In this document: in pieces, positions 1 to 64,000 of the stretch
How positions within the stretch are numbered: the stretch's first letter is position 1
Layout: the number at the start of each line of letters is the position of its first letter
Assembly: GCF_029392895.1 (NCBI RefSeq)
Contig: NZ_CP114200.1
Coordinates: 3,193,001 to 3,257,000 of the forward strand
Reading direction: 5' to 3'
From: Streptomyces sp. 71268
GTDB lineage: Bacteria > Actinomycetota > Actinomycetes > Streptomycetales > Streptomycetaceae
Length of the DNA stretch: 64,000 nucleotides
The notes under the pieces: model-generated
Seen by the model: only the letters and a program-made list of their open reading frames with translations
What the model was told of the DNA's origin: nothing
Databases searched by the model: none
Program-made: the position numbers and the translations under genes

Positions 1-1
1 C

Positions 2-250
2 CTGGCCATGACCATCGGCACGGCCGACTTCGCGCCGACCGAGGTGGGCCGCGTGGCCAGCGAGTACGAGAGCCGCGGCATGCCCATGCGGCTGCGCACC
101 CGGGCCGAGGCCGAGGCGTTCTTCGACGGCCTCGACCTGGTGGAGCCGGGCGTCACCCAGGTGCACTACTGGAAGCCGGACGCGGACACCGACCCGAACA
201 TCGACGACCGGGACATCGCCATGTACGGCGGCGTCGCCCGCAAGAACTGA
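2..250 (+). CDS. SAM-dependent methyltransferase, C-terminal part (PF04672-type)
   Basis: Only the last 80 or so residues are present; the reading frame is open to the left edge, so the start lies outside the window. The visible part resembles the C-terminus of the actinobacterial S-adenosyl methyltransferase family PF04672 (formerly DUF574): an E-V-x-R-V-A segment, then R-T-R-A-E-A-E-A-F-F-D-G-L, then L-V-E-P-G-V, and a late V-H-Y-W-K-P. Members are about 270 residues, have a Rossmann SAM-binding N-terminal half that is not visible here, and usually have no assigned substrate. It is followed by the convergent Rieske gene. Family call from remembered motif order; the function stays general. 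Confidence 0.8.
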   Translation: MAMTIGTADFAPTEVGRVASEYESRGMPMRLRTRAEAEAFFDGLDLVEPGVTQVHYWKPDADTDPNIDDRDIAMYGGVARKN

Positions 251-316
251 GCCCCGCCCCGGGCCCGCCGTCCGCGCCCGCCGCCCGCGCCCGCCATCGC
301 GACGCGCCCCGTCGCG

Positions 317-1366
317 TCAGGCGGGGCGGCGGGCCGGCTGCCGCCCGCCGGGCCAGTCGCTGTAGAACTGGCGGGCCCACCTGCGGTACTTGGTGATCGG
401 CCCGTCCCCCTGCGCCAACCTCGGGTGCTCCAGATAGGTGTTGTGCGCCCAGACGGGGAGGTCGCGGTTGGTCTCGAAGGTGCTGAACCACGCGAGCGGC
501 CCCGGCGCCAGGGCGGCCAGCGCGCGGGCGGCGCCACGGTGGCGTACGCCCGCGAACCGTACGGCGACGGCCAACCGCATCTCGATCCGCACCGGGTCCA
601 ACGGCACCACGCAGAACCACGCGCGCATCTCCATGCCGATGGCCGGCACGGTCGTCTCGGCGATGAAGACGCCGAGCCCCTGCACCGTCGCGCGCATCAC
701 CGGCGCCGAGGCGAACAGCACGTTCTTCTTGCCGCCCACCCGCGCGAGGCGGTACGCGGACGTCATCCGTGGCCCCTCGAACCGGGGCTCCTCCACCATC
801 CGCACTCCCAGCCGGTGAATGGGGGTGAAGTGCCCGGTGTCGATGACGTTCTCCATGAAGTCCTGCGGGTGCGCCACGAGCGTGCGCACGAGGCCGCGGA
901 CCGGCCCGAACCCCTCGGCCGCCGGGGGCGCCGTCACCTCCCACGACGGGGGTTCGCCCCGGGCGTGCCACCACACGAAGACCAGCCCGGCGACCTCCCG
1001 GCTCACCACCGCGCCCAGCCGTGCCCTGGGCGGTGGCGTGCCGTACCCGGTCCGTACGCACTCGCCCTCGGGGCCGAACGCGAAGTGGTGGAAGGGGCAG
1101 ACGAGTTCCTCGCCCTCCACCCGCCCACCGTGCCCCAGGTGCGCCCCCAGGTGCGGGCAGAACGGCCGCACGGCGCGCAGTCGCCCGCTCCGCGTGCGGT
1201 AGACCACCAAGTCCTCACCCATCAGCCGGCGGGTGAGCACGCGCCCGGGCCGCAGCTCGGCGCTGCTGGCGACGGCGAACCAGCCGTCGGGATAGGGCGG
1301 GGGCGCCGCCGGGGACGGTACGGCGGGCAACGGCGGTCCGGACCGGTCCGGCTTCGACAGGTTCAT
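317..1366 (-). CDS. Rieske 2Fe-2S non-heme iron oxygenase
   Basis: 349 residues. The Rieske centre is complete: C70-x-H72 and C90-x2-H93 bind the 2Fe-2S cluster. The mononuclear iron site follows as E172-N-x2-D176-x2-H179-x4-H184, the E-N-x-x-D-x-x-H-x-x-x-x-H arrangement of KshA/DAF-36-type oxygenases that act on steroids or other hydrophobic ring compounds. The start is set by a GGAGGGG ribosome site five bases before ATG at 1366. No ferredoxin or reductase partner lies beside it, so electrons must come from elsewhere. It is divergent from the MarR gene at 1664 across 297 bases that should hold both promoters, which suggests MarR control. The substrate cannot be read from sequence. Confidence 0.85.
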   Translation of the reverse strand: MNLSKPDRSGPPLPAVPSPAAPPPYPDGWFAVASSAELRPGRVLTRRLMGEDLVVYRTRSGRLRAVRPFCPHLGAHLGHGGRVEGEELVCPFHHFAFGPEGECVRTGYGTPPPRARLGAVVSREVAGLVFVWWHARGEPPSWEVTAPPAAEGFGPVRGLVRTLVAHPQDFMENVIDTGHFTPIHRLGVRMVEEPRFEGPRMTSAYRLARVGGKKNVLFASAPVMRATVQGLGVFIAETTVPAIGMEMRAWFCVVPLDPVRIEMRLAVAVRFAGVRHRGAARALAALAPGPLAWFSTFETNRDLPVWAHNTYLEHPRLAQGDGPITKYRRWARQFYSDWPGGRQPARRPA

Positions 1367-1663
1367 GGTGACCCCTCCAGCTCAGGTTTCACGCGGTTTC
1401 CGCGCCACGTCCGACAACCGGGGCCGGCCCCGCCGCGCGGGCTCACCTCAGCGTCACGCCGGCCCGCGCGCCACGGCGGCCCTTCGGGCGAGGCTCACCG
1501 GAAGACGTGAAACGGGTGCGAGCCGGGTTTAGTCGGGCACCGCGCGCAGAAGGCCGGCCAGACGGCGGACGCATCCCGCCGCGACTGACACAGGCCGGCG
1601 CGCGCCCGCCGATGGGGCAGGCGCGAGACGTTCTCAAACAGCACTGAATTTCCCGCCTTTACG

Positions 1664-2137
1664 ATGGAAGTCGTGCACGACAAGCCGCCCGAGGGGCCCG
1701 CAGCCGCCGACCCGACCACCGACGACACGGCCCTGGGCACGCTCCTGGCCGCCGCCAGCCAACGCTGTCGCCAGGCGTTCAACAGCGGACTGCGCGCCGC
1801 CGGCATCGAGTCCCGCCACTTCGCCGTCCTGCGCGGCCTGGCCCAGCACGGGCCCTCCAGCCAGCGGGAGTTGATCGAACTGCTGGACGTGGACAAGTCG
1901 GCCATGGTCCGGATCATCGACGAGTTGGAGCGACAGGGCCTGGCCGAGCGCCGCCGCGCCGTGCACGACCGCCGCGCGTACGCGGTCCGCCTCACCGCCG
2001 AGGGCGAGCGACGCCTCGCGGCCGTCCAGGAGATCGCCGTCCCCATCGGCCGGGAACTCTTCGGCTGGCTCGCGCCGAGGGACCGGGAACGCCTGGTGAC
2101 CACCCTCCGCCAACTCGCCGGCAAGCCGGCCGGATAA
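1664..2137 (+). CDS. MarR-family transcriptional regulator
   Basis: 157 residues with a central winged helix-turn-helix: S-Q-R-E-L-I-E-L-L then D-K-S-A-M-V-R-I-I-D-E-L-E, followed by a basic wing (R-R-R-A-V-H-D-R-R). This is the normal MarR size and layout; such proteins act as dimers, usually repress a neighbouring gene and release DNA on binding a phenolic or other ligand. It is divergently transcribed from the Rieske oxygenase, so control of that gene is likely but inferred. ATG at 1664 is the first good start; the N-terminal 25 residues are acidic and probably disordered. Confidence 0.85.
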   Translation: MEVVHDKPPEGPAAADPTTDDTALGTLLAAASQRCRQAFNSGLRAAGIESRHFAVLRGLAQHGPSSQRELIELLDVDKSAMVRIIDELERQGLAERRRAVHDRRAYAVRLTAEGERRLAAVQEIAVPIGRELFGWLAPRDRERLVTTLRQLAGKPAG

Positions 2138-2238
2138 GCCCGCGCCGGCGTGCGCCGCCCCGCCCCCCGGGGGCCTTCCGCCCTCGGGGCGGCCGGCGGC
2201 CCGGGTCCCGGGGCCTGGCCGGCGGCCCGCTCCCGGCG

Positions 2239-3150
2239 TTACGGCCGGGAGTCCCGCGCCGGCGGGAACCGGTGCGTCATGAAGGGCGTGCTGGTGATGA
2301 ACGTACGGAACGCGCGGGCCGCCTCGGACAGGTGGGCGTCCCGGTGCCAGACCAGGGTCAGCACCCGGTGGCAGTCGGGCGCGTCGACGCGCACCCAGGT
2401 GACCGGGGCGCGTATCCCCTCCTGACGCGAGATGGCGGGGACCAGCCCGATGCCGAGGCCCGCGCCGATCAACTCCCCACTGGCCCCCGGCTCGTCGGCC
2501 TCGCAGGAGATCTGCGGGGTCAGCCCCTCGGCGGCGAAGAGCCGGTCGAGCAGCGCCCGGGGCCAGTTGCCCGGCCGGCTGACCACGAACGACTCGTGCG
2601 CGAGTTCGGCGACCCGCACGCTGCGCCGGCCCGCCAGCCGGTGCCCGTACGGCACGGCGAGCAGCACCTCCTCTCTGGCCAGCTCGACGCACTCAAGGCC
2701 GGTCCCGGTCAGCGGCTGCGAGGCGACGCAGAAGTCCACCTCCCTAGCCCGCAGCCGGCGCTCCATCTCCACCGCGTTGGACTGGTAGAGCCGCACGTCG
2801 GCGGCGGGGTGGGTGGCTCGGAAGCTGCCGAGTGCGCGGGCGAGGGTCAGCAGCGTCTCGGCGGTCACGGTCACCCGGCCAAGGCCGCGCTCGCGGGCGT
2901 CGGCGACCGCGCGCCGCGCGTCGTCGAGCTCGCTGAGCGCGCGCTCGACGTGGCGCAGGAACAGCGCCCCGTACTGGTTGAGCCGGATGCGGCGGCCCTG
3001 CCGGTCGAAGAGGTCGGTGCCCAGCTCGGCCTCGAGGCGGGCGATGGTGCGGCTCACCGAGGGCTGCGCGACGTGCAGTTCCTCCGCGGCCCGACTGATG
3101 TGCTCGAAGCGGGCCACGGCCCGGAAATAGCGCAGTTGCAGCAGGTCCAT
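2239..3150 (-). CDS. LysR-family transcriptional regulator
   Basis: 303 residues, the standard LysR length. The N-terminal 60 residues hold the LysR helix-turn-helix (L-R-Y-F-R-A-V-A, then S-R-A-A-E-E-L-H-V-A-Q-P-S-V-S-R-T-I), followed by the periplasmic-binding-like effector domain. The start at 3150 is chosen because GGGGGAG sits just upstream; an in-frame ATG five codons earlier has no such site. The long open frame that continues upstream is antisense to the exonuclease region and is not coding. It shares its orientation with the exonuclease gene 86 bases upstream, so no divergent target is visible and the regulated gene is unknown. Confidence 0.9.
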   Translation of the reverse strand: MDLLQLRYFRAVARFEHISRAAEELHVAQPSVSRTIARLEAELGTDLFDRQGRRIRLNQYGALFLRHVERALSELDDARRAVADARERGLGRVTVTAETLLTLARALGSFRATHPAADVRLYQSNAVEMERRLRAREVDFCVASQPLTGTGLECVELAREEVLLAVPYGHRLAGRRSVRVAELAHESFVVSRPGNWPRALLDRLFAAEGLTPQISCEADEPGASGELIGAGLGIGLVPAISRQEGIRAPVTWVRVDAPDCHRVLTLVWHRDAHLSEAARAFRTFITSTPFMTHRFPPARDSRP

Positions 3151-3236
3151 CGCTCCCCCACCCATGCCGTGGTGATCATCATGACACGGCCGGGCGGGCC
3201 CACCCGCGTGGGCGCCGACCCCCGGCCCGCCACCCG

Positions 3237-3914
3237 TCAGGCGGGGGCACCCGGGGCGTCCGCGCCCGGCCAGGCGCCCCGCGCGAGGAGGTCGAGGACG
3301 AGCGCGCCGATGTTCCACGCGTCGTCCTCGCCGCTGTGGTGCCGCCCCTCCAGCGGCAGCCCCGCGAGTTCCAGGGCGCGCGCCATGCCGGGCCGCCTGG
3401 CCAGCCCGTACGCGTCGGTGAAGACCGCCTTGGCGTTGGTGTGCCGGCCCGAGAACGGGTAGCGGGCCGGCCCGCGCTCGCACTGCCGGGCGAACTGCTT
3501 GCGGTCGTAGTCGCCCCAGCTCACCCACGCCCGGGTGGCCGCCCGGTGCTCGCGCGCCAGGGTCGCGCAGGCTTCGGCGAACGGCATGCCCCGCTCCACC
3601 TCGGCCTGGGTGAGCCCGGTCAGCTCCGTGCAGAACGGGCTCACCGTAGATCTGGCCGGGCGCACCAGGAGCCGGTGCCGCGCCACCCGCTCGCGGGTCA
3701 CGGTGTCCACGACGCACAGGCCGATCTCGATGATCTCGCTGACCTGCCCCGGCGGCGCCTGCCCCGACCAGCACGTCGCCTCCACGTCCACGACGTTCAC
3801 CAGCCGCCCGTACGCCTCCCCCTCGGCCGCCCCGGCGAGCTGGGCCGGTCCATGGCCCCCGCCGGGCGAGCCCGGACCGGCTGACCGCTCGTCGTACGCC
3901 TCGTTCGTCGTCAC
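3237..3914 (-). CDS. DEDDh-type 3'-5' exonuclease (KapD/ERI-1-like)
   Basis: 225 residues. The exonuclease motifs are visible in order: D43-x-E45 in V-D-V-E-A-T-C-W (Exo I), an I-E-I-G strand and the T-E-L-T-G-L segment, a D-Y-D-R-K-Q-F Exo II block, and a C-terminal H-H-S-G-E-D-D-A-W-N with the DEDDh histidine and last aspartate. This fits the sporulation inhibitor KapD/ERI-1 branch of the DnaQ fold, which trims 3' ends of RNA or DNA with two metal ions. The start is GTG at 3914. The first 35 residues are Gly/Pro-rich and not part of the fold. Its substrate in Streptomyces is unknown. Confidence 0.85.
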   Translation of the reverse strand: MTTNEAYDERSAGPGSPGGGHGPAQLAGAAEGEAYGRLVNVVDVEATCWSGQAPPGQVSEIIEIGLCVVDTVTRERVARHRLLVRPARSTVSPFCTELTGLTQAEVERGMPFAEACATLAREHRAATRAWVSWGDYDRKQFARQCERGPARYPFSGRHTNAKAVFTDAYGLARRPGMARALELAGLPLEGRHHSGEDDAWNIGALVLDLLARGAWPGADAPGAPA

Positions 3915-4130
3915 GCTCGCCGACCCTAGGGACCCGCCCGCCGGTCCTCACCCGAATTTCCCGCACGCCACCACCCACACCCACCGACGCCCAGCCCCAC
4001 CCGCACCCGTCCACACGCACCCGGACACGCCCGGGGCGGGAGGGGCGCGAGGCGATGACATTCACAACGAGGCGCATGCGCCGTGTGGCGCCCTTGCGCC
4101 GGGGCGCCGGCGTGTAGTCCGCTAGCGCCC

Positions 4131-5723
4131 ATGAGGAAGAGGAGCGTTGCCACGCTGATCACCGCCCTGCTGGCGGGGTCCCTTCTGACCGGCGCGCCGA
4201 GCCCCAGCGCCGCCGACACCCGCACCGACAGTTCCCCACCCGTGGACTCGCCCCCGAGGCTGGGGGTCGACCTGGACACGGTGACCATCCCCGAGCTGCA
4301 GGCCCGGATGGCCGACGGCTCGCTGACCCCGTCGGCGCTGACCCGCGCCTACCTGTGGCGCATCAAGACCGTCGACCCCAAGGTCAACGCGGTACTACGG
4401 ACCGACCCGACCGCCCCACAGCAGGCCGCCGCCAGCGACGCCCGACACCGCGCGGGCACCACCCGTGGTCCGCTCGACGGCATCCCCGTACTCATCAAGG
4501 ACAACGTCGACACCCGCGGCCTGGCCTCGACGGCCGGCTCGCTCGCGCTGGCCGACCGCCCGCCGAAGACCGACGCGGCGCTGGTCACCCGGTTGCGGCA
4601 GGCGGGTGCCGTGATCCTCGGCAAGGCCAACCTCTCCGAGTGGGCCAACTTCCGCGCCGCCAAGCCCACCTCCGGCTGGTCGGCGGTGGGCGGCCAGACC
4701 CGCAACCCGTACGTCCTCGACCGCAACCCGTGCGGCTCGTCCGCCGGCTCCGGCGCCGCGCTGGCCGCCTCGCTGTCCCAGGTCGCCATCGGCACCGAGA
4801 CCGACGGCTCCATCGTCTGCCCGGCCGGCATGAACGGGGTGGTCGGCCTCAAGCCCAGCCTCGGCCTGGTCAGCGGGGACGGTGTGGTGCCGATCTCCGC
4901 CGAGCAGGACACCGCGGGCCCGATGGCGCGCAACGTCATCGACACGGCGCTCACGCTCGCGGTGCTCAGCGACCACGACGCCGCCCGCCGGAACAGCCCA
5001 GCCACCGACCCCACCCACCCCGGCGACCTGCGCGGCAAGCGCATCGGCCTGTGGCGCCTGCCCACGCTCGGCCCGAAGGTGGACGCCCTGATGGTCCGTA
5101 CGGCGCACAAGCTCCGCTCCGCCGGCGCCGAGGTCGTCGAGGTCACCCCGCCGTACCAGGACCGGCTGGCCGAGCTGGAGTTCCCGGCGCTGCTCAGCGA
5201 GTTCCACCGGGACATCGACGCCTACCTCGCCACCCGCGAGGGCGGCCCGCGCGACCTTGCCGAGCTGATCCAGTTCAACCGCGACCACCCCGAGGAGCGG
5301 ACCTGCTTCAGCGGGCAGGAACTCTTCGAACAGGCCCTGGCGGCGCCGCCCACCACCGACCCGGAGTACCGGGCGAAGCGCGCTGAGCTGAAGGACCTCT
5401 CGCGGCGCTCGATCGACGAGACGCTGGCCAAGTACCGGCTGGACGCCATCGCCGCGCCCACCAACCCGCCCGCCTGGACCACCGACTGCGCCCGTGGCGA
5501 CAACGACGTGATCCCCTCCTCCACCCCCGCGGCCGTCTCCGGGTACCCGTCCCTTTCCGTACCGGCCGGCTTCGCGGACGAACTGCCCGTCGGCCTGCTC
5601 CTGACCGCCGGCAACCACCAGGACGGCAAGCTCCTGTCCCTGGGCTCGGCCGTGGAGTCCCGCCTCGACGCCTGGCGCGCCCCGCGCTACCTGCCGACCG
5701 TGGGCCCGGACCCCGTGCGGTAG
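4131..5723 (+). CDS. Secreted amidase (amidase signature family)
   Basis: 530 residues. The first 28 form a Sec-type signal peptide: M-R-K-R, a hydrophobic stretch to about residue 20, then an A-x-A-like site near P-S-A-A-D. The amidase-signature triad is present: Lys123 in L-I-K-D-N, the cis-serine in the GSSAGSG block at 203-204, and nucleophile Ser227 in T-D-G-S-I. Members hydrolyse amide bonds of small amides or peptides; the substrate here is not known. ATG at 4131 was chosen over the upstream in-frame start because it gives a proper signal peptide. A hairpin about 50 bases after the stop is a likely terminator. Confidence 0.9.
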   Translation: MRKRSVATLITALLAGSLLTGAPSPSAADTRTDSSPPVDSPPRLGVDLDTVTIPELQARMADGSLTPSALTRAYLWRIKTVDPKVNAVLRTDPTAPQQAAASDARHRAGTTRGPLDGIPVLIKDNVDTRGLASTAGSLALADRPPKTDAALVTRLRQAGAVILGKANLSEWANFRAAKPTSGWSAVGGQTRNPYVLDRNPCGSSAGSGAALAASLSQVAIGTETDGSIVCPAGMNGVVGLKPSLGLVSGDGVVPISAEQDTAGPMARNVIDTALTLAVLSDHDAARRNSPATDPTHPGDLRGKRIGLWRLPTLGPKVDALMVRTAHKLRSAGAEVVEVTPPYQDRLAELEFPALLSEFHRDIDAYLATREGGPRDLAELIQFNRDHPEERTCFSGQELFEQALAAPPTTDPEYRAKRAELKDLSRRSIDETLAKYRLDAIAAPTNPPAWTTDCARGDNDVIPSSTPAAVSGYPSLSVPAGFADELPVGLLLTAGNHQDGKLLSLGSAVESRLDAWRAPRYLPTVGPDPVR

Positions 5724-5771
5724 CCACCCGACGCCCCACCACACAGCCCACCGGCGCCAGCGGCGCCGCAC

Positions 5772-5806
5772 GCGGCGGCCGACCCCACCCGGGGGCCGGC
5801 CGCCGC
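5772..5806. terminator. GC-rich hairpin after the amidase gene
   Basis: GCGGCGGCC at 5772-5780 can pair with GGCCGCCGC at 5798-5806 across a C/G-rich loop. There is no T-run, as is usual for Streptomyces. It lies 49 bases beyond the amidase stop and before the YCII gene, so a terminator role is inferred. Confidence 0.5.
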
Positions 5807-5958
5807 CCCCTTCCCCGACCGCCCGTCCCTCGCCCCGACCCGCCTTCCCGAACGCGTGAGAAAAATCTTTCGCCCACCATGTCGAGAACCCGTACCCGGC
5901 TCCGTCCCCGCCGTGAACGCGACCACAATGGGCCGCACCAGCACCAAGGAGAACCACC

Positions 5959-6366
5959 ATGGCCAAGTACCTGCTGCTCAAGCACTACCGTGGCGCCCCG
6001 GCACCGGTGAACAACGTGCCGATGGACCAGTGGACGCCGGCGGAGGTCTCGGCGCACGTGCAGTACATGCACGACTTCGCGGCCCGCCTTGAGGAGACCG
6101 GCGAGTACGTCGACGGTCAGGGGCTCGCGCCCGAGGGAACGTGGGTCCGGTACGACGGCGAGGGCCGCCCGCCGGTCACCGACGGACCGTTCGCCGAGAC
6201 CAAGGACCTCATCGCCGGCTGGATGGTGATCGACGTCGACAGCTACGAGCGCGCCCTCGAACTGGCCGCCGAACTGTCGGCCGCCCCCGGCGCCGGCGGC
6301 GAGCCGATCCACGAGTGGCTGGAGCTGCGCCCGTTCCTCTCCGCGCCGCCCACCATCACGGAGTGA
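5959..6366 (+). CDS. YCII/DGPF-domain protein
   Basis: 135 residues of the YCII-related DGPF family: an N-terminal K-Y-L-L-L-K-H-Y strand, and the hallmark V-T-D-G-P-F-A-E-T-K-D block near residues 73-83 followed by G-W-M-V-I-D-V-D-S. An AAGGAG ribosome site lies seven bases before ATG. Genes of this family are habitually paired with ECF42-type sigma factors, exactly as here: the sigma gene begins nine bases after this stop. The biochemical role is not established; a dimeric sensor or small-molecule-binding fold is thought likely. Confidence 0.9.
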   Translation: MAKYLLLKHYRGAPAPVNNVPMDQWTPAEVSAHVQYMHDFAARLEETGEYVDGQGLAPEGTWVRYDGEGRPPVTDGPFAETKDLIAGWMVIDVDSYERALELAAELSAAPGAGGEPIHEWLELRPFLSAPPTITE

Positions 6367-6374
6367 CCACGGCG

Positions 6375-7589
6375 ATGGACGAGCTCCTGCTCCGCCGCCT
6401 CACGCCGCGCGTGATCGGCATCCTCGTCCGCCGCGGAGCCGACTTCGCGGCGGCCGAGGACGCCGTACAGGACGCGCTGGTCGAGGCGCTCCGCACCTGG
6501 CCGGCCGATCCCCCACGGGACCCGCAGGGCTGGCTGGTCACGGTGGCCTGGCGCCGGTTCCTCGACGCGATACGGGCGGACTCGGCCCGCCGCCGGCGCG
6601 AGGACCTGGTCGAGTCGGAGCCGGCGCCCGGCCCGGCGCCCGCGGTGGACGACACGCTCCAGCTCTACTTCCTGTGCGCCCACCCGTCGCTGACCCCCTC
6701 GTCCGCGGTGGCGCTCACGCTGCGCGCCGTGGGCGGGCTCACCACCCGCCAGATCGCCCGGGCCTACCTGGTGCCCGAGGCGACCATGGCGCAGCGCATC
6801 AGCCGGGCCAAGCGCACCGTCGCCGGCGTGGGGCTCTCCCCCGCCGGGGCGGAGCCGGACGCGTCGGGCGGGCCCGACCGGAGCGGCGACGTCGCCACCG
6901 TGCTGCGCGTCCTGTACCTGGTCTTCAACGAGGGCTACTCCGGCGACGTCGACCTCGCCGCCGAGGCCATCCGGCTCACCCGGCGGCTCGCCGCCGCCAT
7001 CGACCACCCCGAAGTGGCCGGCCTGCTCGCCCTCATGCTGCTCCACCACGCCCGGCGCGCCTCCCGCACCAGGCCCGACGGCAGCCTGGTGCCACTGGCC
7101 GAGCAGGACCGCGGCCGGTGGGACACGACGTTGATCGCCGAAGGCGTCCAGATCCTCCAGGCGGCCCTCGCCCGCGACCAACTGGGCGAGTTCCAGGCCC
7201 AGGCCGCCATCGCGGCCCTGCACGCGGACGCCCAGCGGGCCGAGGAGACCGACTGGGTGCAGATCGTCGAGTGGTACGACGAACTCGCGCGCCTCACCGA
7301 CAGCCCGGTCGTCCGGCTCAACCGCGCGGTCGCCGTGGGCGAGGCGGACGGCCCACACGCCGGCCTGGCCGCCCTCGCCGAACTCGACGCCTCGCTACGC
7401 GACTCCCCGGCCAAGGCCCACCCGCTCCCCCGCCGCGAGGCGGTGGCAGCCCACCTCCACGAACGCGCCGGCGACCTGACCACGGCCGCCCGCCTCTACG
7501 CCGAGGCCGCCCACCACGCCCCCAACCTCGCCGAACGCACCCACCTCACCCACCAGGCCGCCCGCCTCAACGCCCACCTACGCCCCTGA
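6375..7589 (+). CDS. ECF sigma factor, ECF42-type with C-terminal extension
   Basis: 404 residues. Region 2 is near the N-terminus (D-A-V-Q-D-A-L-V-E-A then G-W-L-V-T-V-A-W-R-R-F-L-D), and region 4 has T-T-R-Q-I-A-R-A-Y-L-V then M-A-Q-R-I-S-R-A-K. The remaining 220 residues are the helical, TPR-like extension typical of ECF42 (F-N-E-G-Y, L-L-A-L-M-L-L-H-H-A-R). No anti-sigma gene is present; in this group the extension itself and the DGPF partner are believed to set activity. ATG at 6375 is preceded by GGAG at 11 bases; an in-frame GTG at 6363 overlapping the upstream stop is an alternative. It likely shares a transcript with the YCII gene. Confidence 0.9.
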   Translation: MDELLLRRLTPRVIGILVRRGADFAAAEDAVQDALVEALRTWPADPPRDPQGWLVTVAWRRFLDAIRADSARRRREDLVESEPAPGPAPAVDDTLQLYFLCAHPSLTPSSAVALTLRAVGGLTTRQIARAYLVPEATMAQRISRAKRTVAGVGLSPAGAEPDASGGPDRSGDVATVLRVLYLVFNEGYSGDVDLAAEAIRLTRRLAAAIDHPEVAGLLALMLLHHARRASRTRPDGSLVPLAEQDRGRWDTTLIAEGVQILQAALARDQLGEFQAQAAIAALHADAQRAEETDWVQIVEWYDELARLTDSPVVRLNRAVAVGEADGPHAGLAALAELDASLRDSPAKAHPLPRREAVAAHLHERAGDLTTAARLYAEAAHHAPNLAERTHLTHQAARLNAHLRP

Positions 7590-7725
7590 CAACCCCCCGA
7601 CCGCGCGTAGCTTTCGCGCGTGCGCCCCTCGCCCCTCGGGCCGAGCCAGGACCAACTGGCCGCCCTGCCACGGCCGGGCGCGCGGCGTGTGACTCTCGCC
7701 GTCGGCCGGCTGCCAGAGACACCAA

Positions 7726-7759
7726 AGAGCCCCAGCCGGGTTTCCCTGGCTGGGGCTCT
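7726..7759. terminator. Perfect 12-bp hairpin between convergent transcripts
   Basis: AGAGCCCCAGCC at 7726-7737 is an exact inverted repeat of GGCTGGGGCTCT at 7748-7759 with a 10-base loop. Read on the minus strand it is followed by TTTGG. It sits between the ECF sigma gene (plus) and the Vsr gene (minus), so it can end both transcripts. It also marks the left edge of the accessory island as judged by gene content. Confidence 0.75.
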
Positions 7760-7877
7760 GAGCTGCGGTGGGGTGTTCACGAGTGGGCCTGACCTGCACC
7801 CACAGAGGCGTCGCGCAAGCCCTCCCACCGCCTGGAAGATCATTCCCCAGCTACTTGTACAGGGCACCCGCAGATGC

Positions 7878-8303
7878 CTACGTACTTGCTGGCACGGTCT
7901 CGCCCAGAATCCGCAACGCCCGCGGGTGCCCCCGCGAAGCGAGTGCCAGCACCACCTTGCCCACGGCAGCGTCGACGGTCTCGTGCTCCCAGAGACGCAA
8001 GGGCACCCACCCCAACCGGATGAGGTGGGCATCGGTGTCCGCGTCCCGTCGAACGTTGCCCTCCAGCTTCTCCCGCCACCACTCCCCGTTGTGCACCGGC
8101 GCGTGCAGGTGCTGCGGGCAGGCGTGCCAGAAGCAGCCCTGGACGAATACCGCGGTCCGCCACCGCACGAATGTGACGTCCGCACGACGCCGACGCATCA
8201 TCGGAAGCGGCAGGCCCACGCGATAGCGAAAGCCCAGCGCGTGTAGTGCTCGCCTCAGAGCCAGCTCGGGCACCGTATCTCGGCTGCGCTGCGCCAGCAT
8301 CAC
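7878..8303 (-). CDS. vsr: Vsr-type (very short patch repair) endonuclease
   Basis: About 141 residues. Vsr landmarks are present: R-S-R-D-T-x-P-E near the N-terminus, R-R-R-A-D-V-T-F (catalytic Asp), V-F-V-Q-G-C-F-W-H-A-C-P (Cys/His zinc ligands), W-W-R-E-K-L and L-R-L-W-E-H-E. The family nicks 5' of the T in T:G mismatches arising from 5-methylcytosine deamination. No cytosine-5 methyltransferase is seen in the window, so its normal partner is absent. The N-terminus is short: a TAG lies just before the GTG/ATG pair, so about 15-20 family residues may be missing. It follows mad8 on the same strand after 291 bases and may serve the defence island. Confidence 0.85.
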   Translation of the reverse strand: MMLAQRSRDTVPELALRRALHALGFRYRVGLPLPMMRRRRADVTFVRWRTAVFVQGCFWHACPQHLHAPVHNGEWWREKLEGNVRRDADTDAHLIRLGWVPLRLWEHETVDAAVGKVVLALASRGHPRALRILGETVPAST

Positions 8304-8594
8304 CCGCTAAACATTGGAATCCTTCGGGACCGGCAGCTCCAAGGTAACTTTCCGTTCGATCACATGGCGGTCGCTATAAGTCGCCGTGTCGGCTTTCGCT
8401 CCCTCGCCCTCAGTGGGGGGTTACCTCCAAGCGAAGGGTCGGCTCTACTCCTTGCAACTGGGAAAAGCCGGGCCGCTGGGTCCAGACGGATGTAGCTTGC
8501 CGTTCTTGAGTAAAGACCAGCCGCAAGCATCCCGCACTCCTCGAGAGCGCCTGCACGTGGAGCCACCGTGACCGCTGACCGAACGATATAAGTC
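8304..8594. other. Spacer between vsr and mad8, no gene recognised
   Basis: This stretch contains only short open frames on both strands without Streptomyces-like codon use or a recognisable domain. Its G+C looks lower than the neighbouring genes by eye. It may hold a promoter for vsr, but no clear box or ribosome site decides this. Confidence 0.5.
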
Positions 8595-11500
8595 TCAGGT
8601 TTCCGTGACTGCAGTCTTAGTGGCTCCTCCGTGCTGTGTAACCCGGGGACGGCACTGGACCTTCACCGCTCCGCGGGTGAAGGCCTCGTCGGTGGCCTTG
8701 CTGGACCAGACGAACGCCTCACCCGGTCTCAGCCCCGCCATCTTCTCGGGAGTCAGATTGGCGAGTGCGGCATTCGCCTTCTGGAGGTGCTTGAGCCAGG
8801 CCGGTGAGATCATCTTGTGCAGCACCATGTGATTGGACAGTTCGATCAGCGAGATGGGCACTGAGGGCGGGTCCTGGCTTGCCACCAGGATGGACATTCC
8901 CTTGTGTCGCATCTCACGGACACTTGCCACCAGTCCGTCGACGAGATCCGGGCTGTGAATGTACTTGTGAGCTTCGTCGAAGACGACCAGTTTGTTGAAG
9001 GACTTTCCGTCGTACGTGGCGTCCGCGAAAAGCTGCATGAGAACCACGAACAGCCCCAGAGCCTCGTCCTTGTCGATGTACTCGTCCCTCAGGTCCACGA
9101 TGATGAGACGCCCAGGCCGGACCAAGTCCTGCAGTCGTACACTATCGTCGATGTACTCGGCAGCCAGTTCCAGACGCTGGAAGGCAAGCTGCTTCAAGGC
9201 ATCGGAGAGCGGCGATTCCTCCACACCCTGACGAATGGCCTCCAGGGTGAGATTACGGCGATGAGCCTTCATGATCCGCCCGAGCTGACGGATGTAGATC
9301 GACTGGTTTCCGATGGCCCCCATGAGAAATCGCCAGTGTGCGGCCTGTAGCTCCGACGATGCGAAGGCCAGCGGCCGGACATCTAGGTCCGGGTACTCCT
9401 CTCGCCGGTCCTCCACCTTGTCGGCCGGTGCGAGCAGCACGACGTCGGACAGTGCTGCGGGCTCGGCTCCGTAGCGGGCACGTAGTGCGGCCAGCTGTGC
9501 CTCGTCGCTGTTAGGGCGCGTCATGGTAGTGAACTCGGGCGCGTAGTCCTGGGTGTCGCTGTAGTGGAAGACGATGCTGGCCACCGGATGCGACAGCTGG
9601 TTGACGCCGGGAGTGGGCAGGCTCGCCATCTCCAGGATCGAGCCGAGTGTGTAGCTCTTGCCGACACCCTGGACGCCGAAGAGGCTGATGGTGTGGGTCT
9701 CGTTGAGGTCCAGCGCAATCTTCCGGCCCGCAGTGGTCCCCAGCAGGCCGTACTGCCGTGTCGGCTGGGACACGCCGAGGAAGACACCAGGGCTCAGCAG
9801 CACGTCTCCGTTCTGCGCCGGGCCGTCGCCATCAGGCGGCGAAAGCTCGTCCTGCCGCGTGGCGGGGGCAGCGGACGAGGACTCCGGTTCCGTCTCGGAC
9901 GCCGGGGCGGAGCGGACCGTGGAAACGGTGAGAGCGGGCCCCTGATGCTCGGCGGGGGTCTCAGAGCCGACACGAGCTTCCGAACCCGTCGGCGCGTGTG
10001 CCGTATCAGCCTTTAGCTCGCCGGGCGCCGCCTCCCGGTCGCCGTCCGCGGCCTCCAGTTCATCGTCCGCCGGCAAACGCAGCGGAGCGGGCTCAGCGGG
10101 CACGTCACGCGTCCGCTGCCGGGGACGCAACCTCTTGGGGGCCTCGCTCCCCTCCGGGCCGAGATCGGCGATCGAGAGCTGCTGCGGCGTGCTATGGACA
10201 CGGCCGCCGAGGTACTCCGTCTCGATCACGTCCAGCAGCTGACGCACCACATCCTTTCCGACCCTGTGGAAGGCGACGCCGCCGTCCGTCTCGGAGTCGG
10301 TCCCGCGGTGCCCCAGGTCGAAGACCAGGCCCGTACTGGCGAACTCGAGTGAGTAGCCGTGGTCCAAATGCTCCAGAAGCCAGCGCGCCTCGTCGTACGC
10401 CTTTTCGTCGAAGAGGCCGTACCTGTTCGCGCGAGCAAGGTAGTAGCCCAGCAGCGAGCGCAGGGTGAGGTTACGCAACGGGCGGTCGGCCCGCCTAACC
10501 CCGGGGTCAAACTGCTCGGCCAAGACTCGCCGGCTGCTCTCGGTCTGCTGGATGATCTGCTTCTTCTTCGCCTCGTACGCGCCCAGACCGCCGACCCCGC
10601 TGAAGCACTTCACCTCGACGAGCCTGCACACGATGGTCCGGCGCTCCGCGTCCAGGTCGAGCAGTGCGAGGTCGGTGCGGTGCAGCCGCACCATCGCCTC
10701 ACCGGAGGCGAGTCTGCGCCTGTCCTCGCCGTACAGGTCGATGTGCGCGTCGAGAGGGATCAGGATTTGGTTCCTGAGGGCATCCACGGAGCCGAGATAC
10801 AGCCGGGCCAGCCCCAGACCGAGGACCTCGCTGTGGCTGCTCTCGCTGAGGGCGGCGAGTTTGAAGGCGAAGCTGCCGGACAGTTCCCGCAACTGGTCGA
10901 AAAAGGTCACCACATGGCGATCTTCGATGTCGAGTTTCCGGTCGGCGAGGACGGGACCGATCAGCGCGCGGAGTTCGTCGACCGAGCGTGAGGAGACAAC
11001 GATGTGGTGTCCCAGGCCGGTCTGTGAGGTGGCCGAGTAGTCGATGACGTACTCGGGCCTGTCGGCCCGGCCGTGGTCGAAGTACTCGACGCCGAGTGTG
11101 CGGTCGATCGTGATGACCCAGTCGCTGGCCTGGTGCACGTCGTGCAGCAGGGCCCGGTCGCCCGGCGTCAGCCGCAGGGTGATCTGTGGTAGGTGCCCCG
11201 GGCGCGGCTCACCGGAGGTGACGGTGACGACAGCGGCCGACAGCGCCTCGGGCAGGGCGGCGAGCAGGTCTCCCGTCTCCTCGGTGCCCAGGAGGGGGTC
11301 GGTCGCGCCGTGGCGTGGCTGACGGCTCCACGCCACGTACTCGTCGTCTTCCGCGTAAACACTGGTTAGCTCCTGCACCAGGCCGTGCGCGGCCACCCGG
11401 CCGGTCGTGCGGACTCCAGGGGCGATGTCGTACTGCTCTCCGCCGAAGGGATCGAACAGAATGGTTAGGTGCGCCGGGAACTCGTCGGCCCGTTCACGCA

Positions 11501-14144
11501 GATCACCCGCGTCGCGCACCACCACGGCGAGTTTGGGCCGGAGGGGGTCGCCCGGTGTGGCGAACGCCTCCGCCGCCACCGAACGCGGGCCCGAGGTGGG
11601 TGAGAACAGGCCGGTGAGCGCCTCTCCCACCCACGGTTCGGCGGGGTCGTCCGCGAACAGGCGGACGGTGTAACGCAGATGAGCCAGATGTTTGCGGCTC
11701 TGCAGTTCGGTGAGCATCGCGGTCAGCAGATCGCCCCGGCCGGCGCCCAGCGCGTTGATGACCAGGCTGTCGGCGTACGGGTGGAGCCGAACATAGCGTT
11801 CCACCCGGTCAGCGAGGTCACTGCCGGTGACCAGCCCCGAGGCCGCCGCGCCGGAATCCGCTCCGACTGCCGCCGCGAGCAGGGACACGGTGCCGCGGGG
11901 GTCGGCGGTCTCGCTCGGCAGGCACACCTGCCAGAAGTCGGTGAGCTGCCCGCCCGCGAAGGTGAGCTCCCCCGTGGTCAGCGGCACGACCAGGGGAAAA
12001 CCGAGGGGAACGAGTGAAGCAGTGAGGCTGTGCAGGCGCTCCTGGACGGTGTCCCGCGTCTCGCCCGCGAGTCGCTCCAGCCAGTGGTCGGCCAGCGCCG
12101 CGTGTCCGCTCCACCACAGCATGCGCAGCGGGTGGGTCGGAGCCACCAGGATCACCCGGCGCCGGCCGCCACGAGCATCGGTTAGATCCACATGGAGCGT
12201 GTCCGTGCGCAACAGCAGGGCCAGCTCGACACGGTCCCGGTCCCCGCTGCCGCCCCGCGGGTTCTCCAGTGCGCGGACGCAGCGGTTCACCGCTCTCAGG
12301 TACGTCTCCGCGTACACTTCCGTCTCCTTGCGGACATCACGCGGGTCCGTCGCCTCCACCACGAGGGGCGCCGCGCCCTCGGCGTCGGCGCGCACCGCGG
12401 CGAACACTTCGGCACGCGCCTGCAGGTAGGCGTCGAAGTCGCTGCCTGCTTCCGCGGTGACCGCGGGTGCCTCGTCGTCTCCCAATACGGCGGCGCCGGT
12501 GGCGTCGACCGTGAGACGGGGCCCCTCAAGGGCATGCGGCCGGGCCAGCATGCGTTCCTCGGCTTCGGCAAGCGGAATGGGCAGGTCGATGGTGACCGAC
12601 CCGGCCGCTCCGAACGACGCCTTCAAAGGCCATGTCTTGGCGGTCTTGGCCGCCCAGCCGATGTTGCGGCAGACGACCCGTGAGGGATCCCGCCCCTCGG
12701 CGAGGGCGGTGAAGCGCAGTTTGTTCACCGCCTGGGCCAGGCCGGGGGCGGGCTGGGACCGCCGCACCGGGGGATCGTCGAACTCGCCCTCGGGAACGAC
12801 GTAGAACCGGTCGCTCTCGTCCGGCCGCTGCGTTCCGTCCGCCCCGACGACCGGCATGGCGTCGCCGTTCGAGTCCAGCGGGGTGACCCGTACGAAGTGC
12901 CAACCTTCCTCCCAGTCGGCCTTGCGGCCCTTCTTCAGCTTGATGTTGGCCTTGAAGCGCGTCCGAGCGGTTTTGGTGACCGACGCCGTCGCGGTGAAGC
13001 CGGTGGGGCTGGCGGTGGTGGTTCCGCTGTCGCCGTCGGTCTCGGACTCGGCGAAGATCTGGACAGCGAACCGGCTGAGGCCGGGAATGTGGCGGGCGTC
13101 CGGTTCGACCGTAAAGGTCACTGGCAGCGAGGTGAGGCCTCCGGGCAACAGGTACTGCGCGCCGAAGAGCCGTTCCAGAGCGGGATGGTTGCGTAGGTCG
13201 TCCTGGTTCTGTCCCGCCTTGGGCAGCGAGGACAGCTCTTCGACCTCGATGCCAACCTTCTCATCGCTGGGCTCGTTCTCCTGGGGCCAGTTGTGGAAGG
13301 CAAGTGGCCAGTTGTCCTGGTCGATCGCGATCGCGCGGCACCATCGACCCGGTTCGTCCAGACCGCCGTCGGCCGCGAACTCGACCAGGCGGCGTACGAA
13401 GGCCTGGTGCGCTGGGGAGTTCTGCGGCAGGCCGAGGGCCAGCACCCGCTGGCGGTCGGTCGCGGCGGAATCCGTCAGGCGCGTCACCGTCTTGCGATTG
13501 CGGTCGGCCTTGCGCGTGACCAGCGACAGGTCCTGGAATAGTTCGAAGTCGGGGATGAGCCCGAGCAGGAAGACCGCCGCGCCGGCTACCTGCGGGTCGA
13601 AGTCGTTCTCCCGCAGAGTCAACAGATAGCGGACCGCGGCCGGGTCGCTCGCCGCGGGCCAGTCCTCCGCCGAAAGCCGCTCCAGCAGTTCGGTGACCGC
13701 CGGGCGCAGCGCGTCGGGCACCTCGCGCAGGAGGGACGCCTTCAAATTCCGGTGGACGTCGCTCAGGGACAGCTGCTCGAAGGTGGCGATACCGAAGGAG
13801 TCCTCGGCGCTGGCGCGCGTCCCCGGCGGTACGAACACCAGTAGGGGTGGCCTCAGCCCGCCCTCCTCGTCGGGGTTGCGCAGCTCCACCAGTTTGGTGC
13901 TGCTGACCGCCACATCGGTGGGAAGATGCGGTGCCGAGTTGCCCAGGACGAACACCTGGGACTCGGGTACGGCCGTACGCAGGCCCCGTACCAGCCGTGT
14001 CGCGAGCTCGGCGTCGAGGTCACCGAGGCGCATGCAGTGCCCGGCTTCGCGGCCGCGCAGCACGGAGGCGAGCCTCGGCAGCAGGGCGTGCTCCAGGGCG
14101 TCGCGCCACTGGGCCTCGGTGATCTCGTTCAGTCCGTGTGCCAT
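8595..14144 (-). CDS. mad8: MADS protein MAD8: giant HerA-like ATPase with nuclease-like segment
   Basis: 1849 residues. The C-terminal third is a HerA/FtsK-like ATPase: Walker A G-V-Q-G-V-G-K-S at about 1487-1494, and Walker B V-V-F-D-E-A-H-K near 1720 followed by A-S-Q-D-P-P-S. A PD-(D/E)xK-like set is visible near 1155-1180: D-L-A-L-L-D-L-D, then L-V-E-V-K-C. Between them, about 1380-1480, is an acidic, Ala/Pro/Ser-rich linker. The N-terminal 1100 residues have no domain I recognise. Size, architecture and position after the kinase and the 565-aa gene match the ATP-binding protein MAD8 of MADS, required for phage restriction. GGAGG nine bases before ATG supports the start; it lies 15 bases after mad7. 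Confidence 0.8.
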   Translation of the reverse strand: MAHGLNEITEAQWRDALEHALLPRLASVLRGREAGHCMRLGDLDAELATRLVRGLRTAVPESQVFVLGNSAPHLPTDVAVSSTKLVELRNPDEEGGLRPPLLVFVPPGTRASAEDSFGIATFEQLSLSDVHRNLKASLLREVPDALRPAVTELLERLSAEDWPAASDPAAVRYLLTLRENDFDPQVAGAAVFLLGLIPDFELFQDLSLVTRKADRNRKTVTRLTDSAATDRQRVLALGLPQNSPAHQAFVRRLVEFAADGGLDEPGRWCRAIAIDQDNWPLAFHNWPQENEPSDEKVGIEVEELSSLPKAGQNQDDLRNHPALERLFGAQYLLPGGLTSLPVTFTVEPDARHIPGLSRFAVQIFAESETDGDSGTTTASPTGFTATASVTKTARTRFKANIKLKKGRKADWEEGWHFVRVTPLDSNGDAMPVVGADGTQRPDESDRFYVVPEGEFDDPPVRRSQPAPGLAQAVNKLRFTALAEGRDPSRVVCRNIGWAAKTAKTWPLKASFGAAGSVTIDLPIPLAEAEERMLARPHALEGPRLTVDATGAAVLGDDEAPAVTAEAGSDFDAYLQARAEVFAAVRADAEGAAPLVVEATDPRDVRKETEVYAETYLRAVNRCVRALENPRGGSGDRDRVELALLLRTDTLHVDLTDARGGRRRVILVAPTHPLRMLWWSGHAALADHWLERLAGETRDTVQERLHSLTASLVPLGFPLVVPLTTGELTFAGGQLTDFWQVCLPSETADPRGTVSLLAAAVGADSGAAASGLVTGSDLADRVERYVRLHPYADSLVINALGAGRGDLLTAMLTELQSRKHLAHLRYTVRLFADDPAEPWVGEALTGLFSPTSGPRSVAAEAFATPGDPLRPKLAVVVRDAGDLRERADEFPAHLTILFDPFGGEQYDIAPGVRTTGRVAAHGLVQELTSVYAEDDEYVAWSRQPRHGATDPLLGTEETGDLLAALPEALSAAVVTVTSGEPRPGHLPQITLRLTPGDRALLHDVHQASDWVITIDRTLGVEYFDHGRADRPEYVIDYSATSQTGLGHHIVVSSRSVDELRALIGPVLADRKLDIEDRHVVTFFDQLRELSGSFAFKLAALSESSHSEVLGLGLARLYLGSVDALRNQILIPLDAHIDLYGEDRRRLASGEAMVRLHRTDLALLDLDAERRTIVCRLVEVKCFSGVGGLGAYEAKKKQIIQQTESSRRVLAEQFDPGVRRADRPLRNLTLRSLLGYYLARANRYGLFDEKAYDEARWLLEHLDHGYSLEFASTGLVFDLGHRGTDSETDGGVAFHRVGKDVVRQLLDVIETEYLGGRVHSTPQQLSIADLGPEGSEAPKRLRPRQRTRDVPAEPAPLRLPADDELEAADGDREAAPGELKADTAHAPTGSEARVGSETPAEHQGPALTVSTVRSAPASETEPESSSAAPATRQDELSPPDGDGPAQNGDVLLSPGVFLGVSQPTRQYGLLGTTAGRKIALDLNETHTISLFGVQGVGKSYTLGSILEMASLPTPGVNQLSHPVASIVFHYSDTQDYAPEFTTMTRPNSDEAQLAALRARYGAEPAALSDVVLLAPADKVEDRREEYPDLDVRPLAFASSELQAAHWRFLMGAIGNQSIYIRQLGRIMKAHRRNLTLEAIRQGVEESPLSDALKQLAFQRLELAAEYIDDSVRLQDLVRPGRLIIVDLRDEYIDKDEALGLFVVLMQLFADATYDGKSFNKLVVFDEAHKYIHSPDLVDGLVASVREMRHKGMSILVASQDPPSVPISLIELSNHMVLHKMISPAWLKHLQKANAALANLTPEKMAGLRPGEAFVWSSKATDEAFTRGAVKVQCRPRVTQHGGATKTAVTET

Positions 14145-14159
14145 GCCGTCCGTCCTCCG

Positions 14160-15857
14160 CTACCTTCCGCCCGCCGTCACCGTGCCGTCCTCACCGATCA
14201 CGAAGCGTGGCGTGATCACCTGAGTGAGGTAGGCGTCGGACAGGTCGCTGTAGAAGCCGATCTCCCGCATCCGGGTCGTGAACGCCTCCGCGTTCGACCG
14301 CAGTACGGCCTGCTCCTCGAAGCTCGTGGACGCGAAGCCGTCGTCCGCCGGCAACTGGTTCACGTGGAGGCCGTAGCGGCGCCGCAGGATGTCCATGAAC
14401 TCGTCCAGGCGCAGGGACGCGGTGTGGTGCAGGAAGCGGGACCGGGTGCCGCGGGCGTTGGGTCTGAGCAGTGCGATCTGGACCAGGACTTCCAGCAGCG
14501 CGCTGTCCAGGACGAAGCGGCGGCGGCCCCGGTAGGGCTGCGCGATGACCGCTCCCGGACGGTTCTTGAGCAGGAGGGAGTCGATGGATTCGATGATGTA
14601 GTCGTTGTGGTACTTGCCCCGGTAGGCCATGAGCAGCTCGATGTACTGCTCGAAGGAGCTGAGCCCCATGCCCGCGCCGAGCAGCGGCCGTACCCCCTCG
14701 GGTTGCTCGTCGATGGGCGTATCGACCAACAGGTTGTCCATCCTGGCTGCGAAGAACTGCTCACGCCGTTTCTGGTGGGGCCTGTCGGCGAACTGGAGCA
14801 CTTCGACGACCGTGAAGAAGCCTCTCGACGGCTTGGCCACCTCGTCCAGGCTCACCAGATGCCGAGCGAACTCGTCCAGTTTACGGACGGTGTATCCGGC
14901 GCGGACGAAGCCCGGGATGCGCCGCAACCAGACCTCGGCGCTCCGTTCGGCCAGCGCCGCCGCCGGTGTTCCGGGCACTCCTGCCGCGTCCACGAACAGC
15001 CCGACACGGAACGGGCAGGCGGCGAAGTCGTCCTGGCCCTGGCCGGGGCCGGCGGGGCAGTTCTCCGGCCCGCAGGAGGGTTCGGCGCCGGACCGCTCGA
15101 CCATGGACGTCAGCAGCTTCATCGTCTTCAGCTGGCCCAGCGCCAGGTGGAAGGCGAAGAGGATCTTCAGGTACTCGACCATGACGATGCGCGGCAGCAG
15201 GTCGCGCAGGGACAGCAGCCGCAGCACGTCGTCGGCCAGAAGGTCGGACTGCCCGACGCAGAGCGGCGGGGCGGAATACCAGCCTTTGACGGTCTGCGGG
15301 GTGTCATGCTTCACCTGGCTGTTGAGGTGCAGCACGGCCTGGGTCTCGACGTCGAGGCCGCTGCCGGGCAGCGGAGTTCCCAGGGCCGGGTCCAGGCCGG
15401 TGAAAAAGAACCCGCGGATTGCCTCCAGGGCGAGCGTGCCCCGTCCGTCGCGGGCGTGCCGCAGCATCTCGTACAGCTGGGCGTCGGCGCCGTAGGCCCG
15501 GGAGTGGTAGTAGTTGCGGAACTTGTACGTCAAGCCGTGCAAAGGGCGGAGCCCTGCGACGGCCTGGCTCGGCTTTCCCCGGTTGACCATGTCCAGCAGC
15601 TGGGTCTCGATCCAACGCTGGGCCATGTCGCGGTGCTCGCGGAAGCCCTGGAACCGGTCGGCGTACTGCTCGTCGAGAAATTCCTGGACGAAGGTGTCAC
15701 TCTCGTGCTTGTGCCGCTGAGCAAGCCTGCTCGGCTGGCCGTTGTGGTTGACGCGCATGAGGAAACCGGTGAGCACCCGGTCCATTTCGACGCGCTTGAA
15801 GTCCAGGTACGACACTCCGAGATGTCGGAACTCGCTGTCCTGCTTGCGCAAGGCCAT
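14160..15857 (-). CDS. mad7: MADS protein MAD7 (uncharacterised defence component)
   Basis: 565 residues. No enzyme domain is recognisable. It is rich in helices and charged residues (L-D-F-K-R-V-E, F-L-D-E-Q-Y, D-E-F-M-D-I-L-R-R-R). A cysteine cluster at about 261-280 (C-x4-C-x13-C) could bind a metal. The ATG shares one base with the TGA of the kinase gene upstream (TGATG), a sign of translational coupling, and 15 bases separate its stop from the giant ATPase. The identity rests on position and length between the MAD6-like kinase and MAD8-like ATPase; I recall no independent motif. A DNA- or protein-binding adaptor is a guess only. Confidence 0.7.
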   Translation of the reverse strand: MALRKQDSEFRHLGVSYLDFKRVEMDRVLTGFLMRVNHNGQPSRLAQRHKHESDTFVQEFLDEQYADRFQGFREHRDMAQRWIETQLLDMVNRGKPSQAVAGLRPLHGLTYKFRNYYHSRAYGADAQLYEMLRHARDGRGTLALEAIRGFFFTGLDPALGTPLPGSGLDVETQAVLHLNSQVKHDTPQTVKGWYSAPPLCVGQSDLLADDVLRLLSLRDLLPRIVMVEYLKILFAFHLALGQLKTMKLLTSMVERSGAEPSCGPENCPAGPGQGQDDFAACPFRVGLFVDAAGVPGTPAAALAERSAEVWLRRIPGFVRAGYTVRKLDEFARHLVSLDEVAKPSRGFFTVVEVLQFADRPHQKRREQFFAARMDNLLVDTPIDEQPEGVRPLLGAGMGLSSFEQYIELLMAYRGKYHNDYIIESIDSLLLKNRPGAVIAQPYRGRRRFVLDSALLEVLVQIALLRPNARGTRSRFLHHTASLRLDEFMDILRRRYGLHVNQLPADDGFASTSFEEQAVLRSNAEAFTTRMREIGFYSDLSDAYLTQVITPRFVIGEDGTVTAGGR

Positions 15858-18800
15858 CAGTCGCTCCCCGTTCCCGTGCCGGCCGCGGACTCGACCGGCG
15901 CCAGCCTGAGCGCTCCGTCCACCAGCCTGGTGATCTTGTGCGGCACGCTGCCCGGCGCGGTGAGCAGCACCTCCTGGTACGGCGTGGCGGACAGCGCGTT
16001 CTTGAACACTGCCAGCGCCACGTCCTGCCCCTGCCGGTCCTCCACGCCCGGCTGGTAGCCGTCATGGAGGCGGTCCAGCAGCTCGTACAGATCCAGCCTC
16101 ACCACTAGTTCGGCGCGGTGCGGCGCGGCTCCTTCGGCTCCCTCGTAGCGGACCACCAGCTCGCGGGGGCTGGTCTCGACGTAGGGCGAGTCAGGGGAGG
16201 ATCCGATCCGCAGGGTGAACCGGTCGGCGGGGAACAGGCGGTAGCTACGGACGGTTCCGCCGGGTACCGACCGGACCTGCAGGGCGAGGGCCTGCTCCCC
16301 GTCGAGCGCGGCTCCGGGGAGCCCCTCGCCCCTGTTGACGGCCTCGATGATTCGGTCCAGCTCCGCGGGGCCCAGCTCGCCGCCCGTGACCAGATCCAGG
16401 AACCGGCCTCCGGAGTGATAGCTGAGCATGGTCTTCCAGCGCTCGTCGTCGAGGCTTTCGAAGAAGAAGCGGCGCCGGGCCGCGGCGAGGTAGGCCCGGT
16501 GCTGATCGGACGCAACCGCGTTCGCCGCGGGCGTGCGGGGCAGCGCGGCGAAGCGGTCCGCCAGCAGCACGGCGTCATGGTCGCCGCGCTGGTCGACAGA
16601 GATCAGACCGTGTCCTCCGGCGGGTCCCACATAGTCCAGTCTGCGGTCCAGTTGCGGGTCCGGGACGGTGGCGATGTCCAGCTCGCGCAGCTGGGCGAGC
16701 AGTCGATCGGTTTCTCCCGGGCCGCCGGTGTGGATACCCGCCCAGCTCGTGAAGTAGAAACCGTCCAGTCGGTCCTGGACGCTGCCGGGGCGGTTGTAGA
16801 GCTCGTGGATCTGGGCGCAGTCCCTCCCTGAGGTGAGGGTGTAGGCGAGGGCGGACCGCAGATCACGCAGGGTGATGTGCAGTCGCCCGCGCAGGTGGGT
16901 CATGCGGTACAACGCGGCCAGCCGCTCCGTGACCTGGGGGCCCGCGGCCGGGTGGGCAAAGGTCTGCGCGTTGTGGCGGGCGTAGCAGCGCGACGCCAGG
17001 TCGCAGGAGGAGCAGGCGACCCAGCGCTTGGAGTCGGTCATCACGCCGACCATGCGGTGCAGGATCGACTCGCCGTCGCCTTCGGGGTCGGCAACCACGT
17101 CGCGGACGTTGAGGTTCACCACGGCGATCCCGTGGGCGGGCTGACCGGAGCCCAGTCCCTCACGGATCGCCTCGGCGAGCAGCGGGTACTCCTCGCCGCG
17201 TTCGGTGACGAAGTCGACGAGCCTGCCCTCGTTGATGGCGATCAGTCGGGTCTCGTCATCGGGCCAGGCACCCGGGTCCGCGCCCCGGTACGGAGCGAGG
17301 AAGGCGTCCAGCACTGCGCTATTGTCCTGATCTCCCTCGTCCTGGCTGCCGTCGTGGTTCGTGTGGAAGGTGCGCCCCTGGAAGACGAAGTCATCGCCGT
17401 TGGCCCGCTTCTCACCGGAGACCGCGCCCCGCTTGAGCGCCTCGGCAGCGAGCTGCTCCAGGAAGGCTGTCTTGCCGTCACCAGCGTTGCCGGTGATGAC
17501 CACCAGCCGGTGGTTCCCGGCCAGTACGTCCGCCCGCAGCCGGGTGTCCAGCGCGGTGGCCACGTAGAGCGGGAACTCGGCGGGGTCCAACCCTCGGGTA
17601 CCGGCGTTGGTGCGGCTGCTCTGGCTGTACAGGGTCTGTAGGTGGCTGACGAACGGATTGGTGTTCTCCTCCGCCGCCGCAGGCGACGGGCGCAGTGCAT
17701 ATGCCGTCGTGTGCGGCGTGGCGGCGGGCCGCACCCGCACCTCGCCGACGGCCCGTACGGCGGCCAGGTACGCCTCAGCGTCGGGGAAGCGATCCGCCCG
17801 GCTTGGCGCGATCGAACGCATCAGCAGGTCGGCGAAGGCCCAGCTCAAATCACCCAGCCCAGCGATCTTCCGGGGGTCGAGTCCCGGCTCTCCGCGCGGC
17901 GGCTCCTGCTTGCGCGGCCAGGGGTAGTCGCCCGTGAGCGCCATGTAGGCCGAGATGCCCAAGGCGTACAGGTCGAGGTCGGCGAGTTCCGCGCGGGTGG
18001 GGCGCCGTCCGCGGGCGGAGTCCGGGGGGTAGTACTTCGGGGAGCCAAGGGTCGGGGTCAGGGTGGAGTCGACTGAGACGGCTGCGTTGAAGTCCAGCAG
18101 CTTGGTGCCCTCGGGCGTCCACAGCAGGTTACTGGGCTTGATGTCGCAGTGGTAGACGCCGTTGCTGTGCAGGTGGCCGAGGCCGAGCAGGCAGTCCTCC
18201 AGCAGCCGTTTCACATCCGCCGCGCCGAGCCTGCGTTCGCGGCGGGACACCGCCTGCAGGTCGTACCCTTCGGCGAACTCCATGCGCAGATAGGGGAATC
18301 CGCCCTTGGGCAGCCAGTCGGCGTCGATGAGCCGGACCAGGTTCGGGTGCGGCGGAAGTTGGCGCAGGATACGGTACTCGTCCTTGAGCCGGGCCTCAAC
18401 GGACTCCCGGTCCTTGGTGATGATCTTCAGGACCTCGTCCGTTTCGTCCAGGGAGTTGAACACCTGGTAGACCACGCCGAAGCTGCCCCGGCCCAGTTCT
18501 TTGCGGACGTGGAACTTCTCAGTGAGCCTGAAGCCCGCCGGAAGGCCGTAGTAGCGGTGCGGGTTCGTCCAGTCAAAGGGTTCCTCGGGCTCTCCGGGCG
18601 GCGCCTGGCCCCCCGCGCCCCGGCCGCCACCCGCGCCGGCGCCCGAGCCGGCCCGCAGGAGAGCTTCCAGCTCGGCGACAGCCGTAGCCGCGTCAGGCCG
18701 CTGCGCCGGGTCGGCGGCCAGCAGCCGCCTGATCAGGTCCTTGATGCCGGGACCGAGTCCGGAGGCGTCATCGAGGCTGTCGCTCAGTCGGCCCTCGCCG

Positions 18801-20044
18801 GTGACGGTGGGCAGTTCGCCGGTGAACAGCTCATGGAAGAGGACCCCGGCCGCGTATATGTCCGACGCCTTTGAGAATCCTTGGGGCCCGGCCGCGCACT
18901 CCGGTGCCAGATAAGCGGCGTCATGGCGCTCATACGCGTCCATCGCCACCGTGCCCACGCGCAGCTGGCCGGTGTGGGCGTAGTCGAACCCGGTGATCAT
19001 CGCGGTGCCGTTGCGGGCCACCAGCACCGTATCCGGAGTGATGTGCCGATGGACCACCCTGTATCCGTGCGCGACCGCCAGCCCCGACAGCACCCCGGAG
19101 ACCACCCGGCGCTTTGCGTCAGCTCCCAGCACGGGCCGGTCGCCGCCCGCCGACATGCGCACCCGCAGCGCCTCAGCCTGCACGTCCTTCAGGACCACCG
19201 CGTAGCCGGTCTCGTCCTCCAGGGAAACAACATCGACGCACGGCACGATGTTGCGGCTCGGCGGCAGTTTGTTGAGCGCCTGCAACGGGTTGCCGATCTT
19301 CTCGCGCGCCCGGGTGTGCTCCTCCTCCGGCAGCAGCGGATCAACGGTGTGCACCTGCACCAGGTAGGTCCCGGAGTTCGGCTGGTCCGATCGCACCGCC
19401 CGGTACACCGACACCCGGTCCGCGTCGTCCGTCGCCTCGGAACCGGCCTCGGCCAGCGTCTCGAAGGCCTCGTAGACACCGAACGCCCGACGGCCCGACG
19501 ACGGCCGGGACACCGCTCCCAGGGCGCGGGCGATGTCGTCATGCAGCACGGTGATGTCCATCACCGGCGCGTTGCTGGAAGGCCGGTGCCGCCGCAGGAA
19601 CGGCACGAGATCCTTCAACAGGGCGGTGTTCTTCTCGTCCCTGCCGTCTGGATCGACCAACCGCGAGTCCTCGTACGGGAGGATCACCAACTCCTCGCAC
19701 CACACCGAACCCAGCTGGTGCGAGACGCTCGACTGCCGCAGCAGACTCGCGACCGTCTTGGCGTGCTCCCGTACCTTGCGCACCGGACTCGGGAACGGCT
19801 GGCGTCCCGCCGGGAACCACCTTGGGCCGTGGACCTCGATGCGCCCGTGGGTCCCCTTTGTGTCGGCGATATAGCAGGCACGGTCGGTGAGAATAGCGAG
19901 GTCGACCTCGAAGGTCTGCCGGTGCCGGGTGATCTCGAAGTTGTGGATCACGGTCCATTCGGCGGGCGCGTTGTCCCGCAGATGCCGCAGAACGACCTTC
20001 TCGGCGTCGTTGACCGGTTCTCCAACCCGGATGATGCGCGCCAT
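15857..20044 (-). CDS. mad6: MADS protein kinase MAD6 (NERD, two kinase folds, P-loop ATPase)
   Basis: 1395 residues. Residues 1-110 look like a NERD domain (F-E-V-D-L-A-I-L, then I-A-D-T-K-G-T). A first kinase fold at about 200-450 is degenerate: the catalytic loop reads H-R-H-I-T-P-D and the DFG place reads G-F-D. After a Gly/Ala linker a second kinase appears active: G-R-G-S-F-G-V near 518, V-L-K, H-C-D-I-K-P-S-N near 633, then L-L-D-F-N. The C-terminal half carries Walker A G-N-A-G-D-G-K-T near 851 and a C-x2-C-x4-C cluster near 1010. The layout recalls PglW of BREX type 2 and MAD6 of MADS. An IS and gene debris now lie upstream, cutting it off from mad5. Confidence 0.82.
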   Translation of the reverse strand: MARIIRVGEPVNDAEKVVLRHLRDNAPAEWTVIHNFEITRHRQTFEVDLAILTDRACYIADTKGTHGRIEVHGPRWFPAGRQPFPSPVRKVREHAKTVASLLRQSSVSHQLGSVWCEELVILPYEDSRLVDPDGRDEKNTALLKDLVPFLRRHRPSSNAPVMDITVLHDDIARALGAVSRPSSGRRAFGVYEAFETLAEAGSEATDDADRVSVYRAVRSDQPNSGTYLVQVHTVDPLLPEEEHTRAREKIGNPLQALNKLPPSRNIVPCVDVVSLEDETGYAVVLKDVQAEALRVRMSAGGDRPVLGADAKRRVVSGVLSGLAVAHGYRVVHRHITPDTVLVARNGTAMITGFDYAHTGQLRVGTVAMDAYERHDAAYLAPECAAGPQGFSKASDIYAAGVLFHELFTGELPTVTGEGRLSDSLDDASGLGPGIKDLIRRLLAADPAQRPDAATAVAELEALLRAGSGAGAGGGRGAGGQAPPGEPEEPFDWTNPHRYYGLPAGFRLTEKFHVRKELGRGSFGVVYQVFNSLDETDEVLKIITKDRESVEARLKDEYRILRQLPPHPNLVRLIDADWLPKGGFPYLRMEFAEGYDLQAVSRRERRLGAADVKRLLEDCLLGLGHLHSNGVYHCDIKPSNLLWTPEGTKLLDFNAAVSVDSTLTPTLGSPKYYPPDSARGRRPTRAELADLDLYALGISAYMALTGDYPWPRKQEPPRGEPGLDPRKIAGLGDLSWAFADLLMRSIAPSRADRFPDAEAYLAAVRAVGEVRVRPAATPHTTAYALRPSPAAAEENTNPFVSHLQTLYSQSSRTNAGTRGLDPAEFPLYVATALDTRLRADVLAGNHRLVVITGNAGDGKTAFLEQLAAEALKRGAVSGEKRANGDDFVFQGRTFHTNHDGSQDEGDQDNSAVLDAFLAPYRGADPGAWPDDETRLIAINEGRLVDFVTERGEEYPLLAEAIREGLGSGQPAHGIAVVNLNVRDVVADPEGDGESILHRMVGVMTDSKRWVACSSCDLASRCYARHNAQTFAHPAAGPQVTERLAALYRMTHLRGRLHITLRDLRSALAYTLTSGRDCAQIHELYNRPGSVQDRLDGFYFTSWAGIHTGGPGETDRLLAQLRELDIATVPDPQLDRRLDYVGPAGGHGLISVDQRGDHDAVLLADRFAALPRTPAANAVASDQHRAYLAAARRRFFFESLDDERWKTMLSYHSGGRFLDLVTGGELGPAELDRIIEAVNRGEGLPGAALDGEQALALQVRSVPGGTVRSYRLFPADRFTLRIGSSPDSPYVETSPRELVVRYEGAEGAAPHRAELVVRLDLYELLDRLHDGYQPGVEDRQGQDVALAVFKNALSATPYQEVLLTAPGSVPHKITRLVDGALRLAPVESAAGTGTGSD

Positions 20045-20211
20045 CGGCGGCTGTTCCCCCCCTGTACGGTCCCGTCACCCTCGCACGTCCCCCGCGCCTT
20101 GCGCACGGGGGCAGTTGACGGAGCTGAACCGCACGGCACCGCCGTGTGCTCGCATCACTCTAGTGTGGTCGGGTCCCCTGCGTGACTGGCTGTGGACAAC
20201 TGGGCAACTAG

Positions 20212-21107
20212 GGCGTTTCTTTGGGATCATCTGATCGTTGGTCTGGTGTGTCGTTGACTGATGCCCAGTGGGCGAGGTTCGAGCCGTTGTTGCCGGATCG
20301 GACGCCGAAGCGGGGCGGGCGTTGGCGTGATCACCGGCAGGTGATCGACGCGATCGCCTACAAGTACCGCACCGGGACACCATGGATGGACCTGCCCGCA
20401 CGGTTCGGCTCGTGGAAGGGCGCCCACAACCGGCTGCGTATGTGGGCGGCCGACGGTACCTGGGAGAAGGTCTTCACCGCTTTGCTGGCCCAGGCCGACG
20501 CCGAGGGCGACCTGGACTGGGTCGTCGCGGTGGACTCCACGATCGTGCGAGCACATCAGCACGCCGCCGGGGCCCGTCAAAAGGGGCCCCGGCCGGCGAG
20601 CCGGCCGATCATGCCCTTGGACGGTCCCGCGGCGGGCTGACCACCAAAATCCACCTCGTGGCCGACGGCCGCTGCCGCCCACTCGCGTTCACCATCACAC
20701 CCGGTCAGGCCGGCGACGCACCAGCGTTCACCGAGGTCATGTCACGCCTGCGGGTGCCCCGGCCGATCGGCCGGCCCAGAACAACACCAGAGGTGGTCCT
20801 GGCCGACAAAGCGTATTCGTCCCGAGCGATCCGCAGTCACCTGCGACGGCGCGGAATCCGAGCGGTGATCCCACAGCCGGCCGACCAAGCCGCGCACCGC
20901 AAACGGCTCGGCCGGCTCGGCGGTCGCCCGCCGGCCTTCGACCACGACGCCTACAAACAGCGCAACACGGTCGAACGCTGCATCAGCAAACTCAAGCAGT
21001 GGCGCGGTCTGGCAACCCGATACGACAAGACCGCCACCATCTACCTCGCCGGACTCCACCTCGCCGCCATCTTCATCTGGTCAGCAAGATGATCCGAAAG
21101 AAACGCC
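20212..21107 (+). mobile_element. IS5-family insertion sequence between mad5 and mad6
   Basis: 896 bp. The ends are inverted repeats: the left end begins GGCGTTTCTTTGGGATCAT, and the right end, read on the other strand, begins GGCGTTTCTTTCGGATCAT, one mismatch in 19. CTAG flanks both sides (20208-20211 and 21108-21111), the target duplication seen in the IS427-like branch of IS5. Everything between is the two-frame transposase. Both ends and the duplication look intact, so insertion is probably recent relative to the surrounding debris. Confidence 0.92.
20248..21092 (+). CDS. IS5-family transposase, made by -1 frameshift (orfA/orfB)
   Basis: OrfA (stop at 20640) carries L-T-D-A-Q-W-A-R-F-E-P-L-L-P, D-G-T-W-E-K-V and the first catalytic Asp in V-A-V-D-S-T. 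OrfB, in the -1 frame to 21092, carries R-G-G-L-T-T-K-I-H, the second Asp in L-A-D-K-A-Y-S-S and the Glu region R-N-T-V-E-R-C. A CAAAAGGGG run at 20578-20586 lies where the frames must join, the usual slippery site of these elements. The likely start is GTG at 20248. The element reads opposite to the mad genes, so it is unlikely to drive mad6 from its own promoter. Confidence 0.88.
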
Positions 21108-21153
21108 CTAGCCGCCGTGCTCAAGCCACAGCTTTCGAGAGTGTCGCCCACCG

Positions 21154-21510
21154 TCAGAGATCGTCGGGAAGCAGGCGGAAGGCGAGCTGCCGGTGCGGCC
21201 GCATCATGCGAAAGTGGCCGTCCGTCGTGAAGATGTCGGCCGTCTGGAAGGCCGTGGCCAGGGCCACGGTCATCGCGTCGGTGAGCCCCCGGCCACGCCG
21301 TCAGCGTCGACGTAGCCTCGCATCACCGCCATGGCGGTCCTCGCATGCGGCGCGGTGCCAGGGATCACGAACTGGCGAGACTCCGTCTGCCCGGTGATGA
21401 AGTCCAGCGCGTTCATGGCTGCTGCGGCGCCGATCCGTGAGGTGAGCAGGTAGTCCAGCGCGGCGAGCACCATGGGGGACACCACCAGGTGGCCCGTCGG
21501 AATGCGCCTC
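21154..21510 (-). pseudogene. PIN-domain (VapC-like) protein remnant, frameshifted
   Basis: Read on the minus strand, the segment from about 21510 gives H-L-V-V-S-P-M-V-L-A-A-L-D-Y-L-L and later G-T-A-P-H-A-R-T-A-M. The frame then breaks near a run of five G at 21286-21290. In the next frame it continues as G-L-T-D-A-M-T-V-A-L-A, then I-F-T-T-D-G-H-F-R-M-M and stops after L-P-D-D-L at 21154. The D-A and T-T-D-G-H-F pieces are PIN-domain landmarks. The N-terminus with the first Asp is missing. One lost base explains the break. It was probably the toxin or nuclease of a toxin-antitoxin pair; no antitoxin is seen. Confidence 0.7.
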
Positions 21511-21514
21511 GCCC

Positions 21515-21830
21515 AACAGCCCGCGTACGAGTACCTGCGCGCCGAGTGCCACCAGGGAAGGATGTGCCACTGCCGCACAGCATGGACCTGCTGCTGATGA
21601 CCCGCTGCGGCTGCCCGTGCTACCAAGAGCGGAAGGAGGGCGAGCAGTGAACGCCGGAACCCGCCCGAGTCGGGCAAGTCCCGCATGACAATCAGCACTA
21701 CCGCCTTACCGGTGACGGGCGGCAGATCCGCAAGATCGAAGAGCGCACCTACGACGGCGGCGACCCCGTCCAGCTGCCCGACTCACGGACGTGGCCGCCC
21801 TGCCGCTGGCCCCGCTGCGCACCGCGGTAA
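21515..21830 (+). other. Debris of small ORFs, possibly from an integrated plasmid
   Basis: Short coherent peptides without proper starts are visible on the plus strand: Y-E-Y-L-R-A-E-C-H-Q-G-R-M-C-H-C-R-T-A near 21525-21590, and H-Y-R-L-T-G-D-G-R-Q-I-R-K-I then D-S-R-T-W-P-P-C-R-W ending at a TAA at 21828. Cysteine-rich fragments of this style remind me of small genes on pSAM2-like integrative elements of Streptomyces, but I cannot name the family. No intact gene is present between the IS and mad5. Confidence 0.4.
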
Positions 21831-21860
21831 CTGCTCCGCGACGCCTGCCACGGCCCCTTC

Positions 21861-23315
21861 TCAGGCTGGTGCGGGCAGTCCCGCAGGGGCCACGCCCGTA
21901 TGCTGCGCAACCGCCTTCTCCAGCAGGTCGAGGGCCAGGTCTTCCTTCGCGTCGGCCTCGTCCCGCTTGCGGTAGGCGGTCCGGGTCGTTTCGGTGATCC
22001 GGTCCCGGTCATCTGCCGTAAGCAGAGGTACGGGGATCTCGGCGCACAATCCGGTGTGAATGTCCTGCTGTTTACCCCCTGTGGACATTGAACGCAGAAC
22101 CCGGAACATTGACTCAGAGCGAAGGAAAGCGAAAAGGTAAGCGCCGGTGAATGGCGAGCCGCCAGGGCGCACACGGAGAAAATGCTCCGAGAAGGCGTAT
22201 GCCAGCCAGGAACCAGTAGCAAAAATCGGTCGGCCAAACACCTCGTTCTCACCAAGAGTTCCTTGCGAGGCAACGAGAATCGTCTCATCTTGGGCCAATA
22301 CTTCTGGTGAAGTGTTGGCCTTGCTGACCCATCGCCCTTCCGGACGCAGCCAGAATGCTTGCCGCTGCCCCACCAACTTATAGCTGTACTGCGAACCTTC
22401 GGCGCCCTCTACACGCGAAAAGCGCAGGCCTCGGCTCAGTTGTCCGCCCTTGCAGATGTCCCCAAGCAGCACGTGATCCACTTCGCGCAGATCGTTGATG
22501 ATTCGGCGAGCCCTCGGCTGGTAGTTAAGCGCCCGCAGCGTCGTCGGCGTGATCCCCCGCTGAGTGAAGCCCAGGTCCCGGGGCTGGTCATGCCACCGCG
22601 TGTCGAGCAGCTTTTCCAGGCGCGCCGTGGTGAAGAGGTCCCTGGTCGCCTCCTCCAGGCCGCTCTGGAACTCCGCCCGGAGCGACGCCGCCTCCTCCAC
22701 GAGGTCGTGGATACGGTTCTCCACGTCCTCCCCGAACCGCGGCACCGGCAGATCCGCGATGTGGTGCGGCTCGATGTGCTGGATGATCGCGCCGTAGGCA
22801 TGGCTGGTGATGATAGGGACACCGAAACGGCTACGCAGGAAGGTGTTGAGGTACCCGGACTTCACCCGCGCCGGATTGGCTTGGACCTTCATCACATGCT
22901 GCGAGGACCAGATGCCCCGCATGTCAGGTCGCACATACGCCATTCGCCCGATGGTCCCCGAGCAAGAGATCAGCGTCATCCCAGGCTGGATCTCCAGGTA
23001 CGGGAATTTATTGGCGACCTCATGACCGAGCAGCGGCAGATGCGTGAGATCCGCCTCCATCATGTCAGTGCTGCCAAGAAATGGCACACCCACCTCAGGA
23101 TCATTGACATAGAGGCGGCTGAACTTGGGACCGTTGAAAATGCCTCCGTTATGCCCCGCCGTGAGGTCCGACAACGGATCCTTGCGAACGGGAATCCCCT
23201 TCAGCAACTGATTCGCCGCGAACGCCCCCGACAGATAGGGCGCCGCGTCCAGACGAAGCCCCTGCTCCCGGAGCCAGCTGAGGCGGACCGGGTTGTCTGT
23301 GGACGCGGTCTTCAC
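21861..23315 (-). CDS. mad5: MADS specificity subunit MAD5 (HsdS-like)
   Basis: 484 residues with the two-repeat plan of type I restriction specificity subunits. The first target-recognition domain includes F-L-G-S-T-D-M-M and L-I-S-C-S-G-T-I-G-R; the second includes V-A-S-Q-G-T-L-G-E-N-E-V. Each is followed by a helical spacer (I-H-D-L-V-E-E-A and D-L-A-L-D-L-L-E-K). The S-G-T-I-G and Q-G-T-L-G motifs are typical of HsdS proteins. It would direct the methyltransferase, and possibly restriction, to a two-part DNA site. ATG overlaps the TGA of the preceding gene by four bases. It appears complete, with the debris and IS beginning just after its stop. Confidence 0.85.
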   Translation of the reverse strand: MKTASTDNPVRLSWLREQGLRLDAAPYLSGAFAANQLLKGIPVRKDPLSDLTAGHNGGIFNGPKFSRLYVNDPEVGVPFLGSTDMMEADLTHLPLLGHEVANKFPYLEIQPGMTLISCSGTIGRMAYVRPDMRGIWSSQHVMKVQANPARVKSGYLNTFLRSRFGVPIITSHAYGAIIQHIEPHHIADLPVPRFGEDVENRIHDLVEEAASLRAEFQSGLEEATRDLFTTARLEKLLDTRWHDQPRDLGFTQRGITPTTLRALNYQPRARRIINDLREVDHVLLGDICKGGQLSRGLRFSRVEGAEGSQYSYKLVGQRQAFWLRPEGRWVSKANTSPEVLAQDETILVASQGTLGENEVFGRPIFATGSWLAYAFSEHFLRVRPGGSPFTGAYLFAFLRSESMFRVLRSMSTGGKQQDIHTGLCAEIPVPLLTADDRDRITETTRTAYRKRDEADAKEDLALDLLEKAVAQHTGVAPAGLPAPA

Positions 23316-24115
23316 TGCTTGTACTCCGTCTGCTTAGTGTGATCGGTCCCGTACTTCCCCACCGCTGTCGCCCCCTGGGCGGGGAACCATTCGGCCAACG
23401 TGGCCATCAGCCGCTGGAACGACTTGTCCGTGCACCTTCGCACGGAGGGCAAGGCAAGGGCCAGCCGCTTGAAAATGCCGTTGTTCTGGTCGGCGGTGTA
23501 GCCCTCCTCGTACAGGTACTCCACCGCCCGCTTCGGGTCACCGGGCTTGTCGGCACCGGGCTGCCACAGACCGGCCTCCTCCAGCACCTGTCTCGGCGTG
23601 CGGTCGCCGCCCTTCGGTGTCCACAGGAGAACCCGTTTGACCAGGCCCAGGTCGTCGATCCAGAACCAGTTCTCTAGCTCGGGCTCAATGACGATGACCT
23701 CGAATTGCTCCCAGACGCCTTCCAGCTGCGCAGCGATTCGGTCACGGATCTCGTCCGGGCCTGGGGAGCCCTCGTAGGCGTTATCCACGACCACGACCGC
23801 ACGGCGGAACTCGCGTCTGCGGCGGTTGAGGATCTTGCCCGCTTCCCTCTTCACCAGTCCGGGATCGTGTCCACCCGCCCTGACGATGTCGGTCTTGTGG
23901 TTGAACTCGAAGCGGGCGCATCCCAGCTTATGGTGAAAGTCTCCCCGCCCCAGGAAGGTCCCGATCATGGCCTCCATACCCTTGTCGGCGACCAGGAAGA
24001 CCAGTTCCCGCTTCGCCGTCTCCTCCACCGGAGCCGACTGCTGGGGTACGGAGGAGGCCAGGGGCGTCGGGGAAGCGGGACCGGAACGCCGCCGCTTTGC
24101 GCTCGTGCGACTCAC
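23312..24115 (-). CDS. mad4: MADS protein MAD4 (possible Toprim/DUF4276-like protein)
   Basis: 267 residues. After a basic, Ser/Pro-rich 35-residue N-terminus, the fold shows V-F-L-V-A-D-K-G-M-E-A-M, then R-A-V-V-V-V-D-N-A-Y-E-G, then V-I-V-I-E-P-E-L-E-N-W-F-W. The spacing of conserved acidic residues after hydrophobic strands resembles Toprim-like proteins such as DUF4276, which often stand beside AAA ATPase genes, as OLD/Lap nucleases do. That is my inference; no firm family match. It overlaps mad3 upstream and mad5 downstream by four bases each (ATGA), so the genes are translationally coupled. Named from order within MADS. Confidence 0.7.
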   Translation of the reverse strand: MSRTSAKRRRSGPASPTPLASSVPQQSAPVEETAKRELVFLVADKGMEAMIGTFLGRGDFHHKLGCARFEFNHKTDIVRAGGHDPGLVKREAGKILNRRRREFRRAVVVVDNAYEGSPGPDEIRDRIAAQLEGVWEQFEVIVIEPELENWFWIDDLGLVKRVLLWTPKGGDRTPRQVLEEAGLWQPGADKPGDPKRAVEYLYEEGYTADQNNGIFKRLALALPSVRRCTDKSFQRLMATLAEWFPAQGATAVGKYGTDHTKQTEYKQ

Positions 24116-25452
24116 TCAAAGACTCCCGTGGCGAAGAGCGTGCCGAGATCGAGGTCGTCCAGGCCGGCGCGCCAGTCGGCCATACGGGGATGGTGGTCGC
24201 CGCGTACGACGGTGACCGCGCCCGTATCGGGGTCCATGCGGGTGGCGAGGACGTCGGCGAGGTTGGCCTGAGCCAGGACCAGAGGCGACTGGGAGGCGAC
24301 GAGGACCTGGCTGCCGCGCACGGTCCGCAGCGCCTGCATGACGATCTCGATGGCCTGCGGGTAGATGCCGTTCTCCGGTTCCTCGGTGACCAGCAGAGCG
24401 GGGATTCGGGGCAGGTACGGCAGAAGCGTGAGGGCGAGTACCCGCAGGGTGCCGTCGGACAGGCCCGAGGAGGTGACCTGGTAGCCGCCGTCGTAGGTCA
24501 CACGGAAGTAGGCGTGGCGGTCCTCCTCGCGTTCGACGACCTCGACTGCTTCGACCTGCGGCAGGGCGAGTTGGACCAGGTCGACCCAGGCGCCGTACCG
24601 CGCGGGGTCGTCGCGCTCGAGCTGGAGAGCGAGCCAGGGGGCGTTGAGGCCCTGGGTGTCGAGTCTCGGTTCGCGGCCGGCGGGCGGGGCGGCCTGACGG
24701 AGCGCGGACCACTCGGGGGCGTAGAGGACGGCGCCGTTGCGGAGGAGGTCCTGGAACCACAGCGCGGCGGGGAACTGCGTGTCGTCGAAAGGGACCGTGG
24801 CCAAGGCCAGGTTGCTGTGCTGGCTCCGGAAATTGAGCTGTTGGCCCTGACGTCCCGCCTCAGGGGTGAATCGGACGACGGGACCGCGGGTACGGGCGAT
24901 CACCGGGCGCCAGGGCTCGTGCCACTGAGGGTTGATGCGCTGGCTGCGGCCCCGGCCGGTGACCGTGGCCTCATCGGGATCGCCGAGGGCCTTCACCTCG
25001 GGGATCGGCCGGACCGGGGCCTCCTCATGGAAGAGCACCAGATACTCGCCGGCGATCTCCAGCCCCCGCCCGCTGTCCACAGGTTCGAGGTGGAACTCGT
25101 ACCGCAGGTGTGTGGGCGCGGGGAACCGCGGATCGCGGCTGGACTCGGCGATCACGTCGGCGACCGGGTCGGGAAGCCGGGCTTCCATGGCGAAGCCGAA
25201 ACCGCCGTCCCGGCCCCGGTGGGCGAGTTCCATGAGGGACAGGGCCCGAGGAGGCCGCCCTGTGGCCGGGGAGGGGTCCAGGAAGGCGTCCTCGATCCGG
25301 CGGGCGGTCAGCAGCTCGCCGAGCAGGACGGGGATGTCCAGCAGGGTGCTCTTGCCCGAGCCGTTCGCCCCGGCGAGTATGTGGAAGCGGGACAGGTCGA
25401 CGGCCAGGTTCTCGAAGCACCGGTAGTTGTAGGCCTCGATCCGGGTGATCAC
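24112..25452 (-). CDS. mad3: MADS AAA-family ATPase MAD3 (RecF/ABC-like)
   Basis: 446 residues starting at GTG, whose last two bases begin the TGA of the methyltransferase gene (GTGA overlap). It has the N-terminal I-T-R-I-E-A-Y-N-Y-R-C-F-E-N-L of RecF/SMC-like ATPases, Walker A G-A-N-G-S-G-K-S at 28-35, the ABC signature-like S-G-L-S-D-G-T-L-R near 335, and Walker B L-L-V-T-E-E-P-E-N-G near 351-360, followed by a V-A-S-Q-S-P-L switch. Proteins of this kind dimerise on ATP and often work with a Toprim nuclease, here perhaps the adjacent mad4 product. Confidence 0.85.
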   Translation of the reverse strand: MITRIEAYNYRCFENLAVDLSRFHILAGANGSGKSTLLDIPVLLGELLTARRIEDAFLDPSPATGRPPRALSLMELAHRGRDGGFGFAMEARLPDPVADVIAESSRDPRFPAPTHLRYEFHLEPVDSGRGLEIAGEYLVLFHEEAPVRPIPEVKALGDPDEATVTGRGRSQRINPQWHEPWRPVIARTRGPVVRFTPEAGRQGQQLNFRSQHSNLALATVPFDDTQFPAALWFQDLLRNGAVLYAPEWSALRQAAPPAGREPRLDTQGLNAPWLALQLERDDPARYGAWVDLVQLALPQVEAVEVVEREEDRHAYFRVTYDGGYQVTSSGLSDGTLRVLALTLLPYLPRIPALLVTEEPENGIYPQAIEIVMQALRTVRGSQVLVASQSPLVLAQANLADVLATRMDPDTGAVTVVRGDHHPRMADWRAGLDDLDLGTLFATGVFE

Positions 25453-27623
25453 GTACGGTCCTTCCAGGGAAGCTCGTGGGCGTACCGCGCTACGAACTCG
25501 TGGTACCTCTCCGCGATCTTCGGAAGATCGTTGTCGGGGATGGGGCGCTCCCGCTTGAACGTGCGCCGCACCTCGACGCCGGCGATCCGGAGGACTTCCT
25601 CGTCCTCGTACTCCTCGGTGACGACATGACCCTCCGGGGAACGGACGACGACTGGCTTCCCCCGGCGGTCGATGCCCACCTTCTCGGCGACCGCCATGAA
25701 CACGGGGTAGTCCTCCGAGCCGTGGAAGCGCTCGGCCCGCTTTTCCTCGTCTGTCTTGCGGACGAGGAAAAGCAGGGTGGTGAGAATGTTGACCCCGGCC
25801 TCGTAGATGAACGTCTCCACCGGTAGTTCGACGCTGGCCATGACCCAGCACTCCTGCAGGATGAACCGGCGTACCGCCTCGTCCGAGGGCCCGGGGTTGG
25901 ACAGGATGCCGTTGGGCAGGACGATGCCGATGCGTCCTCCCGGCTTGACCCACTCGATGGCGCGCTGCACGAAGAGTTGTTCGGGGGAAACGGCCGTGGC
26001 CTCACCCGACTTCTTCAGCTCGCCGTTCTCGCGGGTGTAGTTCCAGGCGACACCCCAGTCACCGCCGCGCTGACGCACCCGGTCCCGATACCTGCCCAGC
26101 ACCGCAGCCTCAGAGAAGGGGATGTCGGAGCCGAACGGGGGGTTCGTCATCAGGACGTCCACGGCGCCGAGTTGTATCTGTGGCACCCTCTTCGCCTCGT
26201 CGTTGCCCGGCAGGTGACCGTCGGGGAAGGCGATCGAGTCCATCTGGTAGACGTTGCCCGCGATGTCGGTGAGCATCATGACGCCCATGGCAGCGGCGCG
26301 GCGCAGGAAGGGGTCGAAGTCGGCGCCGAAGATGTGCCCACGCGCGTAGGCTGCGAGCTTCTTGCGCAGGGGGGGCAGAATCTCGGCGTACTCCTGGCTG
26401 GTGAAGGTGCCGTTCTTCGGCTTCCACTGCTCCTGGAGGTAGTTGAGGGTCTCCCGGAGGAAGCCGCCCGTTCCACAGCAGGGATCGAAAACGGTTTCGT
26501 GCTCCTTGGGGGCGAGGATATCCACCATCAGCCTCACCGCCCCGGTGGGGGTGAAGTACTGGCCACGGTCACCACGCAGGTTGTCACCCACGAGTTCCTG
26601 GTATGCCACGCCCTTGGCGTCGATGGGTGTGGCGTAGAGGCTGAAGGGAGCCAGCTCGCTGGTGATGAAGGTGAGCGCCGGGTCGGACAGGGTCAGCCGG
26701 TCACGGTCGTCGAACAACCCCTGGTCCGCGTAGTCGGTCTTGACCTCCTCGAAGAGCTCCCTTATCCGAGCAGCGACGGCCGGGCTCCCCGTGCGGCCCT
26801 CCTTGTCCAGGTCCTCGATGCCGACGCGGAAGCGCGGTGCCCGCCCCTTCTCACGCACCAGCCGTTCGTCATGGATCTTGGCGAAGAGAACGTAGAGGAA
26901 CTGCCAGAAGGCGGCGTCCTTGGGCAGGCCCTCGTTGCCGTGGATGAAATTGTGGCAGCGCCGGAAAGCGAAGCGGAGCATGTACTCGTCCGCGTGCCGC
27001 AACTCCGCCAGGGACGAGGCGTCGCGGGTGGCGTCGAACTCCTCGTCGTCGCCCCGCGGCCAGTTCGGCAGCGGATGAAAGCGCGGCTCGAAACGGGTGC
27101 TCTCGCGCTCGACGAAGTACAGGTCCTTGTCGTCGGTCCACATGCCCAAGGTGCAGGACGGCCCAGCGGCGGTCATCAGATCGCGGAGCTCCTGCAACTG
27201 GGCGTCCGCCTGGGCGTAAGTGCGGATCTTGGTGACCGTACGGCCGTTCTTGGGACGGGCCTTGGTGACGACGATGCGCTTCAGGTTCTCCGGCGTCTTC
27301 GGCTTGTCGTGCTCGAAGATCGCGATGCTCGCCCGCTTGCGGCTCATCCGGCCGGTCTCTGTGTTGAGGACCTGGAGCGGGTAGTCGCGGACCATGTCCT
27401 CCGGGTTGATGCCGTACTGGTGCACCAGGACCCTGGCAATGCGCTGGCGGACGATCTCGGCGTCGGTCAGCTTGACGACGTCCTTGTTGCTGATGTAGTC
27501 GATCGTCTCGTCGTCGCCGAGCTTTCGAGGTACGCCGGCCTGGCCGGACTGCTCCTCGGGCCGCCCGTTTTTCATCGGCTTCTCCGGCACGGGGATGCCC
27601 AGGTCCAGCTGCTCGTCGGCCAT
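25449..27623 (-). CDS. mad2: MADS DNA N6-adenine methyltransferase MAD2 (HsdM-like)
   Basis: 724 residues. A helical N-terminal part precedes G-Q-Y-F-T-P, SAM-binding motif I F-D-P-C-C-G-T-G-G-F at about 379-388, and catalytic motif IV N-P-P-F at about 492-495; the order I then IV is that of gamma-class N6-adenine methyltransferases such as type I HsdM. The C-terminal 60 residues carry E-V-R-R-T-F-K-R-E-R. It should modify adenine in self DNA with the HsdS-like MAD5, the mark that protects the host. AGAAGG lies six bases before ATG. No HsdR gene is present, which separates this locus from ordinary type I restriction. Confidence 0.87.
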   Translation of the reverse strand: MADEQLDLGIPVPEKPMKNGRPEEQSGQAGVPRKLGDDETIDYISNKDVVKLTDAEIVRQRIARVLVHQYGINPEDMVRDYPLQVLNTETGRMSRKRASIAIFEHDKPKTPENLKRIVVTKARPKNGRTVTKIRTYAQADAQLQELRDLMTAAGPSCTLGMWTDDKDLYFVERESTRFEPRFHPLPNWPRGDDEEFDATRDASSLAELRHADEYMLRFAFRRCHNFIHGNEGLPKDAAFWQFLYVLFAKIHDERLVREKGRAPRFRVGIEDLDKEGRTGSPAVAARIRELFEEVKTDYADQGLFDDRDRLTLSDPALTFITSELAPFSLYATPIDAKGVAYQELVGDNLRGDRGQYFTPTGAVRLMVDILAPKEHETVFDPCCGTGGFLRETLNYLQEQWKPKNGTFTSQEYAEILPPLRKKLAAYARGHIFGADFDPFLRRAAAMGVMMLTDIAGNVYQMDSIAFPDGHLPGNDEAKRVPQIQLGAVDVLMTNPPFGSDIPFSEAAVLGRYRDRVRQRGGDWGVAWNYTRENGELKKSGEATAVSPEQLFVQRAIEWVKPGGRIGIVLPNGILSNPGPSDEAVRRFILQECWVMASVELPVETFIYEAGVNILTTLLFLVRKTDEEKRAERFHGSEDYPVFMAVAEKVGIDRRGKPVVVRSPEGHVVTEEYEDEEVLRIAGVEVRRTFKRERPIPDNDLPKIAERYHEFVARYAHELPWKDRT

Positions 27624-28427
27624 GTATACCTTCTACTCCATTCCGACTACCGTCGGTCCCGCAGACGGATACGTCTGTGTGCGCTGCGCACCCACACCTT
27701 AAGGCAGGGCGGGATTTGGCGATGGCGTCGCACTTATCCCCAAGGGCATCCGCCGATTCGACGCCAAGATCATCGTTACGACCGCGGGACGCCAGGGCGC
27801 GGTCGAGTGGGCCACATAGCTCTCAAGCATGTAAGGACCGAGCGAGAAGCGCCTTCGGCGAAGAGTCCACAGTACGGACCCGAGCAAAGCTCAGGCCATC
27901 GCACCCCTCCCGCCATTTGGATCAAGTGAGGTGGCTGCTTGTCTACCCACGCTTGACGCTTCACCCATGAGCTTGCCCAATCCCACGTCTCGCCCCCTGC
28001 TGACTCTGATCGTGATCGATAACGCGGAACGTGTAGCGCTCCGGTCACCCAGAGCAGCCTCGCCATGGACGCTGCCTCGGTGCACGGTGCACCCACAGGA
28101 GAGCCAGATGAAAGCGGCTACCTGGCTAGCCAGAAACTGCTTTGCGGGCCTCCTGTTGCGATGGGGTTCAGTCGTAGGGCATCGATTCACGCCGCCGTCT
28201 ACTGACGGCTCACCCAGGGTACGGACGGGGGAGCAGGTGCTGAGCGCTTGCACCAATCGGGTTCAGCACACTGCCTTGGACAGTGGTTTTCGGGCAGCCG
28301 CGTCTATGCAGTGGGTGCCGCGCATGAGACTGGATGATGTCCTACAGGAACCACATGGTGACACCATTGCGACGTTGGCGGCTGGCTATCTCGAGGGCTG
28401 GCTACCGGACGGCCCGATCACCTTGTA
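27624..28427. other. Upstream region of mad2, no intact gene recognised
   Basis: About 800 bases between mad2 and the second IS. Several short frames overlap without a known domain. On the plus strand a coherent but orphan peptide (A-L-I-P-K-G-I-R-R-F-D-A-K) is near 27730-27770, and another (R-M-R-L-D-D-V-L-Q-E-P-H-G-D-T) ends at a TAG formed in the CTAG target of the IS. These look like remnants of unrelated genes. The mad2 promoter must lie here or come from the IS. No mad1-like HTH gene was found in it. Confidence 0.5.
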
Positions 28428-28431
28428 CTAG

Positions 28432-29536
28432 GAGCTGTTTGAAGTTCGGATCATGGGGCTGTGGTGACGCGCTTCAGCCACATGATCGATCCTCGGAGGT
28501 GGAGCCCTGCTGTGTAGCTCTGAGGGGACTTGTCGTAGCGGGTGGCGATTCCGCGCCAGGTCTTGAGTCTCTGGAAGCAGCGTTCCACGGTGTTGCGCTG
28601 CCGGTAGCGGTCCACGTCGAAGGCGAGGGGGCGACCGCCGGCCGAGCCCTTCCTCCGCCGGTTGGCGGCCTGGTCGACCTTCTCCGGGATCACGGCGGTG
28701 ATCCCGCGTCTGCGCAGGTAGGCGCGGTTCGCCTTGGACGAGTAGGCCTTGTCCGCGGCCACCGCCCCAGGGCGGGTGCGTGGCCGGCCAAGCGAGCCTG
28801 GGACCCGGGTCTGTCCCAGCACCGTCTGGAACTGCGGGCTGTCCGCGGCCTGACGTGGGGTTAGGACGAACACCAGCGGCAGTCCCGCAGTGTCGACCGC
28901 GGCATGGATCTTGCTGCTCAGTCCGCCTCGGGACCGGCCGACTCCGGCCGCTTTCGCGCGCGCTCGGCGACGCCGACGCGTCGCAAAGCGGTCCCCGTCC
29001 GTCTCCTGTGCAAGGCCCGCACCTGCGCTGGCCTGCGGTGCGTCACCCGCAGGACCGGCCCCTGCTCCGGCAGTGGAACCCCCTTTTCCTCGGTCAGAGC
29101 CTGTTCAAGAGCGTCCAGAGTCTCTCCGGCGATCGCCAGGCCGGACGACTCGTGATGGGCGCGCACGACCGTGGAATCCACACTGACCAGTTCCAGACCG
29201 ACCCGCCCTCGCGCCGCAGCCTCCGCGATCAAGGCATCCATCAATGCCTCGAACACCCCCGCCTTCGCCCACATGTTGAACCGCGAGTACACCGTCGACC
29301 AGGGACCATAACGGTCCGGCACGTCACGCCAGCCGCAGCCGGTGCGAAACCGCCACAACACGCCGTTGAAATGGTCCCGCACCCGACGAGGCAGCGGACC
29401 CGTTGCCGCCACCGGCAGACATCTCTCGATCAAAGCCCACTCGGCATCCGTTACATCAAAGCGCCACAAACCGAGTTCTACCAGCCCAACCCCTCACACC
29501 AGCGAGCCTTACGAAGATCCGAACTCCACACAGCCC
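28432..29536 (-). mobile_element. IS5-family insertion sequence upstream of mad2
   Basis: 1105 bp. The left end begins GAGCTGTTTGAAGTTCGGATC, and the right end, read on the other strand, begins GGGCTGTGTGGAGTTCGGATC; they agree at most positions. CTAG flanks both ends (28428-28431 and 29537-29540), the same target as the first IS, though the transposases differ. The transposase reads in the same direction as mad2, so read-through into the defence genes is possible. Not an internal duplicate of the 20.2-kb element. Confidence 0.9.
28451..29469 (-). CDS. IS5-family transposase, made by -1 frameshift (orfA/orfB)
   Basis: OrfA starts near 29469 (TTG or a nearby GTG) and shows F-D-V-T-D-A-E-W-A-L-I-E, G-C-G-W-R-D-V-P and the first Asp in V-S-V-D-S-T-V-V-R-A. 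If not shifted it ends at 28918. OrfB, in the -1 frame, ends at 28451 and carries R-S-R-G-G-L-S-S-K-I-H, A-A-D-K-A-Y-S-S-K and N-T-V-E-R-C. The minus-strand run AGGAAAAGGGGG at 29089-29100 is the likely slippery site: after it the -1 frame stays open through a G/A-rich linker into orfB. The DDE triad is therefore complete only in the fused product. Confidence 0.85.
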
Positions 29537-29746
29537 CTAGCCACAGCGCGCGGGTGAGGGTTGGTGGCACAACTCGCGAGACCCCTACATGCAGGCAACA
29601 TGCAGGAGCGTCCTTCCCGGTCGGGTGAAATAGGGCTGCTTTTGGGCCTAGCAGTATGCCTGCCTCCTACAGTCTTGTTCGTCGCACTTATGCAGCGCAG
29701 CCCCGGCAATAGGGGGTATGCAAGCCAGTCGGGGACGGGAGTAGCA

Positions 29747-30304
29747 GTGGGGGGTGAGTCACTCTTCGAGCGTCTGGACGCAGAAGAAGGTACGGTCCGA
29801 GGGGCACTCGATCATCTGCGGAGTGAGGTGGCGTGCCTGGAAGAACGCCTGGCGCACCTAACCATCACCCGACGGACGGTTCCGACGCTGCTCGCAGCCC
29901 CGACTGGCACGGTCCCGCTTGCAGAAGCATCCAGTCACAGAGCAGTTGCCCGCTACAGAGGCGGATGAGGGGACAGCGGAAGACGGCGAGGGCTGCGCAA
30001 GCTCCCCCTCTCGGAAGCCTGCCACGCAGAAGTCCGATCGGGTTCCCCCTCAAGGCGCCAACGCCTGCACGACAGGCGTGAACTCGGCCCGGTAAGCCTG
30101 CGCAACGTGACGCTCGTATCAAGCGCGGATCATCCACTTCACCCCAAGGAGGTGGCAATCGCCTTGGGGCGCACCAACCCCAAGCGGACTCAGGTCGAGG
30201 GTACCCGCGCAGCACTGAAGCGGCTCGCCGACGGAGGTCACCTCCGCAAGGTTGGCCCGGGCCTCCTCACTGGACCCTCTGACGAGTCGGAGGAGGCTGC
30301 TTAA
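29747..30304 (+). pseudogene. Coiled-coil/winged-helix small protein, interrupted by a stop
   Basis: GTG at 29747 with GGGAG five bases upstream begins a frame with a coiled-coil-like part (L-F-E-R-L-D-A-E-E, then V-A-C-L-E-E-R-L-A-H-L-T-I-T-R-R-T-V). It is cut by TGA at 29966-29968. The same frame resumes and reads H-P-L-H-P-K-E-V-A-I-A-L-G then T-R-A-A-L-K-R-L-A-D-G-G-H-L to TAA at 30302-30304. The two halves together match my memory of an actinobacterial small-protein family (coiled coil, T-R-E-T-V, wHTH) often found near transposases. One base change would restore it, or the stop is real and two pieces survive. Confidence 0.55.
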
Positions 30305-30363
30305 GGAGTACTTGAAGAAGCGACGTCAGGCAGACGACTGATGTGGCAGTCAGACAAATAAGT

Positions 30364-30394
30364 GGTGCCGCCGAGGTGGAAGCTCAGCGGCACC
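30364..30394 (-). terminator. Stem-loop downstream of the HTH gene
   Basis: GGTGCCGCCGAG at 30364-30375 pairs with CTCAGCGGCACC at 30383-30394, 12 positions with one mismatch and a 7-base loop. It lies 128 bases past the stop of the minus-strand HTH gene and 60 bases past the plus-strand pseudogene, so it may serve both. Confidence 0.6.
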
Positions 30395-30521
30395 GGTGCA
30401 CGTGAGACCTGCAACGGGCTTCAGCATGCCCTCGGAGCGTAACCCACCACTGGGCCACTCGGAGGGCGTGCTGGGCCGATTTCACCCTGCCTGCGTACAG
30501 AAGCGCCGGCGAGCGGGAGGT

Positions 30522-30839
30522 TCAGCAATGTCGAGACCCCGGCCCCGACGAACCTGGGTACAGACCGATTCCGAGTCCGTCCTCCAACCGGCTCAGCGTG
30601 GCCACGTCGGGCCAACTGTCGCCGACCAACAAGTTCGCGATGGCCTGTCGATTCACTCCGCTGAGTGCAGCGACGCGGCGGAGACCGAGACCCTCTTGGT
30701 TGACGTGCCTGGCCAACGACCTCGCGATGACTTGGACCACCCTGGCCTGGGGGTGATCGGGGATCACCGCGTCGGGCCAGTTCTCCGGGTCCGTGGCCAG
30801 TTCCCGCGGTGCCACACTGCGGCCCCGTCCTCCGGTCAT
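30522..30839 (-). CDS. Small helix-turn-helix (XRE-like) protein
   Basis: 105 residues. The helix-turn-helix is in the second half: L-R-R-V-A-A-L-S-G-V-N-R-Q-A-I-A-N-L-L, followed by W-P-D-V-A-T-L-S-R-L-E-D-G-L, which fits the Cro/XRE style with the recognition helix around N-R-Q-A-I. The start is ATG 30839 with GGAG nine bases ahead. It is divergent from the recombinase-like gene at 30933 and shares the orientation of the mad genes. It could repress the divergent module, or be the displaced mad1 (an HTH protein) of the defence system; the sequence alone does not decide. Confidence 0.75.
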   Translation of the reverse strand: MTGGRGRSVAPRELATDPENWPDAVIPDHPQARVVQVIARSLARHVNQEGLGLRRVAALSGVNRQAIANLLVGDSWPDVATLSRLEDGLGIGLYPGSSGPGSRHC

Positions 30840-30932
30840 GAGGATGCGCTCCTGACGGTCGAAGTGCACACTCACGACAAAGGTGGCTACTTGTGTAGCC
30901 ACGTCTCGTGGTGTGTTCCTTTGGAGAGGGAT

Positions 30933-31844
30933 GTGAGCGGCGCGATTCTCGGCTACCGCCCGCTGGAAGAGCCGACGGAATGGCCCCTGGTCGCCGACGG
31001 CGTCCGCATGGTGGCCGCTGCGACATGCGATTCGGTCCCCTACACGGTGCCGAAGCTGATGCTGGTCCTGTCCGGCCTCGCGACGTTTGCCGAGCGCGCC
31101 GGTCTCGCCCGCGATCCGCTGACCTGGCTCGCCCCCGAAACGATCACCCGGTACCTGGTCACGCGTCCCGGGCTCAGGGGCAGCACCCTGCAGACGTACC
31201 GCAGCATCCTCCTGCGGGTTCGGGAAGCGCTCCTGTGGCTCGAGACCGGTCAGCAATCCGCCCCGAAGCTGCGCGCCTCCCGGCAACGCCCCGCTCCGTA
31301 CACGCCCCCCGAGCTTGCTCGGTTCTTGATGTGGGCGCGGGGCCTGCCGCCGCTCAGCACGCACGGCGGCAGCGCCCTCGCTCTTCTCGCGCTGGGCGCG
31401 GGCTGCGGTCTTTCGCGCCGGGAGGTCCTCGCCGCCCGCGGGACCCACGTCACCGTGCTGCCTTCCGAAACCGTCGTGGTCGCCGTCCCCGGCAGTGACC
31501 GCCTCGTCGTCTGCCGCGCCATGTGGGAGCAGGTCCTCGCCGACCGTGCCCGCTCCGCGGGCGACGGTTACCTCTTCCTGCCGCAGCGTCAAACGCCGGA
31601 GCCCAAGAACGGGGTCACTAACTGGGTGAAGCGCATCCAGGACGGATCTACCGGCCTGCCCGAGCTGAAACTGGCCCGGCTCCGCAGCTCGTGGATCGTC
31701 GAGCTGCTGCGGCAACGCGTTCCGGAGGACGTGGTCGCCGCGGCGGCCGGCATGAACTCGACCGCGGGGCTCGCCCCGTACCGGATCTGGGTGCCGAAGC
31801 TCACCGAGGAGACAACCAGGCGCATGCTCCGGGGTTGGGCATGA
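30933..31844 (+). CDS. Tyrosine-recombinase-like protein lacking expected catalytic residues
   Basis: 303 residues. The N-terminal half resembles a SAM-like core-binding domain (T-L-Q-T-Y-R-S-I-L-L-R-V-R-E-A). The C-terminal half aligns by eye with integrase boxes. Box I reads L-L-A-L-G-A-G-C-G-L-S-R-R-E-V-L-A-A, with Ser where the catalytic Arg of G-L-R-x-x-E-L is expected. Box II reads L-K-L-A-R-L-R-S-S-W-I-V-E-L-L, with Ala in place of the His of H-x-L-R. The later G-H is G-M, and a Tyr remains in A-P-Y-R. GGAG six bases before GTG supports the start. The stop overlaps the transposase start (ATGA). It may be a DNA-binding partner rather than an active recombinase. Confidence 0.7.
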   Translation: MSGAILGYRPLEEPTEWPLVADGVRMVAAATCDSVPYTVPKLMLVLSGLATFAERAGLARDPLTWLAPETITRYLVTRPGLRGSTLQTYRSILLRVREALLWLETGQQSAPKLRASRQRPAPYTPPELARFLMWARGLPPLSTHGGSALALLALGAGCGLSRREVLAARGTHVTVLPSETVVVAVPGSDRLVVCRAMWEQVLADRARSAGDGYLFLPQRQTPEPKNGVTNWVKRIQDGSTGLPELKLARLRSSWIVELLRQRVPEDVVAAAAGMNSTAGLAPYRIWVPKLTEETTRRMLRGWA

Positions 31845-33592
31845 GGACCCCGGCGGACGACCCTCGGTACCAGGCCGGCAAAGGGCGTCCGAGACGCCCG
31901 TACCCGCATTCACCGGAGCCGTCCAAGCTGGACGACGGTCGTGTGCGAAAGCTGCACCTCGTCCTGCGGCGCAGCGGCATCGTGGAGGAGTTGGAAGAGC
32001 GCTTCGCAACCCTCCCCGGGCCTCGGGGGTACCCCGTGGGTCTGGTGCTGCTGGGACTCGTCTGCGCCTGCTACGAGAAGGCGAGCACCAACCTCGACGA
32101 CGCCTTTGAAACCATCACCTTCGGCATCAGCGACCGTCTGCGCACCGAACTTGGCGTGCCCACCTGCGACATCGAAGACCAGGACGCGGTCAACGCCCTG
32201 TACAACCGCTTCCACCGGGCGTGGAGCCGCCTGGTGAAAATTCTCGACCCAGTCCCGCACGAGCGGCGCAGCCGTATGCCCCGGGCCGAGGGCCGCAAGG
32301 TCGCCGCTGCCTGGAACGGCCCCGCGTGCGAGCCCGCACTGCGCCGTCTCGAAGAGCTCGCCAACAGGCTGGTCACCACACCGGTCCGCATCGCCTTCGC
32401 CAAGGGACTGATGCGCCACTGGCACGGTGACATCGCCATCGACACGACGGCCGTGCCGAGTTGGGCCCGCCCCCACACGCGCAAGCGTTCCTCCCTCGAG
32501 GTGAGCGCCAACTGGCACTACAAGGGCGGCGGGGACAAGGAGTTCGGTTACAGCGCCACACTGGCCATCGCCGCCCACGCGGATCCCGGACGGGCCGGGC
32601 GCTACCCGCAGCTGACCCTCGGCATGGTCCTGCACACGCCGCAGAGGGACATGGGACGTCATGCCCACTACGTCAGCATGATCCTTTCCCGCTTCACCCA
32701 CGTGCGCGGCTTCGCCGCAGCCGATCGTGCCTACACCAAGCTCTACCCCCAGGACTTCCACCAGCCCCTGCGCGCCCTCGGCTTCATGCCCGTGCTCGAC
32801 CTCACCAAGGACCAGGTCGGCTTCGAGGGTCACCACCAAGACGCCATCGCCAAAGCGGGGCGCCTCTTCTGCCCCTGGACGCCCCGCCCCCTGCTCGACC
32901 TCTACCAACGCATCCGGAACGCCAAGAACGAGCGGGAGCGCATCCCGCTGCGGGAGCAGCTCCGAGAGGTCGAGTCCTACGCGCTCGTCCGCAAGGCCAC
33001 GGCGGACGATCGGGGCAACGAGCGCTACTCCTGCCCTGCGGCGAAGCTCAACTGCGCCTGGGCCGCGGAGCGGGAACAGCGCAGCTCGCGCAAGAGCACA
33101 CAGGCTCCGGCCGTCATCGACCTCGAGGATCCCCGCAGTCGCATGGCCCACCCCGCGGGTCGGCCGAAGGTCACGGTCCCGAAAGTGCCCTTCGGGGAAC
33201 GACCCAAGTGTTGTGACCAGTCCTCCGTCACGGTGCAGGTGCACGTGATGCCGCGCATGAGGCAGGACCTGCCCTGGCAGAGCACGTCCTGGGCCCTGGC
33301 CTACCAGACGCTGCGATCCCACATCGAAGGAGGGAACGGACGCCTCAAATCGGTCGACGCGGCCCTGCACGCCCGTGAGAAGCGGCAGCCCCGCGGGAGG
33401 GTCGCCCAGAGCCTCCTGGCGGCGATCACGGTGATGGTCGAGAACATCATCGAGTTGGAACGCTTCCGCAGGGCCAGCAAGGACAGCGCCCGCACGGTCC
33501 TCGACCTGGAGGCCGACGAAGTCCTCATCCCCTACCCGGCGGGTCCGGGAGCGTCCGAGCCCACTGGCGGTGCCATAGGCCGCAGCCCGTGA
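31841..33592 (+). CDS. DDE transposase paired with the recombinase-like gene
   Basis: 583 residues. The catalytic acidic residues are seen as D in D-I-A-I-D-T-T-A-V, D in F-A-A-A-D-R-A-Y-T-K, and E in S-H-I-E-G-G-N-G-R-L-K near the C-terminus, typical of RNase H-fold DDE transposases. The long spacing after the second Asp includes a basic, Cys-bearing insertion (Y-S-C-P-A-A-K-L-N-C). Its ATG overlaps the TGA of the recombinase-like gene by four bases, so both are made together. No inverted repeats were recognised around the pair, so it does not look like a simple IS. It ends 258 bases before the tRNA-Ala gene. Confidence 0.8.
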   Translation: MRTPADDPRYQAGKGRPRRPYPHSPEPSKLDDGRVRKLHLVLRRSGIVEELEERFATLPGPRGYPVGLVLLGLVCACYEKASTNLDDAFETITFGISDRLRTELGVPTCDIEDQDAVNALYNRFHRAWSRLVKILDPVPHERRSRMPRAEGRKVAAAWNGPACEPALRRLEELANRLVTTPVRIAFAKGLMRHWHGDIAIDTTAVPSWARPHTRKRSSLEVSANWHYKGGGDKEFGYSATLAIAAHADPGRAGRYPQLTLGMVLHTPQRDMGRHAHYVSMILSRFTHVRGFAAADRAYTKLYPQDFHQPLRALGFMPVLDLTKDQVGFEGHHQDAIAKAGRLFCPWTPRPLLDLYQRIRNAKNERERIPLREQLREVESYALVRKATADDRGNERYSCPAAKLNCAWAAEREQRSSRKSTQAPAVIDLEDPRSRMAHPAGRPKVTVPKVPFGERPKCCDQSSVTVQVHVMPRMRQDLPWQSTSWALAYQTLRSHIEGGNGRLKSVDAALHAREKRQPRGRVAQSLLAAITVMVENIIELERFRRASKDSARTVLDLEADEVLIPYPAGPGASEPTGGAIGRSP

Positions 33593-33770
33593 CCGGCTGG
33601 CCGGACCACATCTGCAGATCGACGAGCCACGAGACCGCAGGCACACGGCCCCACGCCCGCGGTCCCCGCGGCATGCCCGCATCTCCACCGCCGATCCCGA
33701 CCCGCCGCCCGAAGGGCGTCGCCCCAGCGAGCAGGTGGGCAGACTTGCGTACTAACTACACCTGAAACGG

Positions 33771-33811
33771 CGAGATCCCGACCCGACGGTGACCGTCTGA
33801 TCGGGATCTCG
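33771..33811 (-). terminator. tRNA-Ala terminator hairpin
   Basis: CGAGATCCCGA at 33771-33781 is the exact inverted repeat of TCGGGATCTCG at 33801-33811. On the minus strand it follows the tRNA 3' end by about 39 bases and ends near a TTTCAGG. It is the natural end of the tRNA transcript and also lies between the tRNA and the transposase. Confidence 0.8.
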
Positions 33812-33849
33812 CGAACCGTTCCCGGGCTAACCCGCGAACGGCCCTGCGG

Positions 33850-33923
33850 TGGACCTGAGGGGATTTGAACCCCTGACCCCCTCGATGCGAACGAGGTGCG
33901 CTACCAGTCTGCGCCACAGGCCC
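33850..33923 (-). tRNA. tRNA-Ala, anticodon CGC
   Basis: 74 bases on the minus strand, starting GGGCCTG and ending CAGGTCCA. The acceptor stem pairs with one G-T. The anticodon stem CCTCG/CGAGG encloses the loop TTCGCAT, so the anticodon is CGC, reading GCG (Ala). The T-arm GGGGTTCAAATCCCC has one mismatch-free stem. No CCA is encoded beyond the final A. The accessory island lies on its 3' side, the usual integration side for tRNA-targeted elements, but a duplicated 3' end at the far edge was not found. Confidence 0.95.
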
Positions 33924-34015
33924 TTGCAACGAGTGAAACTCTAGCATCCCTCTCGGGGTGCTCGGAAATCCGCTCCCGCGCTGGTCAACGACGGTCGTGA
34001 CGCGCGTGGCGGGTG

Positions 34016-35653
34016 TCACTCGTTGGCGGCTCGGGGGCGGGACTCGTCGGCGTACTGGTCGAACAGTGGCGTGCGCCCCCGGTCGCGGGTCGGGCGGTGC
34101 GAGCCGGTGCCGGGCTGGGCGGGGGGCTGGGTCGGGTCGACGGGGGTGGGGTCCACGGGGTCGGCCGGTGCGGTGGGCCCGTCGGTGGGTTCGGCGGCGC
34201 TGGAGCGGGACGGGCTCCAGTTGTCGGGGGCGCCGAGGTCCGCGTCGGTGGTGGCGCGGGGGGCCACCGGGGCGGTGACGTAGGTGGGCAGCGGCACCGG
34301 GACCGGGTCCCAGCTCTGGCCGGCCGCGCCGCCGCGCTCGCGCTCCCGCTCGTCCACCCACTCCGCGTGGTCGGTCTGTTCGACCAGAGCCCTGCGGTCG
34401 GCCGCGTGCGCGGAGCGCGCCGCCTCGGACGGCACCACGGGCGCCGCGCCCTCGCGCCGGTCGTCGGGCGCGGGGCGACCAGCCGGCGCGCCGGTGCGCC
34501 GGGCCGGGCCGGCGCCCGGTGTGGGGCGCCGGGTGGGGTCGCCGTCGTGGAGGCGCGGGGCCGGGTCCGCGCCGTGCGGTCGCTTCGGGCCGCGCTCGCC
34601 CTCGTACGTCGGCTGCCCGGCCGCTTCGTCGCCGGGTGCCGGGCGGCGGGCCTGGTCGCTGCCGCTGCCCGGCTGGCGGGGCATGCCAGCGCTGGGGCGG
34701 GCCGGCCCCCGCCGCTCGGGGCGGGGGCGGTCGCCGGCGGAACGGTCGGCGGTGGGGCGGGGCGGGGTCGGGCGGTCGGGCCCGCGGTCGGCGCCGGGGC
34801 CGCGGTCGGGAGCCGGGCCGTCGGCGGGGCCGTCGCCGGGCTGGGCGCCCGCCGCGCCCGCCCTGGCCGGGCCGGGTGCCGGGCGCCCCCGCTGCTCGCG
34901 CAGCCGCTGGGCGGCCAGCTCGGCGCGGCGCTGGTCCATGGTGAAGGCGAAGCGGCGGCGTTCCTGCACCCGCAGGTAGACGATGTACGCGCTGAGCAGC
35001 ACGGCCGGTGCTACCGGGGCCCACAGGAAGGCGACGCCGCCGACGGCGGCGACGATCGAGCCGACGGTGAAGGCGAGGAAGAGGAGCACCGTGGTGCGCC
35101 GGCGCCGGGCCAGTACCTTGGCGCGCCGGGTGCGCTCCCCGGCGCCCCCGTCCGCGCCGGCGCCAGCGCCAGCCTCCCGTCGCCCGGAGTCGTGCGCCTC
35201 GCTCGTCGCGGTCGGCCCGGCCGCCGGGGCGGCGCCGTCGGGCCCCGCGGGTGGGCGTTCGGCCGGGTCCGCGAGCAGGGCGTCGGTGACGGTGACGGTC
35301 ATCGTCGCGGGATGGGCGAAGGCCCGTACGTCGACGATGTCGGTCTCGTCGTCCGGGCCGCCTACCCCGACCGGCGCGCGGTCGGGCGCGTGCGGGGCCA
35401 AGGTGGCGCCGGCCGCCGCGCCGTCCGGCGTGTGGGCATCGTCGGATGCGGCCTCGGGCAGTTCCCCGGCGTCCAGCCCCTTGGTGTAGCGCCGCTCCAT
35501 GGCCGCTCGGCCGGACAGCAGCCGGATGGCGGTGCTGAAGCGCTCCGTGGGACGGGCGTCGTTGAGTTCGTCCTGCCGGCGGAGCCACATGGGCACCAGG
35601 TAGGCGGCCCAGGCCCCGACGATGACTGCGTAGATGAGGCCACTGCTGCTCAC
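34016..35653 (-). CDS. sepX: Divisome/membrane protein SepX (GlpR, gephyrin-like molybdotransferase receptor)
   Basis: 545 residues. The N-terminus S-S-S-G-L-I-Y-A-V-I-V-G-A-W-A-A-Y-L is the hallmark first membrane helix, followed by M-W-L-R-R-Q-D-E-L and a R-P-T-E-R-F-S-T-A motif. A second hydrophobic block (V-L-L-F-L-A-F-T-V and L-L-S-A-Y-I-V-Y-L) is at about 188-230. The C-terminal 300 residues are Pro/Arg/Asp-rich and probably disordered. This is the actinobacterial SepX/GlpR family that helps place division septa and was also linked to molybdotransferase clustering, in line with mog/moa/moe genes two genes upstream. GTG 35653 was chosen to match the family N-terminus; no strong ribosome site is seen. 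Confidence 0.88.
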   Translation of the reverse strand: MSSSGLIYAVIVGAWAAYLVPMWLRRQDELNDARPTERFSTAIRLLSGRAAMERRYTKGLDAGELPEAASDDAHTPDGAAAGATLAPHAPDRAPVGVGGPDDETDIVDVRAFAHPATMTVTVTDALLADPAERPPAGPDGAAPAAGPTATSEAHDSGRREAGAGAGADGGAGERTRRAKVLARRRRTTVLLFLAFTVGSIVAAVGGVAFLWAPVAPAVLLSAYIVYLRVQERRRFAFTMDQRRAELAAQRLREQRGRPAPGPARAGAAGAQPGDGPADGPAPDRGPGADRGPDRPTPPRPTADRSAGDRPRPERRGPARPSAGMPRQPGSGSDQARRPAPGDEAAGQPTYEGERGPKRPHGADPAPRLHDGDPTRRPTPGAGPARRTGAPAGRPAPDDRREGAAPVVPSEAARSAHAADRRALVEQTDHAEWVDERERERGGAAGQSWDPVPVPLPTYVTAPVAPRATTDADLGAPDNWSPSRSSAAEPTDGPTAPADPVDPTPVDPTQPPAQPGTGSHRPTRDRGRTPLFDQYADESRPRAANE

Positions 35654-35803
35654 GGTGACACGGTAGAGGGAGCGGAGCGGGCCGATCCGCCAATTGGCGC
35701 GGTGTGTCGCACGATCTGGCTCATATCTCAAGCTTTTTTTGCGATTGGTGCGACGACTTACCGGCAAATGTGTTCAAAGTGTGGCCGTTATCGAATGTCT
35801 CTT

Positions 35804-36409
35804 CTATATCGGTGAGGCACCGGGGCTCATCCGGTGCCAGCGGCTCAGCAGCCCGTCCGGCACCTCCTCCACGGTCAGCGCGAAGACCAGGTGGTCCCGC
35901 CACGCGCCGTCGATGTGCAGGTACCGGGGCCGCAACCCCTCCTCGCGGAACCCGAGCTTCTCCACCACGCGACGGCTCGGGATGTTCTCCGGACGGATGC
36001 AGACCTCCACCCGGTGCAGCCCGACCGAGCGGAAGCAGTGGTCGACGGCGAGCGCCACCGCGGTCGGCATGACGCCGCGCCCGGCGACCGCCTTGTCCAC
36101 CCAGTAGCCGATGTGGCCGGAACACATGGAACCCCAGGTGATCCCGGCCACCGTCAACTGACCGGCCAGCCGGCCCTGGTAGTCGACGACGAAGGGCAGC
36201 ATCCGCCCCGCGTGCGCCTCGGCCCGCAGGTGACGGACCATCTGCCGGTAGGTGGGCCGCTGGGCGACCGGGCCGCCGGGGGGCGGCGGCGGGATCGTCG
36301 CCTCCCAGGGGCGCAGCCACTCGCGGTTGCGGCGGTTGACCTCGCGCCAGGCGCGCTGGTCGCGCAGCCTTATCGGGCGGAGGGTCGTGGGACCGTCCAC
36401 CAGCGCCAC
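35804..36409 (-). CDS. GNAT-family N-acetyltransferase (RimJ/RimL-like)
   Basis: 201 residues. The GNAT fold is clear: T-L-R-P-I-R-L-R-D at the start, the A-G-Q-L-T-V strand, G-Y-W-V-D-K-A-V-A-G-R-G-V-M-P with the acetyl-CoA loop at about 100-115, V-E-V-C-I-R-P-E-N-I-P-S, and V-V-E-K-L-G-F-R-E-E-G. The motif set fits RimJ-type protein N-terminal or ribosomal-protein acetyltransferases. GTG 36409 starts 14 bases after mogA on the same strand, so it is likely part of the molybdopterin transcript. Ala/Pro/Gly-rich insertion near residues 40-50. Confidence 0.88.
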   Translation of the reverse strand: MALVDGPTTLRPIRLRDQRAWREVNRRNREWLRPWEATIPPPPPGGPVAQRPTYRQMVRHLRAEAHAGRMLPFVVDYQGRLAGQLTVAGITWGSMCSGHIGYWVDKAVAGRGVMPTAVALAVDHCFRSVGLHRVEVCIRPENIPSRRVVEKLGFREEGLRPRYLHIDGAWRDHLVFALTVEEVPDGLLSRWHRMSPGASPI

Positions 36410-36423
36410 CGGCCAGCACGCGT

Positions 36424-37119
36424 TCAGCGCGGGCTCCCGGCCGACTCGTCGGGGGCGCCTCCCACGGGGCGGCTCTGTGCGTCCGGTGCGGGCGGCCCGG
36501 CGGGGGCGGCGGGCGCCGGCTGCCCGGTCAGTCCGCTCGGCTCGCCCGGCGCGGCGGGGTGCGCGGCCCCGGCGGGGCGTGCGTGGTCGCCGCCCCGGAG
36601 CTGGTCCACGGCGTGCACCAGCAGTCGGCCCAGCACCGCGAGGCCGTCCCGGACCCCGCCCGACGAGCCGGGCAGGTTGATGATCAGGGTGGTGCCGGCC
36701 ACCCCCGCGAGCCCCCGGGACAGCGCGGCCGTCGGCACCTTCGCCAGGCCCTCGGCCCGCAGCGCCTCCGGGATGCCCGGGATCTCGTAGTCGAGGACGG
36801 CGCGCGTCATCTCGGGTGTGCGGTCGGTGGGCGAGATGCCGGTGCCCCCGGTGGTGACGACCACGTCGTACGCGGCGGCCACCGCCTCCCGCAGGGCCGT
36901 GCCGACCGGCTCGCCGTCCGGCACCACGAGCGGCCCCTCGACCAGGAAGCCCAGCGCGGACAGCCCGTCGGCCAGCAGCGGGCCGCCCTTGTCGGGGTAG
37001 ACGCCGGCGGCGGCGCGCTGGGAGGCGGTGACCACCAGGGCGCGGTAGCGCGGCCGGTCGGCCGGCGGGCGCTGGGCGGGTGGCTCGGGAAGTGGGCCCG
37101 CGGGCGAGGGGGTCGTCAT
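36424..37119 (-). CDS. mogA: Molybdopterin adenylyltransferase MogA/MoaB-type
   Basis: 231 residues. The MogA/MoaB fold shows A-L-V-V-T-A-S-Q-R, V-V-T-T-G-G-T-G-I-S-P-T-D (substrate loop) and L-P-G-S-S-G-G-V-R-D. The enzyme adenylates molybdopterin before molybdenum insertion by MoeA. After residue 165 a 65-residue Pro/Ala-rich tail follows that is not part of the fold. The ATG overlaps the moaC stop by four bases (ATGA), so translation is coupled. It functions with moaC and moeA upstream. Confidence 0.9.
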   Translation of the reverse strand: MTTPSPAGPLPEPPAQRPPADRPRYRALVVTASQRAAAGVYPDKGGPLLADGLSALGFLVEGPLVVPDGEPVGTALREAVAAAYDVVVTTGGTGISPTDRTPEMTRAVLDYEIPGIPEALRAEGLAKVPTAALSRGLAGVAGTTLIINLPGSSGGVRDGLAVLGRLLVHAVDQLRGGDHARPAGAAHPAAPGEPSGLTGQPAPAAPAGPPAPDAQSRPVGGAPDESAGSPR

Positions 37120-37601
37120 GAGGTGCGGCTCCAGTCGCCGGAGGCTCCGCCGGACTTCTCCTCGACCCTGACGTCCGTGATGACCGCCGCCTTGTCGACG
37201 GCCTTGACCATGTCGATCACGGTCAGCGCCGCGACGGTGACGGCCGTCAGGGCCTCCATCTCCACGCCCGTACGGTCCGTCGTCTTCACCCTGGCGCGGA
37301 TGACCACCGCGTCGTCGGCGACCGACAGGTCCACCTTGACGCCGGAGACGGCCAGCGGATGACAGAGCGGGATCAGCTCCGGGGTGCGTTTGGCTCCCAT
37401 GATGCCGGCGATCCGGGCGGTGGCCAGGGCGTCGCCCTTGGGCACGCCGTCGCCGCGCAGGAGTTCGACCACGCGCGGCGAGACGAGCACCCGCCCGCTG
37501 GCGGTGGCGGTACGCGCGGTGACGTCCTTCGCCGAGACGTCGACCATGCGTGCCGCGCCCGCGTCGTCGAGGTGGGTGAGGTGGTCCTGGGCGCTGCTCA
37601 T
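37116..37601 (-). CDS. moaC: Cyclic pyranopterin monophosphate synthase MoaC
   Basis: 161 residues, the normal MoaC length. Conserved blocks are seen in order: M-V-D-V-S-A-K, I-A-G-I-M-G-A-K-R-T, L-I-P-L-C-H-P-L, E-M-E-A-L-T-A-V and I-D-M-V-K-A-V-D-K, the last holding the active-site lysine. It converts the MoaA product to cyclic pyranopterin monophosphate. It is followed by mogA with overlap and preceded by moeA after 184 bases, in which I see no further gene. Confidence 0.95.
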   Translation of the reverse strand: MSSAQDHLTHLDDAGAARMVDVSAKDVTARTATASGRVLVSPRVVELLRGDGVPKGDALATARIAGIMGAKRTPELIPLCHPLAVSGVKVDLSVADDAVVIRARVKTTDRTGVEMEALTAVTVAALTVIDMVKAVDKAAVITDVRVEEKSGGASGDWSRTS

Positions 37602-37785
37602 GGTTCTCCCGGTCGGTCCTAGGGCAGCAACCGTACCGGCCGTGCCCCGCGGTCAGCGCGGCAACCACCCACGGTGCGCCGCCCGGAAACGCGCGCCCCG
37701 CGCCCCGGTTCCGCGCCGCCCCCGCGCGTCCCGTGCGGCGCGCTCGGTGCCAGTCCAGCGGTCTGACCAGCGGTCAGCCCGACCG

Positions 37786-39114
37786 TCAGTCCAGCAGGAC
37801 GACGTCCACCGTGCCGCCCGGCTCCAGCGACGTGGTCTCCTCGGGCAGCACGATCAGCGCGTTGGCGTGCGCGAGCGCCTTGACCAGGTGGGAGCCGGAG
37901 CCGCCGACGGGGGTGACGGCGTTCTCGTCCGCGTCGTAGCGCCCGCGCAGGAACTGGCGGCGCCCCGGCAGCGAGCTGGCCACGCCCTCCGGGCAGACCG
38001 CGCTGACCACCGTGCGGTGCACGGGCTCCACGCCCATCAGGGTGCGGATGGCGGGGCGTACGAACAGCTCGAAGGAGACGTACGCGCTGACCGGGTTGCC
38101 GGGCAGGGCGAGCAGCGGGGCGCGGTCCCGGCCGCCCTCGCCGACGAAGCCGAACCCCTGCGGCTTGCCCGGCTGCATCGCCAGCTTGCGGAACCGCACG
38201 CCGTCGGCGTCGTCGCCCAGGCCCGTCAGCGCCTCCTTGACCACGTCGTACGCGCCGACGCTGACGCCGCCGGTGGTGACGAGGAGGTCGGCGCGGATGA
38301 GTTGGTCCTCGATGGTGGCGCGCAGCGTGGCGGCGTCGTCGGTGACCGCGCCGACGCGGTAGGCGATGGCGCCCGCGTCGCGGGCTGCGGCGGCGAGGGC
38401 GAAGCTGTTGGAGTCGTAGATCTGACCGGGGCCCAGCGGCTCGCCAGGCGGGACGAGTTCGCTGCCGGTGGAGAGGACGACCACGCGCGGGCGGGGCCGG
38501 ACCCGGACCGTGGCGCGGCCGATGGCGGCCAGCAGGCTGATCTGCGGGGCGCCGAGCACCGTGCCGGCGCGCAGAGCCAGTTCGCCCGCCCCGACGTCGC
38601 TGCCCCGGGCGCGCACGTGCGCCCGCGCGGTGGCCGGCCGGTGCACCCGGACCTCGCCGCCGGCGCCCTCGGGGGCCGCGCTGTGCGCGAGCATGGCGCT
38701 GGCCGGGCCCCCGCCGCTGCCGCCGTCGGTCCACTCCACGGGCACGACCGCCTCGGCGCCGGGCGGCAGCGGGGCCCCCGTCATGATGCGGGCGGCCTCG
38801 CCGGGGCCGACGCGGGGCGGCTCGCCGCTGCCGGCCGCGATGTCGCCGATGACGGTCAGGACCGCCGGGAACTCCTCGCTGGCGGCGGCCACGTCGGCCA
38901 CCCGCACGGCATAGCCGTCCATCGAGCTGTTGTCGAAGGGCGGCAGGGCCACCGGCACGGTGACGTCCTCCACCAGGACGCAGCCCTGCGCTTCGAGGAG
39001 GTGCAGCTCGATCGGGTCCAGCGGGCGCAGTCGGCCGAGGACGTCGTCGAGGTGCTCGGACACCAGCCAGGTCCGCTCGGGTCTGCTGGTGGCCGGTTCG
39101 GCGGTGCTACTCAA
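37786..39114 (-). CDS. moeA: Molybdopterin molybdotransferase MoeA (Glp)
   Basis: 442 residues. MoeA motifs are complete: N-S-S-M-D-G-Y-A-V in the N-terminal region, I-M-T-G-A-P-L-P-P-G, V-L-S-T-G-S-E-L-V, Y-D-S-N-S, T-T-G-G-V-S-V-G and L-P-G-N-P-V-S-A. It inserts molybdate into adenylated molybdopterin. The start is taken as TTG at 39114, giving L-S-S-T-A-E-P like Streptomyces relatives, with GAGGAG ten bases upstream. It begins four bases after the galU stop, so both are one transcript. The long open frame further upstream overlaps galU and is not used. Confidence 0.9.
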   Translation of the reverse strand: MSSTAEPATSRPERTWLVSEHLDDVLGRLRPLDPIELHLLEAQGCVLVEDVTVPVALPPFDNSSMDGYAVRVADVAAASEEFPAVLTVIGDIAAGSGEPPRVGPGEAARIMTGAPLPPGAEAVVPVEWTDGGSGGGPASAMLAHSAAPEGAGGEVRVHRPATARAHVRARGSDVGAGELALRAGTVLGAPQISLLAAIGRATVRVRPRPRVVVLSTGSELVPPGEPLGPGQIYDSNSFALAAAARDAGAIAYRVGAVTDDAATLRATIEDQLIRADLLVTTGGVSVGAYDVVKEALTGLGDDADGVRFRKLAMQPGKPQGFGFVGEGGRDRAPLLALPGNPVSAYVSFELFVRPAIRTLMGVEPVHRTVVSAVCPEGVASSLPGRRQFLRGRYDADENAVTPVGGSGSHLVKALAHANALIVLPEETTSLEPGGTVDVVLLD

Positions 39115-39118
39115 CGGG

Positions 39119-40021
39119 CTACATCTCCTCGGTGACGTAACGGTGAAGCCAGGCACGGAAGTCCGGACCCAGATCCTCACGCTCGCACGCGAGTCTGACA
39201 ATGGCACGCAGGTAATCACCACGGTCGCCGGTGTCGTAGCGGCGGCCCTGGAAGACGACGCCGTGCACCGGGCCGCCGACGGTCTCGTCGGCCGCGAGGG
39301 TCTGCAGGGCGTCGGTGAGCTGGATCTCGCCACCACGGCCGGGCTCGGTGGTGCGCAGCACGTCGAAGACGGCGGGGTCGAGCACGTAGCGGCCGATGAT
39401 GGCGAGGTTGCTGGGGGCGTCGGCCGCGTCCGGCTTCTCGACCAGGTCGGTGACGCGTACGACGTCCTCGGCGTCGGTGGTCTTGACGGCGGCGCAGCCG
39501 TAGAGGTGGATCTGCGCCGGGTCCACCTCCATGAGGGCCACGACGCTGCCGCCGTGCGTCTCCTGCGTCTCGATCATGCGCGCGAGCAGCGGGTCCCTGG
39601 GGTCGATCAGGTCGTCGCCCAGGAGTACGGCGAAGGGCTGGTCGCCCACGTGCGGCGCGGCGCACAGCACGGCGTGGCCCAGACCCCGGGGGTCGCCCTG
39701 GCGGACGTAGTGCATGGTCGCCAGGTCGCTGGACTCCTGGACGCGGGCGAGCCGGGACTCGTCCTTCTTGCGGCGCAGGGCCTCTTCGAGTTCGTAGTTG
39801 CGGTCGAAGTGGTCTTCCAGGGGGCGCTTGTTGCGGCCGGTGACCATGAGGACGTCGGAGAGCCCGGCGGTGACCGCCTCTTCGACCACGTACTGAATCG
39901 CGGGCTTGTCGACGACCGGCAGCATCTCCTTGGGGGTGGCCTTGGTGGCCGGGAGGAAGCGGGTCCCGAGGCCGGCGGCGGGGATGACAGCCTTGCTGAT
40001 CCGAGGGCGCGATGGAGTCAT
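39119..40021 (-). CDS. galU: UTP-glucose-1-phosphate uridylyltransferase
   Basis: 300 residues. The nucleotidyltransferase signature I-P-A-A-G-L-G-T-R-F-L-P begins at about residue 12, with E-M-L-P-V-V-D-K-P, Q-Y-V-V-E-E-A, then L-G-D-D-L-I-D and V-E-K-P. It makes UDP-glucose for cell-wall and storage sugars. The start is ATG 40021; three codons upstream is an alternative. Stop is four bases before moeA. It is divergent from the cyclo-ligase gene across 100 bases, which must hold both promoters. Confidence 0.93.
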   Translation of the reverse strand: MTPSRPRISKAVIPAAGLGTRFLPATKATPKEMLPVVDKPAIQYVVEEAVTAGLSDVLMVTGRNKRPLEDHFDRNYELEEALRRKKDESRLARVQESSDLATMHYVRQGDPRGLGHAVLCAAPHVGDQPFAVLLGDDLIDPRDPLLARMIETQETHGGSVVALMEVDPAQIHLYGCAAVKTTDAEDVVRVTDLVEKPDAADAPSNLAIIGRYVLDPAVFDVLRTTEPGRGGEIQLTDALQTLAADETVGGPVHGVVFQGRRYDTGDRGDYLRAIVRLACEREDLGPDFRAWLHRYVTEEM

Positions 40022-40121
40022 GCGGAGCACCTTACCGGTGGTTTTGCGTAGATCATGCTGGTCCGCCGAATATGACCCGAGGCGTCACAAGAGCAGCACA
40101 CACGAGGGGTTTATACGTGTC

Positions 40122-40736
40122 ATGACCTGGGCCGACGGTAGTAAGCGGGCGTTGCGGCGAGATCTCCTGACGATGAGGTCCAGGTTGACCGCAGATGACG
40201 TCGAGGAAACACTGGCTGGTTTTGTGCGGCACGCGCTGGAGTTGCCCGAGTTGGGCGCGGCGCGCACCGTCGCGGCGTACGTCTCGGTGGGCAGCGAACC
40301 GGGGACCGGCGCGTTGCTCGACGCGTTGCGCGAGCGCGGGGTGCGGGTGCTGCTGCCGGTGTTGCTGCCGGACAACGACCTGGACTGGGCGGAGTACGCG
40401 GGCACCGAGCACCTGGCCGAGGTGGCGCACCCCGGCAAGATCAGCCTGCGGGAGCCGACCGGCCCACGTCTTGGGCCCGAGGCGGTGCTCGCGGCCGACA
40501 CGGTGTTGCTGCCCGGGCTCGCCGTGGACGGGCGCGGGGTGCGGCTCGGGCGCGGCGGCGGCAGCTACGACCGGGTGCTGGCCCGCCTGGAGATCGCGGG
40601 CGCGCGGCCGGCCCTGGTGGTGCTGCTGTACGCGCACGAGGTGGTGGAGCGGGTGCCACGGGACCCGCACGACCGGGCGGTCCACGCCGTGGTGACGCCG
40701 GAGGGCGTGCGCCGGTTCCGCCCGCCGGAGTGCTGA
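40122..40736 (+). CDS. 5-formyltetrahydrofolate cyclo-ligase
   Basis: 204 residues. The signature G-R-G-G-G-S-Y-D-R-V-L-A-R-L sits at about 145-158, preceded by L-P-G-L-A-V-D and R-L-G, and followed by Y-A-H-E and P-H-D-R-A-V-H. It returns 5-formyl-THF to 5,10-methenyl-THF at the cost of ATP. ATG 40122 lies about 11 bases after GAGGGG. It is a single gene: galU lies divergent upstream and the acylase is convergent downstream, with a strong hairpin between. Confidence 0.92.
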   Translation: MTWADGSKRALRRDLLTMRSRLTADDVEETLAGFVRHALELPELGAARTVAAYVSVGSEPGTGALLDALRERGVRVLLPVLLPDNDLDWAEYAGTEHLAEVAHPGKISLREPTGPRLGPEAVLAADTVLLPGLAVDGRGVRLGRGGGSYDRVLARLEIAGARPALVVLLYAHEVVERVPRDPHDRAVHAVVTPEGVRRFRPPEC

Positions 40737-40828
40737 ACGCCGGAGCACCGGGTGCCGGAGCGCTGGGCGCCGAAGTGTCGGACGCCGGAGCGCTGAGCGC
40801 CCGGGCGCTGAGCCGGGCGCGCACGCGA

Positions 40829-40870
40829 GAGCGCCGGTGAGGCTGGCCGAAACCAGTCTCACCGGCGCTC
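40829..40870. terminator. Strong bidirectional hairpin between convergent genes
   Basis: GAGCGCCGGTGAG at 40829-40841 is the exact inverted repeat of CTCACCGGCGCTC at 40858-40870; CTGG/CCAG extends the stem inward around CCGAAA. It separates the cyclo-ligase gene (plus) from the acylase gene (minus). Just before it, 40737-40815, is a run of imperfect repeats around GCCGGAGCGCTG with no gene. Confidence 0.8.
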
Positions 40871-40942
40871 GTCACGTCGGGCGTGCGGCCCCTGGCGCGG
40901 GGCCCGGTCCCCGGCCCTGGGCCGGGTCGGGGCCCCGGGCGC

Positions 40943-43711
40943 CTACGGCGTCAGGGCCAACTTGTCCTCCGTCGCCTCGTCCACGGCCTTGTCGCTGAAG
41001 GCCCAGTCGAGCATCTCGCCCTTGACCCACTTGTTGGTCTGGTCGTCGTAGTGCTCGTGGTACGCGTGGCCAGAGGCACCGGTCAGATTGATCCAGCGGG
41101 ACTTGTCGAGGTTGTCGAGGTTGACCACCATCCGCATGGAGGGGACCCAGACCACCTCGTAGCCGCCCGCCGCGTTCCAGCCGGTGGCGTTGACGGCCGC
41201 CTCGCCGCCGCTGAGGTTCCAGGGGCCGCGGTTGAGCATCCACTGGACGAAGCCGGGGCCCTTGGTGCCCAGGGTCTGGTTCTTCAGCGTGAGCTGGTGC
41301 AGTCGGCCCCAGCTCCAGGTGTTGATGTCCTTGCCCAGCTTGGAGGTCAGCTCGTACCGGGCGTCCTTCATGGCCCGGGCCAGCAGCTCGTCGCGGTTGT
41401 CGGTGGCGCGGTTGGTCTGGTTGCCGTTCGTGTGCCACCAGTCGTTGTCCGGCTGCTTGAGCAGGCCGCGCACGACCTCGTACCAGCGGTCGCCGCCGTC
41501 CGGCTGGGCCGCGTCCTTGTCGCGCTCGCCGCACTCGGTGATCAGGTCGCTGTCGTCGTCCAGGTCCTCGACGGGCCCGGTCTCGTCGGCGGGCCGCACC
41601 CGCAGGCACTGGTCCTTGACCCGCAGTTCCTTGGGCAGCTTGTTGCCGAAGGCGAGCTTGAGCGTGTTGCGCCAGACGGCGTTGAAGTACGCGGCGGCGG
41701 CCGAGTCGGAGTCCTGCGTGTAGTCCCAGCCCTCCAGCAGCTCCTGCGCCTCGCGGACGTACCCGTCCCTGATCTTGATCTTGAGCAGGTACGGGGTCAG
41801 CACCTTGGCGATCTCGCTGGTGTTGTCCATCTGCAGGGTCTGCATGTCGTCGGTCGAGATCTTGCCGCCGTCCTTGATCTTCGACTCGATGAGGTCGGTG
41901 ATGCGCTTGCTGCGCGCGCCGTAGCCCCAGTCGTTGGTCAGCAGGTACGGGTAGCGCTCCTGGTCGACGACGGCCTGGTTGGCGGTCACGATGTAGCCGC
42001 GCTTGGGGTTGTACTCGTACGGCAGAGCCTTCTGCGGGATGTAGCCGGTCCACTTGTAGCTGGAGTCCCAGCCCGGCGCCGGGTAGCGGCCGTCGATCGG
42101 CTTGCCGTTCTTGTCCTCGCCTCGGGTGGGGATCTTGCCGGGCGCCTGGTAGCCGATGTTGCCCTCGGTGTCCGCGTAGATGAGGTTCTGCGAGGGCACG
42201 GCGAAGTCGGCGGCGGCGGCGCGGAACTCGGTGAAGTTGCGCGCCCGGTTGAGCTTGAACACCGCGTCCATCGTGTTGGACGGGTCGAGGGCGGTCCAGC
42301 GCAGCGACACGGCGTAGCCGTCGCCACGGTCCGGGGCCGCGTCGCCGACCGGCGCCTTCTTGCCGACCGTCTCCAACTCGTCCTCGCGGTCCGAGACGAT
42401 CGGCCCGTTCCTGGTCGAGCGGACGGTGATGGTGCGGTCCTTGCCGCCGGCGACCTTGATGGTCTCCTTGCGGGTGGTGAAGGGCCGCTGCTTGCCGTCG
42501 TACAGGTAGCCGTCGGTGGTGACCTTCTCCAGGTACAGGTCGGAGACGTCGGCGCCCAGGTTCGTCATGCCCCAGGCGATGTCCGCGTTGTGGCCGATGA
42601 CCACGCCCGGCATGCCGGAGAAGGTGTACCCGGCCACGTCGTACGGGCACTTGGCGCTGACCCGGTTGCAGTGCAGGCCCATCTGGTACCAGAGCGAGGG
42701 CATCTGCGGGGCCAGGTGCGGGTCGTTGGCCAGCAGCGGCTTGCCGGTGGTGGTGTGCTCGCCGGCGACCACCCACGAGTTGGAGCCGATGCCGTTGCCG
42801 CTCGGTCCGAGCAGCGCCGGGATCTCGTCCAGCGTCTTGGACAGCGAGGACAGGCCGCTGCGCAGGCCCTGACCCATGCCCGAGTCTGCGCCGGTGGCGG
42901 GCGCGTCGACCCCGGTCGGCTGCTCCTCGCCCTTGGGGTCGAACTCCTTGGTCAGCGGGTTCACCGCGCCACGGTCCACGATCGGCCGGTTGCGGTCGTG
43001 CGGGTACGCCGGGTACAGGTCCTCGATCTGCCGGGCGCTGAGCCGGCTGGTGGCCAGCGAGCGGTCGATCTCGTCCTGCATGTTGCCGCGCAGGTCCCAG
43101 GCCATGGCCTTGAGCCAGGCGACCGAGTCGACCGGGCTCCACTTCTGCGGCTTGTAGTCGTTCTCGAAGCTGAGCGCCGCGTACTCGACGGACAGCTCCT
43201 TGCCCTCGTGGTCCTCAAGGTAGGCGTTGACGCCCGCGGTGTACGCCGTGAGGTACTTCTTGGTCGCGGCCGACAGCTTGGTGTCCCACTCGCGCTGCGC
43301 GGTCTCGCGCCAGCCGAGGGTCCGCAGGAACGCGTCGGTCTCGACCTGGTCGGAGCCGAACATCTCGGACAGCCGACCGGCCGTCAGGTGCCGTCGTACG
43401 TCCATCTCCCAGAACCGGTCCTGGGCCTGCACGAAGCCCTGGGCGCGGAAGAGGTCTTCGGCGGTGTCCGCGTACAACTGCGGGATGCCGTTGCCGTCGC
43501 GCTTGACCTGGACCGGGGATGACATGCCGTCGAGCTGGATCGAGCCGGTGGTCTCGGGGAACGAGGCGCGCACCGTACTGATGCTCCAGAACACGCCATA
43601 GCCGACACCCGCGACGAGCGCCAGCACGACTGCAATCACGATCAGACGGGCGCGCCGCCTCTTCCTTTTCTTCTTTCCGGAAGGGGCGGTCGGTTCTTCG
43701 CGGGAGGGCAT
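40943..43711 (-). CDS. Penicillin-acylase-family Ntn hydrolase, membrane-anchored
   Basis: 922 residues. After a basic stretch (K-K-K-R-K-R-R-R) a membrane or signal helix spans about 23-41. The family's self-cleavage and catalytic site is G-S-N-S-W at 307-311; Ser308 becomes the N-terminal nucleophile of the beta chain after autocleavage. Then V-A-G-E-H-T-T-T-G-K-P-L-L-A-N-D-P-H-L, typical of acylases. Relatives cleave penicillin, cephalosporin, acyl-homoserine lactones or other amides; the substrate here is unknown. The start is ATG 43711 with AAGGA upstream, chosen so the signal helix follows at once; the frame opens further but without coding character. Confidence 0.9.
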   Translation of the reverse strand: MPSREEPTAPSGKKKRKRRRARLIVIAVVLALVAGVGYGVFWSISTVRASFPETTGSIQLDGMSSPVQVKRDGNGIPQLYADTAEDLFRAQGFVQAQDRFWEMDVRRHLTAGRLSEMFGSDQVETDAFLRTLGWRETAQREWDTKLSAATKKYLTAYTAGVNAYLEDHEGKELSVEYAALSFENDYKPQKWSPVDSVAWLKAMAWDLRGNMQDEIDRSLATSRLSARQIEDLYPAYPHDRNRPIVDRGAVNPLTKEFDPKGEEQPTGVDAPATGADSGMGQGLRSGLSSLSKTLDEIPALLGPSGNGIGSNSWVVAGEHTTTGKPLLANDPHLAPQMPSLWYQMGLHCNRVSAKCPYDVAGYTFSGMPGVVIGHNADIAWGMTNLGADVSDLYLEKVTTDGYLYDGKQRPFTTRKETIKVAGGKDRTITVRSTRNGPIVSDREDELETVGKKAPVGDAAPDRGDGYAVSLRWTALDPSNTMDAVFKLNRARNFTEFRAAAADFAVPSQNLIYADTEGNIGYQAPGKIPTRGEDKNGKPIDGRYPAPGWDSSYKWTGYIPQKALPYEYNPKRGYIVTANQAVVDQERYPYLLTNDWGYGARSKRITDLIESKIKDGGKISTDDMQTLQMDNTSEIAKVLTPYLLKIKIRDGYVREAQELLEGWDYTQDSDSAAAAYFNAVWRNTLKLAFGNKLPKELRVKDQCLRVRPADETGPVEDLDDDSDLITECGERDKDAAQPDGGDRWYEVVRGLLKQPDNDWWHTNGNQTNRATDNRDELLARAMKDARYELTSKLGKDINTWSWGRLHQLTLKNQTLGTKGPGFVQWMLNRGPWNLSGGEAAVNATGWNAAGGYEVVWVPSMRMVVNLDNLDKSRWINLTGASGHAYHEHYDDQTNKWVKGEMLDWAFSDKAVDEATEDKLALTP

Positions 43712-43990
43712 CGCTGTCCTTCGAGGGGCAGGGTGGACCTGGAGTGCTGGAGCAACCGTAGCCGGAGCGCGGGCGGCTCCCCTACGCGGAGTCAGTGGCC
43801 GGCGATCAGGCGTCCCCGGCGGTCGCCGCGACCGCCGGGATCGACGTGAACGATCACGGCGGAATCGGTCGGCGCTGCCCCCACCTCGATCACAGGCGTT
43901 AAGAACCCGTAAAATGTTAGGTAAGGCAATGAAGTTCCGGTCGACCGAGGTCGAGCACTTCGGTCGAAAACCGCGCGAAAGGGTCGGCCC

Positions 43991-45787
43991 CTGACTGTTC
44001 ACCACCTCAACGAACTCCTGCTGATGTGCGCACTGGTGCTGCTGGTCGCCGTGGCCGCAGTGCGCATGTCATCCCGCAGCGGGCTGCCAAGCCTGCTCAT
44101 CTACCTCGGCATCGGCGTCGCCATAGGCCAGGACGGCCTGGTCGGCGTCGTCTTCGACGATGCCGAACTGACCCAGGTCATCGGCTACGCGGCGCTGGTG
44201 GTCATCCTGGCCGAGGGCGGTCTCGGCACCAAGTGGCGCGAGGTCAAGCCCGCCCTGCCGGTGGCCGCCATGCTCTCCACGGTCGGCGTCGCGGTGAGCG
44301 TGGGGGTCACCGCGACCGGCGCCCACTACCTGGTCGGGCTCGACTGGAAGCAGTCGCTGATCATAGGAGCCGTGGTCTCCTCGACCGACGCGGCGGCCGT
44401 CTTCTCGGTGCTGCGCAAGGTGCCACTGCCCAGCAAGCTCACCGGCGCCCTGGAGGCCGAGTCCGGCTTCAACGACGCCCCCGTCGTGATCCTGGTCGTC
44501 GCGTTCTCGACGACCGGACCGATCGAGCACTGGTACGTCCTGGTCGGCGAGATCGCCCTGGAACTGGCCATCGGCGCGGCGATCGGCCTCGCCGTGGGCC
44601 TGCTCGGCTCGTACGGGCTGCGCCACGTCGCGTTGCCCGCCTCCGGCCTGTACCCGATCGCGGTGCTGGCCATCGCGGTCGCCGCGTACGCCGGCGGTGC
44701 GCTGGCGCACGGCTCCGGGTTCCTCGCGGTCTACCTGGCCTCGCTCGTGATGGGCAACGCGCGGCTGCCGCACTGGCCGGCGACGCGCGGGTTCGCCGAG
44801 GGGCTCGGCTGGATCGCCCAGATCGGCATGTTCGTCCTGCTCGGCCTGCTGGTCACGCCGCACGAGCTGGGCGACGACATCGTGCCGGCCCTGGTGGTGG
44901 GCCTGATCCTGACGGCCGTGGCGCGACCGGTCTCGGTGCTGGTCAGCACCGCGCCGTTCCGCACCCCGTGGCAGGAGAAGGCGCTGCTGTCCTGGGCCGG
45001 GCTGCGCGGCGCGGTGCCCATCGTGCTGGCCACGATCCCCATGGTCGCCGAGGTGCCGGAGAGCCAGCGGGTCTTCAACATCGTGTTCGTGCTGGTGATC
45101 GTCTACACCCTGGTGCAGGGCCCGACACTGCCCTGGCTGGCCAGGCGGCTACGGCTCGGCGACTCCGAACTGGCCGCCGACCTGGGCGTGGAGTCGGCGC
45201 CGCTGGAGCGGCTGAGCGGCCACCTGCTGTCGCTGGCCATCCCCAAGGGCTCGCGCATGCACGGTGTCGAGGTCAGCGAGCTGCGGCTGCCGGCCGGCGC
45301 CGCCGTGACGCTGATCGTGCGCGACGGCACGAGCTTCGTGCCGGGCCCGACGACCGTGCTGCGCAGCGGCGACGAACTCCTCGTGGTGACCACCGACCCG
45401 GTACGGGACGCGGCCGAGCGGCGGCTGCGAGCGGTCAGCCAGGGCGGCAAGCTGGCCGACTGGCTCGGCACGGGCGGCGACGACGCGCGGCCGACGGAGT
45501 CGACGCGGCGCCCCGGACCCCCGGCGATCTGGCCGCCCTGGCTCTGGCAACGCCACCGCCCGAGGCCCCGCGCGGGCGCGCGCGCCGGGGCGGGCCGCGC
45601 ACGGGGCGGCCCCCGGGCGCAGGGCTCGGGGCGTACGGCCGACACGGCTCGTACGGCCGGTACGGGGCGCGGGCACGGCGCCGCCACGGGCCCCGAGCGG
45701 CCGGCGCACGGCGCCACCCGCAGCGCGGGCGCGGCGGTCGGCGAGCGGCACCGGGATGAGCTTGATCACAGCCGGGACGCGCCGTAA
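43991..45787 (+). CDS. Sodium/potassium-proton antiporter (CPA1/NhaP2-like) with TrkA-C domain
   Basis: 598 residues if started at CTG 43991. That start has AAAGGG seven bases upstream and gives T-V-H-H-L-N-E-L-L-L, matching my memory of Streptomyces relatives; the first ATG, at 44024, has no ribosome site. About 12 membrane helices follow, with E-S-G-F-N-D-A-P-V-V (the ion-binding N-D pair of CPA1 proteins) and W-A-G-L-R-G-A-V-P-I. A TrkA-C-like domain lies near 400-480 (M-H-G-V-E-V-S-E-L-R-L-P-A-G-A), usual for the NhaP2/CvrA branch. The last 90 residues are Arg/Pro/Gly-rich. It should exchange K+ or Na+ for H+ across the membrane. Confidence 0.88.
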   Translation: MTVHHLNELLLMCALVLLVAVAAVRMSSRSGLPSLLIYLGIGVAIGQDGLVGVVFDDAELTQVIGYAALVVILAEGGLGTKWREVKPALPVAAMLSTVGVAVSVGVTATGAHYLVGLDWKQSLIIGAVVSSTDAAAVFSVLRKVPLPSKLTGALEAESGFNDAPVVILVVAFSTTGPIEHWYVLVGEIALELAIGAAIGLAVGLLGSYGLRHVALPASGLYPIAVLAIAVAAYAGGALAHGSGFLAVYLASLVMGNARLPHWPATRGFAEGLGWIAQIGMFVLLGLLVTPHELGDDIVPALVVGLILTAVARPVSVLVSTAPFRTPWQEKALLSWAGLRGAVPIVLATIPMVAEVPESQRVFNIVFVLVIVYTLVQGPTLPWLARRLRLGDSELAADLGVESAPLERLSGHLLSLAIPKGSRMHGVEVSELRLPAGAAVTLIVRDGTSFVPGPTTVLRSGDELLVVTTDPVRDAAERRLRAVSQGGKLADWLGTGGDDARPTESTRRPGPPAIWPPWLWQRHRPRPRAGARAGAGRARGGPRAQGSGRTADTARTAGTGRGHGAATGPERPAHGATRSAGAAVGERHRDELDHSRDAP

Positions 45788-45964
45788 AAGTGTGCCGATA
45801 ACATAAGTGCAGATAGGCAATAACCGACCAACTCTGCCTGACGCAGAGCTGGCGCGACCGCACGGCGGCCCGTCCGGTATCTACCACGGTCATGCGCGAG
45901 AGGACAGCTCTCGGCGCCTCGTGATACCCCACGGAGCGCTACCAGGCGGTGGAAAGGCCAGGCC

Positions 45965-47512
45965 GTGGAGCCCACGGTCTCCCCTGATCCGGCCGACGGG
46001 TCCCCAGCGGCCGAACCCGTCGAGGCGGGCCCGACCCGACGCACCGCACGCGGCTCCCGCGGCGCCGATCGATCCGCACCCGGTCCGATCTACGCCGCGG
46101 GCAAGCCCGGCTACCGACAGTTGCTGCGCACGCCCGGCGCCTGGTCGTTCGTGCTGCCAGGTTTCGCGGCCCGACAGCCGTTCGCGATGCTCACCATCGG
46201 CATCGTCCTGCTCATCCAGCACACCAGCGGCTCCTACGGCATCGCCGGCGCCGTGTCGGCCACGGCCGGCGTCTCGATGGCGGTCTTCGCGCCGCAGGGC
46301 GGCAAGCTCGCGGACCGCTTCGGGCAGGCGGCCGTGCTGGTCCCCGGCGTGCTCACGCACGCCGCCTCGGTCACGCTGCTGACCGTGCTCGCGCTCGGCG
46401 GCGCGCCCCTGTGGGCGCTGTTCGTGGCCGCGGTGCCGGCCGGCGCCTCGGTTCCCCAGGTCGGGCCCATGGTCCGGGCCCGCTGGGCGGCGCTGCTCGG
46501 CGACGGCGGGGCGGGGGCGTCGAGCGGCGGCCGGGCATCGCTCCAGACGACGGCGGCGGCCTTCGAGTCGGTGACGGACGAGTTCACGTTCGTGATCGGC
46601 CCGGTGCTCACCACCGCCCTGTGCACCGGCGCGCACCCGGCCGCGGGGCTGCTCGCCGAGGCGTCCCTGACGCTCGTCGGCGGCCTGCTGTTCGCGGCCC
46701 AGCGCCGCACCCAGCCCGCGCCGAGCCGCCCGCGTACGCCGGCGCGCACCGCGCGCTGGGGAGCGCGTCGGGCGAGCGCGGGAGCCGGGGGCGCGGAAGC
46801 CGGGGGTACGGGGACCGTGGGCGCGGGGGGCGCGGGCGCGCCCGGTCCGCGACGCGAGGAGAGCGGCGCGCACCGGCCGGCCACCTCCGCCCTCGGTGTG
46901 CCGGGCGTGCGGGTGCTCGCCGTGGTCTTCCTCGGCATCGGTTCCGTCTTCGGCGGCCTCCAGGTCTCGCTGACAGCCTTCACCGAGGAGATCGGCCAGC
47001 CCGGCATCAACGGCGTCCTGTACGGCGTCTTCGCCGCCGGCAACATGGTGGCCGGCATCGTCTGCGGCGCCCTGAGCTGGCGGCGCAGCCCGCAGCAACG
47101 GCTGCTGATCGCCTATCCGCTGCTCACCCTGGCCACCTCCGCGCTGTGGGCGGTGCACGCCGTGCCGCTGCTCGGCGCGCTCGGGCTGCTGGTCGGGCTG
47201 TGCATCGCGCCGGCGCTGATCACCGGGTACACGCTGGTGGACGCGCTCGTTCCGGCGACCGCGCGCACCGAGGCGTTCACCTGGCTCACCGGCGCGGTGG
47301 CGCTCGGCCAGGCCGGCGCCGCGACCGCCGCGGGCCAGCTCGCCGACGGCTTCGGGCCGAGCGCCGGGTTCGTGGTCCCGCTGGCCGGTACGGGGCTCGC
47401 GCTGACGACCCTGGTACTGCTCCGCGGGCGCCTCGCCACCCCGTCCACGGGCCCGGTGGTGAGCGGCTCCACACGTGGGGTCGGTCACCGCGAGGCCGTC
47501 ACGGTGGACTGA
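45965..47512 (+). CDS. MFS transporter
   Basis: 515 residues starting at GTG. About 12 hydrophobic segments are present; the first follows the P-G-F-A-A-R-Q-P-F region. The loop after helix 2 has G-G-K-L-A-D-R-F-G-Q, the MFS motif A variant G-x-x-x-D-R-x-G. A Gly/Ala/Arg-rich loop of about 60 residues (near 250-310) separates the two six-helix halves. Substrate is not evident; relatives in Streptomyces are annotated simply as MFS exporters. It is followed by fmdB after 66 bases that hold a CIRCE operator. Confidence 0.85.
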   Translation: MEPTVSPDPADGSPAAEPVEAGPTRRTARGSRGADRSAPGPIYAAGKPGYRQLLRTPGAWSFVLPGFAARQPFAMLTIGIVLLIQHTSGSYGIAGAVSATAGVSMAVFAPQGGKLADRFGQAAVLVPGVLTHAASVTLLTVLALGGAPLWALFVAAVPAGASVPQVGPMVRARWAALLGDGGAGASSGGRASLQTTAAAFESVTDEFTFVIGPVLTTALCTGAHPAAGLLAEASLTLVGGLLFAAQRRTQPAPSRPRTPARTARWGARRASAGAGGAEAGGTGTVGAGGAGAPGPRREESGAHRPATSALGVPGVRVLAVVFLGIGSVFGGLQVSLTAFTEEIGQPGINGVLYGVFAAGNMVAGIVCGALSWRRSPQQRLLIAYPLLTLATSALWAVHAVPLLGALGLLVGLCIAPALITGYTLVDALVPATARTEAFTWLTGAVALGQAGAATAAGQLADGFGPSAGFVVPLAGTGLALTTLVLLRGRLATPSTGPVVSGSTRGVGHREAVTVD

Positions 47513-47542
47513 CGCCGCGGAATGCTGCACTATGGATCGTCG

Positions 47543-47569
47543 TTAGCACTCATTGAGTGAGAGTGCCAG
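47543..47569 (+). promoter_or_regulatory. CIRCE operator (HrcA site) before the FmdB gene
   Basis: TTAGCACTC at 47543-47551, nine spacer bases, then GAGTGCCAG at 47561-47569. Read on the other strand it is CTGGCACTC-N9-GAGTGCTAA, the Streptomyces form of the CIRCE inverted repeat bound by the heat-shock repressor HrcA. It lies 10 bases before the GTG of the FmdB gene and overlaps the ribosome-site region, so HrcA could block this gene directly. Confidence 0.85.
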
Positions 47570-47578
47570 GAGGATCAC

Positions 47579-47944
47579 GTGCCGACCTATCAGTACCAGT
47601 GCACCGCCTGCGGCGAGGGCCTTGAAGCGGTGCAGAAGTTCAGCGACGAGGCGCTCACGGAGTGCCCGAGCTGCAAGGGACGCCTGCGGAAGGTGTTCTC
47701 CGCGGTCGGCGTCGTGTTCAAGGGCTCCGGCTTCTACCGGACCGACAGCCGCAGCGCCTCCTCCAGCAGCACCCCGGGCTCGTCGAAGTCCACGAAGAGC
47801 GGTTCGGACTCGTCCGCTTCGTCGGGCTCCTCGTCCTCGTCTTCGTCGTCCGACTCGTCGTCGTCCTCGACCTCCTCGTCGAGCAGCACGAGCACGTCGA
47901 GCACCAGCAAGCCCGCGGCGGCCAAGGGCTCCACGGCCGCCTAA
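47579..47944 (+). CDS. FmdB-family zinc-ribbon protein
   Basis: 121 residues. The N-terminal 40 hold the FmdB zinc ribbon: P-T-Y-Q-Y-Q-C-T-A-C-G then E-C-P-S-C-K-G, with four Cys. It continues V-F-K-G-S-G-F-Y-R-T-D, typical of the family. From about residue 60 the chain is almost only Ser, Thr, Lys and Asp, a low-complexity tail. AGGAGG lies five bases before GTG. A CIRCE site covers the promoter-proximal region, so HrcA-controlled heat-shock expression is likely. Function is unknown; regulatory or chaperone-linked roles have been proposed. Confidence 0.9.
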   Translation: MPTYQYQCTACGEGLEAVQKFSDEALTECPSCKGRLRKVFSAVGVVFKGSGFYRTDSRSASSSSTPGSSKSTKSGSDSSASSGSSSSSSSSDSSSSSTSSSSSTSTSSTSKPAAAKGSTAA

Positions 47945-48157
47945 GGCGCCGCTACCCGGTCCCGGTTCCGGTCCCGGCTGCCGTCCGGCGCCGGCCCGGC
48001 CGCTCGACTGCCGCTGTCGTTGGCGCGGCCGTGGTCCTGGGCGCGGTGCGTGGTCGCGGTCGTAGTCGTGGTCGTGGTCGTGGCGACTGTCGCGGCGCGG
48101 TGACTGCCGCGTCGTTGTCGCGGTCATCCGAGGTCGCTACCCCTTTCTTTTTTCGTG

Positions 48158-48193
48158 GCCCCTGGCCCGCCTCTCCGGAGGCTGGCCAGGGGC
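48158..48193. terminator. Hairpin after the FmdB gene
   Basis: GCCCCTGGCC at 48158-48167 pairs exactly with GGCCAGGGGC at 48184-48193. A T-run (CTTTCTTTTTT) lies just to its left, so on the minus strand this is a textbook terminator form; on the plus strand it is the only strong stem between fmdB and the MTA phosphorylase gene. Confidence 0.65.
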
Positions 48194-48300
48194 TTCGTCG
48201 TGTACGGGGAGCGGTCGGGGTCTCCGTCGTGAACGGGAGCGGTCGGGAAACGGGTGTTGGGGCGTGCGGGTTGGCGCAGGTCGCGTGGCGCACGGGTGGT

Positions 48301-48346
48301 CGCGGGTGGCGTACGGGTGGTCGCGCGGGTGGCGTACGGGTGGTCG
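48301..48346. repeat. Perfect 23-bp tandem duplication
   Basis: The unit beginning CGCGGGTGGCGTACGGGTGG and ending TCG occurs twice head to tail at 48301-48323 and 48324-48346, with a degenerate third copy just before. It lies in the 488-base gap between fmdB and the MTA phosphorylase gene, which otherwise holds only the hairpin at 48158 and C/G-rich filler. No coding role is seen. Confidence 0.85.
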
Positions 48347-48432
48347 TGCGGGCCGGTGCGCGGGCGCGCGCTCCGCGTTCGCGGGTGGCCCGGTACGCAC
48401 GGGCCGCGCGCGACGCCATTAGGGTGACCCGC

Positions 48433-49314
48433 ATGGCCGAGACGCAGACCACAGCACCGTCGGTAGCACCGAAGCCCGCGCCCCAGGCGGAGATCGGGGT
48501 GATCGGCGGGTCGGGGTTCTACTCCTTCCTCGACGACGTGACCGAGAACACCGTGGACACGCCCTACGGCGCCCCCAGCGACTCGCTGTTCCTCGGCGAG
48601 GTGGCCGGCCGACGCGTCGCCTTCCTGCCGCGCCACGGCCGCAAGCACCACCTGCCGCCGCACCGCATCAACTACCGCGCCAACCTGTGGGCCCTGCGCT
48701 CCGTCGGCGTGCGCCAGGTGCTCGGCCCGTGCGCGGTCGGCGGGCTGCGCCCGGAGTACGGACCGGGCACCCTCCTCGTCCCTGACCAGATCGTGGACCG
48801 TACGAAGGCGCGGGCGCAGACGTACTTCGACGGCGAGCCCCTCCCCGACGGCGGGCCCCGGCCCAACGTGGTGCACGTGACGTTCGCCGACCCGTACTGT
48901 CCGCAGGGGCGCCTCGCGGCGCTCAAGGCGGCGCGCGGGCGCGACTGGGAGCCGGTGGACGGCGGCACGCTCGTCGTCATCGAGGGCCCGCGCTTCTCGA
49001 CCCGCGCGGAGTCGCGCTGGCACGCGGCGCAGGGCTGGTCGGTGGTGGGCATGACCGGCCACCCGGAGGCCGTGCTCGCCCGCGAACTGGAGCTGTGCTA
49101 CACGTCGCTGACCCTGGTCACCGACCTGGACGCGGGCACGGAGGCGGGCGACGGCGTCTCCCACGAGGAGGTCATGCGGGTCTTCGCGAACAACCTGGAC
49201 CGGCTGCGCGACGTCCTCTTCGACGCGGTGGCCGCCCTCCCCGACCCGACCGAACGCGACTGCGTCTGCGCTCGCGCCCACGAGGGGCGCGACCTGGGCA
49301 TCGAGCTGCCGTAG
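48433..49314 (+). CDS. mtnP: S-methyl-5'-thioadenosine phosphorylase
   Basis: 293 residues. It belongs to the MTAP/PNP class: I-G-V-I-G-G-S-G-F-Y at about 20-29, P-R-H-G-R-K-H-H-L-P-P-H and N-Y-R-A-N-L-W-A-L-R-S-V-G, then V-I-E-G-P-R-F-S-T-R-A-E-S and G-M-T-G-H-P-E-A-V-L-A-R-E-L. It cleaves MTA, a polyamine by-product, to adenine and methylthioribose-1-phosphate. ATG 48433 has AGGG at a suitable distance; GTG 48424 is an in-frame alternative. No other methionine-salvage gene adjoins it. Confidence 0.92.
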   Translation: MAETQTTAPSVAPKPAPQAEIGVIGGSGFYSFLDDVTENTVDTPYGAPSDSLFLGEVAGRRVAFLPRHGRKHHLPPHRINYRANLWALRSVGVRQVLGPCAVGGLRPEYGPGTLLVPDQIVDRTKARAQTYFDGEPLPDGGPRPNVVHVTFADPYCPQGRLAALKAARGRDWEPVDGGTLVVIEGPRFSTRAESRWHAAQGWSVVGMTGHPEAVLARELELCYTSLTLVTDLDAGTEAGDGVSHEEVMRVFANNLDRLRDVLFDAVAALPDPTERDCVCARAHEGRDLGIELP

Positions 49315-49497
49315 CCCTCGCCGGGCTGGGGTTGGGTTGGCCCAGTCGGGTTTGGGCTGGCGCGGGGCGGTAGTGGGTGACGGAGTTATCCACAGCCCAG
49401 CGGCCGTCCACAGCCGCTCACGCGATCCTCCGAACGCGTGCACCGTGGGGTGTGCAGGCCACAGGGCCCCGACTCCGCACGGCAGGTGGTGTTCGTC

Positions 49498-50355
49498 ATG
49501 TCCGCGTACGACCCTTCCACAGTCCCCCGCGCCGACTCGGCGCGGCAACCGCCGACTCCCGTGGCCGGCCCGGGTGGCTCACCGGACGCCGCGCCTGGGC
49601 GCGGCCGGGCCGCCCCCGCGCCGCGCGGGTTACCCCTGTTCGAGCCGGTGCGCGTGCGCCAGACACGCTGGCATCGGCTGCACCACGTGCTCCGCAAGCG
49701 ACGACGCAGGGCGGCCCTCGCCCTGTTGGCGGTGGCGGCGCTGGCCTCGGCGGTCGCGGCGAACCCCACGGACGACAAGTACTCGCCCTCCTCGGCTCCC
49801 TCCCCCACCCCGCCCGGCACTCCCCACACCGGCGACGTACGTGGCGCACCGCCGGCGTTGCCTCCCCCGGCTCGCCCCACCGACCCGCCCGGCGACGAGC
49901 GCGGGCGCCCGACGGACGACCGGCGCGTGGCGGCGGTGCGGATCGCCGACGCCGGGGTCGTACGGCTGCTGCGCCGGGGCGACCTCGTGGATGTGCTGGC
50001 CACCGCGCCCGACGCCGGCTGGACCGGCTCGCTCGCGGCCGGGCCGGCGCCCGCATCAGCCGTTGGCGCGGCCGATGGCTCGGGCGGAATCGACGGGACC
50101 CACGGGGCACACGGGTCGGCCGCGGCCGATGCCGCGCCCCGGGACCGGCCGGCCGAGCGGGAAGCCGCCGCCGATGACGGCCCGCCCGCGGGCCCGCGCG
50201 TGATCGCGCATGCCGCTCGCGTGGTCGACGTGCCGCCGGCACGCGAGACCGCTCCTGGCGAGGGTGCGCTCGTGGTGCTCTCCGTCCCCCGGGAGACCGC
50301 GACGGCCTTGGTCGGCACGGGTCTCGCCGCGCGGTTGGCGGTGGTGCGGCGATGA
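49498..50355 (+). CDS. Membrane protein with RcpC/CpaB-like (SAF) domain
   Basis: 285 residues. A basic segment (L-R-K-R-R-R-R-A-A) precedes one hydrophobic helix at about 78-95 (L-A-L-L-A-V-A-A-L-A-S-A). The outer part has V-A-A-V-R-I-A-D-A-G-V-V-R-L-L-R-R-G-D-L-V-D-V-L-A-T and later A-L-V-V-L-S-V-P-R-E-T-A, matching the RcpC/CpaB layout of Flp pilus assembly proteins. A disordered, Pro/Ala-rich insert splits the domain near residues 180-230. No tad or flp genes are nearby, so a pilus role is uncertain. ATG 49498 is the best start; the ribosome site is weak. Confidence 0.75.
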   Translation: MSAYDPSTVPRADSARQPPTPVAGPGGSPDAAPGRGRAAPAPRGLPLFEPVRVRQTRWHRLHHVLRKRRRRAALALLAVAALASAVAANPTDDKYSPSSAPSPTPPGTPHTGDVRGAPPALPPPARPTDPPGDERGRPTDDRRVAAVRIADAGVVRLLRRGDLVDVLATAPDAGWTGSLAAGPAPASAVGAADGSGGIDGTHGAHGSAAADAAPRDRPAEREAAADDGPPAGPRVIAHAARVVDVPPARETAPGEGALVVLSVPRETATALVGTGLAARLAVVRR

Positions 50356-50469
50356 TTCGCGCTCGTGTGCTGTCAACTCACGGAATCGGGTGGGCGGATT
50401 GGACAGCGCTGCCGCACCGTGCCATAAGTTGCGGAATCTGGAAATCCGATAGTGGAAAGAGGCACGGCC

Positions 50470-51000
50470 GTGAGCAGTTCGGCGACCGACGAGAAGCAGA
50501 GCGTCCTGGAGGGCTTCAAAGCCTTCCTGATGCGCGGCAACGTCATCGACCTGGCGGTAGCCGTCGTCATCGGTGCCGCGTTCACCAACGTCGTGAACTC
50601 GGTGGTGAAGGGCGTCATCAACCCGCTTGTCGGCGCGTTCGGCACCAAGGACCTCGACAGGTACAGCTCCTGTCTCAAGGGCCCGTGCAAGACGAACGAG
50701 GCGGGCGACGTGGTCAGCGGTGTCCCCATCATGTGGGGCACCGTGCTCAGCGCCACCCTGACGTTCCTGATCACGGCCGCGGTCGTGTACTTCCTGATGA
50801 TGCTGCCCATGTCGCGCTACCTGGCGCGGAAGGCGGCCCGGGACAAGCAGGCCGAGGTGGAGCACGCCGAGGCGGAGGCCAGCGAGGTGGAGCTGCTGCG
50901 CGAGATCCGCGACGTGCTGGTCGCGCAGCGCGGTGGACCGGCCTCCGCCGGTCAGGCCGACGGTGGTTCGGAGTCGGGGCCGGCGCCGACCGAGCGCTAG
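50470..51000 (+). CDS. mscL: Large-conductance mechanosensitive channel MscL
   Basis: 176 residues. The first helix is classic MscL: F-K-A-F-L-M-R-G-N-V-I-D-L-A-V-A-V-V-I-G. The second membrane helix is F-L-I-T-A-A-V-V-Y-F-L-M-M-L-P. The loop between is longer than in E. coli and has two Cys (S-S-C-L-K-G-P-C-K). The C-terminal helix carries E-V-E-L-L-R-E-I-R-D-V-L. It opens on membrane tension to relieve osmotic down-shock. The start is GTG 50470 with AGAGG seven bases upstream; an in-frame GTG at 50452 lacks one. Confidence 0.93.
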   Translation: MSSSATDEKQSVLEGFKAFLMRGNVIDLAVAVVIGAAFTNVVNSVVKGVINPLVGAFGTKDLDRYSSCLKGPCKTNEAGDVVSGVPIMWGTVLSATLTFLITAAVVYFLMMLPMSRYLARKAARDKQAEVEHAEAEASEVELLREIRDVLVAQRGGPASAGQADGGSESGPAPTER

Positions 51001-51106
51001 GCGCCGCGTTCCGCCGCTGCCGCGCGCTGTCCGGCGAGGTCGGGAGCGCCCTCTCTGGGCGGCCGACGGCGGCAGCGGCGAAGCCGCCCCACCGACCCGG
51101 GTCCTC

Positions 51107-51292
51107 TTACAGGTGGTGGGGCGGCTTCTCGTCGAGGAAGCGGGCCAAGTCGGCCGAGCCGCCCTCGCCCGCCCTCGGAGTCCGCTCGCCCCATCCCTGG
51201 TCCGTATCGTCCGAGGACTGTTGCGCCAACGGGTCGTCGAAGATCAGCGCGGAAGCCGGATCGCGCGGTTCAGAGGCGGGGGCGGTGCTCAT
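51107..51292 (-). CDS. Small conserved Streptomyces protein of unknown function
   Basis: 61 residues. It ends S-A-D-L-A-R-F-L-D-E-K-P-P-H-H-L; I remember this end in small Streptomyces proteins next to mscL. The rest is Asp/Gln-rich and likely disordered. Start ATG 51292 with a G-run upstream. Its minus orientation between mscL and the AMP-binding gene makes it a free-standing gene. Confidence 0.6.
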   Translation of the reverse strand: MSTAPASEPRDPASALIFDDPLAQQSSDDTDQGWGERTPRAGEGGSADLARFLDEKPPHHL

Positions 51293-51463
51293 GCCCCCAG
51301 GGTACGTCCGCCGCGCGGCATGGCGCCGAGCATCGCTCCGGTCCCCCGTGCCGGAGCGATGCTCGGCGGCGACCGCGTCGCGGCTGCCGGTCCCCCAACC
51401 GGCAGCCGCAGAACGCGGCGGGGCAGGATCACCCGTACCTGCCCCTCTGGTGTGGCCCTCGGT

Positions 51464-52015
51464 CTACCGAGTGGCGGCCAGCTTCTCGTGCCACCAGTGG
51501 TCCCGGCCCGCAACCCAACGGACCGGAAGCCCCAGTCGATGCACGACCAGCACGGCCTCCACCTCGGGACATCCCATCAGCGCCCGGTCGAGGGCGGTCT
51601 TCAACCCGTACGCCCGCCCATCCCGCAGCACCCCATCCACGGTGATCAGCACGCGTGCACCGGACTCCCTGATCCGCTCGCGCAGTGCCCCCACCGGTTC
51701 CCTCATGGGCAGCGAGACACGGGACGCGTCGAGTCGGCCACAGGCGAGCGTCGTGACGACCGACTCCGGCACCAGGGGCAGCATGACGGCCACCTGGTCA
51801 CCGGAGCACACGCCAAGCTCGGTCAGCATGCTTGACGCGCGGGTCGCCTGGTCGAGGAGTTGCGTGTGGGTGAACTCCTCGGCCCGCCCCTGCTCGCCGA
51901 CCCAACGCAACGCCACCGGTTCCCCCGAGCCACCCGATACGGCCGCCGGCGTGGTCACGGCGGCGGAGAGGGTGGTGGCGGTGGCTGATGCGGTGGTGTC
52001 AGATACGGCGAACAT
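51464..52015 (-). CDS. AMP-binding (acyl-CoA synthetase-like) protein, N-terminal part only
   Basis: 183 residues. It covers just the N-terminal part of acetyl-CoA-synthetase-like enzymes: F-T-H-T-Q-L-L-D-Q-A-T-R, L-G-V-C-S-G-D-Q-V-A-V-M-L-P-L-V-P-E-S, and H-R-L-G-L-P-V-R-W-V-A-G-R-D-H-W-W-H. The T-S-G-T-T-G-x-P-K P-loop, the adenylate motifs and the C-terminal lysine domain are absent. It ends at a real stop. It cannot be a full synthetase; it may be a degraded gene or a conserved small derivative. No frameshift is needed to explain it. Confidence 0.75.
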   Translation of the reverse strand: MFAVSDTTASATATTLSAAVTTPAAVSGGSGEPVALRWVGEQGRAEEFTHTQLLDQATRASSMLTELGVCSGDQVAVMLPLVPESVVTTLACGRLDASRVSLPMREPVGALRERIRESGARVLITVDGVLRDGRAYGLKTALDRALMGCPEVEAVLVVHRLGLPVRWVAGRDHWWHEKLAATR

Positions 52016-52367
52016 GAGAACAGCGTGGCGGGCTGGCGTTGACGTCCGATCAACGAACGCTATACGCGCACGTCAGAGGCGGTTTTCGACGGCTAGGCCG
52101 GCCTCGCTCACCCCGTCGGCGCCCCGTCCACGGCCCACCGGCGGGCGGCTCGGGCCCGCCAACGACCCGCTGGTCGCCGCCCGCCACGCTACCTCCGCCG
52201 CACCGTGGCCGAGCCCAGCCGCTCGCCCGACGCGCCGCGCCAGATCACCCCGAGCGGGGCGCCTCGCCACGGCCCACCGATCCGGCTACCGCCCCGTCCC
52301 CGCCCCGCACCCGCTTCGCTCCGTCGCCCCACCGGCCCGGTGCGAGCCGCGTGATAGGCATGGCCCC
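52016..52367. other. Gene-free gap between the AMP-binding and P1 peptidase genes
   Basis: 352 bases. Short frames on both strands are Arg/Ala/Pro-rich filler without motif. The two flanking genes are divergent, so both promoters should lie here; no clear -35/-10 pair was picked out. A less G/C-rich patch around 52050-52090 is the best place to look. Confidence 0.5.
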
Positions 52368-53708
52368 ATGGTGGACGCTGACGACGCCGGAACCGGTTCG
52401 AGCAACGCGACAGCGGCGGGAGGCGGCCCCCGGCCAGGCCCGCGGAACGCCCTGACGGACGTCCGGGGTCTCCGGGTGGGCCACGCCCAGCGACAGGGCG
52501 AGGGCTGGCTGAGCGGCACCACCGTCGTCCTCACCCCGCCGGGCGGCGCGGTGGCCGCGGTGGACGTACGAGGTGGCGGGCCCGGCACCCGAGAGACCGA
52601 CGCGCTCGATCCGCGGAACCTGGTGCAGCAGGTGGAGGCCATCGTCCTGACCGGGGGCAGCGCCTTCGGCCTGGACGCGGCGTCCGGAGTGATGGCGTGG
52701 CTTGAGGAGCGGGGCCGTGGATTCCGGGTCGGCCCGGAGCCGGTCCAGGTGGTACCGGTCGTCCCGGCAGCCGCGCTGTTCGACCTCGGCCGCGGCGGCG
52801 ACTGGCGTGCCCGCCCCGACGCCGCGCTCGGCCGGGAGGCCGCCGCTGCGGCTGCCCACCACGGGGACGGGGCGGTCTGCGCGCGCGGCAACGTGGGAGC
52901 GGGCACCGGAGCGGTGGCTGGCGGCCTCAAGGGCGGCATCGGCACCGCGAGCGTGGTGCTGCCCTCCGGCATCACGGTCGCCGCGCTCGTCGCGGTGAAC
53001 GCGTCTGGCCTGCCGATCGACCCGACAACGGGCCGCTTGTACGGCACCCTCTTCGAACCGCATGACCAAGTCGGCGCCGGAGGCACCGATGGTGATCACT
53101 ATGGGAGGCACGGGGTGGACGCGCCGCTGGGTGAGGCGGTGCCGCACGAGCGGCATGTCGAGGCCCAGCGGCGGCTTCGGGAAGCGCGGGAGGAGTCCGA
53201 ACGACGCTCGGCCGCTTCCGTACGGCCACCGCTGAACACCACGCTCGCCGTCGTGGCCACGGACGCGACGCTGACCCGCGCCCAGGCCCAGAAGCTGGCG
53301 GGCACCGCGCACGACGGGCTGGCCCGCGCCGTACGGCCGGTGCACCTGCTCTCCGACGGGGACACCGTGTTCGCGCTGGCCACCGGCGAACGGCCGTTGC
53401 TGCGCCAGGCCGCCACCGGCGCGACCATGGGCCCGGCTTCGGGTTCGGGTTGGGGCTCGGCTTCGGGTTCGGATCCGGATTCGGATTCGGATTCGGGCCC
53501 ACAGTCCGCGGACCCGACCTGGGACCTGGCCTCGGACCCGGCTTTCGGGGTGCACGCGGCGGCGGGGGCCCTCAACGAGGTGTTCACCGCCGGGGCGGAC
53601 GTACTCATGCGGGCAGTGGTGGACGCGATACTCGCGGCCGAGAGCGTGGACGGTCCAGGCGGCGTCTTCCCTGCCTACCGGGACCTGTACGCCGCGCCAG
53701 CGCCCTGA
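52368..53708 (+). CDS. P1-family (DmpA/NylC-like) Ntn peptidase or amidase
   Basis: 446 residues. The family signature is present: N-A-L-T-D-V-R-G-L-R-V-G-H-A-Q at about 27-41, I-V-L-T-G-G-S-A-F-G-L-D-A-A-S-G-V near 95-111, G-N-V-G-A-G-T-G-A, and the autocleavage site P-L-N-T-T-L-A-V-V-A-T-D-A; Asn290/Thr291 fit the N-T junction used by NylC-type enzymes. Such enzymes cut their own chain and then hydrolyse amides or N-terminal residues. A Gly/Ser/Asp-rich insert at about 357-380 comes from a short DNA repeat (see findings). ATG 52368, just after a Gly/Pro codon run, is the likely start. Confidence 0.9.
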   Translation: MVDADDAGTGSSNATAAGGGPRPGPRNALTDVRGLRVGHAQRQGEGWLSGTTVVLTPPGGAVAAVDVRGGGPGTRETDALDPRNLVQQVEAIVLTGGSAFGLDAASGVMAWLEERGRGFRVGPEPVQVVPVVPAAALFDLGRGGDWRARPDAALGREAAAAAAHHGDGAVCARGNVGAGTGAVAGGLKGGIGTASVVLPSGITVAALVAVNASGLPIDPTTGRLYGTLFEPHDQVGAGGTDGDHYGRHGVDAPLGEAVPHERHVEAQRRLREAREESERRSAASVRPPLNTTLAVVATDATLTRAQAQKLAGTAHDGLARAVRPVHLLSDGDTVFALATGERPLLRQAATGATMGPASGSGWGSASGSDPDSDSDSGPQSADPTWDLASDPAFGVHAAAGALNEVFTAGADVLMRAVVDAILAAESVDGPGGVFPAYRDLYAAPAP

Positions 53709-53746
53709 GCCAGCCCGGTGCGGCGGGTGCTCGACAGCGGCGCCGG

Positions 53747-53834
53747 CTGGCGGGCTGGCGGGCTGGCGGGCTGGCGGGCTGGCGGGCTGGCGGGCTGGCG
53801 GGCTGGCGGGCTGGCGGGCTGGCGGGCTGGCGGG
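53747..53834. repeat. 11 perfect tandem copies of an 8-bp unit
   Basis: CTGGCGGG occurs 11 times head to tail without error over 88 bases, starting 39 bases after the P1 peptidase stop. The unit length is not a multiple of three, so it would read through three frames. Shorter related repeats (GGCTCTGGCCGTGG twice) follow at about 53905-53935. Confidence 0.95.
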
Positions 53835-54376
53835 CGAGTCTCGGCCTTGCCCGGTGTCCGGTACAGCCGTGCTGTGGCTGTTGACTGCTGACTCTGGCGG
53901 CTCTGGCCGTGGCTCCGGCTCTGGCCGTGGCCCTGACCCTGTTCTGCGCAGGGTGCGCGAACCGCGCGGAGCGCCCTGGCTTGCGCGGGGTCACCTGAGT
54001 CGACCGGGAGTTGACCGGGCTCCGCCCGGTTGCCTGAGCTGCGCGATGCTGTCCGGTTCGTAACAGGAGGCGAGGGAATAGCCCGGCGGCGGACGGGGCC
54101 GTCGAGGAGCGGCGGCGGACGGGGTGTCAGGGAGTGCTCTCGATCGGCAGTCTCAGGCGTCGGATGGCGACCCGGCGCAGCCCGAGGCGAGAGCGTGGCC
54201 GGAAACGCGGCGCGAACGAGCTCAAGCGACGCGGGCGGACGGCGCCGCCCGCCGAGAGCGGCGCCGACGTGGGCGCAGGCCATGCGGCCATGAAAGGGGG
54301 TGCTCCTATGTGTTTGGTCAAGGTCCAAGGTCAGTAGGTTCGTGCGGTCAAGGCAGGCCGAGCCGTAGGGGTGTGC
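53835..54376. other. Gene-free region after the 8-bp repeat
   Basis: About 540 bases with no recognisable gene on either strand. It holds the GGCTCTGGCC repeats at the left and GAGCGGCGGCGGACGGGG-like runs near 54100. Open frames seen here are Arg/Ala/Pro filler. Confidence 0.5.
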
Positions 54377-54610
54377 ATGAGTGATAGCCAGGTCACGATC
54401 AAGCTCACGAGTGACGAAGCCCTGGTGCTGTCGCACTGGCTGGAGAAGCTCCAGATGACGGACCTCAGTCGCGTTGTCGACGATCCAGCGGTCTGGGCAC
54501 CGCTCCATCGAATCGCCGGAACACTCGACAAGGCCCTTCCCGAGCTGTTCGCGCCTGACTATGACCAGCGGCTTGAGGCCGCTCGTCACCGGCTTCAGCC
54601 CGAGGACTGA
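54377..54610 (+). CDS. Small conserved Streptomyces protein of unknown function
   Basis: 77 residues from ATG 54377 (GTG 54371 two codons earlier is possible). It reads S-D-S-Q-V-T-I-K-L-T-S-D-E-A-L-V-L-S-H-W-L-E, then V-V-D-D-P-A-V-W-A-P-L-H-R-I-A-G-T-L-D. Codon use is typical of a real gene. I recall similar small proteins in other Streptomyces but no function. It is a single gene; the IS110 remnant begins just after it on the other strand. Confidence 0.75.
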   Translation: MSDSQVTIKLTSDEALVLSHWLEKLQMTDLSRVVDDPAVWAPLHRIAGTLDKALPELFAPDYDQRLEAARHRLQPED

Positions 54611-54639
54611 TCGAGCGGTCTGGGCTCCTCCCCCCGCCA

Positions 54640-55110
54640 CAGCCGGTTGGGGCCCGTTGAAGGTTCATGGCGGAGCAGCTCGAACAGGACCGGCGGGCGA
54701 GGCAGAGCAGGGCCTGGGTGTGGCGCTCGCCCTGAGCGCTCTTCTTGTCGTAATAGGCCCGGGAGGCCGGGTCGCCCACAGCGGCGAAGATCTCTTCAAC
54801 CAGCCGCTCGGCCATCCTCGGCGCCTTCGGCCGCAGCAAGGTGATAAGTCACCGACGGCCGACCTTGCGTATCTGGGCCCGGGATACGAACCGTTCCAAA
54901 CAGGGTGGGGACGGCCGGGTGTCGCAACCGCGGCCTCAGCACCCGCTCCAGCGACGGACGGATGTGGGTCAGCAGGTCATGCAGCCGGTTTGCGACCCGG
55001 GCCGCTTCGCCGGCAGCCGATGTCCCGTACGGCCGCCAGCGACAGGGCCCCGATCGATGCGGGCTGGTCGACCACGACCAGCGCCCGTTCCGTGGTGTCC
55101 TGCAGCTTGG
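54640..55110 (-). pseudogene. IS110-family transposase remnant
   Basis: Three pieces in different frames on the minus strand align in order with IS110 transposases: V-V-V-D-Q-P-A-S-I-G-A-L (about 55040-55090), A-N-R-L-H-D-L-L-T-H-I-R-P-S-L-E-R-V-L and H-P-A-V-P-T-L-F (54900-54990), then P-K-A-P-R-M-A-E-R-L-V-E-E-I-F and D-P-A-S-R-A-Y-Y-D-K-K (54740-54840). Frame breaks and missing parts show decay. The C-terminal and N-terminal ends are lost, and no inverted ends were recognised. Confidence 0.75.
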
Positions 55111-55147
55111 CGGTAACAGGGGCGAGGGGGAAGCCCCCAAACAGGGC

Positions 55148-55185
55148 AGAGCCCCGGTGCGGGGGGGGAGTGGCACCGGGGCTCT
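55148..55185. terminator. Hairpin 1 downstream of hrdD
   Basis: AGAGCCCCGGTGC at 55148-55160 is the exact inverted repeat of GCACCGGGGCTCT at 55173-55185. It lies 53 bases past the hrdD stop on the minus strand. Confidence 0.75.
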
Positions 55186-55196
55186 GGTCTTGGGGG

Positions 55197-55227
55197 CGCT
55201 GAGGTCGGGCGTCGCCCGACCTCAGCG
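55197..55227. terminator. Hairpin 2 immediately downstream of hrdD
   Basis: CGCTGAGGTCGGG at 55197-55209 is the exact inverted repeat of CCCGACCTCAGCG at 55215-55227, with a CGTCG loop. It begins 11 bases after the hrdD stop. Together with hairpin 1 it gives a double terminator. Confidence 0.8.
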
Positions 55228-55237
55228 TCGTGGCGTG

Positions 55238-56239
55238 CTACGCCGCCGCGTCGAAGCCCGTGTCGCGGGCCATCTTCTTCAGTTCGAGCAGGGCGTGCTT
55301 CTCGATCTGTCGGATGCGCTCGCGGGTCAGTCCGTGCTGCTTACCGACCTCGGTCAGGGTGCGCTCGCGGCCGTCCTCCATGCCGTAGCGCGCCTTGATG
55401 ATCGAGGCGGTGCGCTCGTCGAGCCGGCCGATCAGGTCCTCAAGGCCCTCGCGGCGCAGCATCACCAGGACCGACTGCTCCGGGGACTCCGCCGAGGTGT
55501 CCTCGAGCAGGTCACCGAACTGGGTCTCGCCCTCGTCGTCCACCGACATGTTGAGGCTCACCGGGTCACGGGCCCAGTCGAGCACGTCCGCGACCCGCGC
55601 CGGGGTGGAGCCCAGTTCGGCGGCGATCTCCGCGTGCTCCGGATCGCGCCCGTTCTCCCGGTTGAACTCGCGCTGCACCCGACGGATGCGGCCCAACTCC
55701 TCGACCAGGTGGACGGGGAGCCGGATGGTGCGCGACTGATCGGCGATGGAGCGCGTGATGGCCTGCCGAATCCACCAGGTCGCGTACGTCGAGAACTTGA
55801 AGCCCTTGGCGTAGTCGAACTTCTCCACCGCACGCACCAGGCCCGCGTTGCCCTCCTGGATCAGGTCGAGGAGGGGCAGGCCGCTGCGCGGGTACCGGCG
55901 CGCGACCGCTACCACGAGGCGCAGGTTGGAGCGGATGAACACGTCCTTCGCCCGGGCGCCCTCGGCGGCGAGTGCCTCCAGCTCCGCGCGGCTCGCGCCG
56001 CCTGCCTCGGCCTCGTCCACCTCGCCGTCGAGGATCTGCTGGGCGTACACCCCAGCCTCGATGGCCTGGGACAGCTCGACTTCCTTGGCCGCGTCGAGCA
56101 ACGGCGTACGTGCGATCTCGTCCAGGTACATGCCGACCAGGTCGCGGTCGGCGATCTCCCCGCCTACGGCGCGAACGCTGCTTGCCCCGTCAGAACCGGT
56201 GTTGGTGGCCTGACGACGGGCGACGGCACGGGTTGCCAT
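55238..56239 (-). CDS. hrdD: Principal-type RNA polymerase sigma factor HrdD
   Basis: 333 residues, the length of Streptomyces HrdD. Region 1.2 starts D-L-V-G-M-Y-L-D-E-I-A-R-T-P-L-L; region 2 has N-L-R-L-V-V-A-V-A-R-R-Y, L-L-D-L-I-Q-E-G-N-A-G-L and F-S-T-Y-A-T-W-W-I-R-Q-A-I; region 4 ends G-L-T-R-E-R-I-R-Q-I-E-K-H-A-L. The N-terminus M-A-T-R-A-V-A-R-R is that of HrdD. It is a group 2, non-essential sigma-70 factor with HrdB-like promoter use. GGGAG lies upstream of ATG 56239. A SigR-type promoter lies about 90 bases ahead. Confidence 0.95.
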   Translation of the reverse strand: MATRAVARRQATNTGSDGASSVRAVGGEIADRDLVGMYLDEIARTPLLDAAKEVELSQAIEAGVYAQQILDGEVDEAEAGGASRAELEALAAEGARAKDVFIRSNLRLVVAVARRYPRSGLPLLDLIQEGNAGLVRAVEKFDYAKGFKFSTYATWWIRQAITRSIADQSRTIRLPVHLVEELGRIRRVQREFNRENGRDPEHAEIAAELGSTPARVADVLDWARDPVSLNMSVDDEGETQFGDLLEDTSAESPEQSVLVMLRREGLEDLIGRLDERTASIIKARYGMEDGRERTLTEVGKQHGLTRERIRQIEKHALLELKKMARDTGFDAAA

Positions 56240-56327
56240 GCGTGCTCCCTTGCGATGAGTGGGTCGCGGGATCGGGCTGGTCGGGATAGAGGGTCTGGAC
56301 CCTGCAAGTACCCCGTCCGATGGAAAC

Positions 56328-56354
56328 AACGAGCGGAAACCGGACAGAATTCCC
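56328..56354 (-). promoter_or_regulatory. SigR-type promoter of hrdD
   Basis: On the minus strand GGGAAT (56354-56349), 18 spacer bases, then GTT (56330-56328) match the -35 and -10 of the thiol-oxidative-stress sigma factor SigR. The RNA start should be near 56320, giving a leader of about 80 bases before ATG 56239. hrdD of S. coelicolor is a known SigR target, in line with this. Confidence 0.8.
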
Positions 56355-57049
56355 GGCCGGCGCCGCAATTTTCGTGATCATGCAGTACCCTGTCCCGCCG
56401 CAAGGGAGGCCACATGTCAGTGGATCATCGGGAAGCGCAGGTCAGGCTGGGTACCGGAGGCGGCCCCCACGCTTGTCCGACTGCCGGCCCACGCCGCGCC
56501 CGTGAGACGGCCATCACGTCCGTCGCCGCGTTCCACGCTCCCGAGCGGCGTCGTCCGCGTCCACGCTCCTACCCTGTAGACGGCATACATCGCCATCTGG
56601 TTGCTCAGCCCGCCGGCCGCCCGGCGATGGAAAGCCCAGGTGGCGGCACCGGACAGGAGTCGGCCCCGCGCGGCCCGGCCGGCCCGCGCCCCATCGGTCC
56701 CCCCAGACCGTCAGGGCCCGGTCGCCTGCACGAGTAACCAGGTTCGGCCCGCTCTCACCACTCAACCGCCACCCCGCACAACCCCGCGCCGGCGCACCCC
56801 GCTCCCCCGCTACACCGAAACCCCGCCACACCGAGGTCCCGCCAGCGGCCGCATGCCGCGCGCCGCCCCGCGGTGAGCCACCCACCGGATGACCGTCTTC
56901 GCAGGTCACAGTAGACCAACCGGCTGATCGAGTTGCCGGGCGCCGCGACCGGGTGTGCTGTGGAGGGTGTGCCCTGCCGATCGACCAGGGGTGACGGCCA
57001 GGGGTGACGAGAGAGACAGCCCGGGGTGACGAGAGAGAGGGGTCCCGTC
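56355..57049. other. Gene-free region between hrdD and the membrane protein gene
   Basis: About 700 bases. Frames at 56414-56737 (plus) and 56514-56909 (minus) are Pro/Arg/Gly-rich with no known domain and I do not call them genes. Further hrdD promoters may lie in the left part. Near 56985-57040 a GGGGTGACGAGAGAG unit occurs twice just before the next gene. Confidence 0.5.
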
Positions 57050-57487
57050 ATGACGCACAGCCACACGCATCCGCAACCTCACGCACACGGCCCCCGGCAC
57101 GCGCGCCCGCGCAAGCCGGGCGCGACGGCGCGGTACGTCGAACACCACACCTACGCCTGGTCCATCCCGCTCGCGCTGGGCCTGTTCTTCGGCGCTTACG
57201 TCGGCTTCCTGGAACACGACGGCGGCTCGTCGGCGGGCAAGTCCACGATCGTCGGACTGATCGCGGCGGCCGTCTGTTTCGCTGTCTGCTACGCCATCGG
57301 GCGCCGCCAGGGTTCGATGATCACCGAGGTGAAGACGCTCGCGTACGCGGTGGCCTTCGGTTGCGCCTTCGGATTCCTGTACGGGCTCAGCGGCGCAACC
57401 GTGTTCAAGGCGTCCATGATGGGCCTGCTACTCGGCGCGATCATGGGCATCTGCGCCCTGTACGTCTTCCGCAACCGAGCACGCTGA
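57050..57487 (+). CDS. Small multi-spanning membrane protein of unknown function
   Basis: 145 residues. A His-rich start (T-H-S-H-T-H-P-Q-P-H-A-H) could bind metal. Four hydrophobic segments follow: S-I-P-L-A-L-G-L-F-F-G-A-Y-V-G-F, I-V-G-L-I-A-A-A-V-C-F-A-V, L-A-Y-A-V-A-F-G-C-A-F-G-F and G-L-L-L-G-A-I-M-G-I-C-A-L. GAGAGAGGGG seven bases before ATG 57050 decides the start over GTG 57026. No family recognised. It stands alone between hrdD (other strand) and the questin-oxidase-like gene. Confidence 0.75.
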   Translation: MTHSHTHPQPHAHGPRHARPRKPGATARYVEHHTYAWSIPLALGLFFGAYVGFLEHDGGSSAGKSTIVGLIAAAVCFAVCYAIGRRQGSMITEVKTLAYAVAFGCAFGFLYGLSGATVFKASMMGLLLGAIMGICALYVFRNRAR

Positions 57488-57736
57488 CCAGCCGCCGCGA
57501 CCGACCACACCACCGCACCACCGCCCCCACGCCCACACCCGCCGTCGCGTGGACCGCCACACCCCGGCATCACACGTCCCGCATCACGCATCACCCCCAC
57601 GCGTCCCGCACCACGCGCCGCGCACCACGCGTCAAGAGAGCCAGGGCCCAGGTCCATGGTCGCCGGCCGCAGGGACTAGACGTGGTTGGTCCTCGCGACC
57701 GTTCCGGGTCACGGCGCGGCTGCCTAGCGTGCGCCC

Positions 57737-59002
57737 ATGGACGACACGAGCGGCATCCTCGACGAAGCTCTCGAACGACTGCACAGCACCGGCCCCGAGC
57801 GCGAGGATTGGCTGTCCAACCACGCGCCCATGGCGGTGGAGGCACTGGTCAGGCGCGGGCAGTCGGCCACCGTGCACCGCTGGCTCGACTACTACGACAG
57901 CAAGCTGGAGGACCGGCCGCGCCGGGTCTCCCCCATCACCGAGACCACCTGGCGGCAGGCGCTCGGCGACCCCCGGCACCTCACGGACTGGGCCGACTAC
58001 TTCGCCCGCCAACTGGCCGAGCGGCCCTGGCGCGAGGTTCTGACAGTGTGGTGGCCCCGCCTTCTGCCCGGAATCCTCGCCTCCGCCACCCATGGTGTGA
58101 TCCGGGTCGGGCACGCGGTCCGTACCCTGCTCGACGCCGAACGGGCCGCGCACGCCACGCACACCGCCCACACGACCCCCGACACCGCAGCAGGCTCGCC
58201 GGCGACACACGCCCCCACCGCCTCCCACACCTCGCCCGCCCCGAGCGGCCCACGCCTGACCGAACTCGCCGAGGCCCTCGGCTACTGGGCCGCCCGCCAC
58301 CAGCCGCTGCCGGGCGCGGTGGACGTAGGCGGCGCTGCGACCCCGGCGGCAGCGCTCGCAGCGCTCCCCCGTCTGGCCGACCAGAGCGGCGGCATCCGCG
58401 ACCGGCTGGCCCGCGTACCCACCGTCCCCGGCTGGCAGCAGGCAATGGGCGCGCTGCACGTACCAGACGACCCCGACCTGGCGTACGCGCAGCTCAGCCG
58501 GCTCGTACGGGCCGGCACCCACCGGTACGCCACCCACGGCCACGGCGAACCGATTATGCTCGTGCACGCCGCCACCGCGCCCAACGCGGTGCTGCGCACG
58601 CTGCCCGCGCTGCCCCGCGCGCTGTGGGCGCCCTCGCTATGCGCCGTGTGGCCGCCCGTGGCCGCGCTCATGATGATCTACGGGCCCGCGGCACCACGGC
58701 CCGCGCCCCACTTCGCCGGCGACCGCCCGGCAGAGCACCACCCCGCCCAGCAGCACCCCGCAGACGACCAGGCCGCGGACGACCGGGCCGCGGAAAGGCT
58801 GTCGGCCCCGACGGCCCAGGCCCAGCAGGCCGCGAGCATGACGCCCGACGAGGTGTTCGCGCAGGCCGCGGCGCACGGGGACGAGCACGTGATCAAGTTC
58901 GCGGACACCGCCATGGACGTGGCGGCCGCCGCACCGGATGGTGACGCCCGCGCGCTCGCGGCGGCCCTGCACGCCCAGTCCATGATCGACGCGCCCCGCT
59001 GA
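57737..59002 (+). CDS. Questin-oxidase-like protein (DUF4243)
   Basis: 421 residues. It matches the questin oxidase family: L-S-N-H-A-P-M-A-V-E-A-L at about 29-40, W-R-Q-A-L-G-D, W-W-P-R-L-L-P-G-I-L-A-S-A-T-H-G-V-I-R-V-G-H-A-V-R-T-L, and late D-E-H-V-I-K-F-A-D-T-A-M. Fungal members open an anthraquinone ring by Baeyer-Villiger-like oxidation; the bacterial role is unknown. An Ala/His/Thr-rich insert at about 140-165 and an acidic one near 335-355 are low complexity. It has no neighbouring biosynthetic cluster. Confidence 0.85.
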   Translation: MDDTSGILDEALERLHSTGPEREDWLSNHAPMAVEALVRRGQSATVHRWLDYYDSKLEDRPRRVSPITETTWRQALGDPRHLTDWADYFARQLAERPWREVLTVWWPRLLPGILASATHGVIRVGHAVRTLLDAERAAHATHTAHTTPDTAAGSPATHAPTASHTSPAPSGPRLTELAEALGYWAARHQPLPGAVDVGGAATPAAALAALPRLADQSGGIRDRLARVPTVPGWQQAMGALHVPDDPDLAYAQLSRLVRAGTHRYATHGHGEPIMLVHAATAPNAVLRTLPALPRALWAPSLCAVWPPVAALMMIYGPAAPRPAPHFAGDRPAEHHPAQQHPADDQAADDRAAERLSAPTAQAQQAASMTPDEVFAQAAAHGDEHVIKFADTAMDVAAAAPDGDARALAAALHAQSMIDAPR

Positions 59003-59302
59003 CCCACGCCCTCGCGCCGCGTGTGGGCGCATACGGGCCGCACGATGCCTTTCGGTCAGGTTCAGCGAGCGCGCACGGGGCCGACGGGGCCGCCGCCGAT
59101 GACGCCACACCGCCCCGCCCCAGAACGCCCGCGAGGCGCCCACCGGACGGCAGCCGGCGAACGTCCGGCGGAACGACACGGCGCCCAAACGAACGTTCTC
59201 GGCCAACACAAGCGTCAAGAGAGTCCCTTCCACGCGTGCGGAGATGATCAAAAGACCGTGCGGGCACCGTCGATTGGTGGACCATGCACTGAGCTGCCCC
59301 GG

Positions 59303-59327
59303 CCACCTGACGTACCGCGTCAGGTGG
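59303..59327. terminator. Hairpin 300 bases after the questin-oxidase-like gene
   Basis: CCACCTGACG at 59303-59312 is the exact inverted repeat of CGTCAGGTGG at 59318-59327, loop TACCG. The 485-base gap (59003-59487) holds no recognised gene. The stem may be a terminator or an operator. Confidence 0.5.
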
Positions 59328-59420
59328 GCCGGACTTCGCCCTGCGCGCGCCCGCGCCGGGAGCGCCGGCGCGAGGCGGGGTGACCCTCCGTACCGGGAAC
59401 CGGGTGGCCCGTCACGCTCG

Positions 59421-59451
59421 GGGAATGGCTGCAACTCGCACTTGTTTAAAC
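59421..59451 (+). promoter_or_regulatory. Candidate promoter/operator of the MarR gene
   Basis: GGGAAT at 59421-59426, 17 bases, then GTT at 59444-59446 resembles a SigR promoter with one base less than the usual 18-base spacing. The -10 is inside the palindrome GTTTAAAC (59444-59451), a plausible MarR binding core, so autoregulation is possible. AT-rich sequence is rare here, which makes the spot stand out. Confidence 0.4.
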
Positions 59452-59487
59452 TTCAAGAAGAGCTTCCGGAATGAAACAGTGGTTGTC

Positions 59488-59991
59488 ATGACGAGTGGAC
59501 CCCAGCCCGAGCCGCGCTGGCTCACCGATGAGGAGCAGCAGACCTGGCAGGCGTACATGCACGCCTCCACGCTTCTTGAGGACCACCTCGACCGTCAGTT
59601 GCAGCGCGACGCCGGCATGCCGCACACCTACTACGGCCTGATGGTGCTGCTCGAACGCGCGCCACGGCGGCGGATGCGGATGACCGAACTGGCACGGAGC
59701 GCGAAGATCACCCGCTCGCGCCTCTCGCACGCCGTATCCCGGCTGGAGAAGTACGGCTGGGTCCGGCGCGAGGACTGCGCCTCCGACAAGCGCGGCCAGA
59801 ACGCCGTGCTCACCGACGAGGGCTACGAGGTGCTCAGCAAGTCCGCGCCCGGGCACGTCGAGGCGGTCCGTCACGCGATCTTCGATCGCCTCTCGGCCGA
59901 ACAGGTCAGCCAACTCGGCGAGATCTGCCGCGCCATCGCCAAGGGCCTCCAGCCTGAGTGTGGCCGCGCCGACCTCCCCTGGCTGCGCTGA
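59488..59991 (+). CDS. MarR-family transcriptional regulator
   Basis: 167 residues. The wHTH is M-R-M-T-E-L-A-R-S-A-K-I-T-R-S-R-L-S-H-A then L-E-K-Y-G-W-V-R-R-E and a wing ending R-G-Q-N-A-V-L-T-D-E-G. The Y-M-H-A-S-T-L-L-E-D-H-L-D-R-Q-L N-terminal helix is typical of a Streptomyces MarR subgroup. It is convergent with the DHA2 exporter gene downstream, separated by a large hairpin. Its target is unknown; it may regulate itself through the palindrome upstream. Confidence 0.88.
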   Translation: MTSGPQPEPRWLTDEEQQTWQAYMHASTLLEDHLDRQLQRDAGMPHTYYGLMVLLERAPRRRMRMTELARSAKITRSRLSHAVSRLEKYGWVRREDCASDKRGQNAVLTDEGYEVLSKSAPGHVEAVRHAIFDRLSAEQVSQLGEICRAIAKGLQPECGRADLPWLR

Positions 59992-60267
59992 AACCCCTTA
60001 CCCTCGCGCCTCACACCTTCGCTCCCCCGCGCCTTCGCGCTCCGACGTTCCGCGCACCGCGCGGGGCACCCTCACCACACCGTCACCCCCCACCACATCG
60101 CACCTCCCCCGCACCCTCACTGCCGCCCTGCGCCCGCCGCGTAGGCCGTAGGCCCACCACCCGGGACCGACCGCCGTCAGCACCGGCCAGCGGCGCTCCG
60201 CCAAGCTGGCCGACCGGCGCCGACCGGCGCCGTCCGGCCGACCGGCCGTGCCGTGCGGACACGCGGC

Positions 60268-60320
60268 GGGGCCCCCGCCGCCGGACACTGTCGCCAAACG
60301 TGTCCAACGGCGGGGGCCCC
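60268..60320. terminator. Two-part hairpin between convergent genes
   Basis: GGGGCCCCCGCCG at 60268-60280 is the exact inverted repeat of CGGCGGGGGCCCC at 60308-60320. Inside it GGACAC (60283) pairs with GTGTCC (60299). It separates the MarR gene (plus) from the exporter gene (minus) and can end both. Confidence 0.85.
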
Positions 60321-60412
60321 CTGCCTGGCTGCCGCGCATCGGGCGCGGCAGCCGCTGTCCATCCACTCCCACCCGAGCGCCTTGCTCGGCACCGGTAGGG
60401 CGGTGAGTTGGG

Positions 60413-61921
60413 TCAGTGGGCCATCACCGGCACCGGGACGTCGTCCTCCGCGCCATCGCCGGTGGCGGCGGCACCGTGGCCACTCTGCGGCCCGGTGTTG
60501 ACGAACGTGAAGGCGATCGCCGAGGCCACGAGGAGGATGACGACGGCCCAGGTGATGGCGGTCGTGTACCCCTCGACGAGGGCCGTGAGCTGCAGGCTCT
60601 TCGCCGACGTGGCGCCCTGCGCGTGGTCCTTGAAGTACTCGGTGGTGGCGCTGGCCGCGATCGTGTTGAGCAGCGCGGTGCCGATGGCGCCGCCGACCTG
60701 CTGCGAGGTGTTCACCATCGCGGAGGCGATGCCCGCGTCACGCGGCTGCACGCCGTGCGTCGCCAGGCTCATCGCCGGCATGAACGCGGTACCCATACCC
60801 AGGCCGAGCAGCAGCATGGCCGGCAGGATCAGCCCGGCGTAGGAGCTGTCGGTGTCGAGCTGGGTGAGCAGCCCCATACCGAGGGCGGCGACCAGGAAGC
60901 CGGGGCCCATGAGCAGCCGCGGGGGAACGCGGGTCATCAGGCGGGCGCCGATCTGGGTCGACCCGGTGATCATCGTGGCGATCATCGGCAGGAACGCGAG
61001 GCCGGTCGTGACCGGGCTGTAGTCCTTGACGATCTGCAGGTAGTAGGTGAGGAAGAGGAACAGGCCGAACATGCCGATGACCGCGAGGCCCAGCGACATG
61101 TAGACGCCGGCACGGTTGCGCTCGGTGAGCACGCGCAGCGGAAGCAGCGGGTTCTTGACCCGGCCCTCGACCACGACGAACGCGGCGAGCAGCACCACGG
61201 CGGCGATGAACAGGCCGATGGTGGCGCCCGCGGTCCAGCCGTCCTCCTCGGCCCGGGTGAAGCCGTAGACCAGCGAGACCAGACCCGTGGTGGCGAGCAC
61301 CACGCCGGGTATGTCGAGCTTGGAGGGGTTACGGCTGTCGCTGGGCTCGCTGATGACCAGGATGGCGCCGGCCACGGCGACGGCGGCGAACGGGATGTTC
61401 ACGTAGAACGTCCAGCGCCAGTCCATGTACTCGGTGAGCACACCACCCAGGATCAGACCGACCGCACCGCCACCACCGGCGATGGCACCGAAGACGCCGA
61501 ACGCCTTGGCCCGCTCCTTCGGGTCGGTGAACATGACCGCCAGCAGCGACAGGGCCGCGGGGGCGAGCAGTGCGCCGAACACACCCTGCAGGGCGCGGGC
61601 GCCGAGCAGCATGCCGGTGTTGACCGCGGCGCCACCGAGGGCGGAGGCGGCGGCGAAGCCGAGCAGGCCGATGATGAACGTCTGACGACGTCCCCACAGG
61701 TCAGCCAGGCGTCCACCGAAGAGGAGCAGACCACCGAAGGCGAGGGCGTAGGCGGTGATGACCCACTGCTTGTTGCCCTCGGAAATGTTCAGGGACTCCT
61801 GCGCCGAGGGGAGCGCGATGTTCACGATCGTCGCGTCGAGCACGACCATCAGTTGGGCGAGGGCGATGAAGATCAGCGCTTTCCAGCGCCGTGGGTCAGC
61901 TTGCTTGGCCATTTCTGGCAT
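60413..61921 (-). CDS. DHA2-type (EmrB/QacA) drug exporter, 14 membrane helices
   Basis: 502 residues. Motifs: L-D-A-T-I-V-N-I-A-L-P (DHA2 motif D1) near residue 29, G-G-R-L-A-D-L-W-G-R-R-Q (motif A) at about 70-81, and the helix 5 motif C-like G-A-I-A-G-G-G-G-A-V-G-L-I-L-G-G. Fourteen hydrophobic segments place it in the proton-driven DHA2 family exporting toxic compounds. ATG 61921 has AGG upstream; ATG 61912 is an alternative. It lies 151 bases downstream of the TetR gene on the same strand, so that regulator probably controls it. Confidence 0.92.
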   Translation of the reverse strand: MPEMAKQADPRRWKALIFIALAQLMVVLDATIVNIALPSAQESLNISEGNKQWVITAYALAFGGLLLFGGRLADLWGRRQTFIIGLLGFAAASALGGAAVNTGMLLGARALQGVFGALLAPAALSLLAVMFTDPKERAKAFGVFGAIAGGGGAVGLILGGVLTEYMDWRWTFYVNIPFAAVAVAGAILVISEPSDSRNPSKLDIPGVVLATTGLVSLVYGFTRAEEDGWTAGATIGLFIAAVVLLAAFVVVEGRVKNPLLPLRVLTERNRAGVYMSLGLAVIGMFGLFLFLTYYLQIVKDYSPVTTGLAFLPMIATMITGSTQIGARLMTRVPPRLLMGPGFLVAALGMGLLTQLDTDSSYAGLILPAMLLLGLGMGTAFMPAMSLATHGVQPRDAGIASAMVNTSQQVGGAIGTALLNTIAASATTEYFKDHAQGATSAKSLQLTALVEGYTTAITWAVVILLVASAIAFTFVNTGPQSGHGAAATGDGAEDDVPVPVMAH

Positions 61922-62072
61922 GAGTGGGCCTACCTAGCGATACGGGAGTGAAAGATCGGGGACTCGGCGGGCCGGCGACGCGGGAGGCATGCAGGGCCCG
62001 GATGGTGGCAAAAGCGCGCCTGTGGTGACTGTCTGCGGCGCGGTAAGAGAAGAGAAACGTCAGGTCAGGTGC

Positions 62073-62753
62073 TCAGGTCGTGGGGCGCAGGTCCTCCATG
62101 GTTGCTGCCGCGCCGGGGAGTACGGAGCGGGCCGGCGTCGCGAGGCCGTCCAGGAACAACTGCAGGTGCCGGTGGACGAACTGATCGAAGTCCACGCAGC
62201 TCACCCCACACCCGGAACCGCGACCCCGGGGCGTGGCCCCCAGGCCAGGAAGCGGTCGCGTGAGTTGGGTGACGGCGACCATCAGGTCACCGACGTCTAT
62301 GTCGGTCCGTAGCTGACCGCTCTCGCGGGCATCCCTCATCAGGGCTTCAATGCCGCAGTTGAGGCGGTGTCGGGCGGCAACCAACTCAGGATGTTCCTTG
62401 TCAGCGGTGTGTGACATCAGTGGGCACAGCGCTCCCATCCCGGCCGCCTGGTGTACGAAGCGCCGCAGCGCCTCGAAGGCGTCCGGCTCCTCGACCCTCG
62501 CCGCCTCCGCCTGGTCGGCTATGTGATCCATGACGGAGAGCGCGACGTGGTGTATCAGCTCGCCACGGTCCGCGAAGTGCCGATAGAGCGTGGCATTCCC
62601 GACCCCAGCCCGTCGAGCGATTTCATCGAGAGGGACGTCGGCCCCGTGCTCGACGAAGACCTCGCGCGCCGCCGCGATGATCCGCTCCCGGTTGCGCAAC
62701 GCGTCCGCGCGCAACCGGGGCTGCGAGACCTTCGCGGAGCTGGTGGCGGTCAC
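62073..62753 (-). CDS. TetR-family transcriptional regulator
   Basis: 226 residues. The N-terminal DNA-binding domain reads L-R-N-R-E-R-I-I-A-A-A-R-E-V-F, then D-E-I-A-R-R-A-G-V-G-N-A-T-L-Y-R-H-F at about 43-60, followed by the ligand-binding helices. The same branch includes many repressors of DHA2 exporters. It precedes the exporter gene on the same strand, an arrangement that fits local control: a drug releases the repressor and both genes are expressed. Confidence 0.9.
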   Translation of the reverse strand: MTATSSAKVSQPRLRADALRNRERIIAAAREVFVEHGADVPLDEIARRAGVGNATLYRHFADRGELIHHVALSVMDHIADQAEAARVEEPDAFEALRRFVHQAAGMGALCPLMSHTADKEHPELVAARHRLNCGIEALMRDARESGQLRTDIDVGDLMVAVTQLTRPLPGLGATPRGRGSGCGVSCVDFDQFVHRHLQLFLDGLATPARSVLPGAAATMEDLRPTT

Positions 62754-63775
62754 GACCGCTCTCCCTTCGATGGCCGGAGGCTCGGGCCCCCGCTCGTCAC
62801 GGTTTCTGCTCTTCTGTCACGCCGACGCACGCTGCTGGCACGGTCGCCACGCGGCTCCGCAGCGACACTGCTGCGGTGCCTGCGGCCGCCGCCGACTTCC
62901 GCGGTTCCTCGGTCGTGTGGTCGTGCGACGCGGGCACCAACGGACGCGCCGCGCGCGCCCTCCGGCCCCCCGTGCCGCTCCGTCACTTCCCGCCCCCGGA
63001 CGATCCTTGGGACCTAGGTCTCAAGTCCTCGTACCGGGGAACCTGTCCCCGTTTCTGAAGTCACCCGGTTAAACGGGGAGCCCCTCCCCGGATATTTCGC
63101 GACTCGATGTGAACTGGAACACACGCTCGAAAGGCGGGGTCGCCGTAAACCTGTAGAGCCACGTATCCGCAGGTCATGGGCACACCTCGACGCGAAGCGC
63201 GGCCCGGGAAAGACCGTTCCCGGCGGAATGCGGGGGACGTACGGGGTCCGTGTGGCGTACGAAGCGGGCCCGCGTACCGCTCCCGACGGGCAGAGGCCCC
63301 GCCCCGGCCAGCGCCCGCCGCGCCACACCCCACAGCCCGTCGCGACACCCGAGCGGCGTACAGATTGCGCGCGGACGGGCGCATCCGACGCGCGGCGCGC
63401 TCGCGCGCTCGGGATGGTGGTCGCACAGCGCAGCCACCGCACCCGACCGGCTGCCCCGGCCGCGAAGGTGGGTCCGGCATGCGGCACCAACGGCCAGGCG
63501 ACAGCAACCCTCCCGACGACCAGGGCCCCGATCGGGCGCGACCGCCCATATCCGACGGCCCTCGCCCCGGCGCACGCCCCACACCCCCCACCTCGCACCA
63601 CCGCGCCCCCCGCGACCCCGCCCAGGCACCCCGAACGTCGCGGACACCCCGGACCTTCCAGACTCCGCACCAGGCGCAGGCCAACCCGCGCACGCCGGCC
63701 TCCCCCGCTCGCCCCGCCACACCGGCAACCCCCCGGGCCCGGAAACCCGCCCGCTCGGGTCACATATCTGCGGGT
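62754..63775. other. About 1 kb without a recognised gene
   Basis: Frames on the minus strand (for example 63061-63720) are Arg/Gly/Ala-rich filler without domain or ribosome site. A small hairpin, CGGGGAGCCCCTCCCCG, is at about 63076-63092. The TetR promoter should lie near 62760-62830. Confidence 0.5.
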
Positions 63776-63781
63776 CAGGGA

Positions 63782-64000
63782 CGAGTACGAGACCGCAGGG
63801 CGCCCCGTGTCGCGCTCGTCGCGGCCGCCGCCTTCGTCGCCCTCATATCTGTGGCACCCACGGCCACCGACGACCCGACCGCCGCGCCCCCGGACCACCC
63901 ACCGGCCCCGGCCGAGTGGGACAGCACCGCGTCCGACCAGGCCGACACCCGCTCACACGAGAGCGGAACGGGCGACAACCTCACCGGCCGACGCGACGAG
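63782..64000 (+). CDS. Likely secreted protein, N-terminal part, runs off the right edge
   Basis: The frame from about 63782 reads R-D-R-R-A-P-R-V-A-L-V-A-A-A-A-F-V-A-L-I-S-V-A-P-T-A in two blocks, a good signal peptide, then a Pro/Asp-rich region to the window edge, with strong G/C third-position bias. I cannot see an ATG, GTG or TTG in frame just ahead of the basic residues, so the start is undecided or the first bases use a rare start. Function unknown because only about 70 residues are visible. Confidence 0.45.

Follow-up and report, generated by a model that had tools for sequence, protein, structure and literature searches.

The Methylation-Associated Defense System (MADS) was reportedly introduced by Maestri et al. 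(2024, Cell Host Microbe). A 2026 review counts it, in its available text, among the systems with an unknown restriction mechanism (PMC12904381). For DndFGH, nickase and translocase activities are described in the accessible part of PMC11662687. The available text of PMC10853773 calls DndFGH 'lacking an inbuilt modification module' and describes NERD-kinase variants of DndF.

The locus studied here lies on the minus strand, from 27623 to 8595, of a 64,000-nucleotide stretch (the window; positions 3,193,001–3,257,000 of the single-contig 8.38-Mb genome of Streptomyces sp. 71268), and by locus sequence its nearest relatives are Streptomyces. It shares mad2 to mad8 with MADS in the same gene order, and all seven genes exceed the curated NCBIfam equivalog cut-offs. 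PADLOC also matched each of mad2 to mad8 in order, with the caveat that the mad2 gene scores higher with MTase_II (596 bits) than with mad2 (205), and the mad3 gene higher with HEC-01A (108 bits) than with mad3 (102). A sequence-only reading of the window had named these seven genes, and its coordinates, strand, order and sizes are right; PADLOC and the HMM searches gave MADS matches for all seven. The three 4-base overlaps that it saw joining mad2-3-4-5, and the 1-base overlap and 15-base gap of mad6-7-8, follow from the coordinates.

All of the genes described in this paragraph are on the minus strand; bits are given against the NCBIfam cut-off. mad2 (25449–27623; MADS2, 929 against 720) encodes a 724-aa N6-adenine DNA methyltransferase, matched by Pfam N6_Mtase and with an NPPF motif at 494 by eye. 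mad3 (24112–25452; MADS3, 538 against 420) encodes a 446-aa AAA-type ATPase whose Walker A reads GANGSGKS by eye. Its listed 613-aa open reading frame begins too early, as the MAD3 model spans residues 168–612 only; the gene call places the start at the ATG at 25452, which gives the 4-base overlap with mad2. mad4 (23312–24115; MADS4, 225 against 160) encodes 267 aa from a GTG, and mad5 (21861–23315; MADS5, 597 against 400) a restriction-type specificity subunit. mad6 (15857–20044; MADS6, 678 against 460) encodes, in order, a NERD nuclease domain, an inactive Ser/Thr kinase, an active-type Ser/Thr kinase and a DndF-like P-loop region from about residue 790. The NERD and Pkinase domains were matched in Pfam; by eye, HRH replaces HRD in the first kinase, the second has HCDIKPSN and DFN, and the protein carries a Walker A. 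mad7 (14160–15857; MADS7, 604 against 410) encodes a DndG-type protein and mad8 (8595–14144; MADS8, 234 against 175) a DndH-type protein. Mad8 has a nuclease-like D..ExK motif (D1158, E1177 and K1179) and a C-terminal HerA-type ATPase with Walker A at 1490, both motifs read by eye; the D, E and K, together with a Q, are shared by all 15 sequences in the alignment.

The protein frames were taken to be intact in the sequence-only reading, and they are: there are no internal stops, and dN/dS against S. resistomycificus lies between 0.06 and 0.22 (mad2 0.06, mad3 0.15, mad4 0.22, mad5 0.13, mad6 0.14, mad7 0.10, mad8 0.14). Silencing through gene decay thus finds no sign in frames or dN/dS. By gene content and intactness, the locus is an intact MADS of a known kind. 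An apparent break of mad6 in S. alfalfae in the profile table proved an artefact, as with tblastn the entire protein could be aligned in a single frame. The gene at 7878–8303 (minus strand) is not a mad gene: by Pfam PF03852 (53.7 against 27 bits) it is an island-borne vsr, encoding a Vsr-type nicking endonuclease, with 97.3 bits against TIGR00632 for a cut-off of 97.85. A vsr gene also lies downstream of mad8 in S. resistomycificus (89% identity; dN/dS 0.17).

The general result is that Mad6-7-8, the restriction half, matches DndFGH one to one. With Dpt templates built from three sequences each, hhalign gave 99.9% for Mad6 against DptF, 96.3% for Mad7 and 98.1% for Mad8 against DptH along the diagonal, and no other pairing rose above 5.4%. 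Single-template runs were weaker (28–91% for Mad7 and 24–99% for Mad8). The three adjacent genes are therefore homologous to F, G and H in the same order, and Mad6C-7-8 agree with them in order, size and profile. Mad7 was assigned the DndG fold, Foldseek alone returning nothing at an E value of 0.001 and a sequence search of the PDB with the Mad7 profile giving no match. By sequence, Mad8 has both the DndH nuclease motif and a HerA/FtsK ATPase, thus sharing the D..ExK motif and HerA-type ATPase of DndFGH and SspFGH. It could be aligned to DndH up to VEVKC / VVESKF, and its profile matches HerA-type chains with a best E value of 5.4e-6. An SspG profile gave only three matches in 396 genomes of the phylum; two are mad7 itself (in the window and in genome G056) and the third is in genome G524. 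Phage records held no mad7 relative at an E value of 1e-5.

The locus differs in its partners from DndFGH and SspFGH, which are the restriction modules of phosphorothioate systems. Here the F-G-H genes are coupled to an N6-adenine methyltransferase and a specificity subunit rather than to dndABCDE or sspABCD, and the DndF core of Mad6 is fused with NERD and two kinase domains. Neither dndABCDE nor sspABCD was among the PADLOC, Pfam and NCBIfam matches listed for the locus open reading frames, and for this reason the locus is not filed as Dnd. The domain chain of Mad6 is the same as that of the NERD-kinase DndF variants in the available text of PMC10853773; a modification module, which DndFGH is there said to lack, is present at the window locus. 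That text does not contain the word 'MADS', nor do PMC12707154 and PMC12948488 contain it as a whole word. We found no link between MADS and DndFGH in the available parts of PMC12839542, PMC10853773, PMC12904381, PMC12926258 and PMC11980395; the original MADS paper may state one.

For comparison with other loci, we searched 392 genomes of the genus for mad7, which gave 21 matches, one weak (G241) and one in pieces (G413). Stretches were fetched for 19 of these genomes, all except the window's own and G241, and 77 further loci came from a mad5 profile search of genome contigs. Removal of duplicates left 86 loci, 73 of which have mad2, mad5, mad6 and mad7. Both mad3 and mad4 are present in 16 of the 73, and mad3 alone in one (L120); five have two tandem mad2 genes. 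Since 51 of the 73 have neither mad3 nor mad4, mad2-5-6-7-8 forms the common core of the set. In 49 of these 51, mad2 and mad5 are at most 150 bases apart, leaving no room for the missing genes. The set was mostly found via mad5 and is biased towards mad5-bearing loci; the mad7-based search of the genus, which has no such bias, found mad2 and mad5 in 19 of 20 genomes (G413 in pieces, G241 left out). The broken locus of genome G129 has neither.

Compared with the MADS of Maestri et al., the window locus has no recognised mad1, and the usual Streptomyces partner, an AIPR gene, was not found. Of the 20 MADS genomes, 16 carry a member of the AIPR family (E value 1e-20), as do 48 of the 372 others in the genus (Fisher p = 1.3e-10, in a test that ignores kinship and with two candidates scored per genome). 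In all 16 it sits at the MADS locus (13 before mad2, two in the mad5–mad6 gap and one after mad8), and each of the 15 best AIPR matches belongs to a MADS locus. The four genomes without it are that of the window, S. resistomycificus, G129 and G413. The same search found AIPR in S. hygroscopicus; it was not found in the S. alfalfae assembly, in a search that had no positive control. As regards mad1, our own profile, built from two seeds, found no mad1-type HTH beside mad2 in the window locus; the PADLOC mad1 model is a 60-position HTH profile that matches 20 of 20 genomes and 14 of 14 controls and is therefore uninformative. An XRE/DUF397 pair was also not found in the window locus.

These absences are in favour of an incomplete system with intact genes, one that would need AIPR, the XRE/DUF397 pair or mad1 to work. 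The presence of AIPR at the MADS locus in 16 of 20 genomes of the genus and its absence from the window genome and S. resistomycificus speak for such a need. However, AIPR seems to be missing from two sister species as well, the shared island has low dN/dS, and with the Streptomyces-seeded profile no AIPR was found in the fetched stretches of MADS loci outside the Streptomycetaceae. We regard an incomplete system as unlikely.

Between mad5 and mad6 lies an IS5-family element (20212–21107, plus strand), with transposase frames at 20221–20640 and 20382–21092 that overlap. It has the DDE transposase, terminal inverted repeats and short target duplication of that family: the transposase domains are DUF4096 and DDE_Tnp_1, and the inverted ends are 90% complementary over 30 nt. 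Comparison with S. resistomycificus, in which the corresponding empty site has a single CTAG, places the target copies at 20208–20211 and 21108–21111, so that the intact IS with CTAG duplications of the sequence-only reading is real. As CTAG is palindromic, a 2-bp TA duplication, with the element gaining one base on either side, is an equally good fit. The genome has five further copies with 78–79% identity, and all six are flanked by CTAG. The split transposase frame looks normal for this element, because two overlapping frames are found in all four copies printed in reading direction (that of the window included). The debris noted is also real: 21112–21860 is a remnant of an older mad5/mad6 gap, containing by eye a minus-strand, frameshifted PIN-like fragment, and has homologous DNA in IS-free relatives. 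A second IS5-family element (28432–29536, minus strand), with CTAG at 28428–28431 and 29537–29540, is found some 0.8 kb upstream of mad2; S. resistomycificus does not have it.

The sequence-only reading further held that the first element had split joined mad2-5 and mad6-8 blocks, with loss of read-through from the mad2 promoter. The data do not support this. The mad5–mad6 gap measures 300 bases or less in 46 of the 73 loci. Of the 27 others, 10 have a mad5 profile match to the first half of the gene only, a real gap is present in 15, all from Streptomyces, and two (L120 and L156) were assigned to neither group. We built a FastTree tree from mad2 and mad7 of 38 chosen loci (32 Streptomycetaceae, five other Actinomycetota and one outgroup; L099, L102, L112, L137, G129 and the loci from other phyla were left out). 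In this tree, 14 gapped loci form one clade with a support of 1.0 and no ungapped member; the fifteenth gapped locus is L112. The distance between mad5 and mad6 is 0.83–5.1 kb in all 14, and the three closest relatives of the window locus have an IS-free gap of 0.83–0.99 kb. None of the 14 other gapped loci, of which 13 belong to this clade, has a match to the window IS. An XRE-DUF5753/DUF397 pair on the opposite strand occupies the gap in 10 of the 14 clade loci. Five have the pair alone, and in the other five the opposite strand carries an AIPR gene too; one AIPR-carrying locus has a PIN-like gene in the gap as well. By profile search, the XRE/DUF397, AIPR and PIN-like families were not found in the gap of the window locus or in that of S. 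alfalfae, S. resistomycificus or S. hygroscopicus. Since opposite-strand genes lie in the gap in 10 of 14 loci, the adjacency of mad5 and mad6 was lost before the IS arrived. The gap is older than the IS, and mad2-5 and mad6-8 are probably two transcription units that were separated long before it.

An 11-nt promoter-like element upstream of mad6 (ACTAGAGTGAT, 20154–20164, minus strand) is kept as ACTARAGTGR[CT] in all 10 loci of the form mad2-5, gap, mad6-8, with at most one mismatch and in nine with none. Where the gap holds AIPR (six loci), the element falls in the short region from which AIPR and mad6 diverge. The window has it between mad6 and the IS, which lies about 165 bp upstream of mad6 and beyond the element. 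A similar element (TTAAGGTG, 27695–27702, minus strand, found by eye and counted by hand) precedes the mad2 start by 79 nt and is a possible mad2 promoter. Both elements resemble −10 regions. A sigma-70 consensus scan of 19950–21950 found no promoter; the mad6 candidate is proposed from its conservation, which the kinship of the loci explains in part. A separate promoter for mad6 near 20160 is in our view reasonably likely. The earlier suggestion that the system may still work if mad6 has such a promoter is thus favoured by the conserved element, with the negative sigma-70 scan against it; the IS, upstream of the candidate, is probably harmless.

A continuous mad2-8 operon cut by the IS, with mad6-8 silent and methylation persisting, would agree with the usual contiguity of mad5 and mad6 elsewhere (to the 46 short gaps can be added the 10 loci with half-matched mad5), with the contiguous eight-gene Piscinibacter operon and with the position of the IS upstream of mad6. 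The negative promoter scan and three terminator-like sites on the mad strand within the IS, where 0.9 are expected, also point this way. However, all 13 IS-free clade loci have the gap, ten clade loci have opposite-strand genes within it, the conserved element is located between the IS and mad6, and mad6-8 show no decay. The IS as cause of the split was therefore rejected, and a silenced restriction half is in our judgement very unlikely. That the genes are BREX/Pgl, an assignment which the sequence-only reading had named as the outcome that would overturn it, is scarcely credible: the N-terminal half of Mad6 shares NERD and kinase domains with PglW of BREX type 2 and matches it with 144.9 bits, but the PglW cut-off is 990, the C-terminal half is DndF-like, the MADS equivalogs fit every gene, and neither pglZ nor other brx/pgl genes were among the matches listed for the scanned open reading frames.

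Unlike the MADS of Maestri et al., the window locus thus has an old mad5–mad6 gap that now holds an IS, and it sits on a tRNA-Ala island. The island (7725–33847, about 26 kb) has pieces that are 89–94% identical to S. resistomycificus; the two long pieces with the MADS genes are 91–92% identical, and the match ends at 7725. At the other edge, identity jumps at the 3′ end of tRNA-Ala(CGC) (33848–33923, minus strand): the sequence is nearly identical beside the tRNA, whereas the backbone beyond it is 79–84% identical. This pattern points to a recently exchanged island, and the defence system is probably mobile. S. alfalfae shares both the tRNA and the end sequence with the window. Two plus-strand open reading frames common to the window and S. 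resistomycificus, with no Pfam match, look by eye like a recombinase (30933–31844, 303 aa) and a transposase (31943–33592, 549 aa). S. resistomycificus has exact copies of a 15-bp inverted repeat at the two island ends; in the window, only the tRNA-side copy is intact. A tRNA-derived direct repeat was considered as the other island end and rejected, as the only match is 9 bp (7763–7771) and is not evidence.

The working that we propose covers promoters, methylation, restriction and the activity of the system, all of them as predictions. Judging by family, Mad2 and Mad5 would methylate host DNA at N6-adenine, with the site set by Mad5. Mad6-7-8 would form a DndFGH-type restriction complex that attacks unmarked DNA: Mad8 would provide the DNA translocase and nuclease, Mad7 would be a DNA-binding subunit, and Mad6 would act as the sensor, with NERD and kinase domains added ahead of its DndF core. 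mad6-8 would be transcribed from their own promoter near 20160, and the IS, upstream of it in what is left of an older gap, would be expected to do little harm. Taken jointly, an intact MADS with a DndFGH-type restriction half, two transcription units, an IS of little consequence and a tRNA-Ala island is the reading that we hold with good confidence. The broader proposal, that MADS is a Dnd-type engine gated by N6-adenine methylation rather than phosphorothioate, and that in the Streptomycetaceae it gained as a further arm an AIPR partner whose gene changes place around the locus, we consider evenly balanced.

If Mad6-7-8 is a DndFGH complex that has a NERD/kinase sensor arm, then one conserved translocase-nuclease complex would have been paired in evolution with very different self marks, and the reading of different DNA marks by one engine would become testable. 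The existing DndFGH biochemistry, as given in the accessible part of PMC11662687, would offer a ready experiment for MADS, and part of the NERD-kinase DndFGH systems would gain their missing modification module. For strain 71268, a mobile element beside a defence operon does not necessarily imply a broken defence.

The specificity gene mad5 (21861–23315) differs in its divergence from mad2: against Streptomyces resistomycificus, dS is 0.54 for mad5 and 0.11 for mad2. Because of this pattern, mad5 looks as though it had been exchanged.

The island beside tRNA-Ala spans ∼26 kb (7725–33847). A 15-bp inverted repeat is exact at both ends of the island in S. resistomycificus, and the island in the window has an intact copy on the tRNA side only (33830–33844). 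A second IS5-family element (28432–29536), with CTAG on both flanks, lies ∼0.8 kb upstream of mad2; comparison with the window DNA showed that S. resistomycificus does not carry this element. Close to the insertion point of the first IS, on the minus strand, is TTGTCCACA (20191–20199), which we take to be the Streptomyces DnaA-box consensus, and S. hygroscopicus has TTATCCACA at this position. The occurrence of this DnaA-box-like sequence adjoining the insertion point may be due to chance.

Two mad2-type methyltransferase genes were found in tandem in loci L110, L121, L122, L126 and L127, and also in L135. Neither mad3 nor mad4 was found in any of these loci, nor mad6 in L135.

On a Priestia plasmid (L160:4472–20613), dptF-dptG and a DptH-sized gene adjoin genes for an AIPR protein, an adenine methyltransferase and a type II endonuclease. 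On a Rhizobium plasmid (L161:11745–25910), three proteins stand in the order of Mad6-7-8: the first is a NERD protein, the second has 607 aa, and the third is large and ATP-binding. Two methyltransferase genes come after this trio, and the annotation of this stretch shows no specificity gene. In the MADS locus of a Bacteroides finegoldii plasmid, a protein phosphatase 2C gene (L079:23118–23783) lies immediately 3′ of mad8; this phosphatase is a natural counterpart of the Mad6 kinase.
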